Source: Corynebacterium glucuronolyticum DSM 44120 (GTDB taxonomy: Bacteria; Actinomycetota; Actinomycetes; Mycobacteriales; Mycobacteriaceae). From it: a stretch of DNA of 64,000 bases. The notes under the pieces were generated by a model. The model ran no database searches, was not told where the DNA came from, and saw only the letters and a list, made by a program, of their open reading frames with translations. Where the stretch lies: contig NZ_CP047452.1 of NCBI RefSeq assembly GCF_030440595.1, positions 2,728,001 through 2,792,000 on the forward strand. Direction: 5' to 3'. Made by a program: the position numbers and the translations under genes. Below, one piece after another: positions 1 to 64,000 of this stretch (the stretch's first letter is position 1; each line of letters begins with the position of its first letter).

Positions 1-636
1 GGCGACGACGTCCTCGGGGGCGAAGCCGAGGTCCACAAGCCCGGTGGCCTTGGTGATGCCGGGGTGGGAGACTTCGAGAAGGCCCTCGTCGACGCTGTAG
101 GTGATGTAGCCGAGGTCGGAGGGGATGCGGTCGGCCAGGACCTTAGCCATCTGCGCGGAGCTCATGCCCTCGTGGCGGAGCAGCAGCTTGGTCGCCGGGA
201 TGCGGAGGATCTTATCGTCGTCCTCCATGCCCGGCGCGTCCGTGTCCCACGTGGGGGCGTAGTCCGGGGTGACGACGAAGAGTTCGCTCTCCGGGTTGAA
301 GGCGCTGTTGCCGGCGCGCTCCACGGCGATGGTGATGCCGGGGATCGCTTCGCGGGCGGCGCGGACGATGGAGCGCATCGCCTTCGGGTCGAGGGGGTGG
401 ACGGCATCCATGCGGTCGTGCTCGGAGTCGTAAATGATGGCGCCGTTGGCGCAGATACAGGTGGGACGCAGCGGGAGTTGCTCCAAAACGTCGGAAAGCC
501 AACGAGGGGGACGACCGGTGGCGAGAACCAATCGGTGACCGGAGGCTAAAGCCTCCGTGAGGGCGGAGAGGGTGTCGGCGGGGACGCGCTCGGAGTCGTC
601 GAGAAGCGTGCCGTCGACATCGGTGACGATTATCAC
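1..636 (-). CDS. HAD-superfamily (Cof-type) phosphatase, 3' end outside window
   Basis: The reverse strand from 636 reads without a stop to the window edge (212 codons). A GTG start begins a typical HAD motif [12 protein letters not shown], followed by ATGRPP (motif II region) and the cap segment [13 protein letters not shown], which places it in the Cof/YbiV type of haloacid dehalogenase phosphatases acting on phosphorylated sugars or cofactors. The GTG overlaps the serS stop (GTGA), so it is translationally coupled behind serS. The motif III/IV region lies outside the window, so completeness cannot be judged. Substrate is unknown. Confidence 0.85.
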
Positions 637-1889
637 TTGGTGATCCTTTCCATACCTCCCATGAACGGACGGAGGGCGGCGGGGATGATGACCGAACCGT
701 CGGCCTGCTGGTGGTTTTCGAGGATGGCGACGAGCCAACGGGTGGTGGCGAGCGTGCCGTTCAGCGTGGCGGCGATCTGCGTGCGACCGTCCTCGTCGCG
801 GTAGCGGATCTTCAGGCGGCGGGCCTGGAAGGTGGTGCAGTTCGAGGTGGAGGTGAGCTCGCGGTACGTGTTCTGCGTGGGGATCCAGGCCTCGGTGTCG
901 AACTTGCGAGCGGCGGAACTGCCGAGGTCACCGCCGGCGATGTCGATGATGCGGTAGGGGACCTCGATGGCGGCGAGCATGTCGCGTTCCATGTTGAGCA
1001 GCGCCTGGTGCTGGGCCTCGGCGTCCTCGGGCTTGCAGTAGACGAACATTTCCAGCTTGTCGAACTGGTGGACGCGGATGATGCCGCGGGTGTCCTTGCC
1101 ATAGGAGCCGGCCTCGCGGCGGAAGCAGGAGCTCCAGCCCGCGTAGTGGAGGGGGCCGTTGGACAGATCGATGATCTCGTCGGAGTGGTACCCGGCGAGG
1201 GCAACTTCAGAGGTGCCGACCAGGTACTGGTTGTCCTCCTGCAGGTAGTAGATCTCGTCCGAGTGCTGACCCAAGAAACCCGTGCCCTGCATCGTCTCGG
1301 GGCGGACGATGACCGGCGTGATCATCAGGGTGAAGCCGTGCTCGATGGCCTTCTGCGCGGCGAGGTTCATCATCGCCAGCTGCAGCTGCGCGCCGAGGCC
1401 CTTGAGGAAGTAAAAACGGCTGCCGGAGACCTTGGCGCCACGCTCCATATCGAGGATGTCCAAATTTTCGGCGATGTCGAGGTGATCCTTCGGCTCGAAA
1501 TCGAAGGTCGTCTTCTCCCCGACCTCCTCGACGACGACGAAGTCATCCTCGCCGCCGGCGGGCGCGCCCTCGACAACGTTGCCGAGCTGCATCTGAATAT
1601 CGAAAACTGCCTGTTCAGCGTCGCGTTGGGCGGCCTCGGCGTCTTTCAGACGCGCCTTCAGCGCCGTGGATTCCTCAATGAGCGCCGGGCGCTCGGCCGG
1701 GGAGGCCTGACCGATCTTCTTTCCGAACCCGTTTTGCTCCTGACGCAGCTGGTCAGCCTTCTGGATGGCGTCGCGACGGGTCTCGTCTGCGGCGAGGAGT
1801 TTATCTACTAGCGAGGGGTCCTCGCCGCGGGTGCGCTGGGACTCGCGGACGACATCGGGGTTTTCGCGGAGAAATTTAAGATCGATCAT
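633..1889 (-). CDS. serS: Seryl-tRNA synthetase
   Basis: The 418-aa protein has the expected SerRS length and layout. It has an N-terminal coiled-coil arm (about residues 30-100, rich in E/A/K), then the class II catalytic core with the motif 2 region containing [14 protein letters not shown] and the motif 3 stretch [19 protein letters not shown] near the C-terminus. It charges tRNA-Ser with serine in the cytoplasm. The ATG at 1889 is preceded by a -10-like box (reverse complement of AGCCTA, 1897-1902) seven bases upstream, which suggests a leaderless transcript. It is divergent from the farR-like gene and probably co-transcribed with the downstream HAD phosphatase. Confidence 0.97.
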
Positions 1890-1928
1890 GGCTACTAGCC
1901 TACATGCCTGAACGCTAAACCATAAAGG

Positions 1929-1957
1929 TTATGACCAGCGCGCCTATAATGAACCAT
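1929..1957 (+). promoter_or_regulatory. farR promoter with leaderless geometry and candidate operator
   Basis: A perfect TATAAT lies at 1945-1950, seven bases before the ATG at 1958, so transcription should begin at or next to the start codon. GGTTATGACC at 1928-1937 has the GGT-N4-ACC form seen in operators of HutC-type GntR regulators and lies in the -35 region. Autoregulation is an inference from this placement. Confidence 0.5.
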
Positions 1958-2665
1958 ATGGCCGCTAAACCCAAGCATCAACAACTCCGCGAACAACTCG
2001 AAGAACTCTGCACTACACAGCTCCAACCTGGCGATATGCTCCCCGGCGAGCGCCAGTTGGAGCAGACCTACGGTGTCAGCCGGATCACCGTACGACGCGC
2101 CATCGGCGACCTCGTCGCCTCCGGACACCTCGTCCGCGCCCGCGGCAAAGGCACCTTTGTTGCCCCCACTCCCCTGGCGACGCGGCTCAACCTGGCGAGC
2201 TTTTCCTCCGAGATGCGCGCCCAGCAGCTCAAGGCTACCTCGAAGGTGTTGCATGCGGAGATGGAGGACGCCCCCGAGGTCGTCTCCTCGTTCTTCGGTA
2301 CCTCGGATACCCCGCACGTTCATCTCACCCGCCTCAGGCTTGGCGACGGACGGCCATACTGCATCGACGACGCCTGGTATAACTCCACGTTCCTCCCGAA
2401 TTTGCTTTCCGACGATGTGGAGGCGTCCGTCTACCGTGTCCTCGACGCCCGTGGCTTCCCGATCACCGATGCGGAACAGGCCGTCAACGCGGTGTGCGCC
2501 GGTGAGGAGGTCGCCAGGCCCCTGGAAGTAGAAATCGGCGACCCGCTGCTGCGGACGATTCGGTGCGCCCGCTCTGGAACGCGCCCCATCGAGTGGTGCT
2601 GCTCCCTGTACCGCGCCGACCGCTACACCCTGCGCTCGCACGTGACCCGCAAGGACAGCGAGTAG
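1958..2665 (+). CDS. farR: GntR/HutC-family regulator (FarR-like)
   Basis: The 235-aa protein has an N-terminal winged helix (PGERQLEQTYGVSRITVRRAIGDLVASGHLVRARGKGTFV, about residues 30-70) and a C-terminal UTRA ligand-binding domain, the HutC subfamily layout. Corynebacteria keep a GntR regulator called FarR, linked to amino acid metabolism, beside serS; the symbol rests on that context. I chose the ATG at 1958 rather than 1931 because a TATAAT box ends at 1950 and would exclude the earlier ATG from the transcript. The ligand cannot be read from the sequence. Confidence 0.8.
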   Translation: MAAKPKHQQLREQLEELCTTQLQPGDMLPGERQLEQTYGVSRITVRRAIGDLVASGHLVRARGKGTFVAPTPLATRLNLASFSSEMRAQQLKATSKVLHAEMEDAPEVVSSFFGTSDTPHVHLTRLRLGDGRPYCIDDAWYNSTFLPNLLSDDVEASVYRVLDARGFPITDAEQAVNAVCAGEEVARPLEVEIGDPLLRTIRCARSGTRPIEWCCSLYRADRYTLRSHVTRKDSE

Positions 2666-2676
2666 GGTATGTAGCA

Positions 2677-3663
2677 ATGAATATCTTGCGCGACTCCACC
2701 ATCCTGCACACCGCCCTCATCGCGGCGCTGGCGGGAGGGGCGCTCATGGGCGGATATGCAACGATGCGCGGCGGAGACGAGCCCGCGCGCACAGGCGGGG
2801 AGGAGACCACGGTAACGACATCGGCGAAGCCGAAGGCGCACACTTTCACCGCCGCCGGCCCTGGCCAGTGCCTCACGTGGGATGTCGGCGAGGACGGCTC
2901 CACCAGCAACTTCACCACCGTGGACTGCGCCGAGGAGCACCGCTTTGAGATCTCCTCCCGCGAGGACCTGGCCACCTACCCCTCCAGCGAGTTCGGCACC
3001 GATGCCGCCGCCCCGGACATCACCCGGCAGGCGCAGTTGCGCGAGGAGCTGTGCAAGCAGCAGACCATCACCTACCTCGGCGGCAAATACGACCCGACCG
3101 GCGTGTACTCCATCGCCTCCATCCTGCCGCCCGCCGATTCCTGGACCGCCGGCGACCGGACGATGCTCTGCGGCGTGCAGCGCACCGATGACGCCGGCAA
3201 AATCACGACCTCGACAGGCAAGGCGCAGAACCAGGACCAGTCACGCGTGGCCGAACGCGGCGAATGCGTGGCCATCGACTCCGCCAACGGCAGCCACAAG
3301 GTGGACTGCGGCCAGCCGCACTCCTACGAGGTCACCGACCGCGTCAACCTCTCCGAGGTGTTCGACCATCCGCCGACAACGGAGGAGCAAGACACCCACC
3401 TCAAGGACGTGTGCACGAAGGCGGCCCTGGACTACATGGGCGGCGACGACAACCTGTATAACTCCTGGCTCGCCGTATACTGGACGACGATCCCCACGGC
3501 CAGCTGGAATGCGGGCAGCCAGTCCGCCAACTGCGCACTATTCCACCCGGCGGAAGGGGGCGGATTCTCCACGCTGCAGGGCAGTGCGCCCGCCGGGTTT
3601 ACCATCGACGGTAACCCGCCGGCCCCGCGTCCGGAGCGGCGACCCCTGAGGAACCCCCAGTGA
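2677..3663 (+). CDS. Membrane-anchored protein with two septum-formation-like domains
   Basis: The protein has 328 aa. An N-terminal hydrophobic segment (about residues 9-28, TALIAALAGGALMGGYA) without a lipobox anchors or exports it. Two Cys-containing modules follow: GQCLTW...VDCAEEHRFEI and GECVAI...VDCGQPHSYEV. Each matches the start of the actinobacterial Septum_form domain, in which paired cysteines surround an HxxE-like core. The second half of each module ends with a further Cys (LCGVQ, NCALF). The ATG at 2677 fits a TAGGGT -10-like box at 2663-2668. It shares a GTGA overlap with the downstream metalloprotease gene. Its exact role is unknown. Confidence 0.7.
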   Translation: MNILRDSTILHTALIAALAGGALMGGYATMRGGDEPARTGGEETTVTTSAKPKAHTFTAAGPGQCLTWDVGEDGSTSNFTTVDCAEEHRFEISSREDLATYPSSEFGTDAAAPDITRQAQLREELCKQQTITYLGGKYDPTGVYSIASILPPADSWTAGDRTMLCGVQRTDDAGKITTSTGKAQNQDQSRVAERGECVAIDSANGSHKVDCGQPHSYEVTDRVNLSEVFDHPPTTEEQDTHLKDVCTKAALDYMGGDDNLYNSWLAVYWTTIPTASWNAGSQSANCALFHPAEGGGFSTLQGSAPAGFTIDGNPPAPRPERRPLRNPQ

Positions 3664-4007
3664 GCGTCGAGATTTCCGACGACGAGTTTGAGGAGCTCGT
3701 CGACAAGTCCCTTGAGCTGATCCCCGAAGCCCTCATCAATCGGATCGAGAACACCGTTATCCTGATCGACGATTATAACGAGGAGGACCCCACCATTTTG
3801 GGGCTTTACCAGGGCGAAGCGATGACGGAGCAGACGTATTTCGGTGCGTTTCAACCGAACACGATCACGATTTATCGGGAATCGCTCAAGGACTGGTGCG
3901 AGACGCGGGAGCAGCTTGAGGAGGAGGTCGCGATCACCGTCGTGCATGAAATTGCGCACCACTTCGGCATCGACGACGAGCGGCTGCATGAGCTGGGGTG
4001 GGGGTAG
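3660..4007 (+). CDS. Zincin-like metallopeptidase, short (MetallopeptidaseI type)
   Basis: The 115-aa acidic protein has a clear zinc-binding motif HEIAHHFGIDDERL near its C-terminus (HExxHxxxxxD), as in the small actinobacterial metallopeptidase family PF06262. Start is GTG at 3660, overlapping the stop of the upstream gene, so the two are probably translated together. Length is normal for the family. Its substrate is unknown. Confidence 0.8.
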   Translation: MSVEISDDEFEELVDKSLELIPEALINRIENTVILIDDYNEEDPTILGLYQGEAMTEQTYFGAFQPNTITIYRESLKDWCETREQLEEEVAITVVHEIAHHFGIDDERLHELGWG

Positions 4008-4008
4008 G

Positions 4009-4458
4009 TTAGCTGGTGGCCAACTGGGATACGCGCCCTGCTGTCATCCCCAAAAGCGCTGCCTGATCACGGACCGACCACCCCTCATTCGTCAGCGCTT
4101 CGATTGTCTTACGCACCTCGGGCAGCAGATCCTCCTGCGCGTGTACAAGCAGCCGACGCTGTTCCGCCACTTTGTACGCATGTGAAAGCTCCGGGCTCGT
4201 CACGGGGAGATCCCACGACACCCACAGTTTTTCTTCCGCTCCGTCAGGCAGATCCTCGGCCAAGGCAATGGCTTCACGCACATTCCGGTCCAGACCGGAA
4301 AAGGTTGTGGCCCAGGTAGACACACCTTGAAGGTTGGTTACCTCGGCCAACCAATCCGTTCCCTCGCGAGTGACGCGCACGCTGTAATTAGGCGCAGTAC
4401 CGAAACACAACTGCTTAGCCCTCGCCTCAACTTTGCTTTCGCTTGTCATCTCAGCCAT
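4009..4458 (-). CDS. hicB: HicB-like antitoxin with C-terminal helix-turn-helix
   Basis: The 149-aa protein begins with the HicB fold (YSVRVTREGTDWLAEVTNLQGVSTWATTFSGLDRNVREAI, a degenerate RNase H-like domain) and ends with a helix-turn-helix (WSVRDQAALLGMTAGRVSQL). It should neutralise HicA and repress the operon. It overlaps the 3' end of hicA by 13 bases, so the order is toxin first. A perfect 12-bp palindrome at the hicA start is a natural operator candidate. Confidence 0.75.
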   Translation of the reverse strand: MAEMTSESKVEARAKQLCFGTAPNYSVRVTREGTDWLAEVTNLQGVSTWATTFSGLDRNVREAIALAEDLPDGAEEKLWVSWDLPVTSPELSHAYKVAEQRRLLVHAQEDLLPEVRKTIEALTNEGWSVRDQAALLGMTAGRVSQLATS

Positions 4459-4664
4459 CCTTTCCCCAGTACCGGCTCCATTTGTTGCTCTATTTGGCGA
4501 AGGGTCCCTTGCGGAATATCACCACTGCGCATCCCGGGCATCGCAACCGTGGTGTAGGCCGTGATCCCATCGCGGGATGCCTTCCACCTCTGATGCGATC
4601 CACGCTGACGAATCATTGTCGCGCCACGCGCAGCTAGTATCTTGGTCAATTCTGTTACGCGCAC
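4446..4664 (-). CDS. hicA: HicA-like mRNA interferase toxin
   Basis: The 72-aa protein has the HicA double-stranded-RNA-binding-like fold. It contains LAARGATMIRQRGSHQRWK with the catalytic histidine in G-S-H, followed by the strand TTVAMP and the segment GDIPQGTLRQIEQQ. The family cleaves mRNA when not bound by HicB. GTG start at 4664 is seven bases from a TATACA box on the reverse strand, so the message is probably leaderless. It forms a toxin-antitoxin pair with the overlapping hicB. Confidence 0.85.
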   Translation of the reverse strand: MRVTELTKILAARGATMIRQRGSHQRWKASRDGITAYTTVAMPGMRSGDIPQGTLRQIEQQMEPVLGKGWLR

Positions 4665-4677
4665 AGTTTACTGTATA
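4663..4677 (-). promoter_or_regulatory. hicAB promoter and palindromic operator candidate
   Basis: ACAGTTTACTGT (4663-4674) is a perfect inverted repeat that covers the GTG start of hicA and touches the -10 box TATACA (complement of 4672-4677). A dimeric HicB bound here would block RNA polymerase. The binding itself is inferred. Confidence 0.5.
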
Positions 4678-4762
4678 GCGACTAAACTACAAGTACACCG
4701 ATGACGCACTTTACCTTGCGATGTGCCGGTATCACTGGACCTGACAGCGTCGCCCGGGCTTG

Positions 4763-5040
4763 TCAGGAGCAATATTCAATAGGGCCGCACAATAGGGCCG
4801 CAGTGAGGATTGCCAGGATTGCGAATACGAGCATTCCGATGTTAGCGACAGTGTGCGTCGCACTCTCATGTGCACTCATTTGTGAGGATCCGATAGCTGC
4901 TACGGCAAGGACCATCAAACCTGACGTTCTCGCAAATGCGAGTGCCATATGGGCTGGTGTGCTTTTATTAATGACCCATTGGGCGAACGGCTGAAAATAA
5001 GAGCGAGCACGATAGTGATAAAAGCGATTACTCGTGCCAT
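4763..5040 (-). pseudogene. Small membrane protein gene, probably frameshifted
   Basis: On the reverse strand an ATG at 5040 follows a good ribosome site (AGGGAAAGGA) and opens MARVIAFITIVLALIF, but that frame stops after 41 codons. The -1/+1 neighbouring frame, with no useful start of its own, continues QPFAQWVINKSTPAHMALAF and two clear membrane helices (LMVLAVAAIG and IGMLVFAILAILTAALL) to 4763. Joining the frames near the T4 run of CTTATTTTCAG would give a ~92-aa protein with three membrane segments. It is therefore probably a damaged gene or a sequencing error. No function is recognised. Confidence 0.45.
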
Positions 5041-5189
5041 TTTTTATTCCTTTCCCTCTCTGTCAGAGTTTTTGTGTGGCAGACGGTACGGGGAAGCAGG
5101 GGTAACGGAGCCATCCTTCTGAATGCTCGTTTTCAGATTTTCGGCTTGGGGGGGATATTGTGTCGCTATTACTGGGAAAGGAGATATAG

Positions 5190-6575
5190 GTGGGGAAGAA
5201 GCGCCTGGCGTGGCCCGACGTGGCAAAGGGGGTGTCGATCCTCGGAGTCATCGTGCTGCACGTGTGCTTGGCGGTGCCGGGTGGGATGGACACCCTGCTC
5301 GCACGCGCGAACTCCGTGATGGATCCCCTGCGCATGCCGCTATTCTTTCTCGTCTCCGGGTTCTTCTCAGCCAAGATCCTGGACTACAGTCTCACAGAAC
5401 TCTTCGTTCGCCGACTGTGGTTCTTCCTCGTTCCCTACGCGGTCTGGGTTCCGGTAGAGATCAAGCTAAAGTTCATTGAATTCAAGCTGGTCTTCGACGC
5501 CGACTCCGTGGGTGCCGACGAGATCCTGTGGCGTATGCTCATCGGCGCCAACTTGGCGTGGTTCCTCTGGGCCCTGGTGCTGTTCAACCTCGTGCTCTGG
5601 TCCCTACGCAAGCTACCCCCGCCGGTCGCAATTGCCGCCAGTTTCGCTCCGCTGCTGCTGTTGCCCTGGCACGACAAGATCCCGATCGTCGGCATGCTGA
5701 TCCTTTACCTACCCTTCTTCGTCGGCGGCCTGCATCTGCGTGGCCCGATCTCCCGCTTTGCAGCGACAGCGACCTCCGTCACGCGCTGGCTGCCAGCAGC
5801 TATGGGCTTTTTCTTGGGCGTGGTGCTGGTCAAGCTCTTCGCTCAGGTGGACCCGGACCGTGTGGCGCTGCCGTGGATCCTGCCAGGCATGGATGCCATC
5901 GGACACTACGAGGCTGCCTTGCTGGTGCGCTTGTCCAGGGAGCTCCTCTCGCTGCCACTGGCGATCGTCGTCGCGGTCGCGATCACACACCTGCCGCACC
6001 TGTCCAACGACCTGCAGTTCGTCGGCCGCCACACCCTGCCCATGTACATCGGGCACCCGATCGGCATGACCCTGGGCTACCACCTGGTGCGCTACGCGCT
6101 CGACGATGCGGGCCCGCAGTCCACTACTTTCTGGCTCGCCTACGCTATCCTCATCGCGCTCGTGTCCGGCTGGCTGTTCCACCTGCTGTCGAAGGTGCCG
6201 GTGCTGGGCTGGACGCTGACGCCGCCGAGCCTGGCGAGGCCTCAGCCTGCTGTTGGAACGGAAGCTCATGCCGAAAATCGGGACCACACCTTCAACACCG
6301 CACCCCCAACACAGCCCGGACCCCCTAACTCCACAATTAGCCCAAATTCCAGGGTAATAAGCGAGTTAACGATCCCCAGCCCGATGTTGGATGCCGAAAA
6401 TCGGGACCACGCCTTCAACACCGCACCCCCAACACAGCCCGGACCCCCTAACTCCACAATTAGCCCAAATTCCAGGGTAATAAGCGAGTTAACGATCCCC
6501 AGCCCGATGTTGGATGCCGAAAATCGGGACCACACCCTCGCCACCGCACTCCCCAACGCAGCCCGGACCCCCTAA
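5190..6575 (+). CDS. Acyltransferase-3 family membrane protein with repeat-derived tail
   Basis: GTG start at 5190 follows a perfect AAAGGAG (5178-5184 region). Residues 1-350 form an integral membrane acyltransferase-3 domain: WPDVAKGVSILGVIVLHV carries the family histidine, RMPLFFLVSGFF follows, and about ten hydrophobic helices continue to LVSGWLFHLLSKVPVLGW. The family transfers acyl groups to cell-envelope glycans. From about residue 360 the ORF enters the 123-bp tandem repeat, which is read as two and a half copies of a 41-residue Pro/Ser/Asn unit and ends where one extra base shifts the frame. The tail length should therefore vary between strains. The tail may be non-functional read-through. 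Confidence 0.8.
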   Translation: MGKKRLAWPDVAKGVSILGVIVLHVCLAVPGGMDTLLARANSVMDPLRMPLFFLVSGFFSAKILDYSLTELFVRRLWFFLVPYAVWVPVEIKLKFIEFKLVFDADSVGADEILWRMLIGANLAWFLWALVLFNLVLWSLRKLPPPVAIAASFAPLLLLPWHDKIPIVGMLILYLPFFVGGLHLRGPISRFAATATSVTRWLPAAMGFFLGVVLVKLFAQVDPDRVALPWILPGMDAIGHYEAALLVRLSRELLSLPLAIVVAVAITHLPHLSNDLQFVGRHTLPMYIGHPIGMTLGYHLVRYALDDAGPQSTTFWLAYAILIALVSGWLFHLLSKVPVLGWTLTPPSLARPQPAVGTEAHAENRDHTFNTAPPTQPGPPNSTISPNSRVISELTIPSPMLDAENRDHAFNTAPPTQPGPPNSTISPNSRVISELTIPSPMLDAENRDHTLATALPNAARTP

Positions 6576-6877
6576 CTCCATAAATAGCCCCAATTCCAGG
6601 GTAATAAGCGAGTTAACGATCCCCAGCCCGATGTTGGATGCCGAAAATCGGGACCACACCCTCGCCACCGCACTCCCCAACGCAGCCCGGACCCCCTAAC
6701 TCCATAAATAGCCCCAATTCCAGGGTAATAAGCGAGTTAACGATCCCCAGCCCGATGTTGGATGCCGAAAATCGGGACCACACCCTCGCCACCGCACCCC
6801 CCAACGCAGCCCGGACCCCCTAACTCCATAAATAGCCCCAATTCCAGGGTAATAAGCGAGTTAACGATCCCCAGCCG
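6268..6877 (+). repeat. Minisatellite, five copies of a 123/124-bp unit
   Basis: Units start with ATGCCGAAAATCGGG at 6268, 6391, 6514, 6638 and 6762 and end with GTTAACGATCCCCAGCC. The first two are 123 bp (41 codons, frame kept). The later ones are 124 bp because of an extra C, which introduces a stop in copy three. Copies 3-5 are nearly identical to each other. The array forms the 3' end of the acyltransferase gene and the whole gap before the next gene, apart from about 80 bases of promoter. Confidence 0.95.
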
Positions 6878-6958
6878 GGCCGGGGTGTTTACACGCCCTG
6901 CGATCCGCGGTCATTTCATGCACAATTGAGGTGCACTAACTGAAAGGGACACCTTATT

Positions 6959-7711
6959 ATGCCGTCGATACGCTATACGCCGACACCTGAGCCGAGGAAC
7001 AAACACGAGCTGCGGGGCGAGCATCCGCGTCGCATCCTGCAGGTGGTGACCGGCGTTAACCGCTACCTTGATCGTCCGGGGCATCGCACCGGACTGTGGC
7101 TGGGAGAGCTCAGCCACTCCTGGGATGTGTTTATGAATGCCGGGTTTGAGCAGGTCATCGCCAGCCCCAGCGGTGGGGCGGTGCCGCTGGAGCCGAAGTC
7201 CATCCGCTTCCCGAACTTCGATGCGTCGACACGCGCGTGGTACCACGACAAAGAGAAGATGGCGCTGCTGGACGATGTCGCCTCGCTGGAGGACGTGTCT
7301 GCCGCAGATTTCGATGCCATCTTCCTCACCGGTGGCCATGCCGTCATGTACGACTTCCCCGGCTGCGATGCGCTGCAGCGCCTCATCCACGACATTTACG
7401 AGGCCGGCGGCGCGGTTGGGTCCGTCTGTCACGGTTACTGTGGGCTGCTGGAGACGAAACTTTCCGACGGTTCCCTGCTCATCGCGGGCAAGAAACTCAC
7501 CGGTTTTTCCTGGGTGGAGGAGGTGCTTGCCGGTGTTGCGGAGATCGTCCCCTACAACGTGGAGCAATCCGTCAAGGAGCGGGGCGCCACGTACAGCAAG
7601 GGGCTGGTGCCGTTTATCTCCCACACGGAAACGGATGGGCGCCTGGTGACGGGGCAGAATCCGGCGTCGGCACGGGCCGCGGCGCACAAGCTAGTTGAGC
7701 GAATTAAATAG
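6959..7711 (+). CDS. Hsp31/DJ-1/PfpI-family glyoxalase III-like protein
   Basis: The 250-aa protein resembles class I glutamine amidotransferase-like Hsp31 proteins. It has GLWLGELSHSWDVFMNAGFEQVIASPSGGAVPLEP near the N-terminus, then FLTGGHAVMYDFP, and a nucleophile elbow GSVCHGYCGL with the reactive Cys followed by His. The conserved Glu in GELSH is typical of the glyoxalase III type, which converts methylglyoxal to lactate without glutathione. The ATG follows AAAGGGACACC. Its 3' end overlaps convergent lcpB by 21 bases. Confidence 0.85.
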   Translation: MPSIRYTPTPEPRNKHELRGEHPRRILQVVTGVNRYLDRPGHRTGLWLGELSHSWDVFMNAGFEQVIASPSGGAVPLEPKSIRFPNFDASTRAWYHDKEKMALLDDVASLEDVSAADFDAIFLTGGHAVMYDFPGCDALQRLIHDIYEAGGAVGSVCHGYCGLLETKLSDGSLLIAGKKLTGFSWVEEVLAGVAEIVPYNVEQSVKERGATYSKGLVPFISHTETDGRLVTGQNPASARAAAHKLVERIK

Positions 7712-8866
7712 CTTCGTCGCCGCGTCCTGATCCCACAGCACCACGGAGCCGACCTCGGTGTCCGCAAACGAGGCGACGGGGATGGTCTGCTCGTTGATGC
7801 CCGAGCGCATGGCCAAGGCCACCCGGGCGAGGTGCCAGATGTGGTCGCCATTATCCACGGTGAAGGAGCCCGCCACGTGGGTCACGAGCGGCACGATCTT
7901 CAGGGGGTTGGCCAAGGTTTTCGGGCTCGTCATCGTATCGAGGAGGACACCGAGGAACTGGCGCTGGCGGGCGACGCGGTCAATATCGCCGAGGGCGGTG
8001 GCGCGGGAACGCGTGAACTTCAGGGCGTTCGGGCCGTCGAACTTGTGGCAGCCCGGCTCCAGGTAGAAGGCGATGACGTCGTCGTAAATCGGGTCCTCGG
8101 TGCACAGTTCCACGCCGCCGACGGCATCGACGATATTGGCCAGGCCGCCGAAGCCGACCTCGGCGTAGTGGTCGATTTTCAGGCCCGTGTTCTGCTCCAC
8201 GGTCTCGGTGAGCAGCTGCGAGCCGCCGATGGCGAAGGCGGCGTTGATCTTGTTGTTGCCGTAGCCGGGGATCGGCACGTAGCTGTCGCGGGGGATGGAT
8301 AGCAGCGTGGGCTTGCCACTCATCGGCAGGTGCAGCACCATGATCGTGTCCGTGCGGGAACCGCCCTCATCGTCGCCGGTCATGAGCTCATCCTTCTGCT
8401 TCTGGGTGAGCCCCTCACGGGAGTCGCTGCCGACGAGCAGCCAGTTCGTGCCGGCGGTGTCGGCGATGTGGCGGGACGGGAAGGCGTCGATACGCGTGAG
8501 CGAACCGTCGGCCCAGACACCGCCACCGACCAGCGCCACCAGAAGCACGATGAGGAAGATGGCCAGGGGTTTTGCGCAACCGCTGCGGGTGCGACGGGTG
8601 CGGCGGTTGTCCTGCGGGGCGATCCGCTGGGCCCGGTTGGGGATCCGCGAATCGCGGCGGCTGGGGATCTCGCGGGAGGCGTTGGGGACGCGCTCTACGC
8701 GGTTGTTGACCGGCGGGTTGTTGCGGCGCTGGACGCGCTCGGCGAGCCCGGAGTGATTATCGTTACCACGCGCCTCCTGCAGCGGAGTCCGGGTGCGCTT
8801 GGGCACGGGACGGCCGTAGCGGTCCCGGATCACGTTCCCGTTTCGGTCCGTGGCGTATTCACTCAT
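7691..8866 (-). CDS. lcpB: LytR-CpsA-Psr family cell-wall glycopolymer ligase (LcpB-like)
   Basis: The 391-aa protein has a basic, disordered cytoplasmic N-terminus (residues 1-95), one membrane helix (PLAIFLIVLLVALVGGGVWA) and an extracellular LCP domain with GSDSREG, GSRTDTIMVLHL and SIPRDSYVPIPGYG. LCP enzymes transfer polyprenyl-linked glycans such as arabinogalactan to peptidoglycan. In C. glutamicum lcpB lies near pheA as here, so the symbol rests on synteny. The start (ATGA) overlaps the stop of the upstream amidase gene. Confidence 0.85.
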   Translation of the reverse strand: MSEYATDRNGNVIRDRYGRPVPKRTRTPLQEARGNDNHSGLAERVQRRNNPPVNNRVERVPNASREIPSRRDSRIPNRAQRIAPQDNRRTRRTRSGCAKPLAIFLIVLLVALVGGGVWADGSLTRIDAFPSRHIADTAGTNWLLVGSDSREGLTQKQKDELMTGDDEGGSRTDTIMVLHLPMSGKPTLLSIPRDSYVPIPGYGNNKINAAFAIGGSQLLTETVEQNTGLKIDHYAEVGFGGLANIVDAVGGVELCTEDPIYDDVIAFYLEPGCHKFDGPNALKFTRSRATALGDIDRVARQRQFLGVLLDTMTSPKTLANPLKIVPLVTHVAGSFTVDNGDHIWHLARVALAMRSGINEQTIPVASFADTEVGSVVLWDQDAATKLFNSLN

Positions 8867-9984
8867 AACTCACCATTGTAAACACGCGCCGCCACACGCA
8901 GAAGCTCCTCGTGCGATGCCCGCACACCAACAAGCTGCACACCCAGGCCGATGGGCAGCGTTAACGCTGGATAACCCGCCATATTCGCCAGCGTCGCCCA
9001 CGGCGTCCAGCGGGTCTGCTCCGCGAAGTCCTCCGCCGGGTCGAGGGAGGAAAAGAAGCCGATCGGCGGCGGTTCGTAGGCGAGGACGGGCATAACGAGG
9101 ATGTCCACGCCGAGGGCCTCCACCATCTCGCCGGTGGCCATGAACTGCTCGGCGGCCTGCACGTACTCGGCCGAGGTGACCTGCTGGCCGCGGTCCCGTA
9201 GCCACGCCCCGAGAGGCTGCAGGGGGCCGCAGATGCGCGCAGTGCGGTAGGAAAAGAGCGTCGAAAAGCAAGCAAAGTGAGAGCGAGGATAGGGGCGACG
9301 GACCTCGTGACCACCAAGCGCGCGGGCGACGGCTTGTGTGCTTTCAACGTCCTGCGGGTCGACATCGGCGTGGAGGGGCTCAACGAGGTAACCGACCCGG
9401 GGCTCGTCGCTTCGACTTCGAAGCTCAGTCCGGGTGACCGTGGCCAGGTCGGCGACCGTGCGGGCGAGGTAACCGTGACCCGTGGGGACGGCACCCTGGT
9501 TGTTGTGCGCCAACTTCAGCCCCAGGACCCCGCAGGCCGCGGCGGGAACCCGGATCGAGCCGCCACCGTCGGTGCCGTGGGCGACACGGACGAGACCGCG
9601 CGCGACTGCAACAGCGGCGCCACCGGAGGAACCACCCGTGGTCGCGCCCGGGAACCGCGGATTCACCGGCGCGGGCATCCCGTTCGGCTCACAATAAGCC
9701 GAAAGCCCCAGCTCGCTCGTCTGCGTTTTGCCGTAGATCGTCGCGCCCCGGCGGCGCAGCGCCCGGATCGCGGGGTCGGTGGTATCCGGGATGTGCTCCC
9801 GGTAGACGGACCCTAACCTGCAGGTCAGGCCCTCGACAGCGGTGAGATCCTTGGCGGGAATCGTCCACCCCGTGAGATCCCCCTCGACCTCCGGGAGGAG
9901 CACGTCCGTATTGACAAAGCCGTGCTCCTCCGGCGCCAGGCCACGCGTGTCCACGCCATCTCTCACAATCGGCAGATTCCTCAC
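8863..9984 (-). CDS. Amidase-signature family hydrolase
   Basis: The 373-aa enzyme has the Ser-cisSer-Lys triad pattern: WTIPAKDL gives the Lys, [15 protein letters not shown] the cis-Ser, and [14 protein letters not shown] the nucleophilic Ser. It hydrolyses an amide, but the substrate cannot be told. It is short for the family (usually 450-500 aa), with a reduced region after the core. GTG at 9984 is the likely start because TATCTT (complement of 9992-9997) lies seven bases upstream. It is divergent from pheA and coupled to lcpB. Confidence 0.85.
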
Positions 9985-9990
9985 CCGTAT

Positions 9991-9997
9991 TAAGATA
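9991..9997. promoter_or_regulatory. Overlapping divergent -10 boxes for amidase and pheA
   Basis: TAAGATA reads as TAAGAT (9991-9996) toward pheA and as TATCTT (9997-9992) toward the amidase. Each is 6-7 bases from its start codon (10003 and 9984), so both messages would be leaderless and the two promoters cannot be occupied together. Confidence 0.5.
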
Positions 9998-10002
9998 CAT
10001 GC

Positions 10003-10830
10003 ATGACCACGGTTTCCTACCTCGGCCCGCAGGGCACGTTTACTGAGCAGGCCGCCCACACCCTCGTCCCCGAGGGTTTTCAGCCCCACCTCGTCTCCTC
10101 CCCCGCCGACGCCATCGCGGCCGTCTCGTCCGGTTGCGCGGATGCGGCCGTCGTCGCCGTGGAAAACTCCGTCGACGGCGCCGTCACCGCCACCTTCGAC
10201 GCACTCGTGGGTGCCGGCGTCACCATCACCGCCGAAGTGGACCTGGCCATCAGCTTCACCATCGCCGGCACGCTGCCCGCCCGCCGCTTCGCCACCCACC
10301 CCATCGCCTACCAGCAGGTGAAGAACTGGGTGGAGGCGGCAAGCCCCGGGGTGGAATTCGTCCCCGCCTCCTCTAATGCGGCCGCCGCCGACATGGTCGC
10401 CACCGGTGAGGCCGATGCCTGCGCCTGCCCACACCCCGCCGCCGTCAGCCGGGGACTCCCCATCCTGGCAACCGACGTCGCCGACCATGAACGCGCCCGG
10501 ACACGCTTCTTGCGCGTGGAAAAAACCGCCGTCGCTCCCCCGCGCCGCGGCATCACCTACCGCACCTCCGTCGCCTTCACCCTGCCCAACAAGCCGGGCA
10601 CACTCGCCCACGCGCTCACCGAATTCGCCACCCGGGGCGTGGACCTCACCCGTATCGAATCCCGGCCGACGAAGAAAGCGCTCGGCACCTACGTGTTCTA
10701 CTGCGACCTCATCGGCCACGCATCCTCCCCCAGCGTCGCGGAGGCCCTCGCCGCCGTACGCGCCCACGCCGAGAACCTCGAATACCTCGGCTCGTGGCCT
10801 GCAGCCGGTGACGAAATGAGGGATAATTGA
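10003..10830 (+). CDS. pheA: Prephenate dehydratase
   Basis: The 275-aa protein starts YLGPQGTFTEQAA, the signature of bacterial prephenate dehydratases. It contains the catalytic-region motif ENSVDGAVTATFD and ends with an ACT domain (FTLPNKPGTLAHALTEFATRGVDLTRIESRPTKK). The ESRP motif is the phenylalanine-binding site that gives feedback inhibition. It makes phenylpyruvate from prephenate for phenylalanine synthesis. The next gene starts seven bases after its stop. Confidence 0.97.
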   Translation: MTTVSYLGPQGTFTEQAAHTLVPEGFQPHLVSSPADAIAAVSSGCADAAVVAVENSVDGAVTATFDALVGAGVTITAEVDLAISFTIAGTLPARRFATHPIAYQQVKNWVEAASPGVEFVPASSNAAAADMVATGEADACACPHPAAVSRGLPILATDVADHERARTRFLRVEKTAVAPPRRGITYRTSVAFTLPNKPGTLAHALTEFATRGVDLTRIESRPTKKALGTYVFYCDLIGHASSPSVAEALAAVRAHAENLEYLGSWPAAGDEMRDN

Positions 10831-10837
10831 GCACACT

Positions 10838-11401
10838 ATGATCATTTTGCTGCGTCACGGACAAACCACCTCGAACCTCACGCACGCCCTCGACACCGCC
10901 CTGCCCGGCGCGGATCTGACCGACCTCGGGCGCGAGCAGGCTTCGGGCGTGGCCCCGGAGCTCACCGGAATGACCACCACCTTCGCCTCGCCGGCCCGCC
11001 GCGCGCAGCAGACCGCCCACCACGCCGGCCGCACCTATGAGGTGCTCGACGGCGTGCAGGAGATCAACGCCGGCGACCTGGAGATGCGCGCCGACCTACC
11101 CGCCCTGGAGCGCTACCACCGCGCCGTCCACGACTGGCTCATCGGTACCGACACACCGATTCCCGGCGGGGAGACCAAGGAGAGCTTTCTGGGGCGCTAC
11201 CTACCTGCCATCACGAGCGTGGAGGAGAACACGCTCATCGTCTCCCACGGCTGCGCCATCCGCATCTTCAGCGCGCTGGCCTGCGGCCTCGACGCCGACA
11301 AGGTGATGGCCAACCCCTTGAACAACTGCGAGTGGGTCGGCCTTGAGCGCACCGGCGCCTTCGGCTCGTGGCGGCTGATCAACCGGGATATGTGGATGTA
11401 G
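10838..11401 (+). CDS. Histidine phosphatase (phosphoglycerate mutase-like)
   Basis: The 187-aa protein opens with LLRHGQTTSN, the catalytic histidine motif of the superfamily. TFASPARRAQQTA holds the second Arg, and LIVSHGCAIRIFSALACG supplies the distal His. It is shorter than glycolytic phosphoglycerate mutase and is more likely a broad phosphatase. It follows pheA closely. GATAAT (10822-10827) could also give an internal leaderless message. Confidence 0.88.
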   Translation: MIILLRHGQTTSNLTHALDTALPGADLTDLGREQASGVAPELTGMTTTFASPARRAQQTAHHAGRTYEVLDGVQEINAGDLEMRADLPALERYHRAVHDWLIGTDTPIPGGETKESFLGRYLPAITSVEENTLIVSHGCAIRIFSALACGLDADKVMANPLNNCEWVGLERTGAFGSWRLINRDMWM

Positions 11402-11762
11402 CTTTCGCACCTATCCCGCACCTGTCCTGTTCACGGTTGGACGGGTATCGCCCGAACGGCGCGACCCATCGCTCGACGCTTATCGCCGGGCGAGTGGGTG
11501 GACGGTGGAAACCAACGGCAACCCCCAAGCCGGTTAGCTCGCTGTATAGCGCCAAACTTATTGCGCCGTTGCGCGCAGGGCTGATCCATCCTCCTCCTCC
11601 GTCTCCTACGTATGGCCCACCACTTATTGCGCCGTTGCGCGCAGGGCAGAAAATCTTCCCGGATTGTGACTATCGGAGTATCTTTGGCCTGTATATCTAT
11701 GTCTATATCTATGTCTATATCTATGTCGCAGTCCCGACAAAATTCCCTAGCTGGAGGCGAAG
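11402..11762. repeat. Intergenic repeats: two 22-bp elements and a 3 x 12-bp tandem
   Basis: This 361-bp gap holds two copies of the dispersed repeat with core TTATTGCGCCGTTGCGC (11558-11580 and 11624-11646), and three exact copies of TATATCTATGTC at 11692-11727. GGAGGCGA at 11754-11761 is probably the ribosome site of the next gene. No coding region is supported here. Confidence 0.85.
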
Positions 11763-12452
11763 ATGGTACAACGAACACTCATGTCCCTGTCGGTGGCAAT
11801 CACCACCTACCTTGCGACGAGCATGCTTGTCCAGGACGGCCACAACGGCTTGCTCCTCACCCTGGTGCTGATCTTCTGCACCGTTTCTCTTGCCCTTGCA
11901 TCCTCCTTTTCGTCGGCCCTGCATGGGAGAACATCTCCAGCCCCACTGATCTCCGCTGCGACCCTGGCCCTCATCGTTGCCTACATTGCTTTCGCCGACG
12001 CAACGAGCCAGCTGTGGCCACTCATCTCCGCAGCCGTCACGTTCGTCGGCGTTTTCCTCTCAGTGCAAACAACAGCAGCCCACGCCGATGAACACACGGA
12101 TGAGCAGCCCAGCATTGACACCGACACCACAGCCACCCCAGCTACCCCAGCCACGCCAGGGATGACTGCTGTAAACCTCAACCCCTCACATATCGCGTGG
12201 ATCTACCACAAGCTCATCACGATGCCCTACTACGCCATCAATGACGAGGTCACCCACATCGAGTGGGGCAAGGAGGACATAGTCACGCTTACCCCTGGCG
12301 ACCACTTTGCCGCGGGGTTTTCGAACCGGTTCAACCTAGACAAGCGCTTGAACGAGAAAGCTTTGCCGGTCCTGCACACACCTCCAAAACGCATCTTCGG
12401 GCGCCTGGGGCCACTCAACTCCTCGACCTACCACTTCACGGTCAGTCAGTAA
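11763..12452 (+). CDS. Unknown membrane protein, four helices plus soluble domain
   Basis: The 229-aa product is not recognised. Residues 1-100 contain four hydrophobic helices in two hairpins (VAITTYLATSMLV, LLLTLVLIFCTVSLALA, LISAATLALIVAYIAFA, WPLISAAVTFVGVFLSV). An acidic Thr/Pro/Ala linker (about 103-135) with TPATPATP repeats joins a soluble C-terminal domain of about 90 residues that includes HIAWIYHKLITMPYYAINDEVTHIEWG. The ATG at 11763 sits behind GGAGGCGA. The gene is flanked on both sides by copies of the dispersed 22-bp repeat, as in accessory DNA. Confidence 0.65.
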   Translation: MVQRTLMSLSVAITTYLATSMLVQDGHNGLLLTLVLIFCTVSLALASSFSSALHGRTSPAPLISAATLALIVAYIAFADATSQLWPLISAAVTFVGVFLSVQTTAAHADEHTDEQPSIDTDTTATPATPATPGMTAVNLNPSHIAWIYHKLITMPYYAINDEVTHIEWGKEDIVTLTPGDHFAAGFSNRFNLDKRLNEKALPVLHTPPKRIFGRLGPLNSSTYHFTVSQ

Positions 12453-12477
12453 TCTACCTGCACTTATGCAGGGCCAC

Positions 12478-13080
12478 TTATTGCGCCGTGGCGCGCAGGG
12501 CGGGGCGAACGTTCCGACCCACACCGAACCCGCCCGCAGCCGCCAAAGCAGGCGGGGCCTGTGAACCCCTCACCACGCCCCACCCCCAGTAGCAGCGCAC
12601 ATAGCAACGAACTTATTGCGCCGTTGCGCACAGGGCGGGGCAAACGTTCCGAACCACACCGAACCCGCCCGCAGCCGCCAAAGCAGGCCGGGCCTGTGAA
12701 CCCCTCACCACGCCCCACCCCCAGTAGCAGTGCACATAACAGCGAACTTATTGCGACGTTGCGCGCTGGGCGGGGCAAACGTTCCGAACCAGACAGACCC
12801 CGACCACGGTGCGCCACACCACCCCCACGCCGCCCGCATCCGCTAAAGCAGGCCAGGCTTGTAACAACCACCCAACCCCCTCACCACGCCTCACGCCCAA
12901 GATCAGCGCACATAGCAACGAACTTATTGCGCCGTTGCGCGCTGGGCGGGGCGAACGTTCCGACACGCACCGAACCCGACCGCAGCCGCTAAAACAAGCC
13001 AGGCTTGTGGACCCCTCGCCGCGCCCCACCCCAGTAGCAGCGCACATAGCAACGAACTTATTGCGCCGTTGCGCACAGGA
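12478..13080. repeat. Array of five 22-bp elements with ~135-bp period
   Basis: The TTATTGCGCCGTTGCGC-type element recurs at 12478, 12613, 12748, 12924 and 13058 (steps 135, 135, 176, 134), with one-base changes in the first and third. The spacers are themselves near-identical, containing GGGCGGGGCAAACGTTCCGA and GCCAAAGCAGGC-type blocks, so this is a tandem repeat anchored on the dispersed element. It fills most of the gap between the unknown membrane protein and the HNH gene. Confidence 0.9.
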
Positions 13081-13136
13081 CGGGGCAAACGTTCCGACAC
13101 GGCCCTCGCCGGTGCTCCCACACAAGAAAACAGCGA

Positions 13137-13237
13137 CGTTCGAACAAATCGAACTGTTATAAAATGTTCACCTTACGTTAACGTAAATCCAGCCTTTCCA
13201 CCCTATACTGGCAATCACATATCGAACATACTCTCGA
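13137..13237 (+). promoter_or_regulatory. HNH gene promoter with palindrome and SOS-box-like site
   Basis: An AT-rich TTATAAAAT (13157-13165) is followed by the perfect 14-bp palindrome TTACGTTAACGTAA (13173-13186). Further on, TCGAACATACTCTCGA (13222-13237) has one perfect half (TCGAAC) and one imperfect half of the actinobacterial LexA box TCGAAC-N4-GTTCGA. A second TCGAAC lies at 13140-13145. Some mycobacterial 13E12 genes are LexA-controlled, so SOS control is a reasonable inference. Confidence 0.4.
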
Positions 13238-13265
13238 TGTCGGGGCGAGGGGGAAAGAATGGAAG

Positions 13266-14783
13266 ATGACGGCATTCAATGAGGAAAAAATTCAACGAGC
13301 CTGGGCACGAGCTCAAGGTAGAAATCTCAGGGACAAGGGAGAGCTCCCAGATGGGCAGCAAATAACTGAATGTATTCGACTCCGCTTCCTCAACGAGACC
13401 ATGGAGAAGGCGCGAATGTTGTTAGCGATTGGCATCTACATGACGCTCAACGTCGCTCCATGGGTGGGTGTGTCATCGCCTCACTCCTATCTTGTTCGTG
13501 AGTTGGGGTTGTCGGAGCGAACCGCGTACGAGTACTGCCAGGTCGGGCTGAAGCTTCTGGAGTTTGAATTCCTCGCCCAAGCCTTTGCTTCAGCGCAGCT
13601 CTCCTACTCAAAAGTGCGGAAGATACTGAGATATATGACCAAGGAAAATGAGCTTGAGCTCGTCGACTTAGCAAGCAACAACTCGTTCGATGGACTGGAG
13701 CAGGCGCTTGGTGGGCGACAAAAGAAGGACGACGGCGGCGACGAACAGAAGGAGGGGTTCAGGATAGTCAAGGACCCAGAAACTGGCTGGTCGAAAACTG
13801 TCATCGACCTCAATCCCATGCATACCGCTGAGTTTGAAGCAGCGCTCAAGGTCGCGTTTATCAGCTTGACGCGAAGCTGCAGCGCAGAGGAGGCACAGCG
13901 AATTGCTGATGGGCTGGATACTGAAGCGGAGATGAAAGAACAAGCTGCGGAGGAGGACGCGAACGCCTACGACTACGAGCCGACGGAGCCGGAGGAGAAA
14001 GAACACACCTCGTTCACTGTGGACGACATTCTCGAGTCGCCGGAGGACCAATTGATTAGGAAGAAGGCAATGGAATCCGGGGAGGTTTCCCATGATGAGA
14101 AGAAGCAGGCTGTGTCACGCTTTGGCAGGTGTGTGAAGAGGGAACTTCTGCCGGCGTTCTTCGGGATGGTCACAATGACGCTTAGCCAGCCACGCTCGCA
14201 GGTACGCGCCCCGGGAGCCGAGGTCACCGTCATACTGCGGGAGAATGGCACCCTCGCCCTCCCTGAGCAGTTCGGAGCTGAGGCGAAGGACATTGTTCCG
14301 TTCATCTGGAATGCAGCGTACCGATTCCTGTGGGTTGACCGCAACGGCAACCCAATGGCGCTTGGCAGGCGCCGCCGTTTGGTGAGCAAGGCACAGGAAA
14401 AAGCTCTGCTTGACCTCTGGAATCACCGGTGCGCGATGCCCGGCTGCACGCACACGCAGTTCTTGGAGTTCCACCACATCAAGGAATGGCAGGACGGCGG
14501 TGAGACGAACGCGGATAATCTCATCCCGCTGTGCTCCGGGTGCCATGCGCTGGTTACCGATGGGCTGATCCGCATTTTCATCGACTCACGCAACCCGCAG
14601 CTTGTTCGGTTCCAGTTCCGAAATGGCGATTGCTTCACCTCCATCGGCAGGAAGCCGCCGATGAGGGATGCGATATTGCCGTACGGTCTGAACCCCTTCG
14701 ACGAGGAGGTGCGATACTTTGTCGACGGAAAGACGATTCCGATCGATGATCTACCAGAACCAGCAGGAGGGCCTCAAGGCTGA
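13266..14783 (+). CDS. 13E12-repeat/DUF222-type HNH endonuclease
   Basis: The 505-aa protein has the two-part build of this actinobacterial family. The N-terminal DUF222-like region is helical and contains the helix-turn-helix-like LGLSERTAYEYCQVGLKLLE. A variable acidic middle follows (about 215-260). At about 385-430 lies an HNH domain with zinc-binding cysteines and the catalytic histidines: CAMPGCTH, FHHIKEWQDGGETNADNLIPLCSGCHALV. All HNH residues are present, so it may be an active nuclease. The family is abundant in actinobacteria and its role is poorly known. The gene lies in repeat-rich accessory DNA. Confidence 0.85.
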   Translation: MTAFNEEKIQRAWARAQGRNLRDKGELPDGQQITECIRLRFLNETMEKARMLLAIGIYMTLNVAPWVGVSSPHSYLVRELGLSERTAYEYCQVGLKLLEFEFLAQAFASAQLSYSKVRKILRYMTKENELELVDLASNNSFDGLEQALGGRQKKDDGGDEQKEGFRIVKDPETGWSKTVIDLNPMHTAEFEAALKVAFISLTRSCSAEEAQRIADGLDTEAEMKEQAAEEDANAYDYEPTEPEEKEHTSFTVDDILESPEDQLIRKKAMESGEVSHDEKKQAVSRFGRCVKRELLPAFFGMVTMTLSQPRSQVRAPGAEVTVILRENGTLALPEQFGAEAKDIVPFIWNAAYRFLWVDRNGNPMALGRRRRLVSKAQEKALLDLWNHRCAMPGCTHTQFLEFHHIKEWQDGGETNADNLIPLCSGCHALVTDGLIRIFIDSRNPQLVRFQFRNGDCFTSIGRKPPMRDAILPYGLNPFDEEVRYFVDGKTIPIDDLPEPAGGPQG

Positions 14784-14795
14784 AATTTCTGAGGC

Positions 14796-14839
14796 AAGAA
14801 AACAAGAACCGGCGAGACGGGTTACAACCGTCTCGCCGG
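14796..14839 (-). terminator. Intrinsic terminator of the lipase gene
   Basis: CCGGCGAGACGG (14809-14820) pairs perfectly with CCGTCTCGCCGG (14828-14839) around a 7-base loop. Read on the reverse strand the hairpin follows the lipase stop by 15 bases and is followed by TTCTTGTTTTCTT, a T-rich tail. Confidence 0.85.
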
Positions 14840-14854
14840 TGGAAAAGACCGGGT

Positions 14855-15886
14855 CTACGCCTTAAGGGCGTGGAGGGTGAGGTCGATGACCTGCTCGTAG
14901 TAGGTCATGTTGTTGTGATCAGAGACGAATCCAGGGTGGTGATCCTGGACGGTGATGTTGGTGACACCGGGCTCGTCGATAAACGAGTTGGTGTACGGGG
15001 TCACCGTCTGATCGGTGGCGGAGGCGATCATCGTGTACTTCACGCCGGGGCGCGTCACCGGCCCGTTGTGGTACACCTCATTGACCAGGTCGGAGCCGAT
15101 GAGCTGCTGGCGCGATGCCACGCCGGCGAAGAAGTCAACGACACCGTTGGTGAACTCGGAGGCCTTGAACATTCCGCCAACAGTCGTGCCGTTGTTGGAG
15201 GGTGCGAGGCCGATGAGGTGATCGACCTTCTTATCGCCGCCGTAGTTGTTGATGTAGTAGATCGGCATGATGCCGCCACCCTGGGAGTGGCCGACGAGGG
15301 TAACCTTCTCAGCGCCTGTCTCCTTCAGCACGCGGTCGACGACGAGGCCGAGGGCACGGGCGGAGTCCTTGATGTCGCCCGCGAACTGGGTCGCCGGGAT
15401 GGTTCCGGGGTTGTGGTTAAACCCGTACACGCAGTAGCCGGCGTCCATGAGGGCAGGAGCCATCTTGGAGAAATCGTTGTAGATGTTCGTGGTGGTGCCG
15501 GGGAGGAGGATGACCGGGTTCTTCTCCGAGGTGCAGGAGAAGTCGTTCATTCCCTTGGGGTACTGCCCGGTGTACACGAGCGTCTTCATGAGCGCGGCGT
15601 AGAAGTCGTTCTCCGGCCCGAGCGCGGCACCGGTGGGGAAGCCGTATTGGGCATCCTTGGCGGCGTTGCCGGGCAGCGGCTGGGTGTAGTCGATCGCCTC
15701 ACCAGTGCCACCAGGAACAACAGGCAGGTTGGGCTCCAGGGGCAGCGTCTCGGAGGAACCGGAGAACGCGGAGGAAAGGTTTGCGGAGAGGTTGTCGAAT
15801 GTCGGCTCCGCAGCAGTGGCGGTGCCCGCAGTGGCACCGAGGGTGAGGGCGAACGCCGTTGCGACAGCGCCGATCGTCTTCATCAT
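14855..15886 (-). CDS. Secreted class-2-type triacylglycerol lipase/esterase
   Basis: The 343-aa protein has a signal peptide (TIGAVATAFALTLGATAGTATAAEP, cleavage near residue 26). An alpha/beta-hydrolase follows with nucleophile elbow TLVGHSQGGGIMP, oxyanion region NPVILLPGTTTNIYNDFSKMAPALMDAGYCVYGFNHN, acidic region ASATDQTVTPY and a C-terminal HHPGFVSDHNNM histidine. It is a secreted lipase/esterase of the kind found in lipid-requiring corynebacteria. The start ATGA overlaps the DUF5926 stop, so it ends the operon pyk2-gdpD-DUF5926-lipase. A strong terminator follows. Confidence 0.88.
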   Translation of the reverse strand: MMKTIGAVATAFALTLGATAGTATAAEPTFDNLSANLSSAFSGSSETLPLEPNLPVVPGGTGEAIDYTQPLPGNAAKDAQYGFPTGAALGPENDFYAALMKTLVYTGQYPKGMNDFSCTSEKNPVILLPGTTTNIYNDFSKMAPALMDAGYCVYGFNHNPGTIPATQFAGDIKDSARALGLVVDRVLKETGAEKVTLVGHSQGGGIMPIYYINNYGGDKKVDHLIGLAPSNNGTTVGGMFKASEFTNGVVDFFAGVASRQQLIGSDLVNEVYHNGPVTRPGVKYTMIASATDQTVTPYTNSFIDEPGVTNITVQDHHPGFVSDHNNMTYYEQVIDLTLHALKA

Positions 15887-16773
15887 CTGATTGTTACCTG
15901 CCTCGATTTAATGTTTTCCATCTTGCGCCGCTCCTCGGAGGTGAGCTGCGCGGTGTTGGATGTGTCCTTGGCAAAGAACTCGTTCAGGCGCTTCAGCTCA
16001 GCGTCGTATTCGGTATGGCTGACGGTGGGGTCGAGGTCAAAGACGGGCACGAGGATGCCGTGGGTGCGGAAGACACCGGCGAATTTGGTGCCTTCACCGA
16101 GGTGCAGTTCGTCCTTTGCGGCGGCGCGTGCCAGGGAGGCGAGGAGGGTGTCCTCGTCGTCGGAGCGGACCCAGCGGATGTGGGCCTTGTCGCCCGCGTC
16201 GACCCAGAAAATGGTGCCGTCGATGTCGGCATGGACCTGGTACGAGGGCATGATGGAGGCGTTGGCCTGCTCAATCATCTGCTTGGATTGCAGGTCGGCG
16301 CCCTCGGGCAGCCACCAGTTGAAGTCCTGGTGCTCCGTCACCTCGAGCTCGCCGGCGGGGAAGATATCCGCGATGGCGGGCTGGCTGCCGTCGTTGGTGG
16401 CGTTGTTCAGCACGGCGCCGGGCTTGGCGTTGATCACCCAGTTAAGGCAGTACGCGAGATCGCGCCCGGGGTTGTGGGAGCGCAGCCGGGACTGGAGGGC
16501 TACGAAGCGTTCGCCGGTGTCGCGCACGAGGGCGGCGACGGCACCAGGGAGCACCGTGGCCAGGGTGACCGGGGTGTCCTGCACAGTGATCTCCGCGGTG
16601 GCGGAGGGGACGAATTCCTGGAGGGCGACGAGCATGGTTTCTGCGTCGAGGCCGCCGTAGGGACGGGGGTCCTTTTCCAGGGCGGCACGCTCAGCTGCGC
16701 GCTTGGCCATCTTGGCCTGCCTGCGGGTCATCCCCTCGGGCAGATCCTGGTCCTTCTTCTTTTTCTTGCTCAT
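15883..16773 (-). CDS. DUF5926-family protein
   Basis: The 296-aa soluble protein has the family start: a lysine stretch (MSKKKKKDQDLPEG), MTRRQAKMAKRAAERAALEKDPRPYGGL, then an acidic alpha/beta body. This is a conserved actinobacterial family with no assigned function. Its first 83 bases overlap the end of the GDPD gene in another frame, and its stop overlaps the lipase start, so the three genes are tightly coupled. Confidence 0.8.
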   Translation of the reverse strand: MSKKKKKDQDLPEGMTRRQAKMAKRAAERAALEKDPRPYGGLDAETMLVALQEFVPSATAEITVQDTPVTLATVLPGAVAALVRDTGERFVALQSRLRSHNPGRDLAYCLNWVINAKPGAVLNNATNDGSQPAIADIFPAGELEVTEHQDFNWWLPEGADLQSKQMIEQANASIMPSYQVHADIDGTIFWVDAGDKAHIRWVRSDDEDTLLASLARAAAKDELHLGEGTKFAGVFRTHGILVPVFDLDPTVSHTEYDAELKRLNEFFAKDTSNTAQLTSEERRKMENIKSRQVTIR

Positions 16774-17476
16774 AGGCCACTACCTTACTTGGGTTATCAG
16801 TGGCAAGATACTTAACTCCCCGCTCGCGCGCCCAATCGACGTCCTCCAGGTCATTGACGGTGAACATGTAGGTGGGCAGCCCGTGGCGGCCGATGAGGTC
16901 GGGGTTGATCTTGGCTTCTTGGATGAATAGCCCCATGCCGGTGGGGTGGCCGAATTTCTCCATCGCCAGGTTGGCCCACATGTAGCGCAGTTGGCGCAAC
17001 CAGATGCGGTCGAGCGCCGGTGCCATGCGGCGGATGCGCTGGATGGAGACGGGGTTAAAGGAGATGATGTGGACACGCTCGGACGTGGATAGGCCGAAGT
17101 ACTGCAGTTGCCGCACGATCTGTTCTTCCAGCATGACACCGTAGCGGGACGGGTGCTTCGTCTCGATGAACAGGTGGCGGTCGGGGTAGGACTCGCCGAT
17201 TTCGAGGAACTCGCGGAAGGTGAGGACGGGCTGGGGGCAGTCCTCGCTGCCGAAGTTGAGGCGGGAGAGGTCATCCATCGTGCAGGTGGAGACCTTGCCG
17301 GAGCCGTCGGAAACGCGGTTGAGGAAACGGTCGTGAATGCAGACCAGCTCACCGCAGCGCGTGAGTCGGACGTCGGTTTCGACGCCGTCTGCCCCGACGG
17401 AAAAGGCGGACTCGTAGGCGGCCGCCGTCTGCTCGGGGTACTGCTCGCTATCGCCGCGGTGCGCAATGATCAACAT
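16691..17476 (-). CDS. Glycerophosphodiester phosphodiesterase
   Basis: The 261-aa enzyme shows the family signatures IIAHRGDSEQYPEQT (catalytic HRG) and GADGVETDVRLTRCGELVCIHD (ExD and His metal/acid-base residues), followed by ETKHPSRYG. It releases glycerol 3-phosphate from glycerophosphodiesters in the cytoplasm; no signal peptide is present. I chose the ATG at 17476, one base after the pyk2 stop (TGACATG), instead of the in-frame upstream extension inside pyk2. The last ~27 residues, Gly/Asp/Gln-rich, lie in the overlap with DUF5926 and are probably not part of the fold. Confidence 0.88.
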   Translation of the reverse strand: MLIIAHRGDSEQYPEQTAAAYESAFSVGADGVETDVRLTRCGELVCIHDRFLNRVSDGSGKVSTCTMDDLSRLNFGSEDCPQPVLTFREFLEIGESYPDRHLFIETKHPSRYGVMLEEQIVRQLQYFGLSTSERVHIISFNPVSIQRIRRMAPALDRIWLRQLRYMWANLAMEKFGHPTGMGLFIQEAKINPDLIGRHGLPTYMFTVNDLEDVDWARERGVKYLATDNPSKVVAYEQEKEEGPGSARGDDPQAGQDGQARS

Positions 17477-17477
17477 G

Positions 17478-19298
17478 TCAGTCTCGATCCCAGGAATGAA
17501 TGTGCCGGAGCATGATTCGATTCTTACGCTGGGATTTACCCAGCTTCTTAGCCATCTTATCGAGGATCTTGATGGCATCGGTAATGTGCGGTCCCTTATT
17601 CAACATCACGCACTCGCTGCGCAGGGCAACGGCGGCATCGGTGATCTCGGCGCGGGAGGGCAGGCCGTTCTTGGCCAGGTTCTCCAGGATCTGGGTGGCC
17701 ATGACGGTGGGGATGTGGGCAGCCTCGGCGGCGGTCTGGATCTGCTGGGGCACCTCGGCCATGCGGGCGAAGCCGAGCTCGACGGCGAGGTCGCCGCGGG
17801 CGATCATGACGCCGAAGCGCTCGTGCTGCAGGCCCTCGAGGATGACGAGCGGCAGGTTCTCGAAGCCGGGGATCGTCTCGATCTTGAGGAGGAGGCCAAG
17901 GTCCTCGCGGGGCATCTTGTCCAGGACGTAGGCGACGTCTTCGGGGGTGCGGATGAAGCTCACGGCGGCGATGTCGGCGTACTCGCCGATGAACTTCAGG
18001 TTCTCCTCGTCCTCCTCGGTGAGGCTGGGCAGGGGGAGGTCGGTATCGGGAAGGTTGATGCCCTTGTAGGCGGCGAGGTTGGCGCCGCCGACCTTCGTCC
18101 GGTCGATGTGGAGGGTGACCTCGGTGTCCTCACCACGCTTGTCGACGCTCACGGCGTGGGCACCGATGGCCCCATCGTCGAAAAGCACCTCGTCGCCGAC
18201 CTTGATCGACTCGACGGCGAGCGGAAGAGTACAACCGATTTTCGGAGTGCCGGGGGCCTCGAGATCGGCGTCGGACTGGTCGGTGGTGAGGATGAGCTCG
18301 TCGCCGGCCTCGAGGCGCAGCTTGCGCGTGGTCGTGGGGATGCCGGTGACGCGGGTGCGCTCGTAATCGCACTCGAGGAGGGTGCCGTCGGCGATGTAAG
18401 CGTTGCGTTCGCCCTGCGCGAGGACACCGTCGGGGGTGGCGTCGGTGACGGTGAAATAGCGGCGCGAGCCGCGGGTATCATGCACCATGATCTGGGCGCC
18501 GACGGTGAGACGATCGAACCAGGCCGCGTCGACCTGCACGGGGAGGGCGGGGCGACCGGGGAGGCCGGCGGGGGCCGGGGGCTGGACGTTGTCGGTGGTG
18601 TACGGCTTGCGGGTGATCCACAGCTTGGAGCGGGTGAGGACGACACCCGCCTCGTCGCGGGTGACGCGCGCGCGGCCGACCGCGGGGCCGTCGGCAATGC
18701 CAGCGGTGCGGATCTTCGGACCGGCGAGATCCATGGAAACCTCAAGGCGGTGGCCGATTTCCTCCTCGGCGCGGCGCACGTTGGCGATCATCTTCTTCCA
18801 CACCTCGGGGCCATCGTGGGCGCAGTTGATGCGGGCGAGATCCATGCCAGACTTGGCGAAATCGAGGACCATGTCGTAATCGTCAGCGGCCTCGGCGGGC
18901 AGGGTCACCATGATGAGGGCCGGGGAATCGTTCGGGGAGGTGCCAAGCAGCAGCTCAGAGTGCTCCTCGAGGAGGTCGTCGGCCTCGGCCATCTTGTCAG
19001 AGAGATAGGAAAACTCGTATTTGATGTCCTTGTGCATGATGCGGCTGACCACGTTGTGGGCCGCCTGGAGCCGCGCCCGCACGCACGGCTCGGTGGTGGA
19101 TAGGCGGGTCGCGCCCACGCGGTAGAGCGCCGCCTGCAGCTTCGAGTGGTCGTGCGCGCGAAGGTAGGCGTAGTCAAGCAGGTTTACCGCGCCGATCTTG
19201 TGGCGCGGATGCACCTTGTCAATCTTCTCCTTGTACTGCTCGGCGTTGGCCTCCATGCCGACGAGCAGGTCTTCCAAATCCTGAAGCAAATCATCCAT
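17478..19298 (-). CDS. pyk2: Atypical second pyruvate kinase
   Basis: The 606-aa protein has an N-terminal helical extension of about 130 residues (MDDLLQDLEDLL...RARLQAAHNVVSRI) absent from normal pyruvate kinases. A divided kinase core follows, with MDLAGPKIRTAGI (substrate/metal loop), GVMIARGDLAVELG and MATQILENLAKNGLPSRAEITDAA. A PK B-domain-like insert lies between them. It lacks the usual C-terminal allosteric domain, ending soon after KMAKKLGKSQRKNR. C. glutamicum has such a second enzyme. It should convert phosphoenolpyruvate and ADP to pyruvate and ATP. The ATG at 19298 is used because the in-frame region upstream is antisense to the next gene. Confidence 0.85.
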   Translation of the reverse strand: MDDLLQDLEDLLVGMEANAEQYKEKIDKVHPRHKIGAVNLLDYAYLRAHDHSKLQAALYRVGATRLSTTEPCVRARLQAAHNVVSRIMHKDIKYEFSYLSDKMAEADDLLEEHSELLLGTSPNDSPALIMVTLPAEAADDYDMVLDFAKSGMDLARINCAHDGPEVWKKMIANVRRAEEEIGHRLEVSMDLAGPKIRTAGIADGPAVGRARVTRDEAGVVLTRSKLWITRKPYTTDNVQPPAPAGLPGRPALPVQVDAAWFDRLTVGAQIMVHDTRGSRRYFTVTDATPDGVLAQGERNAYIADGTLLECDYERTRVTGIPTTTRKLRLEAGDELILTTDQSDADLEAPGTPKIGCTLPLAVESIKVGDEVLFDDGAIGAHAVSVDKRGEDTEVTLHIDRTKVGGANLAAYKGINLPDTDLPLPSLTEEDEENLKFIGEYADIAAVSFIRTPEDVAYVLDKMPREDLGLLLKIETIPGFENLPLVILEGLQHERFGVMIARGDLAVELGFARMAEVPQQIQTAAEAAHIPTVMATQILENLAKNGLPSRAEITDAAVALRSECVMLNKGPHITDAIKILDKMAKKLGKSQRKNRIMLRHIHSWDRD

Positions 19299-19349
19299 GC
19301 CTTTATTTTCCACTAGATGAATGAAGTTTGCAGGGTTAACCTTTAAGGC

Positions 19350-20807
19350 GTGAGACTCTTCCGACGTGGTGCTCTCCTCGGCGCAGAAATTGGCACGTGG
19401 GCAGCCCTGTCCCCCTCCCTGCTCCCCCGCCGCATGTGGCAGACCGCCCTCAACGTCGCCGGATGCCAGGCCGCAGGCCACGCCATCGCCGCCGGGGTGT
19501 CGCGCTCCATCGGCGGCCGTTTCCGCGCACCGCTCACGCTGACCGGCGCGATCACCGGCGTCGCCCTCGTGCGCTCCATTTTCCGGCAGCGGGAGATCGC
19601 CGACCTGGTGGAGTCGCCCCGCCCCGCCGTGCGCGACACCGCCGTCGGCGCCGTCCTCGGCACCGCGGGCTACGCCGAGTGCGTCCTTGTGGGGGAGGTG
19701 ATGAAGGCGCAGTTCGGCTGGGTGCGTGGTCTCATCCGCCGCGCCTTCCCGCGCCGCCCCCGCGTCCCCGTTCCGGCGCTGTCGGCGCTGGCCATCACGG
19801 CGACGACGTGGCTCATCGGCACCCGCTTCCTCATCGTCCGGCGCCTCTCCTCCCGGATCACGCAGAAGGCCGAAGAGCTCAACCTGTTTATTAATCCCAC
19901 CCTCGCCCGGCCGACATCGCCGCTGCGCTCCGGCTCCCCCGCTTCCCTCATGTCCTGGGAGTCCCTCGGCGCCAAAGGCCGCGAATTCGTGTCCGGTGGA
20001 TCGGACTCGGCGGTTCGTATTTACGGCGGAATTTCCGCCTCCGTGGGGGACATCCTCGCTGAAATGGACCGCACCGGGGCATGGGAACGCGACTACCTCA
20101 TCATCCACATCTCCACGGGCACCGGCTGGGTGAACCCGTGGCACGTGGCGGCGCCGGAGATCCTCACCGACGGCAACGTGGCGAGCGTCTCCATGCAGTA
20201 CTCCTACCTGCAAAGCCCCATCACCTACGTTGCGGACCGCTCCACGCCTGTCGACGCGGCGCGTGAGCTCCTCTCAGCCATCCTCGACCGGCGCAGCCAC
20301 GGCGTGTACATCGCTGGGGAATCACTCGGTGCCTACGGTGCGGCGAGTAACGATGACCTCCTGGAGCGTGTCGACGGCGCCGTCTTCACCGGCACCCCTC
20401 GTTTCACCCCGATCATCACCCGCGTGAGCAGTACTCCCCACTCGCTTCCTGTTGTCGACGGCGGCGCGCACATCCGGTTCGTTGCCACCCCGGCACACCT
20501 CACCACCGACTGGCGCGGCATGGCTTACGAGGAACGATGGGCGACACCACGAATTTGCTTCGTCCAGCACCCCTCAGATCCAGTGGCCTTTTTTGATTGG
20601 CCGATCTTCTTCCTCCCGCCCCGCTGGATGAAGGACCATCTCCCCGGTGCCGACCGCACCCCCGCCCTCGTGTGGTGGCCACTGTTCACCGGCTGGCAGC
20701 TGTTGGTCGACATGCCGATCTCCCACCGCCAGACCGGCGGCCATGGCCACACCTACCACGAGGAACTCATCCCCGTATGGCGAGCCGTGCTAGGGCTGGA
20801 TGATTAG
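19350..20807 (+). CDS. Membrane-linked alpha/beta-hydrolase (Abhydrolase_9 type)
   Basis: The 485-aa protein has a hydrophobic N-terminal half with several helices (residues 1-170, e.g. LSALAITATTWLIGTRFLIV). A C-terminal alpha/beta hydrolase follows with GVYIAGESLGAYGAASN as nucleophile elbow, preceded by ISTGTGWVNPWHVAAPEILTDGNVASVSMQYSYL, and final HRQTGGHGHTYHEE histidines. This two-part architecture is a conserved actinobacterial family of unknown substrate. GTG at 19350 is the start, behind a TTAACC/TAACCT box. It is divergent from pyk2. Confidence 0.82.
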   Translation: MRLFRRGALLGAEIGTWAALSPSLLPRRMWQTALNVAGCQAAGHAIAAGVSRSIGGRFRAPLTLTGAITGVALVRSIFRQREIADLVESPRPAVRDTAVGAVLGTAGYAECVLVGEVMKAQFGWVRGLIRRAFPRRPRVPVPALSALAITATTWLIGTRFLIVRRLSSRITQKAEELNLFINPTLARPTSPLRSGSPASLMSWESLGAKGREFVSGGSDSAVRIYGGISASVGDILAEMDRTGAWERDYLIIHISTGTGWVNPWHVAAPEILTDGNVASVSMQYSYLQSPITYVADRSTPVDAARELLSAILDRRSHGVYIAGESLGAYGAASNDDLLERVDGAVFTGTPRFTPIITRVSSTPHSLPVVDGGAHIRFVATPAHLTTDWRGMAYEERWATPRICFVQHPSDPVAFFDWPIFFLPPRWMKDHLPGADRTPALVWWPLFTGWQLLVDMPISHRQTGGHGHTYHEELIPVWRAVLGLDD

Positions 20808-20884
20808 AAGCGACAGGCAGCTGCCTCCCACCACTCCCGCCGCGAGAGGGCACAGGAACATTTCTACCTGCTTCTATAAATGCG

Positions 20885-20912
20885 CCCTTATTGCGCCGTT
20901 GCGCACTGAGTA
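20885..20912. repeat. Solitary copy of the dispersed 22-bp repeat
   Basis: CTTATTGCGCCGTTGCGCAC lies between the hydrolase gene and a small convergent membrane gene. TGCGC upstream (20880-20884) and GCGCA in the element can pair. It is the only copy outside the clusters at 11.5-13.1 and 57.0-57.7 kb. Confidence 0.85.
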
Positions 20913-20920
20913 CGCGCGGA

Positions 20921-21121
20921 TTAGCGAGGATTCTTCCCACCGGCAGAGGAGCGTCCGACTTTCGCAACCATATAGATGCACATAGCACCTAACCCGATAA
21001 GGATGACATTCCTTCCTAGCTCGGCGTAGAGCTCTGGCCAGCCCGCAATCATCTGGCCGAGGACAAGACCGATGCCCACAAGGAGAACGGCTACGATGGC
21101 TATCCTGATCACTTTGCTCAT
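20921..21121 (-). CDS. Small two-helix membrane protein
   Basis: The 66-aa product has two hydrophobic helices (VIRIAIVAVLLVGIGLVLGQMI and NVILIGLGAMCIYMVAKV) and a basic, Gly/Ser-rich C-terminus. No family is recognised. The ATG at 21121 has no strong ribosome site, but an A/T-rich TAAAAAT precedes it by a few bases, consistent with a leaderless message. Confidence 0.6.
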   Translation of the reverse strand: MSKVIRIAIVAVLLVGIGLVLGQMIAGWPELYAELGRNVILIGLGAMCIYMVAKVGRSSAGGKNPR

Positions 21122-21186
21122 GACTTATTTTTACCCCGAAGGCCGAGAAACAGAAAGTACTTTCGTTCCCACTTGCCACCCTTATC

Positions 21187-21205
21187 TAAGGTCAGCCTAA
21201 ATGAC
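21187..21205 (+). promoter_or_regulatory. DtxR-like iron box over the lplA start
   Basis: TAAGGTCAGCCTAAATGAC matches 13 of 19 positions of the DtxR consensus TTAGGTTAGSCTAACCTAA, including the core AGGT-AGCCTAA. It overlaps the first possible ATG of lplA. Control by iron is only an inference. Confidence 0.35.
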
Positions 21206-22280
21206 TACGCTGGGGGACATGACATCTCACCATTTTGAGCTCAAGGTCCCCGGCGGCAAGCTGATTGTCGTGGACGTGGACGCCCAGGACAACATCATCA
21301 CCAAAGCCCAGGTCTCCGGCGATTTCTTCCTCGACCCGGAGGAGGCCTACGAGGCCATCAGCCCGGCGTTTGAAGGGCTATCCATAAAGGAGCCTACCGA
21401 CGGCATGACTGCGCGACTGGACAAGGCACTCTCACAGTTCGAGGACCTGGAATTCCACGGATTCGAAACGAAGGACATCGCCACGGCCGTCAAGCGCGCT
21501 GTCTCCGGTGGCACGGACTTCACCGACCACACCTGGGAGATCCTGCGCCCCGGCCCCCTGCCGACACCGGTGAACGTGGCGCTCGACGAGGTCATCCAGG
21601 ACCAGGTGGCCGACGGCACGCGCCCGCCGACGCTGCGCTTTTGGGAATGGAGCGACAAGGCGGTGGTGTTCGGCTCCTACCAGAGCTATTCCAACGAGCT
21701 CAACCAGGGAGGCGTCGATAAGTATAAAATCGTACCGGTACGCAGGATGTCCGGCGGGGGCGCGATGTTCATGGAGGGTGGGAACTGCATCACCTACTCC
21801 ATTTACGCGCCGGACAGCCTCGTGGCCGGGTACTCGTATGCGGATTCGTACGCGTACCTGGATCAATGGGTGCTCGCCAATTTGCAGAAGCTCGGTGTGA
21901 ACGCCTGGTACGTGCCCATCAACGACATCACCTCCACCGGCGGGAAGATCGGCGGCGCGGCGCAGAAGCGCCGCAAGCACACCGTTCTTCACCACACGAC
22001 GATGAGCTACAACATCGACGCCGACAAGATGATGGAGGTGCTGCGCGTGGGCAAGGTGAAGACCGCATCCAAGGGCATCGCCTCCGCCAAGAAGCGCGTC
22101 GACCCGCTGCGGCGACAGACGGGCATCCCCCGCGAGGAGATCATCGACACCATGGTGGGCGAGTTTGCCACCCGCTACGGCGCCTTGCCCGCGGAGCTGA
22201 GCGAGGAAGACCTTGCGGCCGCGCGTCGGCTTGTTGAGGAGAAGTACGGCACCGAGGAGTGGACGAAGAAGATTCCGTAA
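21201..22280 (+). CDS. lplA: Lipoate-protein ligase A family protein
   Basis: The 359-aa protein has a ~100-residue N-terminal domain resembling the C-terminal accessory domain of LplA placed first. The catalytic domain follows with TLRFWEWSDKAVVFGSYQ, the lipoate-binding RRMSGGGAMFMEGGNCITYSIY and the catalytic lysine in STGGKIGGAAQKRR. It activates and transfers lipoate to 2-oxoacid dehydrogenase or GcvH domains. Start may be 21201 or 21219 (second ATG behind GGGGGAC). I give the longer form. Confidence 0.85.
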   Translation: MTTLGDMTSHHFELKVPGGKLIVVDVDAQDNIITKAQVSGDFFLDPEEAYEAISPAFEGLSIKEPTDGMTARLDKALSQFEDLEFHGFETKDIATAVKRAVSGGTDFTDHTWEILRPGPLPTPVNVALDEVIQDQVADGTRPPTLRFWEWSDKAVVFGSYQSYSNELNQGGVDKYKIVPVRRMSGGGAMFMEGGNCITYSIYAPDSLVAGYSYADSYAYLDQWVLANLQKLGVNAWYVPINDITSTGGKIGGAAQKRRKHTVLHHTTMSYNIDADKMMEVLRVGKVKTASKGIASAKKRVDPLRRQTGIPREEIIDTMVGEFATRYGALPAELSEEDLAAARRLVEEKYGTEEWTKKIP

Positions 22281-22502
22281 GGGGGAATCGGGGGTACCTC
22301 GGGGCCGTGACTGGCATCTCGAGGTTCCATAAAACCGCTCGGGGGTGTAACATTAATTTTGCAATCGGGGACAAAATATTTTTCGGGCGTATAGCCTCTT
22401 CTTCATCTTTTTCAGGCGCGACCCTTGACTCCCCCACGATTGCTAGTCGCACTCGCTGCGACATTCTCCGGTGCGCTCGCACCACCAATCCCCCTAAACA
22501 CT

Positions 22503-22549
22503 GGTTGCCCCGGTGTTCGAGGCAACCACCCCACAAGTGAAAGGTTGTC
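22503..22549 (+). promoter_or_regulatory. Leader with two competing hairpins, one masking the ribosome site
   Basis: GGCAACC (22521-22527) can pair perfectly with GGTTGCC (22503-22509) or, with one G-U, with GGTTGTC (22543-22549), which includes part of the ribosome site GAAAGG just before the ATG at 22552. The two pairings exclude each other, the layout of a translational switch. No ligand or riboswitch class is recognised. Confidence 0.4.
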
Positions 22550-22551
22550 TC

Positions 22552-24111
22552 ATGGAGACCCACTACTACGTTGTTGCAGGCCTGCTTCTAAGCGACTGTG
22601 GGCCTGGCGATAGCGGATTCTACGACCCCAGCATGAGCGACTGGCAAAACACTTCTTTTGCCGAATGGTTCAACCGCCGTGGCCACAAGGTGCCCCACGA
22701 GGAACTCGACGAGGACGAGGCCGAGGCCAAGCTCGAGGACATCCAAAAATCCTACGACGAGTGGGAAAACGCCTGGAAGCCCGAAGACGAGGACAGTGAA
22801 ACACTTCGCTCCGAATGGGGCAACGTTCCCCCGGCACCCCTGTATGTGAGCACCGGAATGCTCCTCATCATGGACGACGGGCGCGACACCCGCTTCCTCT
22901 ACGATCCCACCTGCGACGAGTGGGTGCGCACACCGCTTGCCAACTGGCTCATGGACACCGCGTGGGCCGGCAAGTGCGAAACCCTCAACGCGGACGAGGC
23001 CCGCAACCGCGCCCCACAGCTGCGCGACGAGTGGAAACACATCTCCACCGACGACGACTACGGACAGCGGCATTTTCTTGACGAATTTATCTACAACGAT
23101 CCCGAATCCATGGAGGCCCTAGACGATTGGTACGGCTACACACCCACCTTTGGAAACAGGCTTTTGTGGCCCTACAACATCGGGGAAAATCAGGCGAAGG
23201 CCGAGGTGGTTGCCGAGACAAAAATTCTCGATGACACCTACGACCGCGAGGTAGAGGGCCCCAACGGTCGGGTGTTCGAGACGGTCCCGGACGATGACCC
23301 GTGCGAGGGTGCAACCTACTACTCCAGCGCCGGAATCTGCATCATGCAGGATCCAAAGCATCACTGGTACATGTACGACCCACGCAACAGGCGATGGGCC
23401 CGTACCTTTCTCGCCTACCTTTGCTACTGGGAAAGCTACTCCGAATTCCACTCCAAACCGTGGGAGGAGATGCGGAAAAGTGTCATTAATCAACAGCAGG
23501 ACGCGGACTCCCTCCTCGAGGCGCTGGAACTCCTCGACGAGGCGGGCATCAACTACCCCCACACCAGCGCCGTGGTGAGGTGGCGCGACGAGGCATCGGC
23601 AATCGAATTCGACCCCAACGAGCCCCGGTTTTACTACCACGGGCGGCTCCTCCTCATGGACTCCGGCGACGGCTGGGGGTTCTTCTACGATCCCGTGACC
23701 CGCGACTGGCGAAAGGACCACCTGGCGTTGTTGGCCATAGAAAACGTGGGAAAACTAAAAGAGGTGGACGTGATGGATGTGGACACAATACGCGACACGC
23801 TCCAACATCGCTTCGACGACTATGAATTATCGTCCTATGACGATGACGGCCCCGCCTTCATCGCCTCCCCCATCGAGGTGCCCAAGCGGAGTGCGGACTC
23901 CGTGATCAGCACGGCAATCGACATGATCTCGAACCATCGCTGGCACCGCGAGGAGCTCAACGCCAATAACCGCTCCCTCCTACGCCTCATCGTCCGCCGC
24001 AACCGGATTAACGCCAACATCGCCCGCCGCTGCGACGTAACCGACGATACACAGCTCTCCTTGTTCCCCGCTCTCAATCTGACCAAGCTTTTGAAGGACA
24101 AGAACGGGTAA
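22552..24111 (+). CDS. Unrecognised protein with four copies of a YDP/W motif
   Basis: The 519-aa acidic, soluble protein fits no family I know. It contains four copies of a ~36-residue motif of the form Y-x3-G-x-L-L-x-M-D-x6-F-x-Y-D-P-x4-W-x6-L-A: about residues 4-38 (FYDPSMSDW), 95-132 (LYDPTCDEW), 253-291 (MYDPRNRRW) and 359-395 (FYDPVTRDW). Acidic helical linkers separate them, and a basic helical C-terminus follows (about 455-519, NRSLLRLIVRRNRINANIARR). ATG at 22552 follows GAAAGG. The in-frame ATG at 22513 has no site. The motif may be a small beta module used for binding. It stands alone between lplA and a terminator. Confidence 0.75.
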   Translation: METHYYVVAGLLLSDCGPGDSGFYDPSMSDWQNTSFAEWFNRRGHKVPHEELDEDEAEAKLEDIQKSYDEWENAWKPEDEDSETLRSEWGNVPPAPLYVSTGMLLIMDDGRDTRFLYDPTCDEWVRTPLANWLMDTAWAGKCETLNADEARNRAPQLRDEWKHISTDDDYGQRHFLDEFIYNDPESMEALDDWYGYTPTFGNRLLWPYNIGENQAKAEVVAETKILDDTYDREVEGPNGRVFETVPDDDPCEGATYYSSAGICIMQDPKHHWYMYDPRNRRWARTFLAYLCYWESYSEFHSKPWEEMRKSVINQQQDADSLLEALELLDEAGINYPHTSAVVRWRDEASAIEFDPNEPRFYYHGRLLLMDSGDGWGFFYDPVTRDWRKDHLALLAIENVGKLKEVDVMDVDTIRDTLQHRFDDYELSSYDDDGPAFIASPIEVPKRSADSVISTAIDMISNHRWHREELNANNRSLLRLIVRRNRINANIARRCDVTDDTQLSLFPALNLTKLLKDKNG

Positions 24112-24139
24112 ACCACCATCGCCCCGGGTTGACCAAAAA

Positions 24140-24178
24140 GTAGCGCCCCAGCCGTGTGCGGCCAGGGCGCTACCTTGT
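24140..24178. terminator. Bidirectional intrinsic terminator
   Basis: GTAGCGCCC (24140-24148) pairs with GGGCGCTAC (24165-24173), with further GGCC-type pairing inside. Forward it is followed by CTTGTTT. Reverse it is followed by TTTTTGGTC. It serves the four-motif gene and the large surface-protein gene converging on it. Confidence 0.85.
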
Positions 24179-24227
24179 TTCACTTTTCCCCTGGGCACTA
24201 GGTGCCCGTGGAAGAAGCGTTATTTAG

Positions 24228-27200
24228 TTATGCCTCAGGAGCAGGCGACTCAGGAGTCGGAAGCTCAGAGGTAGGAGCCTCGGAGGTAGGTTCCTCAGAA
24301 ACAGGCACCTCTGTGGTCGGCTGCGCAGACGCGGTCGGCTTCGCCTGATCCGCATTCTTATCGCTGGACAAACCACCCTCAGTGGGAACGGTGCACTGCG
24401 ACGCGGCTACACCAGCCAGAAGGCCAATGGAGGCGATGAAACCAGCCGCCAAAGCAATGTTCTGCAGATGCGGAGCAACCTGAACCTTGAACTGCTGAGC
24501 AAGAGCCGGGTTGTAAATACCCAGAGTCTTCTGAATACCAGTGTTGATATCCTCCAGCTGCTTGCCGAAGCCCGCAGTCATATCCTTCACCTGCTGGTTG
24601 TCCATGGCCAGGCCAAGGGCAATCGGGGTCAGGAGCAGCAGCGGGATAGCCGATGCAGCGGAAGCACCAACACAGAGACCCATGTCGATACCAACCGTGA
24701 TCGTAATGATCTCGGTAGTGCCATCCGGGTAGGTCACCTGAACCTTGATCTTGTCACCAGGCTTAGCATCCTTATTCGGAGTGACAACCAGGTTGCCGTC
24801 CTTGTCGATCGTGGCGGTGCCAGGACCGTCGATGACCTTCGCAGTCGTGCCAGCGGGAGCCTTGCTGCCGTCCTTGGTCGGGATGACCTTGGACTCACCC
24901 GGGCCAGGCTGAACCGTGGTGTCGAACCCGGGGGTCTGATCCTTCTGGCCAACGGTGACAGTTGTCGACTCGGACGGCTTCTGGCCTTCCTTCTCAGCGA
25001 CGACGGTGATCTTGTCGCCCTCCTTCAGCTTGGACTTGTCAACAGGAATGCTGAACTTGCCGTCATCGCCGGCCTTGTCGGTCGCCGTGGTGCCATCAGG
25101 CAGCGTCACCGTCACGGTTGCGCCAGGCTCAGCCTCACCACTGATGGAATCGTCACCCTCCTTGACCGGGTTCACCTCCGGAGCAGTCGTCGTGTCCTTA
25201 GCGGTGATCTCGGTGTTGGTCGGCTCGGAAACCTTCTTACCTGGTGCCGTTGCCGTGGTCTTAACCGTGCCGGAAGCCGGAACAGTCTTACCCTCAGGCA
25301 GCTTCACCGTGAACTTGCCATCCTCGCCGGCCTTGTCGGTCGCCGTGGTGCCATCAGGCAGCGTCACCGTCACGGTTGCGCCAGGCTCAGCCTCACCACT
25401 GATGGAATCGTCACCCTCCTTGACCGGGTTCACCTTCGGAGCAGTCGTCGTGTCCTTAGCGGTGATCTCGGTGTTGGTCGGCTCGGAAACCTTCTTACCT
25501 GGTGCCGTTGCCGTGGTCTTAACCGTGCCGGAAGCCGGAACAGTCTTACCCTCAGGCAGCTTCACCGTGAACGTGCCATCCTCGCCGGCCTTGTCGGTCG
25601 CCGTGGTGCCATCAGGCAGCTCAACTACGACCTTAGCATTCGGCTCGGTTTTGCCCGTGATCTCAGTGTCGCCTTCAGTAACCGCGTTGACCTTCGGCTT
25701 TTCGGTGGTCTTCTCCACCGGCGTAACCGGCTTCGGCTTTGCCGTGAACTTCAGGTTGATCGTCTCGGAGGAACCATCCGGGTACTTAACCGTGACCGGG
25801 ATTGTTGCATCCGTGTTCGTCTTGATGTCAGCCTTCGGGGTGACCGATACCTCACCGGTAGTCGGGTCGACCTCAACAGTCCAGCCCTCCGGGATTTTCG
25901 CCGTTTCGGGGATTTCGAAGGTGGTCTCCTTCGGCAGATCCTTGTCGGTCTTGACAGGTACCTTCTTCTTCGTACCGGCCTGGCCGGTAGCATCCTCGTA
26001 GCTCGGGCTGTAGGTTTCGGCGTCATTCGCTGTCACCTTTGCCTCAGCCGGATCGGACTGCTTCTTGTTCGGGGAGGTAGCAACAGCGGTGACCGTGTCG
26101 TCCTTCTTCAGCGTGACACCCTTGGGCACGTCAACGCTGTAGTTGCCATCCTTGTCAGCGGTTGCCTTAACCTTCTTGTTGCCAGGCAACGTGACCGTAA
26201 CTTCGGCACCCTTTTCAGCCGTACCGGTGATCTTCTTCGCACCTGCAACAGGCGCGTTGACGGTAGGCTTCTCCGTCTTGGCAATTTCATCGGTGACCTC
26301 GACCTCGGCGTAGACGATCTGCTCGCCACCGTTGGCCTCCTTCACCATGACGGGCACGTAGTACGTGCCCTTCGGCGTCCCCTTCTTTTCCTTAGTATCC
26401 GCCGTCGGATTCAGCGTGAGAGAGCCATCCGAGTTCACGGTTACCCACGGGAACTGAGCCTTGTCGGCCTCGGTCATAGTGTAGGAAGCACCCTCGAGGG
26501 TCTTACCGTCGGCAGTGGGCACGTCTACCTTGGTTTCCTCACCCTGCGGAGCCGTGGTCTTCTTGTAAGCAAGACGCTTAGTCACAGGCTTGGCATCGTC
26601 CTTGACCGTGAAGGTTGCCGTGGTGGTTTCGGTCGTCCCATCTTTGTAGGTGACCTTCACCGGGAAGGTGTAGCTGCCGGGGGCAGTGCCCTCCTGCGGA
26701 GTCCAGGAAACCTCACCCGTGGTCTCATCCACGGTCCAGTCAGCATCGTCAATGCCCTCAACGCTGCCGGCCTTCTCGTACTTAGTTACGTTCTCAGCCC
26801 CAGCGGCCTTCTCGTTACCGGCCTCATCACGCGTGGTGATCTTCGGCTGGACCGATGCCTTCTCAGTGGGCTTTGCCTCGGTGTTCTTGTAAGAGACATC
26901 GAACTTGTCACGGTCTTCGGCAGTCGGCTCATCCGACGGGCGAGTGGTTTCATCACCGTAAACAAAACGGGCAATGATGTCGTCGTAAGAATTGTCAGCG
27001 TAGGTGACACGAACCTTGACATTCTGAGCAGTGCCCACAGTAGCGGCATTCGTCCTGATACCAACGGCGATGTCACTCTCGGTGCGAGAATCGTCAAGCT
27101 TTAATGCCGACATTGCCTTTTTAACGTTGGGAGCCTCAGGATTGGCGATGACCGGATCGGCAGCGTGGTTGCCAGCACCTTTACCACCGGCCCAACCACT

Positions 27201-29180
27201 GCCTTTACCACCATTCTGGTTGAGATCAAGCTTCCCGAAGAGGCTTGGAGCCTCAACGCCGGTTACCGTGACCTCCTTGATTCCCTTTCCGTCTGCTGCA
27301 TTTGCTGCATGCGGGATGTCATTGATGTTGGCAATACGAGCGATGCCAACCATGTTGGAGCAACCAGGATTCTCTACGCCTCCTTTTGCGGGAGCCTCTG
27401 CAGTTGTCTGGTTCTTACATCCAGTTGTCGCGGTATCGAGGATGATCTCAGGGTGTTTCTTCACATCATCCAACGTCGCGTTGACGACATTGCCGTTCTC
27501 GTCCAGCTTCTTGTACCAGATGTACGTGGTCTCGTAGTACGGGTTGTACTTAGCAGCATCAGAATCCGGGCCGTTCACGCTGACAGCGACGGAGTCAGCG
27601 GCAACCGGGGCACCGTTCACGTAGAGCGTTGCGGTGTAAGTGTCATTGCCGGACTTGGTAAGCGTTGCCTGATCCGGAACGGTCAGCGTAGCAGCCTCAA
27701 AGGGGTTGTTGATGTTGTAGCCAGCGGGGGCAACATCAATGCGGTCCTTGCCGTCAACCTGGACGACCTTGCCGTTCTTGTCGGTCCACTGGATGTAGGC
27801 TTCTTCGCCACCATTCAGGAGTGCCTGAATCTTCGGGGTGACCTTATTGCCTGCGTAGACAACGTCTTCATCGATCTGCAGATCGGTGTTCTCAGGGTCC
27901 GAAACGAGGCCGAAGTGCATGTTTGCCCAGCTGTGACGAGCATCGCGCCAGAGCTGCGGAATGTTCATCGTGGCAGTCGGATCACCGAACATTGGTGCCG
28001 GGTAGGAGGAGTATGCAGGCTGAGTAACCCACTTACCATCGCGCTTTACCTGGACGAACTGGTAGAGGAACTCGTTGTCAAAGTCCTTCTTTTCAAAGCG
28101 TGCGAAGTAACGGCCCTTGTCATCGGTCTCCGCAGCAACGGTTTCTGCGATGAAACCGGGGTTGTTCTTCAGCAGCTCCTGCTGAGCCTTAATGCGCTCG
28201 CCGCGCGGGAGCTTCTCAAGCTTACGGAATTCTGCTACACCCTTATTAGTGAGAATGGAAGTGACGACGCGGGCTTCGCCCTTATCTGCCATGTTCTCAG
28301 CAGTGGACACAGGGAAGGTGATAGTGCCCTGCTCAGTCTTGCCAGTCTCCCACCACACACGGCCGGAAACGGAGCTACGGTCTGCAGAAGACCAGGTATC
28401 GCCGGGGTAGCCGGCCTCATCCACGCGGATGTCTGGCTTACCGTCCGCGCCCTTCTTCACCATGAGGTCAGAGGGCATTTCGTAGGCGAAGATGCCAGTG
28501 AAGGTAAAGGACTGCGGAATGTTCGGCCACCAGCCTGCGCCACCGTTGGATTCATTCATAAATCCGGGCTGCACACCCGGTGCCTGGCGAAGCGTGTACA
28601 GATCGCCGCCGGCAGGTCCCTTCTGGCCTGGGGCAATCCACAGGCGGATGCGAACAACGTACGGCTTGGCGTCAAACTCGTGCGTCACGCCGTTCTTATC
28701 CACGACCTTGGGGTAGTGGAACACGTAGGAACCCGGGCCACCTGCAGTGCCGGGGATATCGGCGGTCTTAGCGCTATAGACAGGAGAAACCCAGCCGTCT
28801 TCATCCATCCACTGGCTGTATACCGTGTAGCCGTTCAGGCGCTCATTGCCCTGGCCGACCGTGGAGAAGTCACCGGTGGTGGAGGAGTAAAGACGACCGC
28901 CGACCATGCCACCGTGGGTAAGGCCACGCTTGCCTTTAACTAGCGCGTAGTTGCCAAGCTGGTCCATATTGGTGATTGCCTTTGAGGCAATACCATCAGC
29001 ATCGATCGGGGCACCCGCAGTTTCTGCGGGTTGTGGCGCGTCTGCTTCTGCAGCGCTTGCGACTGCAGGATTAATTGGTAGAACTGTGGCCGGCGCAACC
29101 TGTGCTACGAGAGACAGGGCCACCAGGCCGGCGGCGATGGAGATACCCTTGCGCCGCTTTCCGTAGGCTCGTTTAGCCAT
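24228..29180 (-). CDS. Giant surface protein with Rib/YPDG and Ig-like repeats
   Basis: The 1650-aa protein has a long signal peptide (KRRKGISIAAGLVALSLVAQVAPA, cleavage near residue 40). A unique N-terminal domain of about 450 residues is shared with the surface protein at 34755-38549. Rib/alpha-like and YPDG repeats follow (VTYADNSYDD, VTYKDGTTETT, VKYPDGSSETI, VTYPDGTTEII). At about 1177-1370 lie Big_6/Ig-like repeats with VNPVKEGDDSISGEAEPGAT. Two hydrophobic segments (about 1500-1520 and 1580-1600) separated by an amphipathic region precede a Pro/Thr/Ser/Glu tail. No LPxTG signal is present. ATG at 29180 follows AAGGAGGGAAG. It is probably an adhesin held in the envelope. Confidence 0.85.
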   Translation of the reverse strand: MAKRAYGKRRKGISIAAGLVALSLVAQVAPATVLPINPAVASAAEADAPQPAETAGAPIDADGIASKAITNMDQLGNYALVKGKRGLTHGGMVGGRLYSSTTGDFSTVGQGNERLNGYTVYSQWMDEDGWVSPVYSAKTADIPGTAGGPGSYVFHYPKVVDKNGVTHEFDAKPYVVRIRLWIAPGQKGPAGGDLYTLRQAPGVQPGFMNESNGGAGWWPNIPQSFTFTGIFAYEMPSDLMVKKGADGKPDIRVDEAGYPGDTWSSADRSSVSGRVWWETGKTEQGTITFPVSTAENMADKGEARVVTSILTNKGVAEFRKLEKLPRGERIKAQQELLKNNPGFIAETVAAETDDKGRYFARFEKKDFDNEFLYQFVQVKRDGKWVTQPAYSSYPAPMFGDPTATMNIPQLWRDARHSWANMHFGLVSDPENTDLQIDEDVVYAGNKVTPKIQALLNGGEEAYIQWTDKNGKVVQVDGKDRIDVAPAGYNINNPFEAATLTVPDQATLTKSGNDTYTATLYVNGAPVAADSVAVSVNGPDSDAAKYNPYYETTYIWYKKLDENGNVVNATLDDVKKHPEIILDTATTGCKNQTTAEAPAKGGVENPGCSNMVGIARIANINDIPHAANAADGKGIKEVTVTGVEAPSLFGKLDLNQNGGKGSGWAGGKGAGNHAADPVIANPEAPNVKKAMSALKLDDSRTESDIAVGIRTNAATVGTAQNVKVRVTYADNSYDDIIARFVYGDETTRPSDEPTAEDRDKFDVSYKNTEAKPTEKASVQPKITTRDEAGNEKAAGAENVTKYEKAGSVEGIDDADWTVDETTGEVSWTPQEGTAPGSYTFPVKVTYKDGTTETTTATFTVKDDAKPVTKRLAYKKTTAPQGEETKVDVPTADGKTLEGASYTMTEADKAQFPWVTVNSDGSLTLNPTADTKEKKGTPKGTYYVPVMVKEANGGEQIVYAEVEVTDEIAKTEKPTVNAPVAGAKKITGTAEKGAEVTVTLPGNKKVKATADKDGNYSVDVPKGVTLKKDDTVTAVATSPNKKQSDPAEAKVTANDAETYSPSYEDATGQAGTKKKVPVKTDKDLPKETTFEIPETAKIPEGWTVEVDPTTGEVSVTPKADIKTNTDATIPVTVKYPDGSSETINLKFTAKPKPVTPVEKTTEKPKVNAVTEGDTEITGKTEPNAKVVVELPDGTTATDKAGEDGTFTVKLPEGKTVPASGTVKTTATAPGKKVSEPTNTEITAKDTTTAPKVNPVKEGDDSISGEAEPGATVTVTLPDGTTATDKAGEDGKFTVKLPEGKTVPASGTVKTTATAPGKKVSEPTNTEITAKDTTTAPEVNPVKEGDDSISGEAEPGATVTVTLPDGTTATDKAGDDGKFSIPVDKSKLKEGDKITVVAEKEGQKPSESTTVTVGQKDQTPGFDTTVQPGPGESKVIPTKDGSKAPAGTTAKVIDGPGTATIDKDGNLVVTPNKDAKPGDKIKVQVTYPDGTTEIITITVGIDMGLCVGASAASAIPLLLLTPIALGLAMDNQQVKDMTAGFGKQLEDINTGIQKTLGIYNPALAQQFKVQVAPHLQNIALAAGFIASIGLLAGVAASQCTVPTEGGLSSDKNADQAKPTASAQPTTEVPVSEEPTSEAPTSELPTPESPAPEA
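25071..25650 (-). repeat. 258-bp intragenic tandem repeat in the surface-protein gene
   Basis: Blocks beginning at GGCCTTGTCG recur at 25071, 25329 and 25587, a 258-bp (86-codon) period. Two complete copies differ by only a few bases and a third is partial. They encode Ig-like modules whose number can change by recombination without breaking the frame. Confidence 0.9.
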
Positions 29181-29317
29181 GTTAAATTCTTCCCTCCTTG
29201 GAGATTTATGTGAACGCGGCCCGTCAAAACCACGTTCGCGTCGCTAGATCTTCCGCGCCAGCTAAGGGCGGTCAATCCGTTGCAGTTGTCTGGTCCAACT
29301 AACACGACTGGGTACAA

Positions 29318-29346
29318 GTGTAACCCAGTTTATTTTCAGCTGCAAT
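29318..29346 (-). promoter_or_regulatory. Promoter of the giant surface protein
   Basis: On the reverse strand TTGCAG (29346-29341) and TACACT (29323-29318) are separated by 17 bases, a good sigma-A type pair, giving a ~130-base leader before ATG 29180. The spacer AAACTGGG block is shared with the promoter of the paralogue at 38665-38693. The rest of the 29181-29620 gap is AT-rich and shows nothing else I can name. Confidence 0.65.
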
Positions 29347-29620
29347 GTACCAATTTCATATTTTTACAGGTAATTTGAATATATCTTTCTGGGGATGAAT
29401 AGCCTCCATTAAGGTGTTTGCACTGTTACTCTGGCCTTTTATTGCAGGCTAAAGGAAAAGTGTGCATCCTTCCCAGGTGAGCTATGTCATACAGGTACCC
29501 GGGGGCAGCTTTCTCAAATAGGTCTAAATTTATTTGTCGGTGGGGGGGGAACTACCCCAAAGCGGAGGGAAAAATTCTCGCGCGAGTGCGGTACGGGGCT
29601 GGCGGGGGGACGTCGACAAG

Positions 29621-31132
29621 CTAAACGGTGAGGACCGACCCGTCCCACGTGGCGACCGCCCCGCGCGTGAACGGGGAGCCCTTAGTCTCTACATCGGCGA
29701 CCCGGAACCACTCCGCGCGGACATCCTCGCGGGTAACCGTGACCAGCATGTATCCGTGCGCATCCAACTCCACGTGGCGGACATGGGGGTTGACGCTGCG
29801 GACGTAGGAGGCGAGGCCCCGGGACGTGGCGCTGCCGGCGGGCAGGCGCAGCTTATCGTCCACATTCGGCGCCGACACGGAGGTGCAGACGAACTCGGGG
29901 GCGATGGGGGCGGAACCGCTTAAGCGGAGTTCGTTGGCCCATTCCGAGTGGATATCCCCCGTGAGGAACACACACCCGGGCGTGCGGGAGACAAGCTCCA
30001 GCAGACGCGCGCGCTCCGCCTGGTAGCCATCCCACTGGTCGGGGTTCAGCGGGAGGCTCCCCATGCCGTGGCCGAGGTACTCCGTCAGCGGCGTGCCGAG
30101 GATCTGCAGCGGGGCCATCATCACCGAGTTGCCGATCAGCTTCCACTGCGCATCCGACGTGGTCAACTGGCGGGTGAGCCACTCGAACTGCTCGGACCCC
30201 AGCATCTGGCGGGTGGGGTCGGAAGACTTGAAGCGCGCGGGGGCGCTGCGATATGTGCGCAGGTCCAGCATGGAGACCTCGGCAAGATCGCCGAAGCGGA
30301 GGCTGCGATAGATATGGCCACCGGCGGACGGGCTCGTCGCGCGGATCGGCATCCACTCCAGGTACGCCTGCATCGCCGCGTCGCGACGCTGAAGATCCAC
30401 GCCGGCCGCCCAGGAATCGTTCGCACACTCGTGATCGTCCCAGGTCACCACCCACGGCACCGCCGCGTGCGCCGCCTGAAGCTCGGCATCGCGGCGGTAG
30501 CGGGCGTAGCGGGTGCGGTAATCCTGCAGCGTCGTGCACTCCCACGTCGGCTCGTGCGGGCGCGTGATGCCGCTCTTGCCCACGTACCTGCCGCTGGCGT
30601 ACTCGTAGAAATAATCGCCAAGGTGGAGAGCCACATCGATCTCGTCGGCGCGGCGGGCGATTTCCGAGTAGGCACTGAAATAACCGCTCTCCATGTTCGC
30701 GCAGGATGTCACAGAGAAGACGGCGCGCTCCGCGTCAGTGGGAGCGGTCTTGGTGCGACCCGTGCGGGAGGTGTCCTCGCCTGCGCGGAACCGGTAGTAG
30801 TACACCGTGCCGGGCGTAAGCCCCGTGACATCGACGTGGACGGTGAAGTCGTGCTCCTCGCGGGCGAGCGCCTCGCCGTGGCGGACGATGGTGCGGAAAT
30901 CCGGCGTGGTGGATACCTCCCAGGCGACTGTTGCTACCGCCTCGTCTGTGGTGAGCCGCGTCCAGATGATGACCGCCGTGGGCAGCGGATCGCCGGAGGC
31001 GACACCGTGCTGGAAGGCGCTGGACGTTTCGTCGTACTCCGAATACTGTGCACGGGCGACACCCATCGTTGCAGCTATTGCGGTTGTCGCCGTGGCTAAG
31101 AACGTCCTGCGCGTGATCCCCATGCCCCTCAT
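29621..31132 (-). CDS. phoD: PhoD-type secreted alkaline phosphatase
   Basis: The 503-aa protein begins with a twin-arginine signal (GITRRTFLATATTAIAATMGVARA), so it is exported folded. A PhoD_N Ig-like domain follows (FQHGVASGDPLPTAVIIWTRL). The metallophosphatase domain comes next, with FSVTSCANMESGYFSAY, LHLGDYFYEYASG, VVTWDDHECANDSW and CVFLTGDIHSEWANEL supplying Asp/His/Asn metal ligands. It hydrolyses phosphodiesters or monoesters outside the cell, using Ca/Fe in the family. The start may be the second Met (31123). Length is normal. Confidence 0.88.
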   Translation of the reverse strand: MRGMGITRRTFLATATTAIAATMGVARAQYSEYDETSSAFQHGVASGDPLPTAVIIWTRLTTDEAVATVAWEVSTTPDFRTIVRHGEALAREEHDFTVHVDVTGLTPGTVYYYRFRAGEDTSRTGRTKTAPTDAERAVFSVTSCANMESGYFSAYSEIARRADEIDVALHLGDYFYEYASGRYVGKSGITRPHEPTWECTTLQDYRTRYARYRRDAELQAAHAAVPWVVTWDDHECANDSWAAGVDLQRRDAAMQAYLEWMPIRATSPSAGGHIYRSLRFGDLAEVSMLDLRTYRSAPARFKSSDPTRQMLGSEQFEWLTRQLTTSDAQWKLIGNSVMMAPLQILGTPLTEYLGHGMGSLPLNPDQWDGYQAERARLLELVSRTPGCVFLTGDIHSEWANELRLSGSAPIAPEFVCTSVSAPNVDDKLRLPAGSATSRGLASYVRSVNPHVRHVELDAHGYMLVTVTREDVRAEWFRVADVETKGSPFTRGAVATWDGSVLTV

Positions 31133-31860
31133 TGTGGTTGGTCAACCGCGCGGTGGCTAGGGTAAAAGCGGTGTTTTCATAAAGAGTTCACGCGGGGTTT
31201 ACTCGCGGGGCCGGTAAGCGGTGGGTAGCACTTCCTGAGCTCATGCCGCCTGGGCGGATTTTGCCTTAAAGAAATATGGATACTAGTCGCACATGTGCGA
31301 CCGACGACCTGGGGAAACACGCGGAGTCGGCGTACGCCACGTAGTTGTGGACGTGTGGGGTTGGTTGGGAATTGTTTCGGGCGCGATGTGGTGGGGTTCC
31401 CCGGGGCGGCACTCTCCAAGAGTCGGCCGGATGTGATTCTCGCTTTTTGGCGAACTGGGGCAAATACGCGAAGTAAAACACGGATTTTGCCTAAAATATT
31501 TGGGTCCCCTTGTCACATTTGCTGCCGAGCTCTCCGGCGCCAGCAAATGGTCACTGCGATGCCTTCGTGGAGGTGTAAAACATCAGCCCTGAATGTATGA
31601 CCACCGGAGGGGTTTGGCTTCGGCACCTCACAGGAAACATGAAGCTCGAAAATCAACCCCGGCAACGCGGGTCCGAAGCCGAGCCTCGCGGGTTGCGTAT
31701 CCGGTGCGACCGGGGAACGGTGGATGGCGTGGTTCGATGGGGCTGACCAATCGCCCGGCGGGCCCGGCGCGCGGAGGAGCTATTGAGGGACTACAGGGCA
31801 ACGCTATGGTTTAGCTTGCGCAGCCAGATTAGGTAGTCAGATTCGGCCATGGACCTCTAC
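31133..31860. other. Gene-free region
   Basis: No ORF here shows a recognisable protein, a ribosome site or plausible codon use. It lies behind the divergent phoD start and continues into the wHTH remnant and repeats at 31.86-32.2 kb. The composition is more AT-rich near 31.4-31.5 kb. I see no RNA gene. Confidence 0.6.
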
Positions 31861-32070
31861 CTACGCAAGCACATACTTTCTGTTCCTACTTGTCGCGGGA
31901 GCAGTTGCGACAATGAGCTCAGATCCAATGAGACGTCGCAGGATCGGTCGGAGCGTGTTTAATTTGATCCCTGTACGCACCGAGATTTCCTTCGCAGATA
32001 AAGGCGCTGCATGCTCAAGAGTGGCAACTACCGCGCCGTCCTTGTCGCGCCCCCATCTTCGATCAGGTCT
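31861..32070 (-). pseudogene. Winged-helix remnant
   Basis: The reverse strand reads DGAVVATLEHAAPLSAKEISV, then RTGIKLNTLRPILRRLIGSELI, then a basic stretch and KYVLA to a stop at 31861. This looks like the C-terminal winged helix of a larger DNA-binding or ATPase protein. Upstream the frame passes into tandem repeats and has no convincing start or first domain, so it is probably a decayed gene end. Confidence 0.45.
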
Positions 32071-32078
32071 GTCAGTGT

Positions 32079-32202
32079 ATCTCTTTTTACAGTGACAGGC
32101 GCGAAAATACAGAGACGGGTGCGAAAATACAGAGACGGGTGCGAAAATACAGAGACGATCGCCCAAAATACAGTGACAGACGCAAAAATACAGAGACGAA
32201 CG
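32079..32202. repeat. Tandem ~20-bp repeats (core AAAATACAGAGACG)
   Basis: The core AAAATACAGAGACG occurs four times with a near copy AAAATACAGTGACA, at about 20-21-base steps between 32103 and 32198. A related TTTACAGTGACAGG lies just before. They directly adjoin the winged-helix remnant. Confidence 0.85.
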
Positions 32203-32356
32203 CCCGCTGGCTCCGCTCGTCCACGAGATCATCCCGTACACGGCCACATTCGGGGTGCCTGGGCGAATTATGCCCACAAATTTGGGCATAATTCGCACGT
32301 TCGCTACTTAGCGCTCCGTCGCCTACTTATGGCCACTGTTGGGGTTGGCGTGGGCG

Positions 32357-34744
32357 CTAGAGCGCACCCTGCAGGAAGGCGGCGATAGCGGCTGCCAGCG
32401 TGCCGATACCGATGACACCGAAGACGATGCCGATGATCGCCTCTGTAGAGAGCCCCTCGTCCGTCGGCTCAGGAGTGGGCTCCGGAGTCGGCTTCTCGTA
32501 GGTCGGGACGGTGGACGGCCGGGTGCGCTGCGGGGAGGCAGTGATGCGGGTCGGCTCCGTCGAGGTCGGCGCGGTGCTGGTGGTCGGCTCCTCGCTCTTC
32601 GACTTCTCCACCGGGCGGACGGCCGTGTCGACGGTCTCCTCGTTGCGGAGCAGGCGCTTGGCATCCTTCTTCTTCTCGGCAGGCGCTTCCTTTACGGCCT
32701 TCTCCAGGTCCTTGCGGGTGAGGTCGAGGACGGGGAGGGTGGCGTTGGCGGTCTGGACGACCTCGCCGGACTGGTTGACAAGGTGCGCGGTGACGGCGAG
32801 GCCGTCGCCGCTGAGCTCGCTCGGGTCGATACGGAACTTCTTCACCGACGCGTTGGCGTCCTCGGCGTCGGTTTCCACGGCGCCGACGGGGTACACCGGC
32901 TCCTTTTGGACGTGGTCGCCGTACTCGAGGAGGACGGAGAACTGGTGCAGGTCAGCGCCCTTGTTGCGCACCTGTACCTCGATGAAGTTATCGTTACGCG
33001 CCTTGACCAACTCGCTGGTGACGATGTCGATGGCGCCCACACCCTTGTTGGCCTCGGCGGAGACGACCTCGAGGTCATGCATGGTGGCCTCGGTGTGCGG
33101 CTTCTCTGGTGCCGGCGGCGGGGTCGGCCGCACGGGTGGGGTGGGCAGGAACATGGAATCAGTGACTGTGCCGATGGGGTAGTTACCGATGGTCAGGTGA
33201 CCCCACTCGGGTTCCACGGTGTACGCACCGGTGAAGCAGCCATTCAGCGGGCACGTGTACGGGACGGTGCTCACTGGATCGGAGTTGGTGGCGAGGTGAT
33301 CCATGTAGTCGAAGAAGCTCCACTGGTACAGGTAGTTCATCACGCTGACATGGTTCGGCACGTAGTTCTTGCCGTTGAGCGGGTTGTCCGGGTAGTACCT
33401 GCCGGCGTGGCCGAAGCCGAGGGTGTGGCCCATCTCGTGAAGGATCGTGTTGCGGACGTGGTCGGAGTTCATGCCCTCAAAGTTGCCGACAGCGAAGCTC
33501 GTGCCGGGCATCTGGCCGAGGCCACTGATGCGGACGGGGGTGCCGGTTGGTTCGCCCCAGAGGTAATCGACAAGGGTGCCGAGGCGGAAGACGGACTGGC
33601 GGGCGCCTTCGACAAGTTTCAGCTGGTCTTTCAGCTTGCCGTGGTCGCCGCCGCCGTCGTAGGTGCCGAAGTAGTACTTCTCGTAGTCCATCCGGGGGCC
33701 GCCGAAGCCGCCGGCCTCGCGGGGCATGCCGAGGACCATGTCGCCGGCATCGATGTGCAGGTTGATGCCATGATCGTCGAAAAGCTTAACGAGGTCCTCG
33801 AGCGCCTTCATCGTCGGGGCGTGGGAACGGGAGTCGAGGCCGGTGCAGTAGGAATAGTCGGTGACCTTGTCGACGTCCGCGCGCGGGCGACCGAAGGCGT
33901 CGAGGCAGCCCTGCGTTTCCATCTCCGATTTCATCCAGTTGAGCTGGAGGAAGATGTCCTTCTTGTGCGGGTCGGCGCCCCAGGCCTGCAGTGGGAGGGT
34001 TTGGCCGTTTTCGAGCGGCACGCCCATCGTCTCCCAGTCATCGGGGAGCCCGTCGCCGTCACTGTCCAGGGCCGATGGCGGGATGGTGAAGGTGAGCTTC
34101 ACGGTCATCGTCATGCTCTGGCCGGGGTCGAGGCGGAGGAATTGCAAGGATCGGGCCAGGTCGTAGTAGTCAAGGCCAGGAGAAATGACGTAGGGATCTT
34201 TCCTCAGCACGATGTTGCGTTGGTTTTTCCAGTTAAAGACGTCCGCAAGAACGTCCTCCCCCGTCGCGCTAAACGACACGCGCGGGGCGTACTCGCCGCC
34301 GCTGAAGTCCACGCCGTCGGGTGTGTAATAGGCATCGCCGGAATTGTTGCCATATCCGATGCCGGTGTAGATGTCCGTCTGCATCTGCTTCGCGGTGTCG
34401 GCGGTATTCGTCACCGTCACCGTGTGCGTGTAGACATCATCGTCGAAGGCGCGGGTGTCCTCTACCTTGACGTTCTTATCCTCGTAGACGTTGACCAGCG
34501 GGTTTTCGCCGGCGGGGACGGAGAAGTTTTCTAGTTTCACTTCCTGCCCGTCGACACGGATCATCGGCAGGGATTGGATGCTCACGTCACCAGCAACCGT
34601 GCCGTCCTTGGTATACGAGAAGGAGGAGCGCTCGGGATCGGAGTTCTGCCGGAAGTCCACGGCACCGGCGCCCGACGGGACGGCGCAGGCGACGGCCAGG
34701 CTGAGCGCGGTGGCAACGGCGGTGAGTTTCTTTGCAATCTTCAT
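32357..34744 (-). CDS. Secreted, membrane-anchored metzincin metalloprotease
   Basis: The 795-aa protein has a signal peptide (KLTAVATALSLAVACAVPSGAGA) and a beta-rich N-terminal domain. A calcium-binding DSDGDGLPDDWE loop lies near residue 225. The protease core has HEMGHTLGFGHAGRYYP, the HExxHxxGxxH zinc motif of metzincins, with SVMNYLYQW after it (Met-turn). A Pro-rich linker, an Ig-like domain, a Thr/Pro/Glu wall-spanning stalk and a C-terminal helix (AIIGIVFGVIGIGTLAAAIAAFL) follow. There is no LPxTG. It begins ten bases behind the upstream surface-protein stop, so the two are one operon, and it may process surface or host proteins. Confidence 0.85.
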   Translation of the reverse strand: MKIAKKLTAVATALSLAVACAVPSGAGAVDFRQNSDPERSSFSYTKDGTVAGDVSIQSLPMIRVDGQEVKLENFSVPAGENPLVNVYEDKNVKVEDTRAFDDDVYTHTVTVTNTADTAKQMQTDIYTGIGYGNNSGDAYYTPDGVDFSGGEYAPRVSFSATGEDVLADVFNWKNQRNIVLRKDPYVISPGLDYYDLARSLQFLRLDPGQSMTMTVKLTFTIPPSALDSDGDGLPDDWETMGVPLENGQTLPLQAWGADPHKKDIFLQLNWMKSEMETQGCLDAFGRPRADVDKVTDYSYCTGLDSRSHAPTMKALEDLVKLFDDHGINLHIDAGDMVLGMPREAGGFGGPRMDYEKYYFGTYDGGGDHGKLKDQLKLVEGARQSVFRLGTLVDYLWGEPTGTPVRISGLGQMPGTSFAVGNFEGMNSDHVRNTILHEMGHTLGFGHAGRYYPDNPLNGKNYVPNHVSVMNYLYQWSFFDYMDHLATNSDPVSTVPYTCPLNGCFTGAYTVEPEWGHLTIGNYPIGTVTDSMFLPTPPVRPTPPPAPEKPHTEATMHDLEVVSAEANKGVGAIDIVTSELVKARNDNFIEVQVRNKGADLHQFSVLLEYGDHVQKEPVYPVGAVETDAEDANASVKKFRIDPSELSGDGLAVTAHLVNQSGEVVQTANATLPVLDLTRKDLEKAVKEAPAEKKKDAKRLLRNEETVDTAVRPVEKSKSEEPTTSTAPTSTEPTRITASPQRTRPSTVPTYEKPTPEPTPEPTDEGLSTEAIIGIVFGVIGIGTLAAAIAAFLQGAL

Positions 34745-34754
34745 TGTGTCTCTC

Positions 34755-37700
34755 CTACTTTCCGTTGATCCATGGTGCGTACGGTGCGATCATGTCTCTC
34801 ACCTGCGGGGGCAGGATTGAGGGGTTGATGCCTACGGCGGCGACCCCGGCGGCGAGCAGCAGGAGCAGGCCGCCGACAACGCCGGTGACGATGCCGACGA
34901 TGCCGCTTGTGGAGGACGAGCCGGTGTCGCCCGGTGAGCCGCCGGAATCGTCGCCGGCGACGGTGATGGTGACCGGGATGGATGTCGTCGACTTGTCGGG
35001 GTAGACGGCTTGGATGGTGGCCTTTGCCTTGGTTCCTGGGGCGGTGCCGTGAGGAGCCTGCGCTTGGATGGAGCCGTCGGCAAGCACCTGGATAGACCAG
35101 CCACGAGGCGCGTCGGTGACGGTGTAGGAGACCTGCTCCGTCGGGTTGCTGCGGGTGATGCCGGCCGCGCGGGTGGTGCCGGAGACGGCGGGGATCGTGT
35201 CGTCCTCGGCGAGGGTGCGGTGGCCGCCCGGGCTCAGGACCTGCACGTTTGCGGTGAGGGTCGTGCCCGTGCCGTCGGGGTAGGTGACCGTGACGGGGAA
35301 GGTGGCGATGGCGGGGAGGGCCGTCGCGTCGGCGGTCAGGGTGAGGGTGCCGTCCGCGGCGAGCGTCGCCTCGGTCAGACCCGCGGGGAGCTGGCCGGGG
35401 AGGGTGAAGGTGGTTCCTCGGGGGAGCTTATCGACGCCGCTGAGTGGGGCCCTGACCTGCGTCCCGGCGCGGAGCTGCGTCTGCTCGTAGAACGGCTGCG
35501 GGGTGGCGGTGTCGACGGTGACCTCGGAGGTGAGCGTGTCCGTCGTGCCGTCGGGGTAGGTGACCAGCAGGTTTACGGTGGCCTTCGCGCCGACCGGGGC
35601 GGCGAACGGCGCGTAGACCGTGACCGTGCCCGAGGCCTGATCAACCGCAGCGATCCAGTCCGCCGGCATCTGCGAGGTGACGGTGAACGTCGTGCGCGCG
35701 GGGAGGGCGGGGTTCGTGGCGGTGACCGGGAGTTTTACGCCGTTGCCCGCGGTGATGTTCGCTGTCGGGGGCAGCGCCGGGGCGTACGTGTCGCTCATCC
35801 GCTTGCCGATGATGCGGACGGTGAGGGTCGTGCGCTCGGGGGCGTGGCCTGCGCGGGTGACGGTGATGGGGACGGCGAGCGTCGTGGGCTGCGCGTCCTG
35901 GGTGGCAGCGACGGTGACCTGGCCTGTTGTTGGGTTGATGGTGATGCCCTGTGCTTCTGCCGGGGTGTCCGCGCTGAGCTCGTACTTCGTGCCCGTGGCG
36001 GGGCGGCGCTCCACGGCCTGCGTCTCGGTGAGGTCCTCGAAAGGCTGGGCGCTCGTAGCGGTCTCGCCGGGGCGGACCCACACCTCCGGGTAGACGGTTC
36101 GGACCTTCGTCGCCAGCCACACGGCTGGGTCGGAGGGGTCGGCGTCCACGCTGTTGGGGTAGCCGTCGCCGTCGGAGTCGGGGTCAGCTTCGACGACTGT
36201 GATAGATGTCAGGACCTCTTCGGAGGAACCATCTGGGTAGGTGACGATAACCGGAATCGTATATTTGCCAGGCGCAACGTCTGGGGCCGGGATCACAGTA
36301 ATAGAGCCATCCTCCGGATTTACCGCCGCCCAATTAGGGCCATACTCGCCCTTCTCAAACTTGGTACCCGCTGGCAGCCTACGACCATCCTGAGTGCGCG
36401 GAGCGGGAATAGTAGTCTGCTCGCCCTGCTTCACAACCGCACGATCGTCATACTTCGGATCAAATTCTCTCGACAGATCCTCCCTTACTGTGACGCGGAC
36501 CGGAACCTCTTCGGAGGAATCATCTGGGTAGGTGACGATGACCGTTGCCAGCATGTCACCCGGCCTGCTGGTGTCGACCGGATCCTTGAAGGAAACCTTC
36601 GTACCCCGCGGCAGATCCTTCAGGTTAGCGATGGAATCCTCAGCCCTCGGAGTCTCACCGGTGTTTACCGTCTGATCTTTGGCCTGCGGATCGTAAATGT
36701 CGGCATTAGTCCTGTCCGAGTTGTTGTCATCTTTGCCCTGGGCGTGGCCGATTACCGGGATTTTATAGGTGGCCTTGCCGTACCTCAGATCCGGGTCTTC
36801 CACCATTAGTGTGATCGGGCCATCAACGCGAATACCTGGGGTGACGCTAACCCTGCCGTCGGAGTCGACAGCGACCGGGATATCATTGCCATCCTCGTCC
36901 ACAGCCTGCACTCCTGTCTGCGCGGTATGATTCCTAACCCACAGCCCGGCATCCTGATCTGCATCGGTCGGCTCGACCTCCTTAGGCGCGCCCTCGACCT
37001 TGGTCTTGGGGGCGACAGCGACAGAGTCGGCGCCAACGATTGCACCGTTGTAGATGAGACGCGCGTTGTATGTATCGTCTTCTGTCACTTCTGGAACGGT
37101 CAGGGTTGCCTCTTCAAGCGGGTTAGCAAGGTTGTGACCACCGGATACCGGGATCTTCTCCTCACCCTTGGAGCCGTCGAGCTTGATCGGCTCGCCCTTG
37201 GAGTTGTACCACTGAACGTAGGCATCCTCGCCGGGGTTCGCGTACGTAGCGATCTTCGGTATAAGCCTGTCGCCCTCCTTACCGATCTCCGGATCAATCT
37301 GCAGCACGTTTTCCGTGGGCTGGTGAACAAGACCAAAGTGCATGTTCACCCAGTTGTGGCGGACAACCTGCCACAACTGCGGAATATTCATCAAGGCATT
37401 CGGCTTTCCGTACATCGGAACAATGTATGAAGAGTACGCAGGCTGTGTCACCCACTTACCACCGCGCTTGACCTGCACAAACTGGTACAGATACTTGTTG
37501 TCAAAGTCCTTCTTATTGAAACGAGCGAAGTATTCACCGTTCTCATCGGTCTCGGCCGCAACGGTCTCCGCAATGTACTCATGGTGTGCCTTCAGCAGCT
37601 CCTGCTGCTTCTTCAGACGCTCACTACGGGGAAGGTTATTAACCTCCGTGAAGGCTGCAACACCATCGTCGGTGAGAATAGACGTGATAACGCGAGCGTC

Positions 37701-38549
37701 GCCCTTCTTGGCGAAGTTCTCACCCGTGGAATTGGGGAAGCCAAAGTTGCCTATATCTCCCCTGCCGGTCTCCCACCAGACTTTACCGGTGACAGCACCC
37801 TTATCGCTTGCGTCCCAACCACTGGAAACACCCTTCGTGTCGACGTGGAAACGTGGGTCGCCCTCCTTGGCATACATCACATCAGACGGACCCTCATAGG
37901 TGAAGATACCGGTGAAGGTGAAGGACTGCGGAATGTTCGACCACATGCCGGCTCCGCCGTCAGCATTATTCATAAAGCCAGGCTGCACACCCGGTGCCTG
38001 GCGGATAGTGAAGAGCTCTCCACTGCCAGGACCTGTCTGGCCGGGGGCAATCCACATGCGGATACGCACGTCGTACGGCTTTGCGTTGAAGACGTGCTCC
38101 TTGCCGTTAGCATCGGTCCAGTTGGGGTAGTGGAACACGTAGGAGCCGGCTCCACCAGCGTTACCAGGAATATCATGCGTTTCAGCCTTGTAGACCGGGG
38201 AAACCGCACCGTCTTCATCCATCCACTGGGAGTACACGGTGTAGCCGGTCAGACGCTCATTACCCTGACGAACCGTGGAGAAGTCACCCGTCGTCGGGGC
38301 GTATAGACGGCCACCGACCAAACCACCGTGGTTTTCGCCACGCTTCTTTTCGATGAGCGCAGGATCAGCCAGCTGATCCATGTTGGTAATAGCACCCGAG
38401 GCGATGCCGTCGGCGTCGATGGGGGCGCTTGCCTCCTGGGCGGCTGCCACGGCGGGGCCTACGGGGCCGACGGGGGTGGTTATTGCGGGGGTTACCTGCA
38501 TGATGAGGGATAAGGCTACGAGGCCGGCGGCGATGCGTCGCTTAGTCAT
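34755..38549 (-). CDS. Giant surface protein with YPDG/Rib-like repeats (paralogue)
   Basis: The 1264-aa protein has a signal peptide (TKRRIAAGLVALSLIMQVTPA) and the same ~450-residue N-terminal domain as the 1650-aa protein (both contain GLVGGRLY/GMVGGRLY-type, TVYSQWMDEDG and RQAPGVQPGFMN motifs). Repeats with VTYPDGSSEEV and VTYPDGTTDTL motifs follow, with one DSDGDGYPNSVDADPSDP calcium loop. A C-terminal helix (SGIVGIVTGVVGGLLLLLAAGVAAVGI) and a short tail end the protein. No LPxTG is present. I start it at ATG 38549 behind AAGGAAAGG rather than the longer frame from 38642. It is the first gene of an operon with the metzincin protease. Confidence 0.85.
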   Translation of the reverse strand: MTKRRIAAGLVALSLIMQVTPAITTPVGPVGPAVAAAQEASAPIDADGIASGAITNMDQLADPALIEKKRGENHGGLVGGRLYAPTTGDFSTVRQGNERLTGYTVYSQWMDEDGAVSPVYKAETHDIPGNAGGAGSYVFHYPNWTDANGKEHVFNAKPYDVRIRMWIAPGQTGPGSGELFTIRQAPGVQPGFMNNADGGAGMWSNIPQSFTFTGIFTYEGPSDVMYAKEGDPRFHVDTKGVSSGWDASDKGAVTGKVWWETGRGDIGNFGFPNSTGENFAKKGDARVITSILTDDGVAAFTEVNNLPRSERLKKQQELLKAHHEYIAETVAAETDENGEYFARFNKKDFDNKYLYQFVQVKRGGKWVTQPAYSSYIVPMYGKPNALMNIPQLWQVVRHNWVNMHFGLVHQPTENVLQIDPEIGKEGDRLIPKIATYANPGEDAYVQWYNSKGEPIKLDGSKGEEKIPVSGGHNLANPLEEATLTVPEVTEDDTYNARLIYNGAIVGADSVAVAPKTKVEGAPKEVEPTDADQDAGLWVRNHTAQTGVQAVDEDGNDIPVAVDSDGRVSVTPGIRVDGPITLMVEDPDLRYGKATYKIPVIGHAQGKDDNNSDRTNADIYDPQAKDQTVNTGETPRAEDSIANLKDLPRGTKVSFKDPVDTSRPGDMLATVIVTYPDDSSEEVPVRVTVREDLSREFDPKYDDRAVVKQGEQTTIPAPRTQDGRRLPAGTKFEKGEYGPNWAAVNPEDGSITVIPAPDVAPGKYTIPVIVTYPDGSSEEVLTSITVVEADPDSDGDGYPNSVDADPSDPAVWLATKVRTVYPEVWVRPGETATSAQPFEDLTETQAVERRPATGTKYELSADTPAEAQGITINPTTGQVTVAATQDAQPTTLAVPITVTRAGHAPERTTLTVRIIGKRMSDTYAPALPPTANITAGNGVKLPVTATNPALPARTTFTVTSQMPADWIAAVDQASGTVTVYAPFAAPVGAKATVNLLVTYPDGTTDTLTSEVTVDTATPQPFYEQTQLRAGTQVRAPLSGVDKLPRGTTFTLPGQLPAGLTEATLAADGTLTLTADATALPAIATFPVTVTYPDGTGTTLTANVQVLSPGGHRTLAEDDTIPAVSGTTRAAGITRSNPTEQVSYTVTDAPRGWSIQVLADGSIQAQAPHGTAPGTKAKATIQAVYPDKSTTSIPVTITVAGDDSGGSPGDTGSSSTSGIVGIVTGVVGGLLLLLAAGVAAVGINPSILPPQVRDMIAPYAPWINGK

Positions 38550-38664
38550 CGAGGATTGGTCCTTTCCTTGGGGCTGAGGCAAACCGTCAATTGCCTGCGC
38601 AAACGCCCAACAGCACAATGCTTCGCGACCGGTTTTCCTCAATGGGTGTTCACAGCTGGTCTTA

Positions 38665-38693
38665 ATGTTAGCCCAGTTTCTTTCCAGGTGCTA
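38665..38693 (-). promoter_or_regulatory. Promoter of the paralogous surface protein
   Basis: On the reverse strand TAGCAC (38693-38688) and TAACAT (38670-38665) are 17 bases apart. The spacer (CTGGAAAGAAACTGGGC) closely matches that of the promoter at 29318-29346, so the two surface genes probably share regulation. Confidence 0.55.
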
Positions 38694-38700
38694 CACATAA

Positions 38701-40326
38701 TTACTTGAGAATGGGGCGAGCCTTGACGAGAATCTCCTCCCACTCCTCCTCCGGATCCGACAGCCGGGTGATGGCGCCGCCCGTGCCGTAGGTGGCGACC
38801 CCTCCCTCGACGACGATGGTGCGGATGACGATAGAGAAATCCATCGTGCCCGCCGCATCGATATAGCCGATCGCGCCGGAGTAGATGCCGCGGGGGTGGT
38901 GCTCCTCGAGCTCGTCAAGGATCTCCATGGAGCGCTCCTTGGGGGCTCCCGTCATGGAGCCACCGGGGAAGGCGGCGCGGAGGGCGTCGACAGGCGATTT
39001 GCCGGGGAGGAGCTCGGCGGTGATAGTGGAGACCATCTGGTGGACGGTGGCGAAAGACTCGATGCCACACAGGACCGGAACCTGCACGCTGCCGGGGACG
39101 GCGACACGGCCGAGGTCGTTGCGGAGGAGATCGCAGATCATCAAATTCTCGGCGCGGTCCTTCACGGAGGTGGCGAGGTCCCGGGCTAACTCTTTATCCT
39201 CCTGGGGAGAGTGACCACGGGGGCGGGTGCCCTTGATCGGTTTGGCCTCCAGGTGAGCGTCGACAAGCCGAAGGAAGCGCTCCGGTGAGGTGGAAAGGAC
39301 CTCAGTGCCAGAAAGGCGCAGGTAGGCGGCGAAGGGGGACGGGTGCGCGCGGCGGAGAGAGAGATACACCGCGAGCGGATCGGCGGGGAAGGCGAAGGAA
39401 ATGGAATTAGTAAGACACAGCTCGTAAGAATCACCGCGGGCAATGAACTCCTGGCAGGCTTTGATTTTGTCCAGGTACGCGGCGCGCCCGAAACGGAACG
39501 TGCGGGGCGTGCGCGGGACCGGCTCGCGGGGAACCGGGGCGGTGAGCTTTGGCTGCCACGGTGCGGTGCCGAGGGCCCAGGCGGCGCCCGACGGGCTGAC
39601 GACGATGGCGCGGGTGACCTCGATGAAGAGCTCCTCGCCCTCGTACGTGATGACCCCGACCTTCGTGCCCGGGTGGTCGAGCGTGACGAGATTGTCGCCT
39701 GTGCAGAGATAGCTCCAGCCCTCACCGTCGGAGGAATCGAGCCAGGCGGCGTTGTCCGCGGCGGCGAAGTTAGCCTGGAAGAGGACCTCGGCGGGGGTAT
39801 CGGGAAGCTTGGTGATCCAGAGGTCGGGGCGGAGAAATGTGGTGAGGAGTGCGAGGCCGCCGGCGGAGGCGATCGACTCGGGGTGATACTGGACGCCCAT
39901 GAGGGGGAGGGTGCGGTGGCGGGCGGCCATGAGCGTGCCATCGGCGGCAAACTCCGTGGCCTCGAGGGTTTCGGGGAGGTCCGTGATGGCGAGGGAATGA
40001 TAGCGGGTGTGACCCTCCGTGACCTCGCCGTGGCGGGGATGCTCAGCGCGGGTGAGGGTGGCGCCGAAGGCCATGCACATGCCCTGAAAACCCAGGCAGA
40101 CGCCGAGGATGGGGGCGGGTGGATCACGGAAAATGCCCGGAAACCACGGGTACTCCTCCGGGCGGCCGGGACCAGGGGAAATGATGATGCGGTCCGCATT
40201 ATTAAGGTGCGCTTCGGTTACGTCCTCCGCCAGAACCACCTCCGGCATCACGCCGGCGGCCTGGAAGACCAGGTGGGCGAGGTTGTAGGTGAACGAATCG
40301 TGGTTATCTATGAGGAGCACGCGCAC
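38701..40326 (-). CDS. pabAB: Fused aminodeoxychorismate synthase, glutaminase plus synthase
   Basis: The 541-aa protein joins a glutamine amidotransferase (about 1-190: LLIDNHDSFTYNLAH, IISPGPGRPEE, nucleophile in GVCLGFQGM, and QYHPES) to a chorismate-binding component I (SYELCLTNSISF, EAKPIKGTRPRG, GSMTGAPKERSMEILDELE, RGIYSGAIGYID). It makes 4-amino-4-deoxychorismate for folate. GTG at 40326 is chosen because it opens the exact amidotransferase start VRVLLIDNHDSF. The in-frame DNA upstream is a low-complexity G/T tract. TAAACT lies 8 bases upstream on the reverse strand. Confidence 0.92.
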   Translation of the reverse strand: MRVLLIDNHDSFTYNLAHLVFQAAGVMPEVVLAEDVTEAHLNNADRIIISPGPGRPEEYPWFPGIFRDPPAPILGVCLGFQGMCMAFGATLTRAEHPRHGEVTEGHTRYHSLAITDLPETLEATEFAADGTLMAARHRTLPLMGVQYHPESIASAGGLALLTTFLRPDLWITKLPDTPAEVLFQANFAAADNAAWLDSSDGEGWSYLCTGDNLVTLDHPGTKVGVITYEGEELFIEVTRAIVVSPSGAAWALGTAPWQPKLTAPVPREPVPRTPRTFRFGRAAYLDKIKACQEFIARGDSYELCLTNSISFAFPADPLAVYLSLRRAHPSPFAAYLRLSGTEVLSTSPERFLRLVDAHLEAKPIKGTRPRGHSPQEDKELARDLATSVKDRAENLMICDLLRNDLGRVAVPGSVQVPVLCGIESFATVHQMVSTITAELLPGKSPVDALRAAFPGGSMTGAPKERSMEILDELEEHHPRGIYSGAIGYIDAAGTMDFSIVIRTIVVEGGVATYGTGGAITRLSDPEEEWEEILVKARPILK

Positions 40327-40342
40327 GGTGTTCGAGTTTAGC

Positions 40343-40392
40343 GGGGTTTGGGGGGTTGGGGGTTTTTGGGGTTTTGGGTTTTTTTTGGGGGG
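40343..40392 (+). repeat. G/T tract of telomere-like pattern
   Basis: Seven G-runs of 3-6 are separated by T-runs (GGGGTTTGGGGGG, then further G4-6/T2-8 blocks). Such sequence can form a G-quadruplex. It lies at the pabAB promoter, on the non-template side for a forward read, and directly precedes an 85-bp element. A shorter relative lies at 40712-40744 before the second element copy. Confidence 0.85.
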
Positions 40393-40410
40393 TGGTTGCG
40401 TCCTGGGAGC

Positions 40411-40495
40411 GACAAAAGTTACCGTTTTGCGTGGCAGCACGTTTGACCACCTGGGATTTTAACACACTTGCAGCTGCAGACTGTTAAGTTTTGTC
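40411..40495. repeat. 85-bp terminal-inverted-repeat element, copy D
   Basis: It begins GACAAAAGTTACCG and ends GTTAAGTTTTGTC, with a central GTTTGACCACCTGGG. The outer bases are inverted repeats. No ORF is inside. Confidence 0.85.
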
Positions 40496-40762
40496 TGGAG
40501 GTATGTGCACCCCGTATACGGCTACCCATGCGACGGTTCTGGAAGCTATTTCGGCGGTTACGTGTGGGGCTACTGCGGAGCGCTGGAAAAGGTAGACGTT
40601 TGTTCCTCGGCAGATGTGCCTGACTGGAATGATGGGTGGGCACCCCAGGGATATCCTTCTGCTTTTTCCTGGGAGGCACGGGTGTGACTTGGTGCGTGGT
40701 GGTTTTTTGGCGGGGGCTGCTGGGGTTTTGGGGTTTTTGGGGGGTGGTTGCGTCCTGGGGGC

Positions 40763-40847
40763 GACAAAAGTTACCGTTTTGCATGGCAGCACGTTTGACC
40801 ACCTGGGGTTTTAACACACTTGCAGCTGCAGACTGTTAAGTTTTGTC
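40763..40847. repeat. 85-bp terminal-inverted-repeat element, copy E
   Basis: Nearly identical to copy D, 352 bp further on. The flanks are duplicated too (GTTGCGTCCTGGG before, TGGAGGTATGTGCACC after), so the region 40393-40620 has been duplicated to 40745-40975. Element fragments with GGAAAAGGTAGACG lie at 40582 and 40936. No gene is seen in 40496-41182. Confidence 0.85.
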
Positions 40848-41139
40848 TGGAGGTATGTGCACCCCGTATGCGGCTGCCCAAGTGACAGTTTTGGAAGCTA
40901 TTTCGGTGGTTACGTGTGGGACTACTGCGGAGCGCTGGAAAAGGTAGACGTTTGTTCCTCGGCAGATGCGGCCACCTGGGGATTCTGGAGGGTGTACTTC
41001 GGGGTGCGAGCAAAAGGTAGAGCTCTATGAAGTATCAGATCCGCCCACCAGGGGGGTGTTCCTATATAGTTCGTCAACCTGAGGGGGGTAGTTGTTGGGG
41101 GTGACGTTCGGTGTGGGATTGTTTTTGGGTACGCCTGGG

Positions 41140-41166
41140 AGCCGATTGGCGTATTGCCAATCGGCT
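41140..41166. terminator. Hairpin after the IS110 transposase
   Basis: AGCCGATTGGC (41140-41150) and GCCAATCGGCT (41156-41166) form a perfect 11-bp stem with 5-base loop, 16 bases after the transposase stop. There is no T-run, so it may be a structural feature of the element end rather than a classical terminator. Confidence 0.5.
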
Positions 41167-41182
41167 GGGGTGTTTTAGCCCG

Positions 41183-42382
41183 TTAAGCTGTCTTCTGTTT
41201 TTCTGGTTCTTGGTAGAGGCTGTGATTTGCCATCATGGTGAACAAGACGGTGAGGCGTCTTCTTGCTAGAGCTACGACTGCGGCGTTGTGTCTCTTGCCT
41301 TCTTTACGTTTCCGCTCGTAGTATTGGCGTGAACGCTCGTGGTATCTGATCGCTGAAAATGAGGATTGCCATAGGGCGTTCTTTAATTTCTTGTTTCCCG
41401 CCCTGTTCGGTGATTTCGTGTTGATGGATGTGCCTGACTGGTTGGTCTGTGGGCATAGTCCTGCGTATGAGGCCATGTGGGAAGCTGTTTTAAAGTCCGA
41501 GAAGTCCCCGACTGTCATGAGGATCTGAGCTGCGGTTTTCGGGCCGATGCCAGGCATAGACAAGAGGATGTGGGTGTGCGGAACCTCCTCGATGAGGGCG
41601 CCTACTTTTTCTTCGATAACTTTCCGGTGGTCAAGCTTTGCCAAGGCATCAGTGGCGGACATGGCGACACCGAGTTCAACATATTCCGACCCGTGGATTG
41701 ACACGGTTTGATTCTTGATGGCATCCAGCAGGCCATCGATGATTTTCTCGGGGTTTCTTGCTTTGTACTTCTTCGCGAACGCGATCAGGCGTGCGCGCCC
41801 CATTCGTTTGATTTTTGTGGGGCCACCATATTTGGCCAGCATGTGCAACACCCACCGTCTGTGGATATTTTGGCCACGAAGTACCCGTTCGAATTCGGGA
41901 TAGGATCCAACAAGGGAGGAGCGGATTTGATTGATCAGCCTGGTGTAGGACCGGGCGAGGTCTTCATCGATACCGTTGAGTACTTTTAGCTGACTGAACA
42001 CCTGCTGGACACGGTCAACATTGCGCAAGGCATCGGGAAGATTGGCTCCTGCATGCGCGATGACATATGAGTCACGAACATCAGTTTTCGCATTTCCGAC
42101 ATGAACCCTCGACAGCTGCCGCATCGACAATCCAGGAAGATATTTAACGGTAATCCCCATGTCTTGGGCAACTGCGACGGTAAGCCTGCCAATATTGTTG
42201 GGCTGGTCGACCACAACCAAAATTTTCGAGGACAGGGCGAGGAAAAGGTCGAAGAACCTGCGTAAAGAATGTTCTGACTGGTCAATGCGTTTTGACTTTA
42301 CTTGTTTACCATCTTTGTCGAGGACACAAGCGTGATGAAAGTATTTACCGACATCGATGCCGATGACGAAATCGTAGGTCAC
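41183..42382 (-). mobile_element. IS110-family transposase gene
   Basis: The 399-aa protein has the N-terminal DEDD (RuvC-like) domain (FVIGIDVGKYFHHACVLD, VVVDQPNN, AKTDVRDSYVIAH) and the C-terminal Tnp_2 domain with the serine region LLSMPGIGPKTAAQILMTVGDFSDF and CPQTNQSGTS. It appears intact and of normal length, so the element may be active. GTG start at 42382. IS110 elements have no inverted-repeat ends, so I cannot place the boundaries exactly; they should lie within about 41.1 and 42.7 kb. Confidence 0.92.
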
Positions 42383-42660
42383 GAGGACGATTCTCCATGT
42401 GCGATATAAGTGTGAAACGGACAGATATCGTCACTGGGTTCGTCGGACATACTCTCGCTGGCATCCACATTACTTGAGACTTCACCAGGCATTCCGGCGA
42501 GTCAGGTTCCTATTAGCAGTTGAAGTATGTCACTGCCTTCGGCGGCATCACCCCCCGGATCATTTTCAGACAGGGACAAAAACAAGCCATACCGAAGCCA
42601 GTGACGAGTCCCGCTGCTAAGCAGGGACCGGAACAAACATAACCCACCCCAAAAGGGGAG
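42383..42660 (-). ncRNA. IS110 non-coding end, likely bridge-RNA region
   Basis: This ~280-base gene-free stretch lies directly upstream of the IS110 transposase, where the IS110 subgroup encodes its bridge RNA that pairs with donor and target DNA. Several short self-complementary pieces are visible, for example CCGGAATGCCTGG and GTCACTGGCTTCGG in the transcript sense, and two copies of GTCACTG (complement of CAGTGAC at about 42527 and 42599). The RNA and its ends are inferred from position. Beyond it to 42952 I see only short unsupported ORFs. Confidence 0.4.
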
Positions 42661-42952
42661 AAACCATGAATCCTCGGGTCCCCAGCAGGGAACTGCCTAA
42701 ACCGTAATGGGACCTTCGGCCCCGTAGAAAGGAGGCAAGATACGTCTAGGTTTTGCCAGGGGCGGGCTCAAACGACCGCTAACTGGACCTTGCCGGCGGG
42801 CGGAGGGCAGCAAAATCCGCGGAGACATCTGCATGCAATCTCGGTTGCGGACGGGAAAGATGCCCAAACCCCAGGCCGCGCCCCACCCGCAATGCATTTC
42901 GGTGTAGGTTGTAGGTTTGTCATCTTTTCGCGCGAAGGAGCTTTAGAACCGC

Positions 42953-43558
42953 ATGTCCCTTTCTAATATTCTCGATGCCGGCGCACTCCTGGAGGCCTTC
43001 GGCCCGTTCGTGTTGCCCGGCCTTGCAATCGTCGTGTTCATCGAGTCGGGATTCCTGTTCCCCTTCCTGCCCGGCGATTCCTTGCTGGTCACGGCCACGA
43101 TTCTGCGCGAGACGTTCCACCTGACGGTGCCGTGGATCCTGGGGGTAGCTATCGTCGCGGCGTTCCTCGGGGATCAGGTTGGTTTCTGGCTGGGGAAGAC
43201 GTTTGGCAGGCGGCTGTTCAAGGATGATGCCCGCGTGCTCAAGACGGAGTATCTGCAGCGTGCGGAGGATTTCTTTGCCAAGCATGGCCCGTTGGCGCTG
43301 GTGCTGGGGCGGTTCGTGCCGATTGTGCGCACCTACGTGCCGCTAGCAGCCGGAACGGCGGAGATGCACTACACCTCGTTTGTGCGTTGGAATGTTCTGG
43401 GGGCCGTCGGCTGGGTGTGCTCGATGGTTGCGGTGGGGTACTTCCTGGGGAATATCCCCGGCATCGCCGACAACATTGACGCGATCGTCATTATTATTGT
43501 GGGGATTTCTGTCCTACCGATTATCATTTCCTGGCTTAACCAGAAGAGGAAGAAGTAA
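42953..43558 (+). CDS. DedA-family membrane protein
   Basis: The 201-aa protein has the DedA/SNARE-associated layout: VVFIESGFLFPFLPGDSLLVTA near the N-terminus, GDQVGFWLGKTFGRRLF, and the conserved GRFVPIVRTYVPLAAGTAEMHY re-entrant region with essential Arg, then C-terminal helices. DedA proteins flip polyprenyl or phospholipids in the inner membrane. The next gene begins immediately after its stop. Confidence 0.9.
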   Translation: MSLSNILDAGALLEAFGPFVLPGLAIVVFIESGFLFPFLPGDSLLVTATILRETFHLTVPWILGVAIVAAFLGDQVGFWLGKTFGRRLFKDDARVLKTEYLQRAEDFFAKHGPLALVLGRFVPIVRTYVPLAAGTAEMHYTSFVRWNVLGAVGWVCSMVAVGYFLGNIPGIADNIDAIVIIIVGISVLPIIISWLNQKRKK

Positions 43559-44200
43559 GTGGAAGGCCACTTCACCACGTTTAATGTCCTCCCCGATGGA
43601 CATGTGCGGGGCTTCGACCTGCACGTGGAGAGATTGGTCTACGGTCAGCGATCGCTGTTCGGTCGGGGGCTCCCCGACGGGCTTGTCGACGCCATGCGGG
43701 AGCTGCGGGAACCAAACACCTACCGCGTTTCCTGCTTCGCGGATTCTTTCAACATAACCGCGCGGGCGATCCCACCCTCGGAGCCGATAAGCTGCGCTTT
43801 TTATCCATTGGTGCGGGAGCTGCCCCGCGTGAAGCACGACGACCTGGCCCCACAGTGGGAGGCGCAGCGGGCGGTCGCAGCCGACGACGCGATTTTGGTT
43901 ACCGGAGACGTGGTGACCGAGGGGACCATGTTCAACGTGGGGTTCATTACACCTTCGGGGACTTTGGAATGGCCCGTAGGTGAGCTTCTTCTCGGGACGA
44001 CGCAGCAGCTCATTGAGGGGGTGTGGCCGTCGGTACGCAAGGAAATTCGGGTGGGAGAGGTCGAAGGGTACATCGGAGCTATCGCGACGAACGCTGCGCG
44101 CGGGGTTCGGCTCATTACGCAGATCGATTCGGCGCTCGTGACGACGCCGCGGGGTGCCGAGATCGCTGCGGACATTGCGCGGGCGTACGAAGCGATTTAG
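43559..44200 (+). CDS. Aminotransferase class IV, PabC-like
   Basis: The 213-aa protein has the PLP fold-type IV pattern: FDLHVERL near residue 25, then EGTMFNVGFITPSG and a TTQQLIEGVWPSVRKEI region. It is short (class IV enzymes are about 270 aa), and the N-terminal lysine region is altered, so activity is uncertain. Aminodeoxychorismate lyase would complete p-aminobenzoate synthesis begun by pabAB 3 kb away. The two genes are separated only by the IS110 and repeats, which suggests an interrupted neighbourhood. GTG start directly follows dedA. Confidence 0.65.
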   Translation: MEGHFTTFNVLPDGHVRGFDLHVERLVYGQRSLFGRGLPDGLVDAMRELREPNTYRVSCFADSFNITARAIPPSEPISCAFYPLVRELPRVKHDDLAPQWEAQRAVAADDAILVTGDVVTEGTMFNVGFITPSGTLEWPVGELLLGTTQQLIEGVWPSVRKEIRVGEVEGYIGAIATNAARGVRLITQIDSALVTTPRGAEIAADIARAYEAI

Positions 44201-44269
44201 TTTTTGCAGCAGATTGGAGCGGACCCCCATTAATTTCGGAGATTTGGGACGAATCTGCTGCAAAAACTA
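44198..44269. repeat. 18-bp inverted repeat between convergent genes
   Basis: TAGTTTTTGCAGCAGATT (44198-44215) and its perfect complement at 44252-44269 flank 36 bases. The first arm contains the stop of the pabC-like gene and the second overlaps the stop of the opposite gene. It may terminate both, although the T-runs are inside the arms. Confidence 0.75.
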
Positions 44270-45211
44270 AAAGGTGGGGGGTCCCTTGGTGTAGGGCAGG
44301 CAGCGGTCGGCAGGAAACTCGCGACCGTGATTCACTTTCAGCGCGCGGCGAAGCTGAGCTAGCCAATCGTCGTTGGTGTAGGTGTAATTGGTTACGCGGA
44401 CGACGAAGATGCCCTCGCACTCGAGGTCGCGCTGGCGGCTGAGCTCATTGTTGGCAGCTTCCTCCGCAGAGAGACCATACTGGCCCCACGTCTTTCCGCG
44501 GCCGTCGTACTCAATTCCGACCGAGTGTTCGCGGTTGAGGAAATCCAGTCGAGCGATGCTGACTCCCCGGTAGTTGGTGATCGTCACTTGCTGCTCGAAG
44601 CCCTTGATGTTGTTTAGGTACAAAGAGACTTTCACGTCACTTTCGCGGGGGCTCTCGGAGCGATCGTTGACAAGCATTGCAGCTGTGCGGGCACGCTCGA
44701 TGTTGGCGAAATTCGAGCGGGCAGCGACGGCTTCCGCGAGGTCGGCACGGGTGAGCTTCCCTTTGCGGGCAAGGATGTCGCCAAGGCGGACAGCCTCATA
44801 AAGGCCATGCCACCTGGCAACATCAATGACCGTCACCGCCGGGGTAGTTAGGGTGACCTCGATGCCTTTAAAAGGGGTGGTCGTCATGTGGGTATCGGGG
44901 ATATTTCGGCCATCGGCGTATTTGCTTGTGCGCCCGCGGACCTCGGGGCGGAAGGTCGTCGATAAGAGCATGTGGGGGTACGCCCACATAGCGGCTGCGG
45001 ATCTGCCCACGAGGTGGCGCCCGCTAACTCCTTGTGCACCAGAAGCAAGAACCGAACGCTGATTTGACCTCAACCCATAAAAATTCCAGGTTGGGTAATA
45101 GACACCGCGTGCCAGCCTTTTCATCCTTCCGGCACGGAACCCCTCGATGACGTGAAGGCGCTCGCCGGGTCCCAGTGAGCGGATTAGAAGTAATTCATCC
45201 CCCGATTGCAT
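44267..45211 (-). CDS. AbiEi/DUF559-like protein
   Basis: The 314-aa protein has an N-terminal winged-helix region with RLARGVYYPTWNFYG, the 'repressor-like' form of AbiEi-type antitoxins. A middle region contains TTPAVTVIDVARW. The C-terminal part resembles the DUF559/VSR endonuclease fold (YRGVSIARLDFLNREHSVGIEYDGRG, then DLECEGIFVVRVTNYTYTND). The conserved D...E.D pattern suggests nuclease ancestry. No AbiEii-type toxin is next to it, so it is a solitary member; function uncertain. Confidence 0.65.
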   Translation of the reverse strand: MQSGDELLLIRSLGPGERLHVIEGFRAGRMKRLARGVYYPTWNFYGLRSNQRSVLASGAQGVSGRHLVGRSAAAMWAYPHMLLSTTFRPEVRGRTSKYADGRNIPDTHMTTTPFKGIEVTLTTPAVTVIDVARWHGLYEAVRLGDILARKGKLTRADLAEAVAARSNFANIERARTAAMLVNDRSESPRESDVKVSLYLNNIKGFEQQVTITNYRGVSIARLDFLNREHSVGIEYDGRGKTWGQYGLSAEEAANNELSRQRDLECEGIFVVRVTNYTYTNDDWLAQLRRALKVNHGREFPADRCLPYTKGPPTF

Positions 45212-45253
45212 GGACTTAGTTTCGCACGGGTACTACTCCCCCGCAACCGGTAG

Positions 45254-45871
45254 CTACCCGCAGGCGATGCCGGTAGTGTGGACGGGGCAGTAGCCGCCCG
45301 GGTTTTTGCGGAGGTACTGCTGGTGCTCTTCCTCGGCAAGGTAGTAGTCCACGTGGGCGCGGATCTCGGTGGTGAGATCGCCGTAACCTGCCTCTTTGAG
45401 CTTGGGGGCGTAGGCGGAGGCGATGCCACGGGCGATCTCGGCCTGCTCATCGGTCTCAGTGAAGATGCATGAGCGGTACTGGGTTCCCACGTCGTTGCCC
45501 TGCCTAAAGCCCTGGGTGGGATCGTGGGCCTCGAGGGCGATCTTCACCAACTGCTCGAACGAGATTTTTTCCGGATCGTACACAACCTTCACCACCTCGG
45601 CGTGGCCGGTGCGGCCGGTGCAGACTTCCCGGTAGGTGGGGTTTTGGGTGTAGCCGCCGGCGAATCCCACGCTTGTGGTGATTACACCAGGGGTGGACCA
45701 GAATAATTTCTCGGCGCCCCAAAAGCAGCCCAGGCCGAATAGGACGTAAGCACCAGGGGAATCAAGTGGAGTGCCAAGGACCGCGTGGGTGCCCGGGTTG
45801 GGGAGGACGGGCGTTTTTCCGCCCTTGAGGGCGGACTCGCGGGTGGGCATAACCGGTTCATTAATAAACAT
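45254..45871 (-). CDS. msrA: Peptide methionine sulfoxide reductase A
   Basis: The 205-aa protein has [13 protein letters not shown] with the catalytic Cys, [46 protein letters not shown] and a C-terminal resolving Cys in GIACG. It reduces methionine-S-sulfoxide with thioredoxin. It is divergent from sodA, so the two oxidative-stress genes share a control region with GGGTTACCTTACCC (45874-45887) near the msrA start. Confidence 0.95.
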
Positions 45872-45926
45872 AGGGTTACCTTACCCCTGGTCAGGGGCGG
45901 GGGTAGAAAAAATTTTTCTGAATCCC

Positions 45927-45954
45927 TTTACAAGTCCGGATTTTCCCCTATCAT
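45927..45954 (+). promoter_or_regulatory. sodA promoter
   Basis: TTTACA (45927-45932) and TATCAT (45949-45954) are 16 bases apart, giving a start near 45961 and a short leader with AAAGGA before ATG 45990. Confidence 0.75.
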
Positions 45955-45989
45955 GGGGGCCACGTCAACAACCAAGAAAGGACGAATTC

Positions 45990-46598
45990 ATGGCTGATAT
46001 CTACACCCTCCCCGAACTCGACTACGCATACGACGCTCTGGAGCCGCATATCTCCGCTGAGATTATGGAGCTGCACCACTCCAAGCACCACGCAGGTTAC
46101 GTCAAGGGCGCCAACGCCGCGCTCAAGGCACTCGAGGAGGAGCGTGCCGGCGAGGCCAACGCCGACAGGATTCGCGCCTACACCAAGAACCTCGCGTTCA
46201 ACCTTGGTGGCCACACCAACCACTCCATCTTCTGGAAGAACCTCTCCCCCAACGGTGGCGGCGAGCCCACCGGCGAGCTTGCCGAGGCTATCAAGGCAGA
46301 CTTTGGTTCCTTCGAGCAGTTCAAGGCTCACTTCTCCGCAGTAGCCACCGGCCTGCAGGGCTCCGGCTGGGCAGTGCTCGGCTACGACCACCTCTCCGGC
46401 CACCTCATCATCGAGCAGCTCACCGACCAGCAGGGCAACATCTCCGTTAACTTCACCCCGCTGCTCATGCTCGACATGTGGGAGCACGCCTTCTACCTCC
46501 AGTACAAGAACGTCAAGGCCGACTACGTCAAGGCCGTCTGGAACGTCTTCAACTGGGACGACGTGGCAGAGCGCTACGCTGCAGCGAAGGCTAAGTAG
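45990..46598 (+). CDS. sodA: Superoxide dismutase (Mn/Fe type)
   Basis: The 202-aa enzyme begins [34 protein letters not shown] (first metal His) and contains [35 protein letters not shown] and [19 protein letters not shown] (Asp and His ligands). It removes superoxide in the cytoplasm. Start is ATG 45990 behind AAAGGACG. The G in GSGWAVLGY and the following Q give no secure choice between Mn and Fe. Confidence 0.97.
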
Positions 46599-46622
46599 GT
46601 TCTAGAGGTTCTGGCGAACCCG

Positions 46623-46826
46623 TTAGTTTGTGCGCGGTGCCACTTTTTGTGTTGCTGCGCACTTTTTTATTGCTCTAACTGTGGTGATCACCGCGAGGGC
46701 AAAGAGGGGAACCAGGATGATCCCCATGCTCAGGGCGTTCCAGTCGAGGGCGGTGAACAGGATGACGTCCACGGCAAGCAGGATCCGCAAGCCGATGGCC
46801 AGCAACGGGGACGAGAGGTTTTTCAC
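46623..46826 (-). CDS. Small two-helix membrane protein
   Basis: The 67-aa product has helices LLAIGLRILLAVDVILFTAL and MGIILVPLFALAVITTVRAI and a basic tail. The GTG start at 46826 follows AAGAAGGAGCC. A TATACT box on the reverse strand near 46857-46863 is a probable -10. The family is not recognised. Confidence 0.65.
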   Translation of the reverse strand: MKNLSSPLLAIGLRILLAVDVILFTALDWNALSMGIILVPLFALAVITTVRAIKKCAATQKVAPRTN

Positions 46827-47007
46827 GGGGCGGCTCCTTCTTTTTCTGCGGATTGTGCCAGTATAGGTGGTTTATTGTGCGGTTTCGGGGGTTATGGGCA
46901 ACGTTCGTTTCTTTCCCCAGGGGTGGGTGTTGCTTGGTGTCGGAACGAAAGTTCTTGTCTGACGTATCGGGGGCACCCTGTCTGTGCTGTGTTCTACTCT
47001 TGAGGCC

Positions 47008-48147
47008 ATGAGAACGAAGGCCCTGGTACCCGTCATGGCGTGGTTTGTCGCGGTCATTGTGCTGGCGGTTACGGCGCAGCCCCGCTGGTTTGTCATCCAC
47101 GCGTTCACGCTGGGCGCGGTGACGACGTCGATTGTGTACTGGTCGCAGTATTGGACGGACAAGTTCATGCGGCAACGCTCTGATGCTTTTCGACGCTGCG
47201 TTGCCCTCAATGCGTTCATCCTGCTCATGTTCGTGGGCCAGGCTGTGGAGATGGTGGCGCTGCTCGGCGTGGGCGCTGCGGGGGCTGTCGGGGTACTGGT
47301 GTACCACGGGTGGCGGCTGGCGCGGCAATACCGGCGCGGGCGCCGTTTTTCCAGCTCCGTCGTGGGATACGTGATCGCGGCGGCGTGCTTCGTGGTTGGC
47401 GCGGGGGCGGGTGTGCTGCTGGAATGGTGGCCCTCGGACATGGTGCGCGGGGCGCATGTGGCGTTTACGGTGCTCGGGTTCGTGGGGATCACGGCGCTAT
47501 CGACGCTCGCATTGATGCTGCCGATGGTGTGGCGGACGCAGATGAAGTCCTCGCGGATCGAGGTGGCGATTGCGCTCCTCACGGTGGGTGTGGTGATTGT
47601 TCCCCTGTCTGCGGTGGGGCTCGTTGTGTATGTTGCGGGCTGGCTGTGGGCTGCCGCCGGGTGGGTGCGTGAGATCACCACCGTTCTGCGGGACCCACGC
47701 GACCGCGTGGGATATGCGGCGCTGACGATGGCGATGTCCATCGTGTGGCTCATCGGCGGGCTGGTTACATATGCGTTTTCGGGTGTGGTTCCGACGGAGG
47801 CTCTGGTCATCGGGTTCATCGGACAGCTGCTCATCGGCTCCATGAGTTTCCTGCTGCCCTCGCGGATGGGTGGCGGGCCCGGCGCGGTGCGGGCCGGCAT
47901 GTACGCGCACAACCGCGGGGCGTACTACCGGGTGGTGCTCACGAACTTGGGGCTGCTCGTGGGGTTTCCGGTGCTGGCGGTGGCGTCGTTGGCAATGTTC
48001 CTGCCGGCGCAGTTCGTGTCGAGGCGGGAGCAGCAGGCGGTTATCGCAGGCGAAGCGGAGAAGCCGGACTCGGCGCGCTATAACCCCTGGTGGCAGGTGG
48101 CTGGTGGCGTTTTGACGGTGGTAGCCGTGTGGGCGCTGACGCTGTAA
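47008..48147 (+). CDS. Polytopic membrane protein like the membrane part of actinobacterial copper oxidases
   Basis: The 379-aa protein has about ten helices. RWFVIHAFTLGAVTTSIVYWSQYWTDKFMRQ and IGFIGQLLIGSMSFLLPSRMGGGPGAVRAGM resemble the membrane module found in front of some actinobacterial multicopper oxidase/nitrite reductase-like proteins, but no copper domain is attached here. The ATG at 47008 is preferred over an upstream in-frame GTG, with TACTCT as -10 eight bases before. It is downstream of sodA. Its role is unknown. Confidence 0.65.
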   Translation: MRTKALVPVMAWFVAVIVLAVTAQPRWFVIHAFTLGAVTTSIVYWSQYWTDKFMRQRSDAFRRCVALNAFILLMFVGQAVEMVALLGVGAAGAVGVLVYHGWRLARQYRRGRRFSSSVVGYVIAAACFVVGAGAGVLLEWWPSDMVRGAHVAFTVLGFVGITALSTLALMLPMVWRTQMKSSRIEVAIALLTVGVVIVPLSAVGLVVYVAGWLWAAAGWVREITTVLRDPRDRVGYAALTMAMSIVWLIGGLVTYAFSGVVPTEALVIGFIGQLLIGSMSFLLPSRMGGGPGAVRAGMYAHNRGAYYRVVLTNLGLLVGFPVLAVASLAMFLPAQFVSRREQQAVIAGEAEKPDSARYNPWWQVAGGVLTVVAVWALTL

Positions 48148-48148
48148 A

Positions 48149-48192
48149 TATACTTTCAGGTTTCGGCAGTTTTACGAATTGTTGAAAGTATA
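48149..48192. terminator. Inverted repeat behind the membrane-protein gene
   Basis: TATACTTTCA (48149-48158) and TGAAAGTATA (48183-48192) form a perfect 10-bp stem starting two bases after the stop codon. The AT-rich stem and the 24-base loop make it a weak terminator; it could be a protein site. Confidence 0.4.
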
Positions 48193-48219
48193 GTTTCAGC
48201 AAAATTGTCCGCAAGTCTG

Positions 48220-48250
48220 CTTTTATAACCTTTTAGAACTTTTAGAACTC
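48220..48250. repeat. AT-rich iterated repeat downstream of the ATPase gene
   Basis: CTTTTATAAC followed by two CTTTTAGAAC-type units and ending ACTC. It is the same series as 49431-49470 with one unit fewer, in the same direction. Confidence 0.85.
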
Positions 48251-48258
48251 AGCTCCTA

Positions 48259-49413
48259 TCAGGCGAAATCCTCCTTTGACCACTCCTGGTTGCGGATGTA
48301 CTCACGTAGATACGGTAATTCAAAATCCACGTAACCGTAGCTGGGAGCCGCAATGATTCCCGCTTCTATGAGGCGTGCGCGATAAACGCTCACATACGAC
48401 GCGCCAACGCCAAGACGGTCCGCGATGTCTGACGTGCGGGTTGGGCCGTCGTTGCGCGCCATGACGGCGAGGAACTGGCGATCTTTCCCGGAAAGATCGG
48501 CAAGCGCGGGTTCGTGGACGAGTTGGCCGAGCTTTCTGCGTGCTACGGGGAGGCTCCGAGCGACTGAGGAAGCGGTAATGGCGTTACCTTCCCTGCAAAG
48601 GAATGCCTCTTGACCGACGAGCTGAATCATAAAGGGGTAGCCGGCACATGCCTTTACGGCCTGGTCAAGTGCGGCTGGTTCCCAGGAAAAAGCGAGATCA
48701 AGCAGTGGTTCTTCCAGGGCCCGGCGTGATTCGTCGTCGCTAACCAGACCGAGCTCGATCATATTGGCGCGGCGAAGGAAGGTGACGGGATTAGAGCCAG
48801 CGTCGCTTGCCAATAGTGGTTTCACCGCACTGGGAATGCCTGCCATGGCGACGGCGATTTCGCGATCTTCTCGAACTAGGTGTTGGATCGTGGTGCCAAA
48901 CTCGATGACCTCGTCACGTTGAGAGTGGTGCAGCTCATCCAGCGTGATGAAGACACCCACGGGCTCTTGCCCGAGGTGACGATCGATTTCCGACTGCAGG
49001 GTGAGGAGATCGGTCAACGCTGCTCTAAGCGTCAGCTTTGGCGAATGCTTCTCCGCATCTTCCAGGGTCACACCAAATCCATGTGGGAGGGAGATGCCAC
49101 GGATGCGCGTCCTACTGGAACGCAGCTGTTCAACCGCGATCTGGTACGCGGCGTCGCGAATCCGCTCGATAAAACCGTGCGAAGCGGTTTCCGAGATCAC
49201 CCACCACGAGTGCGAACGCCCGACCTCCTCGAACTTATTGAGAAGCACAGTCTTGCCAACACCACGCGGTCCCGAGACGAGGGAGATCCGCTCGTGTGTC
49301 CCTGGTCCATTGCGAAGCGCTCGGTCACACTCTTCGATCTCTTCTTCCCTACCAACCAGCATGGGCGGGTTCGCACCAAGGGTCGCTCTGTACGGATTAC
49401 GAACGAAATTCAT
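48259..49413 (-). CDS. AAA-type ATPase with C-terminal winged helix
   Basis: The 384-aa protein has a P-loop GPRGVGKT (near residue 50), Walker B VFITLDELHH and an arginine region in the Orc/Cdc6-STAND-like arrangement (MAGIPSAVKPLL sensor). A C-terminal winged helix follows (GPTRTSDIADRLGVGASYVSVYRARLIEAGII). Such ATP-binding DNA-associated proteins are common but rarely characterised in actinobacteria. It lies between two AT-rich iterated repeats. -10 TACACT is 6 bases before the ATG at 49413. Confidence 0.8.
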   Translation of the reverse strand: MNFVRNPYRATLGANPPMLVGREEEIEECDRALRNGPGTHERISLVSGPRGVGKTVLLNKFEEVGRSHSWWVISETASHGFIERIRDAAYQIAVEQLRSSRTRIRGISLPHGFGVTLEDAEKHSPKLTLRAALTDLLTLQSEIDRHLGQEPVGVFITLDELHHSQRDEVIEFGTTIQHLVREDREIAVAMAGIPSAVKPLLASDAGSNPVTFLRRANMIELGLVSDDESRRALEEPLLDLAFSWEPAALDQAVKACAGYPFMIQLVGQEAFLCREGNAITASSVARSLPVARRKLGQLVHEPALADLSGKDRQFLAVMARNDGPTRTSDIADRLGVGASYVSVYRARLIEAGIIAAPSYGYVDFELPYLREYIRNQEWSKEDFA

Positions 49414-49429
49414 GCCCCTAGTGTAGCCG

Positions 49430-49470
49430 ACTTTTATAACCTTTTATAACTTTTAGAACTTTTATAACTC
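49430..49470 (-). promoter_or_regulatory. Iterons over the ATPase promoter
   Basis: Four units of ACTTTTATA/ACTTTTAGA type, 9-10 bases apart, cover the -35 region of the ATPase promoter, whose -10 is AGTGTA complement at 49420-49425. Iterated operators of this kind suggest binding by the gene's own winged helix; that is an inference. Confidence 0.5.
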
Positions 49471-49487
49471 CGCTGTGACCTGCTGTT

Positions 49488-50870
49488 TTAGGGGTTAAGA
49501 TCGGGGATTCCCGGCGCGCCCTGGGCGAGCCAGTGGCGGACGGCGGCGGTGGCGCGGCAATCGTCACGGTTGTAGCGGAGGAGGCGGTCGCGCTCTCTGG
49601 CGCGGTAGAGCTCGATGGACTCCTCGCCGTCGACACCTTCTTCCTCCCAGGTGAAGCCCGCCAGCGGGGCGATGACCTTGAGGCCGAGGCCGTTAGATCC
49701 GACGAGCTGGCTCTTCACCAGCTTGAAGACGTCGATCCACTGGCCGGAGGAGATGAAGGCATTGACCTCCTCGACAGGGGGCACGCCGGGGTAGCCCGCG
49801 AACTTCTTGGCGGAGGTGCGCAGCCAGTGGTTTTCTCCGCCGGAGGCGTAGCAGAAGGCGCAAAAGGATGGCGAAGACGCGCGCATCTCCATGAGGTAGG
49901 ACCAGAACTCGGCAAAGTTGCGGGCCTCGGACTCGCCGCCGAGCTCGCCCCAGGTGACGAAGGGGCGGTAGGTGTGTTGGTCGTACGTGCCCCAGAGGTA
50001 CACGCCGTGGTTGAGGTAGGCTTCCATGTCCACGTCCACCTCAACGTCGAAAAGCGGGGCGGAGGTAGGAACCTTCCGTAAGGCGGGAACCCCGGCGCGC
50101 CACGCGGCGGCGAGCCGATTGCCGGACGCAATGAGCGCGTCGACCGTGTGGATGCCGCGCTGCATGTAAGGGCGGGCCTTATCGCCGGAGAGGAAGAGGG
50201 AGATGTCATCGCGGGCTTCGAGGATTTTCTGGCAATCGAACCAGAAACGGCAACCCTCGCACTCCTTGACGCGACGGGGACCCGTGGGTTCCGGGGTGGC
50301 AAGGGCGCGGTCCGTGGGCACCGCAAGGGGGGCAGTCTCGATGATGGCGCAGAGGGCGAGATCCTGACCTGTGACAAGGGCGATGCCCGAATCGTGACCC
50401 AGGCGGGCGAGCTCACGGTCCGCGAGACTCACCCGATACCCATCGAGCGTATGGTGACGCGGGGCAAGCTTCGCCGTGACCGGCTTACTCAGGCCAACCC
50501 GCTGCGTGGCGACGACCTTGGTCTGCGCCTTCGCGGGATAGAGAAGCTTATGCGTGCTCATGACCAGCGGAGCGTAGGCACCGTTCCAGCGGACGAGGGC
50601 CTCGCAATCCATGTACGGATGGGTGATGACCGTCGTCTGCGCGGCCATGAGCTCGAGGGTATCGAAGAAATCCCCATTGGCGTCTGCGCGGGTGAAAACG
50701 CCACGGTCACCGATCGCCTTCGTGTACGGGAGAAGCCTGACGAGCTGGTCAGCAGCCTGCTGCCGACGCTCGTGGCGGGCCTGGGCCTCCGGCGGGTACG
50801 ACGCATCAGGGAACCGGCGGCGCTGCACACCTTTAAACCGGCACCCCACCAAATCCGAGGCCTGCACCAT
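49488..50870 (-). CDS. TM0106-type RecB-like nuclease
   Basis: The 460-aa protein has a RecB-like N-terminal half with THPYMDCEALVRWNGAYAPLVMSTH and the Cys-rich ECEGCRFWFDCQ. The C-terminal RNase H-like/DEDD exonuclease domain has FDVEVDVDMEAYLNHGVYLWG, FAEFWSYL and the terminal RYNRDDCRATAAV. This matches the TM0106 family of putative nucleases, of unknown DNA role. ATG at 50870. The full length is present. Confidence 0.8.
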   Translation of the reverse strand: MVQASDLVGCRFKGVQRRRFPDASYPPEAQARHERRQQAADQLVRLLPYTKAIGDRGVFTRADANGDFFDTLELMAAQTTVITHPYMDCEALVRWNGAYAPLVMSTHKLLYPAKAQTKVVATQRVGLSKPVTAKLAPRHHTLDGYRVSLADRELARLGHDSGIALVTGQDLALCAIIETAPLAVPTDRALATPEPTGPRRVKECEGCRFWFDCQKILEARDDISLFLSGDKARPYMQRGIHTVDALIASGNRLAAAWRAGVPALRKVPTSAPLFDVEVDVDMEAYLNHGVYLWGTYDQHTYRPFVTWGELGGESEARNFAEFWSYLMEMRASSPSFCAFCYASGGENHWLRTSAKKFAGYPGVPPVEEVNAFISSGQWIDVFKLVKSQLVGSNGLGLKVIAPLAGFTWEEEGVDGEESIELYRARERDRLLRYNRDDCRATAAVRHWLAQGAPGIPDLNP

Positions 50871-50936
50871 GGCTACATACTATATACAACAGGTAAGGTG
50901 GAGGGGTAACACCGACGAATCTTTAAAGGAGCACCC

Positions 50937-51548
50937 GTGGGACTTTTCGGAGCCATCCGCAAGGCACGTGCAAAGACCAAGGCTGAGATCAAAGCCGCAG
51001 AGGCCCGCGCCAAGGCCGATTCCAAGAACGAGCTGAAGCTCAACAAGCTGCTCATGAAGCACGAGAAGAACCTGGCGAAGCACAACGCCAAGCTGGAGAA
51101 GAAGCGCTTCAAGGAAGACACCAAGCTGGCCAAGCAGGAACTGGCGAAGATCCGCGCCGGCCGCTTTAACAAGGACACCGTCAACCGCTACGCAGGCGCG
51201 CTGCGGGCACTCGCACCCCTGGCGATCCCGCTCATCTACCGCGCCGTCACGCAGTGGCGGGAGCAGAACACCAACCGCCAGGCCTCCCAGCTCGGGTTTA
51301 GCGGCGCCGACCTGGCCAGCCACGGCGGGCACGGGGCCCCGCTGAAGGTGCGGATAGATAAGCTGCGCTCGGTTGAGGGTTTGCCTACGGGCTTTAAGAA
51401 GGACGTGGACGCGCGCCTGGACGAGCTCGAGCAGGCCGTGGACAACGCCGAGCACATGACGCCCGAGCAGCGCCGCGCCACCCACCGCTCCATCGGCAAC
51501 GACCTGGACCTCATCGCCTCGCAGATTGACGAGAAGCTGCGGGCTTAA
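50937..51548 (+). CDS. DUF6474-family coiled-coil protein
   Basis: The 203-aa protein begins MGLFGAIRKARAKTKAEIKAAEARAKADSKNELKLNKLL, a highly charged Lys/Ala coiled coil (residues 8-75). RAGRFNKDTVNRYAGALRALAPLAIPLIYRAV follows, the single hydrophobic stretch, then a charged C-terminus. I recognise this as the actinobacterial DUF6474 family; function unknown. GTG start at 50937 behind AAAGGAGCA. A strong terminator follows the stop. Confidence 0.8.
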   Translation: MGLFGAIRKARAKTKAEIKAAEARAKADSKNELKLNKLLMKHEKNLAKHNAKLEKKRFKEDTKLAKQELAKIRAGRFNKDTVNRYAGALRALAPLAIPLIYRAVTQWREQNTNRQASQLGFSGADLASHGGHGAPLKVRIDKLRSVEGLPTGFKKDVDARLDELEQAVDNAEHMTPEQRRATHRSIGNDLDLIASQIDEKLRA

Positions 51549-51557
51549 GTTTGTTTT

Positions 51558-51586
51558 GCGGCCTCCCTTTGGGAGGTCGCTTTTTT
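51558..51586 (+). terminator. Intrinsic terminator of the DUF6474 gene
   Basis: GCGGCCTCCC and GGGAGGTCGC (one G-U) form a 10-bp stem with TTTG loop, followed by TTTTTT at 51581-51586. Confidence 0.92.
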
Positions 51587-51639
51587 CTGTGTGCGGGTTT
51601 CTTGTCCGGTTGGCGATTATGGCCGGTTGGCGATTATGG

Positions 51640-52172
51640 CCGGCTGGCGGGGAGCTGGCGACAAAAGGTAACGCGATGCCGGGTAGCGGTTTCGGCGACC
51701 TGGGGTTTCCGCACATCTGCAGCGACAAACCGTTAACTTTTGTCACGAGCGGTATAGGGCCGCACACAAACCTCTCGCTTTGCAGGGTGGCGGGTGTGAC
51801 GGCTCGGGGTTTCCCGCCCGGTTGGCGAGGAGCTGGCGACAAAAGGTAACGCGATGCCGGGTAGCGGTTTCGGCGACCTGGGGTTTCCGCACATCTGCAG
51901 CGACAAAACGGTAACTTTTGTCACGGGCGGTATAGGGCCGCACACAAACCTCTCGCTTTGCAGGGTGGCGGGTGTGACGGCTTGGGGTTTCCTGCCCGGT
52001 TGGCGAGGAGCTGGCGACAAAAGGTAACGCGATACCGGGTAGCGGTTTCGGCGACCTGGGGTTTCCGCACATCTGCAGCGACAAAACGGTAACTTTTGTC
52101 ACGAGCGGTGTAGAGCCGCACACAAACCTCTCGCTTTGCGGGGTGGGGTTTCCTGTCCGGTTGGCGGGCAGA
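51640..52172. repeat. Three tandem 178-bp repeats, each with an 85-bp element (A, B, C)
   Basis: The elements lie at 51660-51744, 51838-51922 and 52016-52100, exactly 178 bp apart and almost identical. Each begins GACAAAAGGTAACG and ends GGTAACTTTTGTC or a close variant, with the centre GGCGACCTGGGG. The 93-bp linkers (with GGGCCGCACACAAACCTCTC) are duplicated too. No gene lies in 51549-52229 apart from the repeats. Confidence 0.95.
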
Positions 52173-52229
52173 GCAGGCGCCGACAAGGTAGGCTTTAGCT
52201 ATCCGTTTTAAAAGGAGAAAGGAGACACC

Positions 52230-52382
52230 ATGAAAGCCACCCTGATCATCGTTGGCGGTTTTTTCGCATTCTTGGCCATAATCAGCAACGCCCTGTGGCT
52301 GCAGATCGTCTTGGGGATCTGCGCGGTCATCATCTTTGTGGCGGCGTTTACTAAGCGCACGCCAAAAGACGACGTGCGCTAG
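52230..52382 (+). CDS. Small two-helix membrane protein, 50 aa
   Basis: ATG at 52230 follows AAAGGAGAAAGGAG, an excellent ribosome site. The product has two helices (TLIIVGGFFAFLAIIS and LWLQIVLGICAVIIFVAAF) and the hydrophilic end TKRTPKDDVR. It is too short for usual gene calls, but site and composition support it. Its role is unknown. Confidence 0.7.
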   Translation: MKATLIIVGGFFAFLAIISNALWLQIVLGICAVIIFVAAFTKRTPKDDVR

Positions 52383-52410
52383 CCTTCATAGCCGGGGCGA
52401 TGAGGAAGCG

Positions 52411-53049
52411 CTAGAGCACTCCCTGCTCGCGGGCGGCGGCGACGGCGGCGGTGCGGGAGCGGGCGTCCAGCTTGTCGTAAATGTGGACGAGGTGGCTCTT
52501 GACCGTTGCCTCGGAAAGGAAGAGGACGCGGCCGATTTCCTTATTAGAGGAGCCGGCGGCGACGAGGCGGAGGACCTCGAGCTCGCGGGGGGTGAGGGTG
52601 GTCTTGGGGCCACGGACGCGCGTCATCAAGCGGTTGGCGACGACGGGGGACAGGGTGGTGTCGCCCTCGGCGGCGGAGCGGACGCCGGCGATGAGCTCCT
52701 GCGGCGGGGCGTCTTTCAGCAGGTAGCCGAGGGCGCCGGCCTCGATGGCGGAGAGAATATCGGCGTCCGTGTCGTAGTTGGTCACCACGAGGACGGCGGG
52801 CGGGTTCTTCATCGTGCGCTTGATCTCGGCGGTGGCGTCGGCACCCGTGCGCATCTTGGAGCCCTCGGCACCGGCACCGAAGCGCATGTCCATGAGGATG
52901 ACGTCGACGTTGCCCTGCTGCGCTGCGGCGATGGCATCCTCGGCAGTGGCGACCTCGCCTACAACCTCAATGTCAGAGGCACTGTCGAGGACAGCTTTGA
53001 GCCCCATGCGGACGATTTCGTGGTCATCGGCAAGCAAGACGCGGATCAT
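52411..53049 (-). CDS. hrrA: NarL-type response regulator, HrrA orthologue
   Basis: The 212-aa protein has a receiver domain with IRVLLADDHEIVRMGLKAVLDSA, the phospho-acceptor Asp in VILMDMRF, VTNYDTDAD and YLLKDAPP. A LuxR-type helix-turn-helix follows (LTPRELEVLRLVAAGSSNKEIGRVLFLSEATVKSHLVHIYDKL). It is close to corynebacterial HrrA as I recall it, the heme-responsive regulator of heme oxygenase and respiratory genes. Its start overlaps hrrS by 4 bases. Confidence 0.88.
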   Translation of the reverse strand: MIRVLLADDHEIVRMGLKAVLDSASDIEVVGEVATAEDAIAAAQQGNVDVILMDMRFGAGAEGSKMRTGADATAEIKRTMKNPPAVLVVTNYDTDADILSAIEAGALGYLLKDAPPQELIAGVRSAAEGDTTLSPVVANRLMTRVRGPKTTLTPRELEVLRLVAAGSSNKEIGRVLFLSEATVKSHLVHIYDKLDARSRTAAVAAAREQGVL

Positions 53050-54254
53050 GACAGTGTTTCATCCTTTCGTTCGTCCCTCATTGTATTGATAATAGGCACC
53101 GCGACGCTAATTGCCGTCCCCTGGCCTGGGGTAGATTCTATCGCCAAGGTTCCGCCGACCTCGCGGGCGCGCTCGCGCATGGCGTCGAGGCCGATGTGGC
53201 CGAGGCCGCGGGGGCGGGCGGCGACTTGGGCGGGGTCGAAGCCGACGCCGTTATCGACGACGTCGAGACGCACCTCGTCGGGGTCGTAGGTGAGGGTGAC
53301 AAGGGCGGCGGTGGCCTGCGAATGCTTGACGACGTTGCCGAGCGCGCCCTGGGCGATGCGGAGGAGGGTGGTTTCCGTACGCATGGGGAGCTGGCGGTCC
53401 TCGCCCTCGACGGAGATGTTGACGTCGACAGACTCGATGTTCTCGGCGATGCGCTCGAGCGCGCCCTCGAGGTTTGTTTTGGCCAGGGCTGCGGGCTGGA
53501 GGGCAGCGATCATGGCGCGGGCCTCGGCAAGGTTGTCCGCTGCGGACTTCTTGGCGATGGCGATCTTCTTCAGGGGCTCCTCCTGCGGCTTGCCGGACTT
53601 GATGTCGGCCTCTGCGACGGAGAGGAGCATCTGGATGGAACTTAACCCTTGGGCGACGGTGTCATGGATCTCGTGCGCGATGCGCTGACGCTCGGCGGCC
53701 ATGCCGGCCTCGTGCTCCGTCTGCGCCAGCTGCGACCGCGTCTTCATCAGCTGGTCAATGAGCTCCTCCTTCTCCGCGGACATGCGCCACATGCGGCGGA
53801 AAATGAAGGCGATGCCGATGGTCACCACGCCACCGAGGAGGGGCCCGACGACCGCGCCGACGGTGATACCCGTGGGGATATTTGCGACGATCACGATGCC
53901 CGTGGCGCCCAGGATCGCCGCCGTGGACGTGCGCTCATCGAAACTGCGCAGGTAGACGAAGTACAGCGCGGCCACGAGGTACACCGCCGAGAGGTGATGC
54001 GGCAGAAGCAGGATCCACAGCGCCGTCAGCCCGAACGCCCACAGGCCGTGCTGGGTGGAATTTAGCTGGTGGAAGAAGTGGTTACCCGCGTAATAGATCG
54101 CGCCGAAGGTCACGGCCAGGAAGCTCACCTGCATGAACTCCAGGATCCCGACGGTCAGCGACGTCGCCACCGTCACGGCGAGGAGGAGGGCGGTGATGAT
54201 GTGGATTCCCACTGTTATATAGGAAAACCCGGGCGCGTGTCTGTTCGTGGCCAT
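53046..54254 (-). CDS. hrrS: Sensor histidine kinase, HrrS orthologue
   Basis: The 402-aa protein has about six N-terminal membrane helices (residues 10-160), where heme would be sensed. A HisKA_3 dimerisation domain follows with phospho-acceptor in RIAHEIHDTVAQGLSSIQMLL. The HATPase has GALGNVVKHSQATAALV, VVDNGVGFDP and GLGHIGLDAMRERAREVGG. It works with HrrA in heme-dependent control. The start lies 18 bases from the start of the divergent DUF2020 gene. Confidence 0.88.
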   Translation of the reverse strand: MATNRHAPGFSYITVGIHIITALLLAVTVATSLTVGILEFMQVSFLAVTFGAIYYAGNHFFHQLNSTQHGLWAFGLTALWILLLPHHLSAVYLVAALYFVYLRSFDERTSTAAILGATGIVIVANIPTGITVGAVVGPLLGGVVTIGIAFIFRRMWRMSAEKEELIDQLMKTRSQLAQTEHEAGMAAERQRIAHEIHDTVAQGLSSIQMLLSVAEADIKSGKPQEEPLKKIAIAKKSAADNLAEARAMIAALQPAALAKTNLEGALERIAENIESVDVNISVEGEDRQLPMRTETTLLRIAQGALGNVVKHSQATAALVTLTYDPDEVRLDVVDNGVGFDPAQVAARPRGLGHIGLDAMRERAREVGGTLAIESTPGQGTAISVAVPIINTMRDERKDETLS

Positions 54255-54259
54255 ACAGG

Positions 54260-54265
54260 TATCCT
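54260..54265 (+). promoter_or_regulatory. -10 box of the DUF2020 gene
   Basis: TATCCT lies seven bases before ATG 54273, in the leaderless arrangement. It overlaps the hrrS upstream region, so the two divergent genes probably influence each other. Confidence 0.45.
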
Positions 54266-54272
54266 ATGCCCT

Positions 54273-54764
54273 ATGTTCAAACGGCTTGCCTTTATACCCG
54301 TGTTGTTTTTGGTTGGGTGTTCCGCAGAAGAGGTTCCGTCGCAGGCTCCGGAGCCTGTGGTAAAGGAGGTCCAGGCTGAGGATGGGGAGTGCCCCTACCT
54401 GGATAGCCAAGCGGTAGCCCAGATGAATGGCCAGAAGGTGCTACGAGTGGGCGTCGACAAGCAATTTGAGGTGCCGGCGTGCCAGTTTTGGTCTTATTGG
54501 GAGGAACCGCAACTGACGGTGATTGTGCGGGAGATGGCGAGTGAGGGCGGGGCGCGGGCCGTGGTCGACCACTATGCGCCGGTGGCGGAGACGTCGCCGG
54601 CTGAGGAGCCGGAGGGGTGGAGCGGCGGGCGCGGGCCCGTGGAGGGGGGCGCGGTGTATGCCGTGAGCAAGGGGGCGACGGCCGTGGTTGTGCTCACTGA
54701 CCAGGAACAATCGGTGAAGGCGCAGCTTGTGGCCGAGGAGACGATCAGGAACCTACAGCTCTAG
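54273..54764 (+). CDS. DUF2020 lipoprotein
   Basis: The 163-aa protein starts with a lipoprotein signal, RLAFIPVLFLVGC-S (lipobox LVGC at residues 12-15). The corynebacterial DUF2020 domain follows: GECPYLDSQAVAQMNGQKVLRVGVD, then VPACQFWSYWEEPQLTVIV, with the two Cys that pair in the family. It sits on the outer face of the inner membrane. Its function is unknown. The long in-frame extension upstream is excluded by the lipobox and the -10 box. Divergent from hrrS. Confidence 0.8.
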   Translation: MFKRLAFIPVLFLVGCSAEEVPSQAPEPVVKEVQAEDGECPYLDSQAVAQMNGQKVLRVGVDKQFEVPACQFWSYWEEPQLTVIVREMASEGGARAVVDHYAPVAETSPAEEPEGWSGGRGPVEGGAVYAVSKGATAVVVLTDQEQSVKAQLVAEETIRNLQL

Positions 54765-54875
54765 CTCGGCCTCGAGTTCCTCCAGGCTGATTGTCCCTAT
54801 TTCCCCACGACGAGCAGCCTCAGCTTCCTCCTCGAGTATGCGGATGTATTCCAACTCCGAACCAGTCACGGCCAT
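54753..54875 (-). CDS. Acidic 40-aa peptide
   Basis: The ORF (SELEYIRILEEEAEAARRGEIG...) is highly acidic and helical, starts three bases after the stop of the 52-aa membrane peptide, and overlaps the 3' end of the convergent DUF2020 gene by 12 bases. Its start has no obvious ribosome site, so it depends on coupling. It may be real but is the weakest gene of this operon. Confidence 0.35.
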   Translation of the reverse strand: MAVTGSELEYIRILEEEAEAARRGEIGTISLEELEAELEL

Positions 54876-54878
54876 ATT

Positions 54879-55037
54879 CTACTCCGTGATCGACACATCA
54901 TTGTAGGGCATGTGCGCCGACACCCAGGGGAAAACAACCTCCATGAGCAGGAAGAACACCGCGACGGCGAGTGCGATCATGAGCAGCGTTTTGAGCCAGG
55001 TAGGGCCGGGGAGCGCGCGCCAAAGGTAACCGTACAT
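54879..55037 (-). CDS. Single-helix membrane peptide, sortase neighbour
   Basis: The 52-aa product MYGYLWRALPGP... has one membrane helix (LKTLLMIALAVAVFFLLMEVVF) and the ending WVSAHMPYND. The ATG at 55037 lies one base after the sortase stop (TGACATG). Similar peptides occur beside sortase genes in corynebacteria, as far as I recall. Its role may be in sortase assembly, but this is inference. Confidence 0.65.
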   Translation of the reverse strand: MYGYLWRALPGPTWLKTLLMIALAVAVFFLLMEVVFPWVSAHMPYNDVSITE

Positions 55038-55038
55038 G

Positions 55039-55800
55039 TCAAGACTCCATTTCTTGAGGGACGCTAGTGCTGTCCGCGGTTTTGTCCTGGGAGCGGACGT
55101 GCACCGCATGGATGATCATGCGCTCCGCGTTGGAAAACTGCGGGTGGCAGGTGGTGAGCGTGACGACAGGGAGCATGTCCGGGGTCGGATCCTCCTCGTC
55201 GGTGCCGGGAAGGGCGTGGACAACCGAGTAATCGTCGGGGGTAGTGATGTGGCGGCCCTGGACGTGGCTGTAATCGCCAGTTGTGACGCGCTGTTGGACA
55301 TCTGGTGGCAGGCAGGATGTGTTCTGGTCGTCTTCGATGGGGAGGACTTTGTAGATCTCCCACGTGGTGCTCGTCTCGATGATGATTGCGTCGCAGGCGT
55401 GGAGGTGGCCCAGATCATTAAACGGCGCGCCCTTGCCGACGCGGTGGCCGGCGACCGCAAAATTACCCGGCTGGCCGGGGAGTTCGGAGTCCTCGTAGTG
55501 GCCGGGGCCGGCTTTTAGCTCTTCCTCATCCGTGCCCTCGATGATGGCGAACTGGTAATCCGGGCCGAAGGCGGGGATGTAGAGGCGCGCCATGGCCTGG
55601 CCAAGCTCCGGGGAGACCCGATGACGAGGGTTCTCCCACCGCTGCGATAGGTTTTGCTCCGCCTGCACCTGATTGCGCTGCGCCTCCAGGTTTGTCCAGT
55701 AGGCTTCATAAAAGGCGAACAATAAACAGACGACACCCAGCGTGATGAGCAGCTCACCAAGGAACTGCAGCCAGGAAAATCGTTTTGCCGAGTTGTTCAC
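55039..55800 (-). CDS. Class E-type sortase
   Basis: The 253-aa protein has one N-terminal membrane helix (FLGELLITLGVVCLLFAFYEAY). An extracellular sortase barrel follows with AVAGHRVG (catalytic His), LTTCHPQFSNAERMII (catalytic Cys in TLTTC and Arg). The TLTTC form is that of class E sortases, the housekeeping wall-anchoring type in many actinobacteria. GTG at 55800 is the start because the long upstream frame is antisense to the next gene. The large surface proteins in this window lack LPxTG, so its substrates are elsewhere. Confidence 0.88.
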   Translation of the reverse strand: MNNSAKRFSWLQFLGELLITLGVVCLLFAFYEAYWTNLEAQRNQVQAEQNLSQRWENPRHRVSPELGQAMARLYIPAFGPDYQFAIIEGTDEEELKAGPGHYEDSELPGQPGNFAVAGHRVGKGAPFNDLGHLHACDAIIIETSTTWEIYKVLPIEDDQNTSCLPPDVQQRVTTGDYSHVQGRHITTPDDYSVVHALPGTDEEDPTPDMLPVVTLTTCHPQFSNAERMIIHAVHVRSQDKTADSTSVPQEMES

Positions 55801-55848
55801 GTGCTCGATAATATCCTTTCGTAGCCTATTGATAAAGGAGCCGCCGCT

Positions 55849-57000
55849 GTGATGGACGCACTCGTCTACCTCGTATCCGCCGTGCTCAAACTGTGGCACA
55901 CCTTCCTCCACGGCGGACTCGGAGTCAACGAAAACATCGCCTGGATCCTCTCCTTCGTCGGCCTCATCATCACCGTCCGCAGCCTCATCGCACCCCTGGC
56001 CTGGAAGATGTACGTCTCCGCCCGCCGCACCGCCATCATGCGGCCACACATGGCCTCACTCAAAGAGGACTACCGCGGCAAACTGGACAAAGAAAGCCAA
56101 GCGGAGCTCTCCCGCAAATCCCAGCAGCTCATGGACGAGCACGAGGTCAACCCCATGGCCGGGTGCGCCCCCATGCTCATCCAATTCCCCGTCATCCTCG
56201 GCCTCTACCGCATGGTGTTGCGCATCGCCCGCCCCGAAGGCGGACTAGGCACATCACCGTACCCGTCCGTCGGCTTCCTCTCCTCCGCCGACGTCGGCTC
56301 CTTCCTGGAAACACGCGCCTTCGGGCTACCCATCGCCGCCTACGCCTCCATGCCTGAGGCGCAACTCAACGAACTGGGCACCACCGGCGACCACCTCGTC
56401 CACACCATCACCCCCATCGTCATCGCCGCCACCTGCTTCATGACGCTCAACATGATCCTGTCCACCATCCGCTCCTTTGAGACAATGGACTGGCGCAGCG
56501 GCTTCGCCGTCAACGTGAGCTTCTCCATGGTGTTCTTCGCCATCTACACCCCCTTCATGATCCTCACCCTCGCCTTCAACGGCCCCATCCCCGTGGCGAT
56601 CATCTTCTACTGGTTTGTGAACAACTTCTGGACCATGTCACAACTCATCGTCCTGTGGACCATGCTGACTGTCCGCCACCCGCTCACCCCGGAATTCAAG
56701 GAATTCCGCGACGGCGCACGCCGCAAACGCTACGCGCCGGTGACGCTGCTGGTGAAGGCGCTGTGGGCGCGGCTGCGCGGGCGCGATGCCTCCGACTACG
56801 TGGCGGAGCGGCGCGCGCTGAAGGATGCGGCGAAGCTGCGGAAGAAGGAGGACAAGGCGTTTAAGAAGGAGAAGAAGCGGCTGAAGAAGGAGGAGGCTGC
56901 TGCGAAGAAGAAGAAGGTGTCGGCGGATTCTTCGGCGGAGAATCCGTCGGCGGAGGCGGAGGGGGCTTCCTCGGCGGAGGCATCCTCGGCTACCGAGTAG
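55849..57000 (+). CDS. YidC/Oxa1-family membrane protein
   Basis: The 383-aa protein has about five helices and the family core (GGLGVNENIAWILSFVGLIITVRSLIAPLAWKMYVSARRTAIMRPHMASLKEDY, then GCAPMLIQFPVILGLYRMVLRIA, then PVAIIFYWFVNNFWTMSQ). The long Lys/Ala/Glu tail (about 315-383) is typical of ribosome-binding YidC2-type proteins. It inserts membrane proteins. As it lies beside the sortase rather than the rpmH locus, it is probably a second YidC. GTG 55849 and ATG 55852 are both possible starts behind AAAGGAG. Confidence 0.8.
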   Translation: MMDALVYLVSAVLKLWHTFLHGGLGVNENIAWILSFVGLIITVRSLIAPLAWKMYVSARRTAIMRPHMASLKEDYRGKLDKESQAELSRKSQQLMDEHEVNPMAGCAPMLIQFPVILGLYRMVLRIARPEGGLGTSPYPSVGFLSSADVGSFLETRAFGLPIAAYASMPEAQLNELGTTGDHLVHTITPIVIAATCFMTLNMILSTIRSFETMDWRSGFAVNVSFSMVFFAIYTPFMILTLAFNGPIPVAIIFYWFVNNFWTMSQLIVLWTMLTVRHPLTPEFKEFRDGARRKRYAPVTLLVKALWARLRGRDASDYVAERRALKDAAKLRKKEDKAFKKEKKRLKKEEAAAKKKKVSADSSAENPSAEAEGASSAEASSATE

Positions 57001-57028
57001 GGGCGGGGCCCGATTTCGCGCCCATATC

Positions 57029-57663
57029 AGTGCGCGCTTATTGCGCCGTTGCGCACAGCACCGGCTGCCACTCCTGCACGCTCGACAATCGCAAGCGACA
57101 GCGCTGGGTTAAGGAATTCCCATACAACTCTACTTATTGCGCCGTTGCGCACAGCACCGGCTGCCACTCCGGTGTGCTCGGCAATCGCAAGCGACAGCGC
57201 TGGGTTAGGGAATTTCCATGCAGCTCTACTTATTGCGCCGTTGCGCACAACCGGCCGACTCAAGCAGCGAGCGGACGCAAGGCAACATGAGCACGCCTAC
57301 CCCGACGCGCAAAGCCCGACTCGCCAGTACCTTCCCCGCCGAATCCCGCATATCAGTGCGCACTTATTGCGCCGTTGCGCACAGCACCGGCTGCCACTCC
57401 GGCACGCTCGACAATCGCAAGCGACAGCGCCGGGTTAGGGAATTCCCATACAGCTCTACTTATTGCGCCGTTGCGCACACATGGATGGCATGGCGGGCAG
57501 GTGCGGGGAGACATCAGTATTTGTGGGTCATTTTAGTGCGCACTTATTGCGCCGTTGCGCACAGCAGCGGCTGCCACCCCGGCACGCTCGACAATCGCAA
57601 GAAGCAGCGCTGGGTTAGGAAATTTCCATACAGCTCTACTTATTGCGCCGTTGCGCTAGATGG
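57029..57663. repeat. Array of seven 22-bp repeats with 96-bp spacing
   Basis: TTATTGCGCCGTTGCGCACA-type elements lie at 57038, 57134, 57230, 57364, 57460, 57544 and 57640. Neighbours of each group (57038/57134/57230, 57364/57460, 57544/57640) are exactly 96 bp apart, with near-identical spacers containing CACTCCGGCACGCTCGACAA-like and GCGACAGCGCTGGGTTAGG blocks. Three copies are preceded by GTGCGC(A/G), so GTGCGCA and TGCGCAC can form a 7-bp stem around them. The last copy runs up to the TetR stop codon. No cas genes are near. Confidence 0.92.
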
Positions 57664-58276
57664 AGTAGTCGGCGGCGGGTTCGCCGAGCAGCTGCTTGGC
57701 GAGGGTGCGGGCGAGGTCGAGGGGCTCGCGAGACTTCATGTGCTGGGCGTTGGTGATGCCACCGTCGATAAGAATCATGAGCTGACGGGCGATCGACTGG
57801 GACGGGTACCCGTTGCGCTCGGTGAGGAGCTCCGTCAAAGTGTTGAAAATCCAATCGCGGTGCTCGGCAACAGCAGCGACGATATTCTGCTCGCTCTCCG
57901 ACTCCGGATTCGGGTACTCGCTGGCCGCATGGGTGAAGTGGGAACCGGGGTAGCCCTCCTTCTCCTGCTGGTCGATGACCTGATCGAACATGGCGTTGAT
58001 CTTTGCCTCGGGGTCGGTGAGGTGCTCCGTGCGGCGCTCGAACTCTTCGGTCCACTTCTGCGCCATCTCATTAATGTAAGCAATGACGAGATTGTCCTTG
58101 GAACCAAACAACGAATACAGGGATGCCTTGGCTACATCGGCCTCGCGGAGGATGCGGTCAATACCAATGACGCGGATGCCTTCCGTGGTGAACAGGTTGG
58201 TTGCGCTGGCCAGCAGCCGCACACGCGGGCTCGGCCGGTCCCGTCTCCTGCTCTTCGCCTTCTTCGTTGTAGCCAT
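57656..58276 (-). CDS. TetR-family regulator
   Basis: The 206-aa protein has a basic start and the TetR helix-turn-helix LLASATNLFTTEGIRVIGIDRILREADVAKASLYSLFGSKDNLVIAYI, then a ligand-binding domain without recognisable features. ATG at 58276 is six bases from TATTGT (complement of 58283-58288), so it is probably leaderless. TAGACAGCCCAGTCT next to this box is a possible autoregulatory site. Target genes are unknown. Confidence 0.88.
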   Translation of the reverse strand: MATTKKAKSRRRDRPSPRVRLLASATNLFTTEGIRVIGIDRILREADVAKASLYSLFGSKDNLVIAYINEMAQKWTEEFERRTEHLTDPEAKINAMFDQVIDQQEKEGYPGSHFTHAASEYPNPESESEQNIVAAVAEHRDWIFNTLTELLTERNGYPSQSIARQLMILIDGGITNAQHMKSREPLDLARTLAKQLLGEPAADYSI

Positions 58277-58295
58277 ACCCTAACAATAGCAAAAC

Positions 58296-58311
58296 TAGAC
58301 AGCCCAGTCTC
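58296..58311. promoter_or_regulatory. Candidate TetR operator
   Basis: TAGACAGCCCAGTCTC has AGAC/GTCT half sites six bases apart, resembling known TetR-type operators, and lies just upstream of the -10 of the TetR gene. Confidence 0.4.
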
Positions 58312-58335
58312 TCCAAGACCCACCGCGCGGGACAT

Positions 58336-58369
58336 AAAAAACCGCCCTCCGCGAAACGCGGAAGGCGGG
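58336..58369 (-). terminator. Intrinsic terminator of the GlsB-like gene
   Basis: CCGCCCTCCGCG (58342-58353) pairs with CGCGGAAGGCGGG (58357-58369) around AAA. On the reverse strand six T follow. It separates the GlsB-like gene from TetR. Confidence 0.88.
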
Positions 58370-58382
58370 CTAAGAGACGAGG

Positions 58383-58649
58383 CTACTTCTTCTTGGTGAT
58401 GAAGCCCACGATCCAGAGCAGCAAGCACGCGCCAATGAGGCAGGTAATGAAGCTGAGGATCCAGTTACCGGTGGAGCCACCCAGGCCGAACAGGCCAAGG
58501 ACCCAGCCACCGAGGAAGCCGCCAACAACACCAACGATGATGTTCAGGAACAAGCCCATCTGCTCATCAGTCTTCATAATCTTGGAGCCAATCCAACCGG
58601 CGAGGCCGCCAACGATAATCCAACCAAAGAAACCAAGTGCAGGTGACAT
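58383..58649 (-). CDS. GlsB/YeaQ/YmgE-family stress membrane protein
   Basis: The 88-aa protein is made of three Gly-rich membrane helices with LGFFGWIIVGGLAGWIGSKIMKTDEQMGLFLNIIVGVVGGFLGGW, the family pattern ('transglycosylase-associated protein'), and a KKK end. Members rise under stress. ATG follows AAGGAGAAT. Promoter TATACT (58699-58694) with TGGCAA (58721-58716), 16 apart. Confidence 0.9.
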   Translation of the reverse strand: MSPALGFFGWIIVGGLAGWIGSKIMKTDEQMGLFLNIIVGVVGGFLGGWVLGLFGLGGSTGNWILSFITCLIGACLLLWIVGFITKKK

Positions 58650-58685
58650 AGAATATTCTCCTTAAAAACTAATACCGAACGGTTG

Positions 58686-58721
58686 TACTGGCCAGTATAC
58701 GCATTAAAAGCGCGTTTGCCA
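58686..58721 (-). promoter_or_regulatory. Promoter of the GlsB-like gene with perfect palindrome
   Basis: TACTGGCCAGTA (58686-58697) is a perfect 12-bp palindrome that includes part of the -10 box TATACT (58699-58694), so a bound regulator would repress. The -35-like TGGCAA is at 58721-58716. Confidence 0.45.
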
Positions 58722-58741
58722 GCCAGCGGAGAATTTGTTAC

Positions 58742-59641
58742 CTAATCTTTGCAATCAGGGCGGACAACCATCATCGGGCAGGGAGCCGACTGCAGCAGAG
58801 CACGAGAGGTGGAGCCGAGCAGCATGCCCTTGAAGCCACCACGCCCATGGGATCCGACGACGAGGAGCTGAGCGCCCTCGGCGGCATCGGCAAGCGCACG
58901 GACCGGACGATCGCGGGTGATGATCTTCTCGACCTCCACATCCGGGAACTCCTCGGCGTAGCCGGCCAGACGCTCGGACAACAGCCGGTGCTGCTCCTCC
59001 TCGACCGCCTCCCACTGCTGCTGAGCGGCGGCGAGACCAGCAAGAGAGGCCTGCACCTGCATATCCATCCAGGTGTGGACAGCCTTCAGCTTGGCACCAC
59101 GGGCGTGAGCCTCCTCGAAGGCGAGACGCGTGGCGCGCTCGGACACCTCGGAACCATCGACACCGACGACGACCGGACCGTACTTGTTATCCGGCGTCAG
59201 CTGGTTATCCTCACGGACGACGACCACCGGGCAGCACGCGTGGGACACAACGGCGGCGGAGACCGAACCCATGACCATGCCCGAAAGCCCACCGAGACCA
59301 CGGGAACCCATGACGATCATCGTTGCGTCCTCAGCCATCTCGAGGAGCATATCGATGGGGCTACCCTCCGCAACCGTGTGGCCGATCTTGATGTTCGGAG
59401 CGATCCCCAAAGCGACCTTCTTGGCAGACTCGATCTTTTCCATGGTCTCGGCCTGAAGGTCGTCGTAAAGCTCCTGGGGCGGGATCATCCCCTCAGCGTA
59501 GAGGAACTGCGGCATGGAGTAGCTGGAAACCAGCTGGAGCGGGCAGTCGCGCTTGTTCGCCGTATTCGCGGCCCACGCGACGGCAACCTCCGCGGCCTTC
59601 GAGCCGTCGACGGCACAAACAATCAGTTCTTCCTTGGACAT
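58742..59641 (-). CDS. Universal stress protein, two Usp domains
   Basis: The 299-aa protein has two tandem Usp domains, each with the ATP-binding G-x2-G-x9-G-S/T motif: MGSRGLGGLSGMVMGSVSAAV and VGSHGRGGFKGMLLGSTSRAL. The domains start VCAVDGSKAAE and VVGVDGSEVSE. Actinobacterial double-Usp proteins bind ATP and act in stress and stationary-phase survival. ATG at 59641 behind GAAGGGTT. Confidence 0.92.
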   Translation of the reverse strand: MSKEELIVCAVDGSKAAEVAVAWAANTANKRDCPLQLVSSYSMPQFLYAEGMIPPQELYDDLQAETMEKIESAKKVALGIAPNIKIGHTVAEGSPIDMLLEMAEDATMIVMGSRGLGGLSGMVMGSVSAAVVSHACCPVVVVREDNQLTPDNKYGPVVVGVDGSEVSERATRLAFEEAHARGAKLKAVHTWMDMQVQASLAGLAAAQQQWEAVEEEQHRLLSERLAGYAEEFPDVEVEKIITRDRPVRALADAAEGAQLLVVGSHGRGGFKGMLLGSTSRALLQSAPCPMMVVRPDCKD

Positions 59642-59712
59642 GATGAAAACCCTTCTCTCGCGGATACCTGACTTCAGTTTACCGGCAGGGGGTGGTTGGC
59701 CGGTAGCCTTTT

Positions 59713-59859
59713 TTACTCAATGGGGGGAAGAGTGTGGGGTGCGTCGGCGTTTGCCGGGAAGAGGACGTGGTACAGTGCCCTGATCACGTCGGCAATGGCC
59801 TTGCCGATGCCGTCGGAAGAGTAAGTAACAAACGCGTCTGTGAGAAAATCAAGGTTCAT
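59713..59859 (-). CDS. 48-aa peptide, divergent overlap with the next gene
   Basis: The product begins MNLDFLTDAFVTYSSDGIGK, continues as an amphipathic helix IADVIRALYHVLFPANADAPHT, and ends LPPIE. It resembles small corynebacterial mycomembrane (Por-like) peptides in size and amphipathicity but has no firm match, so I leave function open. -10 TACGAT (complement of 59867-59872) lies seven bases before its ATG, so the message should be leaderless. Its start codon overlaps the opposite start of the RluA-type gene. Confidence 0.6.
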   Translation of the reverse strand: MNLDFLTDAFVTYSSDGIGKAIADVIRALYHVLFPANADAPHTLPPIE

Positions 59860-60742
59860 GCGCCCTATCGTACAGCCACTGCCCCCGCGCAACGGGCTCA
59901 CCGCCTCCCGCGTGCGCGCACCGTATTCGATTGTGGCGCGCGATTTTTTGCGTTTGGTGATTGAAGGGCAGCGACACAGGCACCCATTAGATAATGCTCG
60001 TGCGTTGGATCGGCGGTTTGCCGCGGGGGAGGTGCGGGACCGGCGGGGGCAGGTGATTGCGCCGGGGCAGGTGTTGGCCGCTGGGGAGGACGTGTACTTC
60101 TACCGCATGCCGGCGCCGGAGCCGCATGTGCCTTTTTCTATTTCTCCTGTGTATGAAGATGCGCGCATACTTGTGGTGAACAAGCCGCCATTTTTGGCGA
60201 CCGTGCCGAAGGGGGCGCACATTACGGAGACAGCCGTCGTGCGGCTGCGGCGGGCGACGGGGAATGAGGAGCTCTCCCCCGCGCACCGCTTGGATCGGCA
60301 CACCAGTGGGTTGCTGCTGTTCACGAAGTCGCGGGCATTTCGGGGCGCGTACCAGGAGATGTTTGCCCGGCGTCAGGTGGAAAAGACGTATCATGCTGTG
60401 TCTTCTGTGCCTTCGGCTGTTGCGCCGGGAACCGTGTGGCGGTCGCGGATCTCCAAGGTGCCAGGCGATTTGCAGGCGCACACGGTTGACGGGGAAGTTA
60501 ATGCTGAGACGCATGTGGTTTCTGTTTCTGGGCGGGTGCACGTGTTGGCGCCGCATACGGGGAAAACGCACCAGCTCAGGCTTCATATGTGCGAGGCCGG
60601 CGTGCCCATCGTGAACGATCCGCTGTACCCCGCCATCCGCAACGACCTCATGGACGACTTCACGCGGCCTTTGGGGCTCACGGCGTACTCGCTGCGGTTC
60701 GAGGACCCGGTGGATGGGCGGGAGCGGGAGTTTTCGCTGTAG
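59858..60742 (+). CDS. RluA-type RNA pseudouridine synthase
   Basis: The 294-aa enzyme has HRLDRHTSGLLLFTKS with the catalytic Asp, AVSSVP, and GRVHVLAPHTGKTHQLRLHMCEAGVPIVNDPLYP, all typical of the RluA/Rsu superfamily. It modifies uridine in ribosomal or transfer RNA. Start may be ATG 59858, or GTG 59840 giving six more residues. I prefer the ATG because it opens MRPIVQPLPPRNGL, which is usual for the family. Confidence 0.88.
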   Translation: MRPIVQPLPPRNGLTASRVRAPYSIVARDFLRLVIEGQRHRHPLDNARALDRRFAAGEVRDRRGQVIAPGQVLAAGEDVYFYRMPAPEPHVPFSISPVYEDARILVVNKPPFLATVPKGAHITETAVVRLRRATGNEELSPAHRLDRHTSGLLLFTKSRAFRGAYQEMFARRQVEKTYHAVSSVPSAVAPGTVWRSRISKVPGDLQAHTVDGEVNAETHVVSVSGRVHVLAPHTGKTHQLRLHMCEAGVPIVNDPLYPAIRNDLMDDFTRPLGLTAYSLRFEDPVDGREREFSL

Positions 60743-60768
60743 GTTTTGCTGGGGCTTCAGCGGGGTGC

Positions 60769-60854
60769 GAGAAAAAGGTAGACGGATTCTGTGTAGCAGG
60801 TTTGACCACCTGGAACGCTGGGGGCGACCCGGAAATAGCCGTCTACTTTTTGCC
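60769..60854. repeat. Diverged terminal-inverted-repeat element, copy F
   Basis: GAGAAAAAGGTAGACGG and CCGTCTACTTTTTGCC are its inverted ends, and the centre is again GTTTGACCACCTGG. It follows the RluA-type gene by 26 bases. Confidence 0.75.
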
Positions 60855-60950
60855 AGGAGAGGTGGTTACGCTCGTGAACACGCGGACAACCCGTACCCGA
60901 ATACCTGTGGGAACCGCGAGCGATCACATGCCAAATGAGAAGCCGCCTAC

Positions 60951-61094
60951 TTAGCTTTCGAGGTAATAGCGGATAACTCGCTTATCTTCTAGATCGCGGA
61001 CTTTTTGAATGTGGCTGTTCTTCTGCAGGCTGCGGTATACCTGGTTTGATGTGAGTCCCGTTGCTGCCAGCCTGGACCTGATGGTGGCGCTCTA
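60951..61094 (-). pseudogene. Helix-turn-helix gene remnant
   Basis: The reverse strand reads SATIRSRLAATGLTSNQVYRS, then LQKNSHIQKVRDLEDKRVIRYYLES to a stop at 60951. It looks like the last ~47 residues of a winged-helix protein, directly after an in-frame stop and next to element G, so it is a fragment. Confidence 0.4.
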
Positions 61095-61106
61095 ATGGAG
61101 GGCGTA

Positions 61107-61191
61107 GACAAAAGGTAACCGGATCTAGGGTAGCAGATCTGACCACCTGGGAATTCCGCAGGTTTGCAGCAACAAAACCGTAAGTTTTGTC
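61107..61191. repeat. 85-bp terminal-inverted-repeat element, copy G
   Basis: Begins GACAAAAGGTAACCGG and ends CCGTAAGTTTTGTC, with the centre CTGACCACCTGGG. A half copy (GGACAAAAGGTACCG) follows at 61221. It lies in the gene-free part of 60743-61442. Confidence 0.9.
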
Positions 61192-61342
61192 ACGGGCGGT
61201 TTCTGGTCGTCGTGGGGGCGTGGACAAAAGGTACCGCGAGCAACTGTGTGGGGCGGGCCAGGCTTTGAAAAAGAATGTGCATTGCACCTTTTACTGCACT
61301 ACAACGGCTTTTTGTCGGCCCCTTCACTGCTCTGCAACGAAT

Positions 61343-61436
61343 GTAGATTGCAATGTTCATTGCACTGCAATCTACTTTGCAATGTACTTTGCAATCTACT
61401 TTGCACAGCCCCGGCGTTCCTGTGCCTATGTAATGT
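61343..61436 (+). promoter_or_regulatory. ABC-exporter control region: inverted repeat, 12-bp tandem, -10 box
   Basis: GTAGATTGCA (61343-61352) and TGCAATCTAC (61366-61375) form a perfect 10-bp inverted repeat. CTACTTTGCAAT recurs three times at 12-bp steps (61372-61406, last copy incomplete). TAATGT at 61431-61436 is six bases before ATG 61443. Repeated TTGCAAT half sites suggest cooperative binding of an unknown regulator. Confidence 0.5.
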
Positions 61437-61442
61437 AGAGGT

Positions 61443-62165
61443 ATGTCTGGAACAGCCCGTGCAGTGGATATTGTGAAAACGTATGGAAGCGGTGACACGC
61501 TGGTCACCGCACTCGACCACGTTTCCATAGAGTTCCGGGAGGGGGAGTTCACGGCCATCATGGGGCCGAGTGGCTCTGGGAAGTCGACGCTCATGCACAC
61601 TATGGCGGGGCTCGACTCGATCACCTCCGGTCAAGCGTTTATCGGCGATGTGGATGTGAGCACGCTGAATGATAAGGAGCTGACGGATCTGCGTCGTGAC
61701 GAGCTGGGGTTTGTGTTCCAGTCGTTCAACCTCGTGCCGACGCTGACGGCTGCGGAAAACATCACGCTGCCGACAGATATTGCCGGCCGTGAGGTGGACT
61801 ACGAGTGGTACCAACTTGTTGTGAACAAGTTGGGACTAGGTGAGCGACTGGGGCACCGGCCGAGCGAGCTCTCCGGCGGGCAACAGCAACGCGTGGCCGT
61901 GGCGCGGGCGCTGGTGAGCAGGCCACGGATCATTTTTGGCGACGAGCCGACCGGCAACCTGGACTCCAATGCCTCGACGGAGGTGCTGGCGATTCTGCGC
62001 AATTCCGTGGACGAGTGGGGGCAGACCGTGGTTATTGTGACCCATGATGCGACTGCGGCGAGCTATGCCGACCGCGTCGTGTTCCTTGACGACGGGCGGA
62101 TCACGAAGGAGCTCGTCAAGCCCACGACGGAGGAGATCCTCGAGACGATGGCGGGGCTGAACTGA
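61443..62165 (+). CDS. ABC transporter ATPase, MacB/LolD type
   Basis: The 240-aa protein has Walker A GPSGSGKST, Q-loop FVFQSFNLVPTLTAAENI, signature LSGGQQQRVAVARAL, Walker B IIFGDEPTGNLDS and H-loop VIVTHD. The EPTGNLDS form belongs to the FtsE/MacB/LolD group, which powers FtsX-like permeases. It pairs with the downstream permease (ATG overlaps its stop), forming an exporter of a peptide, drug or lipid. Confidence 0.95.
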   Translation: MSGTARAVDIVKTYGSGDTLVTALDHVSIEFREGEFTAIMGPSGSGKSTLMHTMAGLDSITSGQAFIGDVDVSTLNDKELTDLRRDELGFVFQSFNLVPTLTAAENITLPTDIAGREVDYEWYQLVVNKLGLGERLGHRPSELSGGQQQRVAVARALVSRPRIIFGDEPTGNLDSNASTEVLAILRNSVDEWGQTVVIVTHDATAASYADRVVFLDDGRITKELVKPTTEEILETMAGLN

Positions 62166-64000
62166 TGGGGAAACATACGTTAAAGGCGCGTCGGCGTCAG
62201 CCGACGCGGGCGCCGCGTAAGCGGACGCGGGCGCCGCTCGCGAGGGTGAGCTGGCGGAACGTGCTCGCGCACAAGGTGCGACTGCTGCTCACGGTGCTTG
62301 CTGTTGTGCTTGGGACTGCGTTCATTGCGGGGTCGTCCATCCTCACGGCGGGGCTGTCTAACACGTTTGACCAGATGGCGACGTCGCGGTACGCGGATGT
62401 GGACCTCGTCATGGGGTCGACAATGGGGCTGACGGATAATGCGCCGATTGAAGCGGTCGCTGACCTGCGGGGACGCGAGGATGTGGAGAGGGTGGAGCCC
62501 TCGTCAAGCCATGCGACCTCGATTGTGGTGGCGACGCCGGCGGGCGAGCCGCTGAAGCTCACGCCTGGGGGCGCCTCGCAAGGCGTGATCTGGGTAGATG
62601 AGGTGGCCGGGACGCTCGATAGCGGCAGCGCGCCGACGGGGGCGGACGAGATGCTGCTGGACAGCGAATCGGCGAAGAAAGCCGAGGTCGCGCCCGGGGA
62701 TGTTCTCGATGTGGTGACGCCGAAGGGGCGGTCCACGAAGACCGTCACCGGCACATTCACGCCGGCGATGATGGGGACCGGGCTGGTCAGCGTCGCCTTT
62801 GATGAGCAGACGTACATCGACGAGTTCACCGACGGGAAGCACCTCTACGAGATCGCGATCTCGCTGAGGGACGGCACGGACGTAGACGCGCTCACGGAAA
62901 AGCTGAAGGCGCAGTACCCGGGGGTGGAATTCCAGACCGGGCAGGCCATCGCCGACAAGCTGACCAGCATGATCACCGACTCGCTTAGCTTTGTGAACTA
63001 CTTCCTGTGGGCGTTTGCCGGCATCGCGCTCGTGGTGGGCACCTTCATCATCACCAACACGTTCTCCATGATCGTGGCGCAGCGCACGCGGGAGTTTGCG
63101 CTGCTGCGGGCACTGGGGACCTCGCGGCGACAGATCACGCGGAGCGTCATTGTGGAGGCGATCATCGTTGGGCTCATCGGCTCCGCACTCGGCGTCATCG
63201 CAGGGTGGGGGCTCGTGCAGGCGCTCATGGAGATCGCCGCCAGCCGCGGGGCGGTGCTCAGCCCCGGCACCTTCATGCTCACGCCCCAATCGATTATTGT
63301 GCCCGTAGTACTCGGGGTCCTCGTGACCGTGCTCGCCGCCTGGTCACCGGCCCGCCGGGCGGGGGCCGTCCACCCGGTGCAGGCGATGCGCGCAGGCGAC
63401 CAGAGCTCCTCAGACTCGCTGCGAGGACGGACGATCGCTGGTGGGGTGCTGATCGTGGGCGGTATTCTCGCGGGACTCGTCGGTGCGCTCACACCGAGCT
63501 ATTCGACGGGCTCCCGCGCGTGGTGCATGGCCGGCGGGTCGCTGGCGCTCATCCTCGGGGCCTGGTTTGCGGGGCCCGCGCTGGCGCGCGTATGCACAGC
63601 CATCCTGGGGTTTTTCGTGGCGACGCCCTTCGGAGCCGTCGGCAAGCTAGCGTCAACGAACGCACGGCGAACGCCGAGACGGACCGCAGCCACAGCCTTC
63701 GCCCTCACGCTCGGGCTCGCGCTGGTCACGTCCGTGGGCGCGCTCGGGGCGACGATGAAAAACAGCCTCACCGGACAGCTGGATACGTCCGTGACCGCGG
63801 ATTTTGTGCTCACCGGGCCCGGCGGGGCGAGCGGTAGTAGCACGCTTACGATTCCGCGGGAGGTCTCCGACAAGGTAGCTGACCTGCCGGAAGTGGACGA
63901 TGTGATGACCATGTCGAAGGCGCCGATTTTTGTTAACGAGGTGCCGATGTCCGACTCGTTTGGCACGCCGGGGTCGCCGGTGGCCACGCGGGCGCCGCGC
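62165..64000 (+). CDS. FtsX-like ABC permease, 3' end outside window
   Basis: An open frame of 612 codons from ATG 62165 runs off the window. It has an N-terminal membrane helix (LLLTVLAVVLGTAFIAGSSI), a large MacB-type periplasmic domain (about 55-270), FtsX helices with FAGIALVVGTFIITNTFSMIVAQRTREFALLRALG and PVVLGVLVTVLAAWSPARRAG, then a second half starting GGVLIVGGILAGLVGAL. The two-domain length (normally ~850 aa) shows it is the large actinobacterial MacB/FtsX type, not the short HrtB. Confidence 0.93.
   Translation, partial: MGKHTLKARRRQPTRAPRKRTRAPLARVSWRNVLAHKVRLLLTVLAVVLGTAFIAGSSILTAGLSNTFDQMATSRYADVDLVMGSTMGLTDNAPIEAVADLRGREDVERVEPSSSHATSIVVATPAGEPLKLTPGGASQGVIWVDEVAGTLDSGSAPTGADEMLLDSESAKKAEVAPGDVLDVVTPKGRSTKTVTGTFTPAMMGTGLVSVAFDEQTYIDEFTDGKHLYEIAISLRDGTDVDALTEKLKAQYPGVEFQTGQAIADKLTSMITDSLSFVNYFLWAFAGIALVVGTFIITNTFSMIVAQRTREFALLRALGTSRRQITRSVIVEAIIVGLIGSALGVIAGWGLVQALMEIAASRGAVLSPGTFMLTPQSIIVPVVLGVLVTVLAAWSPARRAGAVHPVQAMRAGDQSSSDSLRGRTIAGGVLIVGGILAGLVGALTPSYSTGSRAWCMAGGSLALILGAWFAGPALARVCTAILGFFVATPFGAVGKLASTNARRTPRRTAATAFALTLGLALVTSVGALGATMKNSLTGQLDTSVTADFVLTGPGGASGSSTLTIPREVSDKVADLPEVDDVMTMSKAPIFVNEVPMSDSFGTPGSPVATRAPR

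Follow-up and report, generated by a model that had tools for sequence, protein, structure and literature searches.

Repeat copies in the window and across the genome

The window, a 64,000-nucleotide stretch of the genome of Corynebacterium glucuronolyticum DSM 44120, contains a family of short repeats with inverted arms, and all seven copies named in the original prediction lie where they had been placed, six measuring 85 bp and one 86 bp (Table 1). The centre attributed to four of them, GACCACCTGG, is indeed central in the copies beginning at 40411, 40763, 60769 and 61107, and GGCGACCTGG forms the centre of the other three (51660, 51838 and 52016). Ends common to all seven had also been proposed, a description that fails for the copy at 60769, which lacks the GACAAAAGG ends and carries arms of its own. 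Two of three presumed partial copies, at 40584 and 40938, proved to be elements with the second type of arm (E 0.005 and 0.001), but the third, at 61221, fell away with 11.7 bits and an E of 2. The seven copies score 58-90 bits in a covariance model that counts them among its training sequences, and they amount to about four independent sequences, c1 and c2 being near-identical and c3 to c5 forming one tandem array of 178-bp period. Matches to the arm motif with at most three mismatches number 19 in the window versus 7.9 (sd 2.6) in shuffled sequence, and none of 100 shuffles reached 19. The position of c6 is also occupied in the sister genome G190, and the G190 alignment at c7 has no counterpart.

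Table 1. Repeat elements in the window, with covariance-model scores.
Element	Position	Strand	Length	Score	Description
c1	40411..40495	+	85 bp	84.8 bits	First arm type
Second-type element	40584..40670	+		22.1 bits, E 0.0049	Arms GGAAAAGGTAGACG..., altered centre
c2	40763..40847	+	85 bp	86.3 bits	Near-identical to c1, 352 bp downstream of it
Second-type element	40938..41000	+		24.6 bits, E 0.0012	Left part with GGCCACCTGGGG, right part unrecognisable
c3	51660..51744	+	85 bp	89.6 bits	Opens the 178-bp tandem array
c4	51838..51922	+	85 bp	88.1 bits	
c5	52016..52100	+	85 bp	88.8 bits	
c6	60769..60854	+	86 bp	58.4 bits	Second arm type, AAAAAGGTAGACGG / CCGTCTACTTTTT
c7	61107..61191	+	85 bp	78.5 bits	

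The genome-wide covariance-model search that the original prediction had recommended recovered further copies, with 23 distinct places at E <=10 (a count resting on the 150 of 705 first-look candidates that were scored) and 19 below E 0.001, 14 of which are the model's training copies; the four weakest places have E values of 0.045 to 1.8. Two arrays, one of three copies and one of four, repeat at a 104-bp period at 2,694,887 and 2,709,289. Every one of the 20 places lying beyond 7,252-130,358 is on the plus strand and the three just to the right of dnaA are on the minus strand; replication-polar orientation as a general property was dropped, as orientation is mixed in G015, G020 and G084.

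Arms, core and spacing

Across many Corynebacterium genomes, the elements span about 70-90 bp and share a conserved, asymmetric middle, ACCTGGGGTTTTG, often preceded by GTAGCAnATnTGACC, with inverted arms of 14-22 bp that are matched within an element and different between species groups. The core pattern RCCTGGGGTTTTG has 305 matches in 121 genomes of the genus versus 11 for the reversed pattern (summed by hand), counts that are inflated by tRNA terminators carrying part of the core. Within a search window of +/-6 bp, and in seven families that were chosen by their arms, element length was 87 bp in every one of 16 G015 elements, 85 bp in 7 of 7 type A and 89 bp in 7 of 7 type B elements of G105, 82 bp in 4 of 4 elements of G080 and 77 bp throughout the G168 group (11 rows, 10 of them distinct), and the 13 rows from C. 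glucuronolyticum and G190 varied from 83 to 86 bp. With some rows left out, mean pairwise identity between loci was 0.89-0.98 in the arms and 0.83-1.0 in the core, and 0.35-0.60 in the right-inner filler and 0.37-0.40 in the flanks. The left inner part is also free in type B elements of G015 (0.57) and in the G168 group (0.29), and the GTAGCA box is thus absent from some versions of the element.

The two arms change together. Pairwise co-variation at 17 loci of C. glucuronolyticum and its sister genome scored 0.408, compared with 0.178 after shuffling (sd 0.026; 0 of 500 shuffles) and 0.105-0.141 in a slid control, which, unlike the shuffle, removes the relatedness of the sequences; double-changed cells numbered 54 versus 26.5, and one element, at 2,677,420, carries a perfect 19-bp arm pair that resembles none of the others in the set. 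This pair-by-pair co-variation, together with exact length in the best-measured sets, upholds the earlier suggestion of selection on structure. Counting against a site model, the arms pair in only 75% of cells in the C. glucuronolyticum/G190 set. Complementarity of the flanks beyond the arms exceeded random pairing (p 0.000-0.048) but not within-family shuffles (p 0.14-0.66). The arms are near-uniform in each of G015, G105 and the G168 group and differ between loci in C. glucuronolyticum and G190, so that one sequence-specific factor per genome cannot explain everything; in G015 there are, in addition, two hybrids whose arms are partly dissimilar, as well as a lone arm.

Co-varying arms and a conserved, loop-like core would also suit a structured RNA, in which the core strand is transcribed into a hairpin with a conserved loop, as would the location of several elements at gene ends or ahead of genes. 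When G015 was compared with a crude ORF scan, 9 of 15 elements overlapped an ORF of at least 500 bp, three of these by at most 24 bp, and in three further overlapping cases the Pfam domain begins after the element, placing the element in front of the gene. Against transcription, however, neither wobble pairs nor folding show a strand preference: deduplicated mismatch events comprised 23 G-U and 21 A-C, and 10 and 9 in a second set, the G-U excess of an earlier redundant count (76 versus 46) having gone with deduplication, and folding z was -2.3 for one strand and -2.6 for the other. Since G-U and A-C events are about equally frequent and folding is similar on both strands, the elements appear to act as DNA rather than RNA. 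Filler that is exact in length and freer in sequence, and arms that are uniform within several genomes, likewise speak against an RNA. An RNAalifold consensus of 14 C. glucuronolyticum copies had an energy near zero and no double changes; Rfam returned 0 matches in the window at the gathering threshold and, for seven loci at E <=1, only mir-290 (E 0.51, under half the gathering score), which is not credible. Nor do the elements of two scanned regions qualify as intrinsic terminators, which have a GC-rich stem with a T run after it: the regions contain 2 and 3 sites resembling such terminators, versus 1.5 and 1.0 in shuffles, and one of these sites (61195-61178, minus strand) overlaps an element end and the others lie outside the elements. 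We consider the RNA reading improbable.

Mobility, copying and chromosomal position

The original prediction had also raised a mobile non-autonomous unit, and short palindromes of the MITE or REP/ERIC/Correia kind could have been spread in trans by an arm-reading enzyme, with the core as an internal binding site. Precisely bounded units with inverted ends in unrelated flanks, the dispersal of some 15 copies over G015, hybrids between two end types (as in Correia elements) and several sites that differ between C. glucuronolyticum and G190 are in keeping with such spread. Nevertheless, target-site duplications of 3-9 bp occur in 0 of 58 rows, duplications of 2 bp are not in excess (6 of 58 rows versus 3.6 shuffled, p 0.14), and none of the sites differing between C. 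glucuronolyticum and G190 is a clean empty site. No arm-bounded transposase or other larger arm-bounded unit was seen in G015, where 30 of 36 arm matches pair into 15 short elements and the other six comprise a lone arm, a decayed element and four matches with 3 mismatches, or in C. glucuronolyticum, searched with the first arm type at 1 mismatch, where the remaining matches are single and some fall in 23S rRNA; both solitary GATAAAAGGTACC matches inspected are 23S rRNA genes. The Y1 transposase (RAYT) was found in none of 20 genus genomes, which had been picked because they match the core or the model (controls: detected in 5 of 14), and a RAYT/REP reading was rejected on this ground. Searches of plasmid and phage collections with the G020 array, of a plasmid collection with C. 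glucuronolyticum and G015 stretches, and of viral contigs with one core pattern gave no match. Moreover, dead copies would not retain arms and core while their filler diverges, and all 13 G021 sites compared have a counterpart in the sister genome G020. Terminal inverted repeats are present in the 17-locus set and the seven arm-selected families, but no single terminal repeat defines the family as a MITE; of the MITE/REP-like label, the broad REP/ERIC-like sense of a short imperfect palindrome survives and the strict sense of MITE does not. We regard mobility as unlikely, and the repeats resemble a multi-part DNA site, of a kind not yet described, more than they do a mobile element.

The sharing of all 13 compared sites between G020 and G021, while weakening the case for a MITE, strengthens a neutral account in which template switching during replication keeps the arms alike and tandem slippage multiplies copies that have no function. 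Tandem copy number at shared sites changes in whole units (one exact 85-bp unit at one site, and 9 versus 2 exact cores at another, G021 being a draft of 80 contigs), and arms that co-vary as sequence drifts are what such copying would yield. It would not be expected to yield independent loci that are exact in length, or an asymmetric core retained across a large part of the genus, and we find wholly neutral quasi-palindromes decidedly unlikely.

Elements lie close to dnaA in some species, with 10 of 11 clusters within 250 kb in C. glucuronolyticum, 9 of 12 within 330 kb in G015 and 5 of 5 within 360 kb in G080, radii that were picked after the data were seen; this proximity is absent in G084, G020, G215 and G168. 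Under a single rule applied to nine genomes, 34 of 71 lie near dnaA versus one quarter expected, an excess driven by C. glucuronolyticum and G015. Such proximity suggests, without showing, that the elements take part in handling the chromosome around the origin. In 246 genomes from outside the genus, the core has 59 matches versus 7 for the control (summed by hand), part of them tRNA terminators. Of 28 such loci retrieved, five score 9 or more for inverted repeats (95% of background) and L254 alone passes 14 (99%), against a background drawn from the retrieved loci, elements included; these results are only a hint that the elements reach beyond Corynebacterium.

A proposed multi-part DNA site and known systems

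We favour, at somewhat less than an even chance, the reading that the elements are chromosomal sites acting at the DNA level with a fixed geometry, inverted arms around a conserved asymmetric core that span 77-89 bp in the best-measured sets. The two arms may be brought together by a DNA hairpin or cruciform, or by one protein binding both, and a conserved factor may read the core. Arm turnover would then be a joint change, driven either by an arm-binding factor that coevolves with the arms or by copying of one arm from the other, the process of quasi-palindrome template switching. A search limited to Y1 transposases found no arm- or core-binding factor. A bolder proposal, which we hold to be speculative and on present evidence doubtful, is a new genus-wide system of sites served by a conserved core factor together with an arm-reading factor whose specificity shifts between species groups, concentrated near the origin in some, as fast-evolving recognition of a centromere-like or genome-conflict kind.

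Several known systems share features with these elements. ERIC, BOX and other intergenic imperfect-palindrome repeats are short palindromes, dispersed and in tandem, without an encoded enzyme, and the elements are likewise short dispersed palindromes without a gene of their own; here, however, the ends vary by species group yet match within an element, and the core is conserved and asymmetric. Correia repeat enclosed elements have, like these, a fixed length and two types of end, which also occur in hybrids, but they carry a TA target duplication, whereas here no target duplication was found, and the ends differ by species group while the centre is kept. REP/BIME sequences with RAYT resemble the elements in their tandem and inverted pairs of small palindromes, although Y1_Tnp is absent from the 20 genomes searched here. 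Terminators of tRNA genes with CCCCAGG/CCTGGGG stems contain CCTGGGGTTTTG, but their stem, read by eye, is the core itself and stands beside a tRNA gene (L078, L081, L248, L264 and L265, at each of which the tRNA gene was confirmed). Sites read by chromosome proteins, parS among them, usually change little in sequence over long periods, and mobile repeats usually retain their ends and lose their middles; the elements described here reverse this pattern, as the middle stays, both ends change together and the spacing is exact. If a protein reads the arms, the rapid coevolution of a DNA site with its reader could be tested on these elements, and if none does, they record how arm-to-arm copying proceeds naturally in short palindromes.

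A conserved centre between matched arms

The repeats belong to a family of short elements, present in many Corynebacterium genomes, that combines a conserved centre with matched arms differing by species group and keeps a fixed length in the best-measured sets. All seven copies of the original prediction are present (40411, 40763, 51660, 51838, 52016, 60769 and 61107; six of 85 bp, one of 86 bp), and they reduce to about four independent sequences because the copies at 40411 and 40763, spaced 352 bp, are near-identical and those at 51660, 51838 and 52016 form one tandem array with a period of 178 bp; copy 60769 has arms of its own. The same prediction named three partial copies, of which the covariance model supports those at 40584 and 40938 (+) and not that at 61221. 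It had also proposed a genome-wide search, and a model built from 14 copies of the host genome (2.87 Mb, single contig, with the window at 2,728,001-2,792,000) matched at least 23 distinct places there (E up to 10; 150 of 705 first-look candidates scored). Fourteen of these are the training copies, and the remaining nine comprise five at E < 0.001 and four at E 0.045-1.8. Two further arrays with a 104-bp period lie outside the window, one of three copies at 2,694,887 and one of four at 2,709,289.

Within the genus, the model matched at least 34 of 201 genomes, the host included (E up to 0.1; up to 22 candidates per genome scored). In the matches read, end sequences vary by species or species group, yet pair within each element, and the middle, ACCTGGGGTTTTG, often with GTAGCAnATnTGACC ahead of it, is shared. 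Some groups have arms in common: genomes G020, G021, G083, G066 and G141 all carry forms of ATGTCAC. The pattern RCCTGGGGTTTTG matched in 68 of 121 genus genomes (maximum 46 in one), giving 305 matches against 11 for the reversed pattern, some of the 305 being tRNA terminators or chance. A scan of all species genomes with AGCANATNTGACCACCTGGG, which detects one version of the middle only, returned 12 stretches, seven of them contigs of Candidatus Corynebacterium gallistercoris (G105) and five single matches in other bacteria, about the chance expectation. Elsewhere in the order, outside the genus, inverted repeats enclose some ACCTGGGGTTTTG sites (loci L254, L250, L258, L262 and L267; scores 9-20.5), and only L254 exceeds the 99% background value of 14; in G252, a genome of the same family, the core matched eight times.

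The complete genome G015 gives the clearest anatomy: 30 of 36 arm matches make 15 inverted pairs whose starts are exactly 67 bp apart, so that the element measures 87 bp, as does a sixteenth, decayed one. Two arm types are often adjacent (G105, G015, the G168 group and the host genome), and two G015 elements are hybrids of that genome's two types, a result to be expected from recombination between neighbouring copies through the core. Arrays in G020, G091 and G141 consist of head-to-tail units of 71-179 bp.

The window also holds other repeats (see table). The CTTATTGCGCCGTTGCGCAC family repeats in tandem with unit lengths of 135 and 96 bp and is present in the sister genome G190 too. An array similar in appearance to that with GCGAGTTAACGATCCCCAGC, carrying CTATCGAGTTAGCGATCCCAGCAACC, lies directly upstream of dnaA in the host genome (about 2,863,800-2,864,500).

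Other repeats in the window
Feature	Position	Context
About five 124-bp units in tandem, 97% alike, containing GCGAGTTAACGATCCCCAGC	6268-6876	
Second repeat family, common CTTATTGCGCCGTTGCGCAC or close form	12476-12802, 57037-57249, about 20890	
About two 258-bp repeats, 98% alike	25052-25620	Within 1650-codon ORF, minus strand, 24228-29180
12-bp tandem repeat TGCAATCTACTT	61366-61405	Directly upstream of ABC-transporter ATPase gene 61443-62165

Constraint and arm pairing

Between loci of one set, identity is 0.89-0.98 in the arms and 0.83-1.0 in the core, against 0.35-0.60 in the filler that separates the core from the right arm and 0.37-0.40 in the 15-bp flanks, the latter covering G015 and G105 type A only. 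The sets were G015 types A (four elements) and B (eight), with 4 of 16 G015 elements left out, G105 types A and B (seven each) and G168a (five rows from four related genomes); the host, G080 and G168b stood outside the comparison. The left inner part is retained in type A of G015 and in the two types of G105 (0.85-0.91) and free in G015 B (0.57) and G168a (0.29). As one recent burst would give even divergence, arms and core are maintained, by each copy or by a process acting on all copies.

In the host and G190, arms vary between loci yet match their own partner. Across 17 loci, hand-picked from 32 places (11 of 23 in the host, 6 of 9 in G190) and aligned by MAFFT rather than fitted to a structure, the arm covariation score was 0.408 against 0.178 shuffled and 0.105-0.141 slid; the host places left out were eight tandem copies and four with decayed or weak matches. 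Inner arm columns paired with their own partner in 67% of cases against 52% with partners from other loci, and 0 of 5000 shuffles were as high. Such covariation would fit either a hairpin or a protein binding two like arms, which these data cannot separate. The data do not favour an RNA: G-U mismatches are about as frequent as A-C mismatches, and measured against shuffles the two strands fold to a similar degree.

Placement, mobility and reading of the family

The dnaA gene was placed in 15 genomes. Among clusters collapsed by hand, 10 of 11 in the host lie within 250 kb of it, as do 9 of 12 in G015 within 330 kb and all five in G080 within 360 kb; in G083 all four fall within 320 kb and in G141 all five within 400 kb, in both cases on a single side of the gene. 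These positions come from searches of unequal sensitivity, with radii picked afterwards and GCC-variant matches dropped for G080 and G084; closeness was not seen in G084, G020, G215 or G168. Under a uniform rule for nine genomes, which counts clusters within one eighth of the genome on either side of dnaA, the count was 34 of 71 against an expected quarter. A crude ORF scan of G015 found 9 of 15 elements overlapping an ORF of at least 500 bp, three of them by at most 24 bp. For three inside such ORFs the Pfam domain starts well after the element, which places the element in front of the gene, and three others may lie either in the gene or in front of it. A tRNA-Leu gene ends 11 bp before one G015 element.

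The sites compared are shared between the sister genomes G020 and G021. Of 13 distinct exact-core sites in G021, one of which, inside a gene, we read as a chance match, nine matched the G020 stretches initially fetched, and all four others had a counterpart once those regions were fetched: one decayed, one with several additional units, one exactly one 85-bp unit shorter and one seen by alignment only. Another site holds nine exact cores in G020 against two in G021, whose arrays may be collapsed because it is a draft of 80 contigs. Copy 60769 sits at the same place in the host and G190; at 2,709,289 the host has four elements and G190 one, of different sequence. G190 also has elements where the host carries other sequence, and it lacks the 40411 cluster with its IS110 at the matching position, but this comparison showed no clean empty site. 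The IS110-family transposase gene (PF01548, PF02371; 41183-42382) adjoins the cluster, and nothing ties it to the elements.

The original prediction raised a mobile unit of MITE or REP-like type. None of the 58 rows, which represent 57 distinct elements as one appears twice, is flanked by direct repeats of 3-9 bp, no larger arm-bounded unit was seen in the host or G015, and no Y1 transposase was found in the 20 genomes searched. We infer that arms and core are read jointly, as a single DNA site or hairpin, any partner being hypothetical. By the tests made, the family belongs to neither the MITE nor the REP/RAYT families; in our judgement, its way of working resembles that of a recognition site with several parts.
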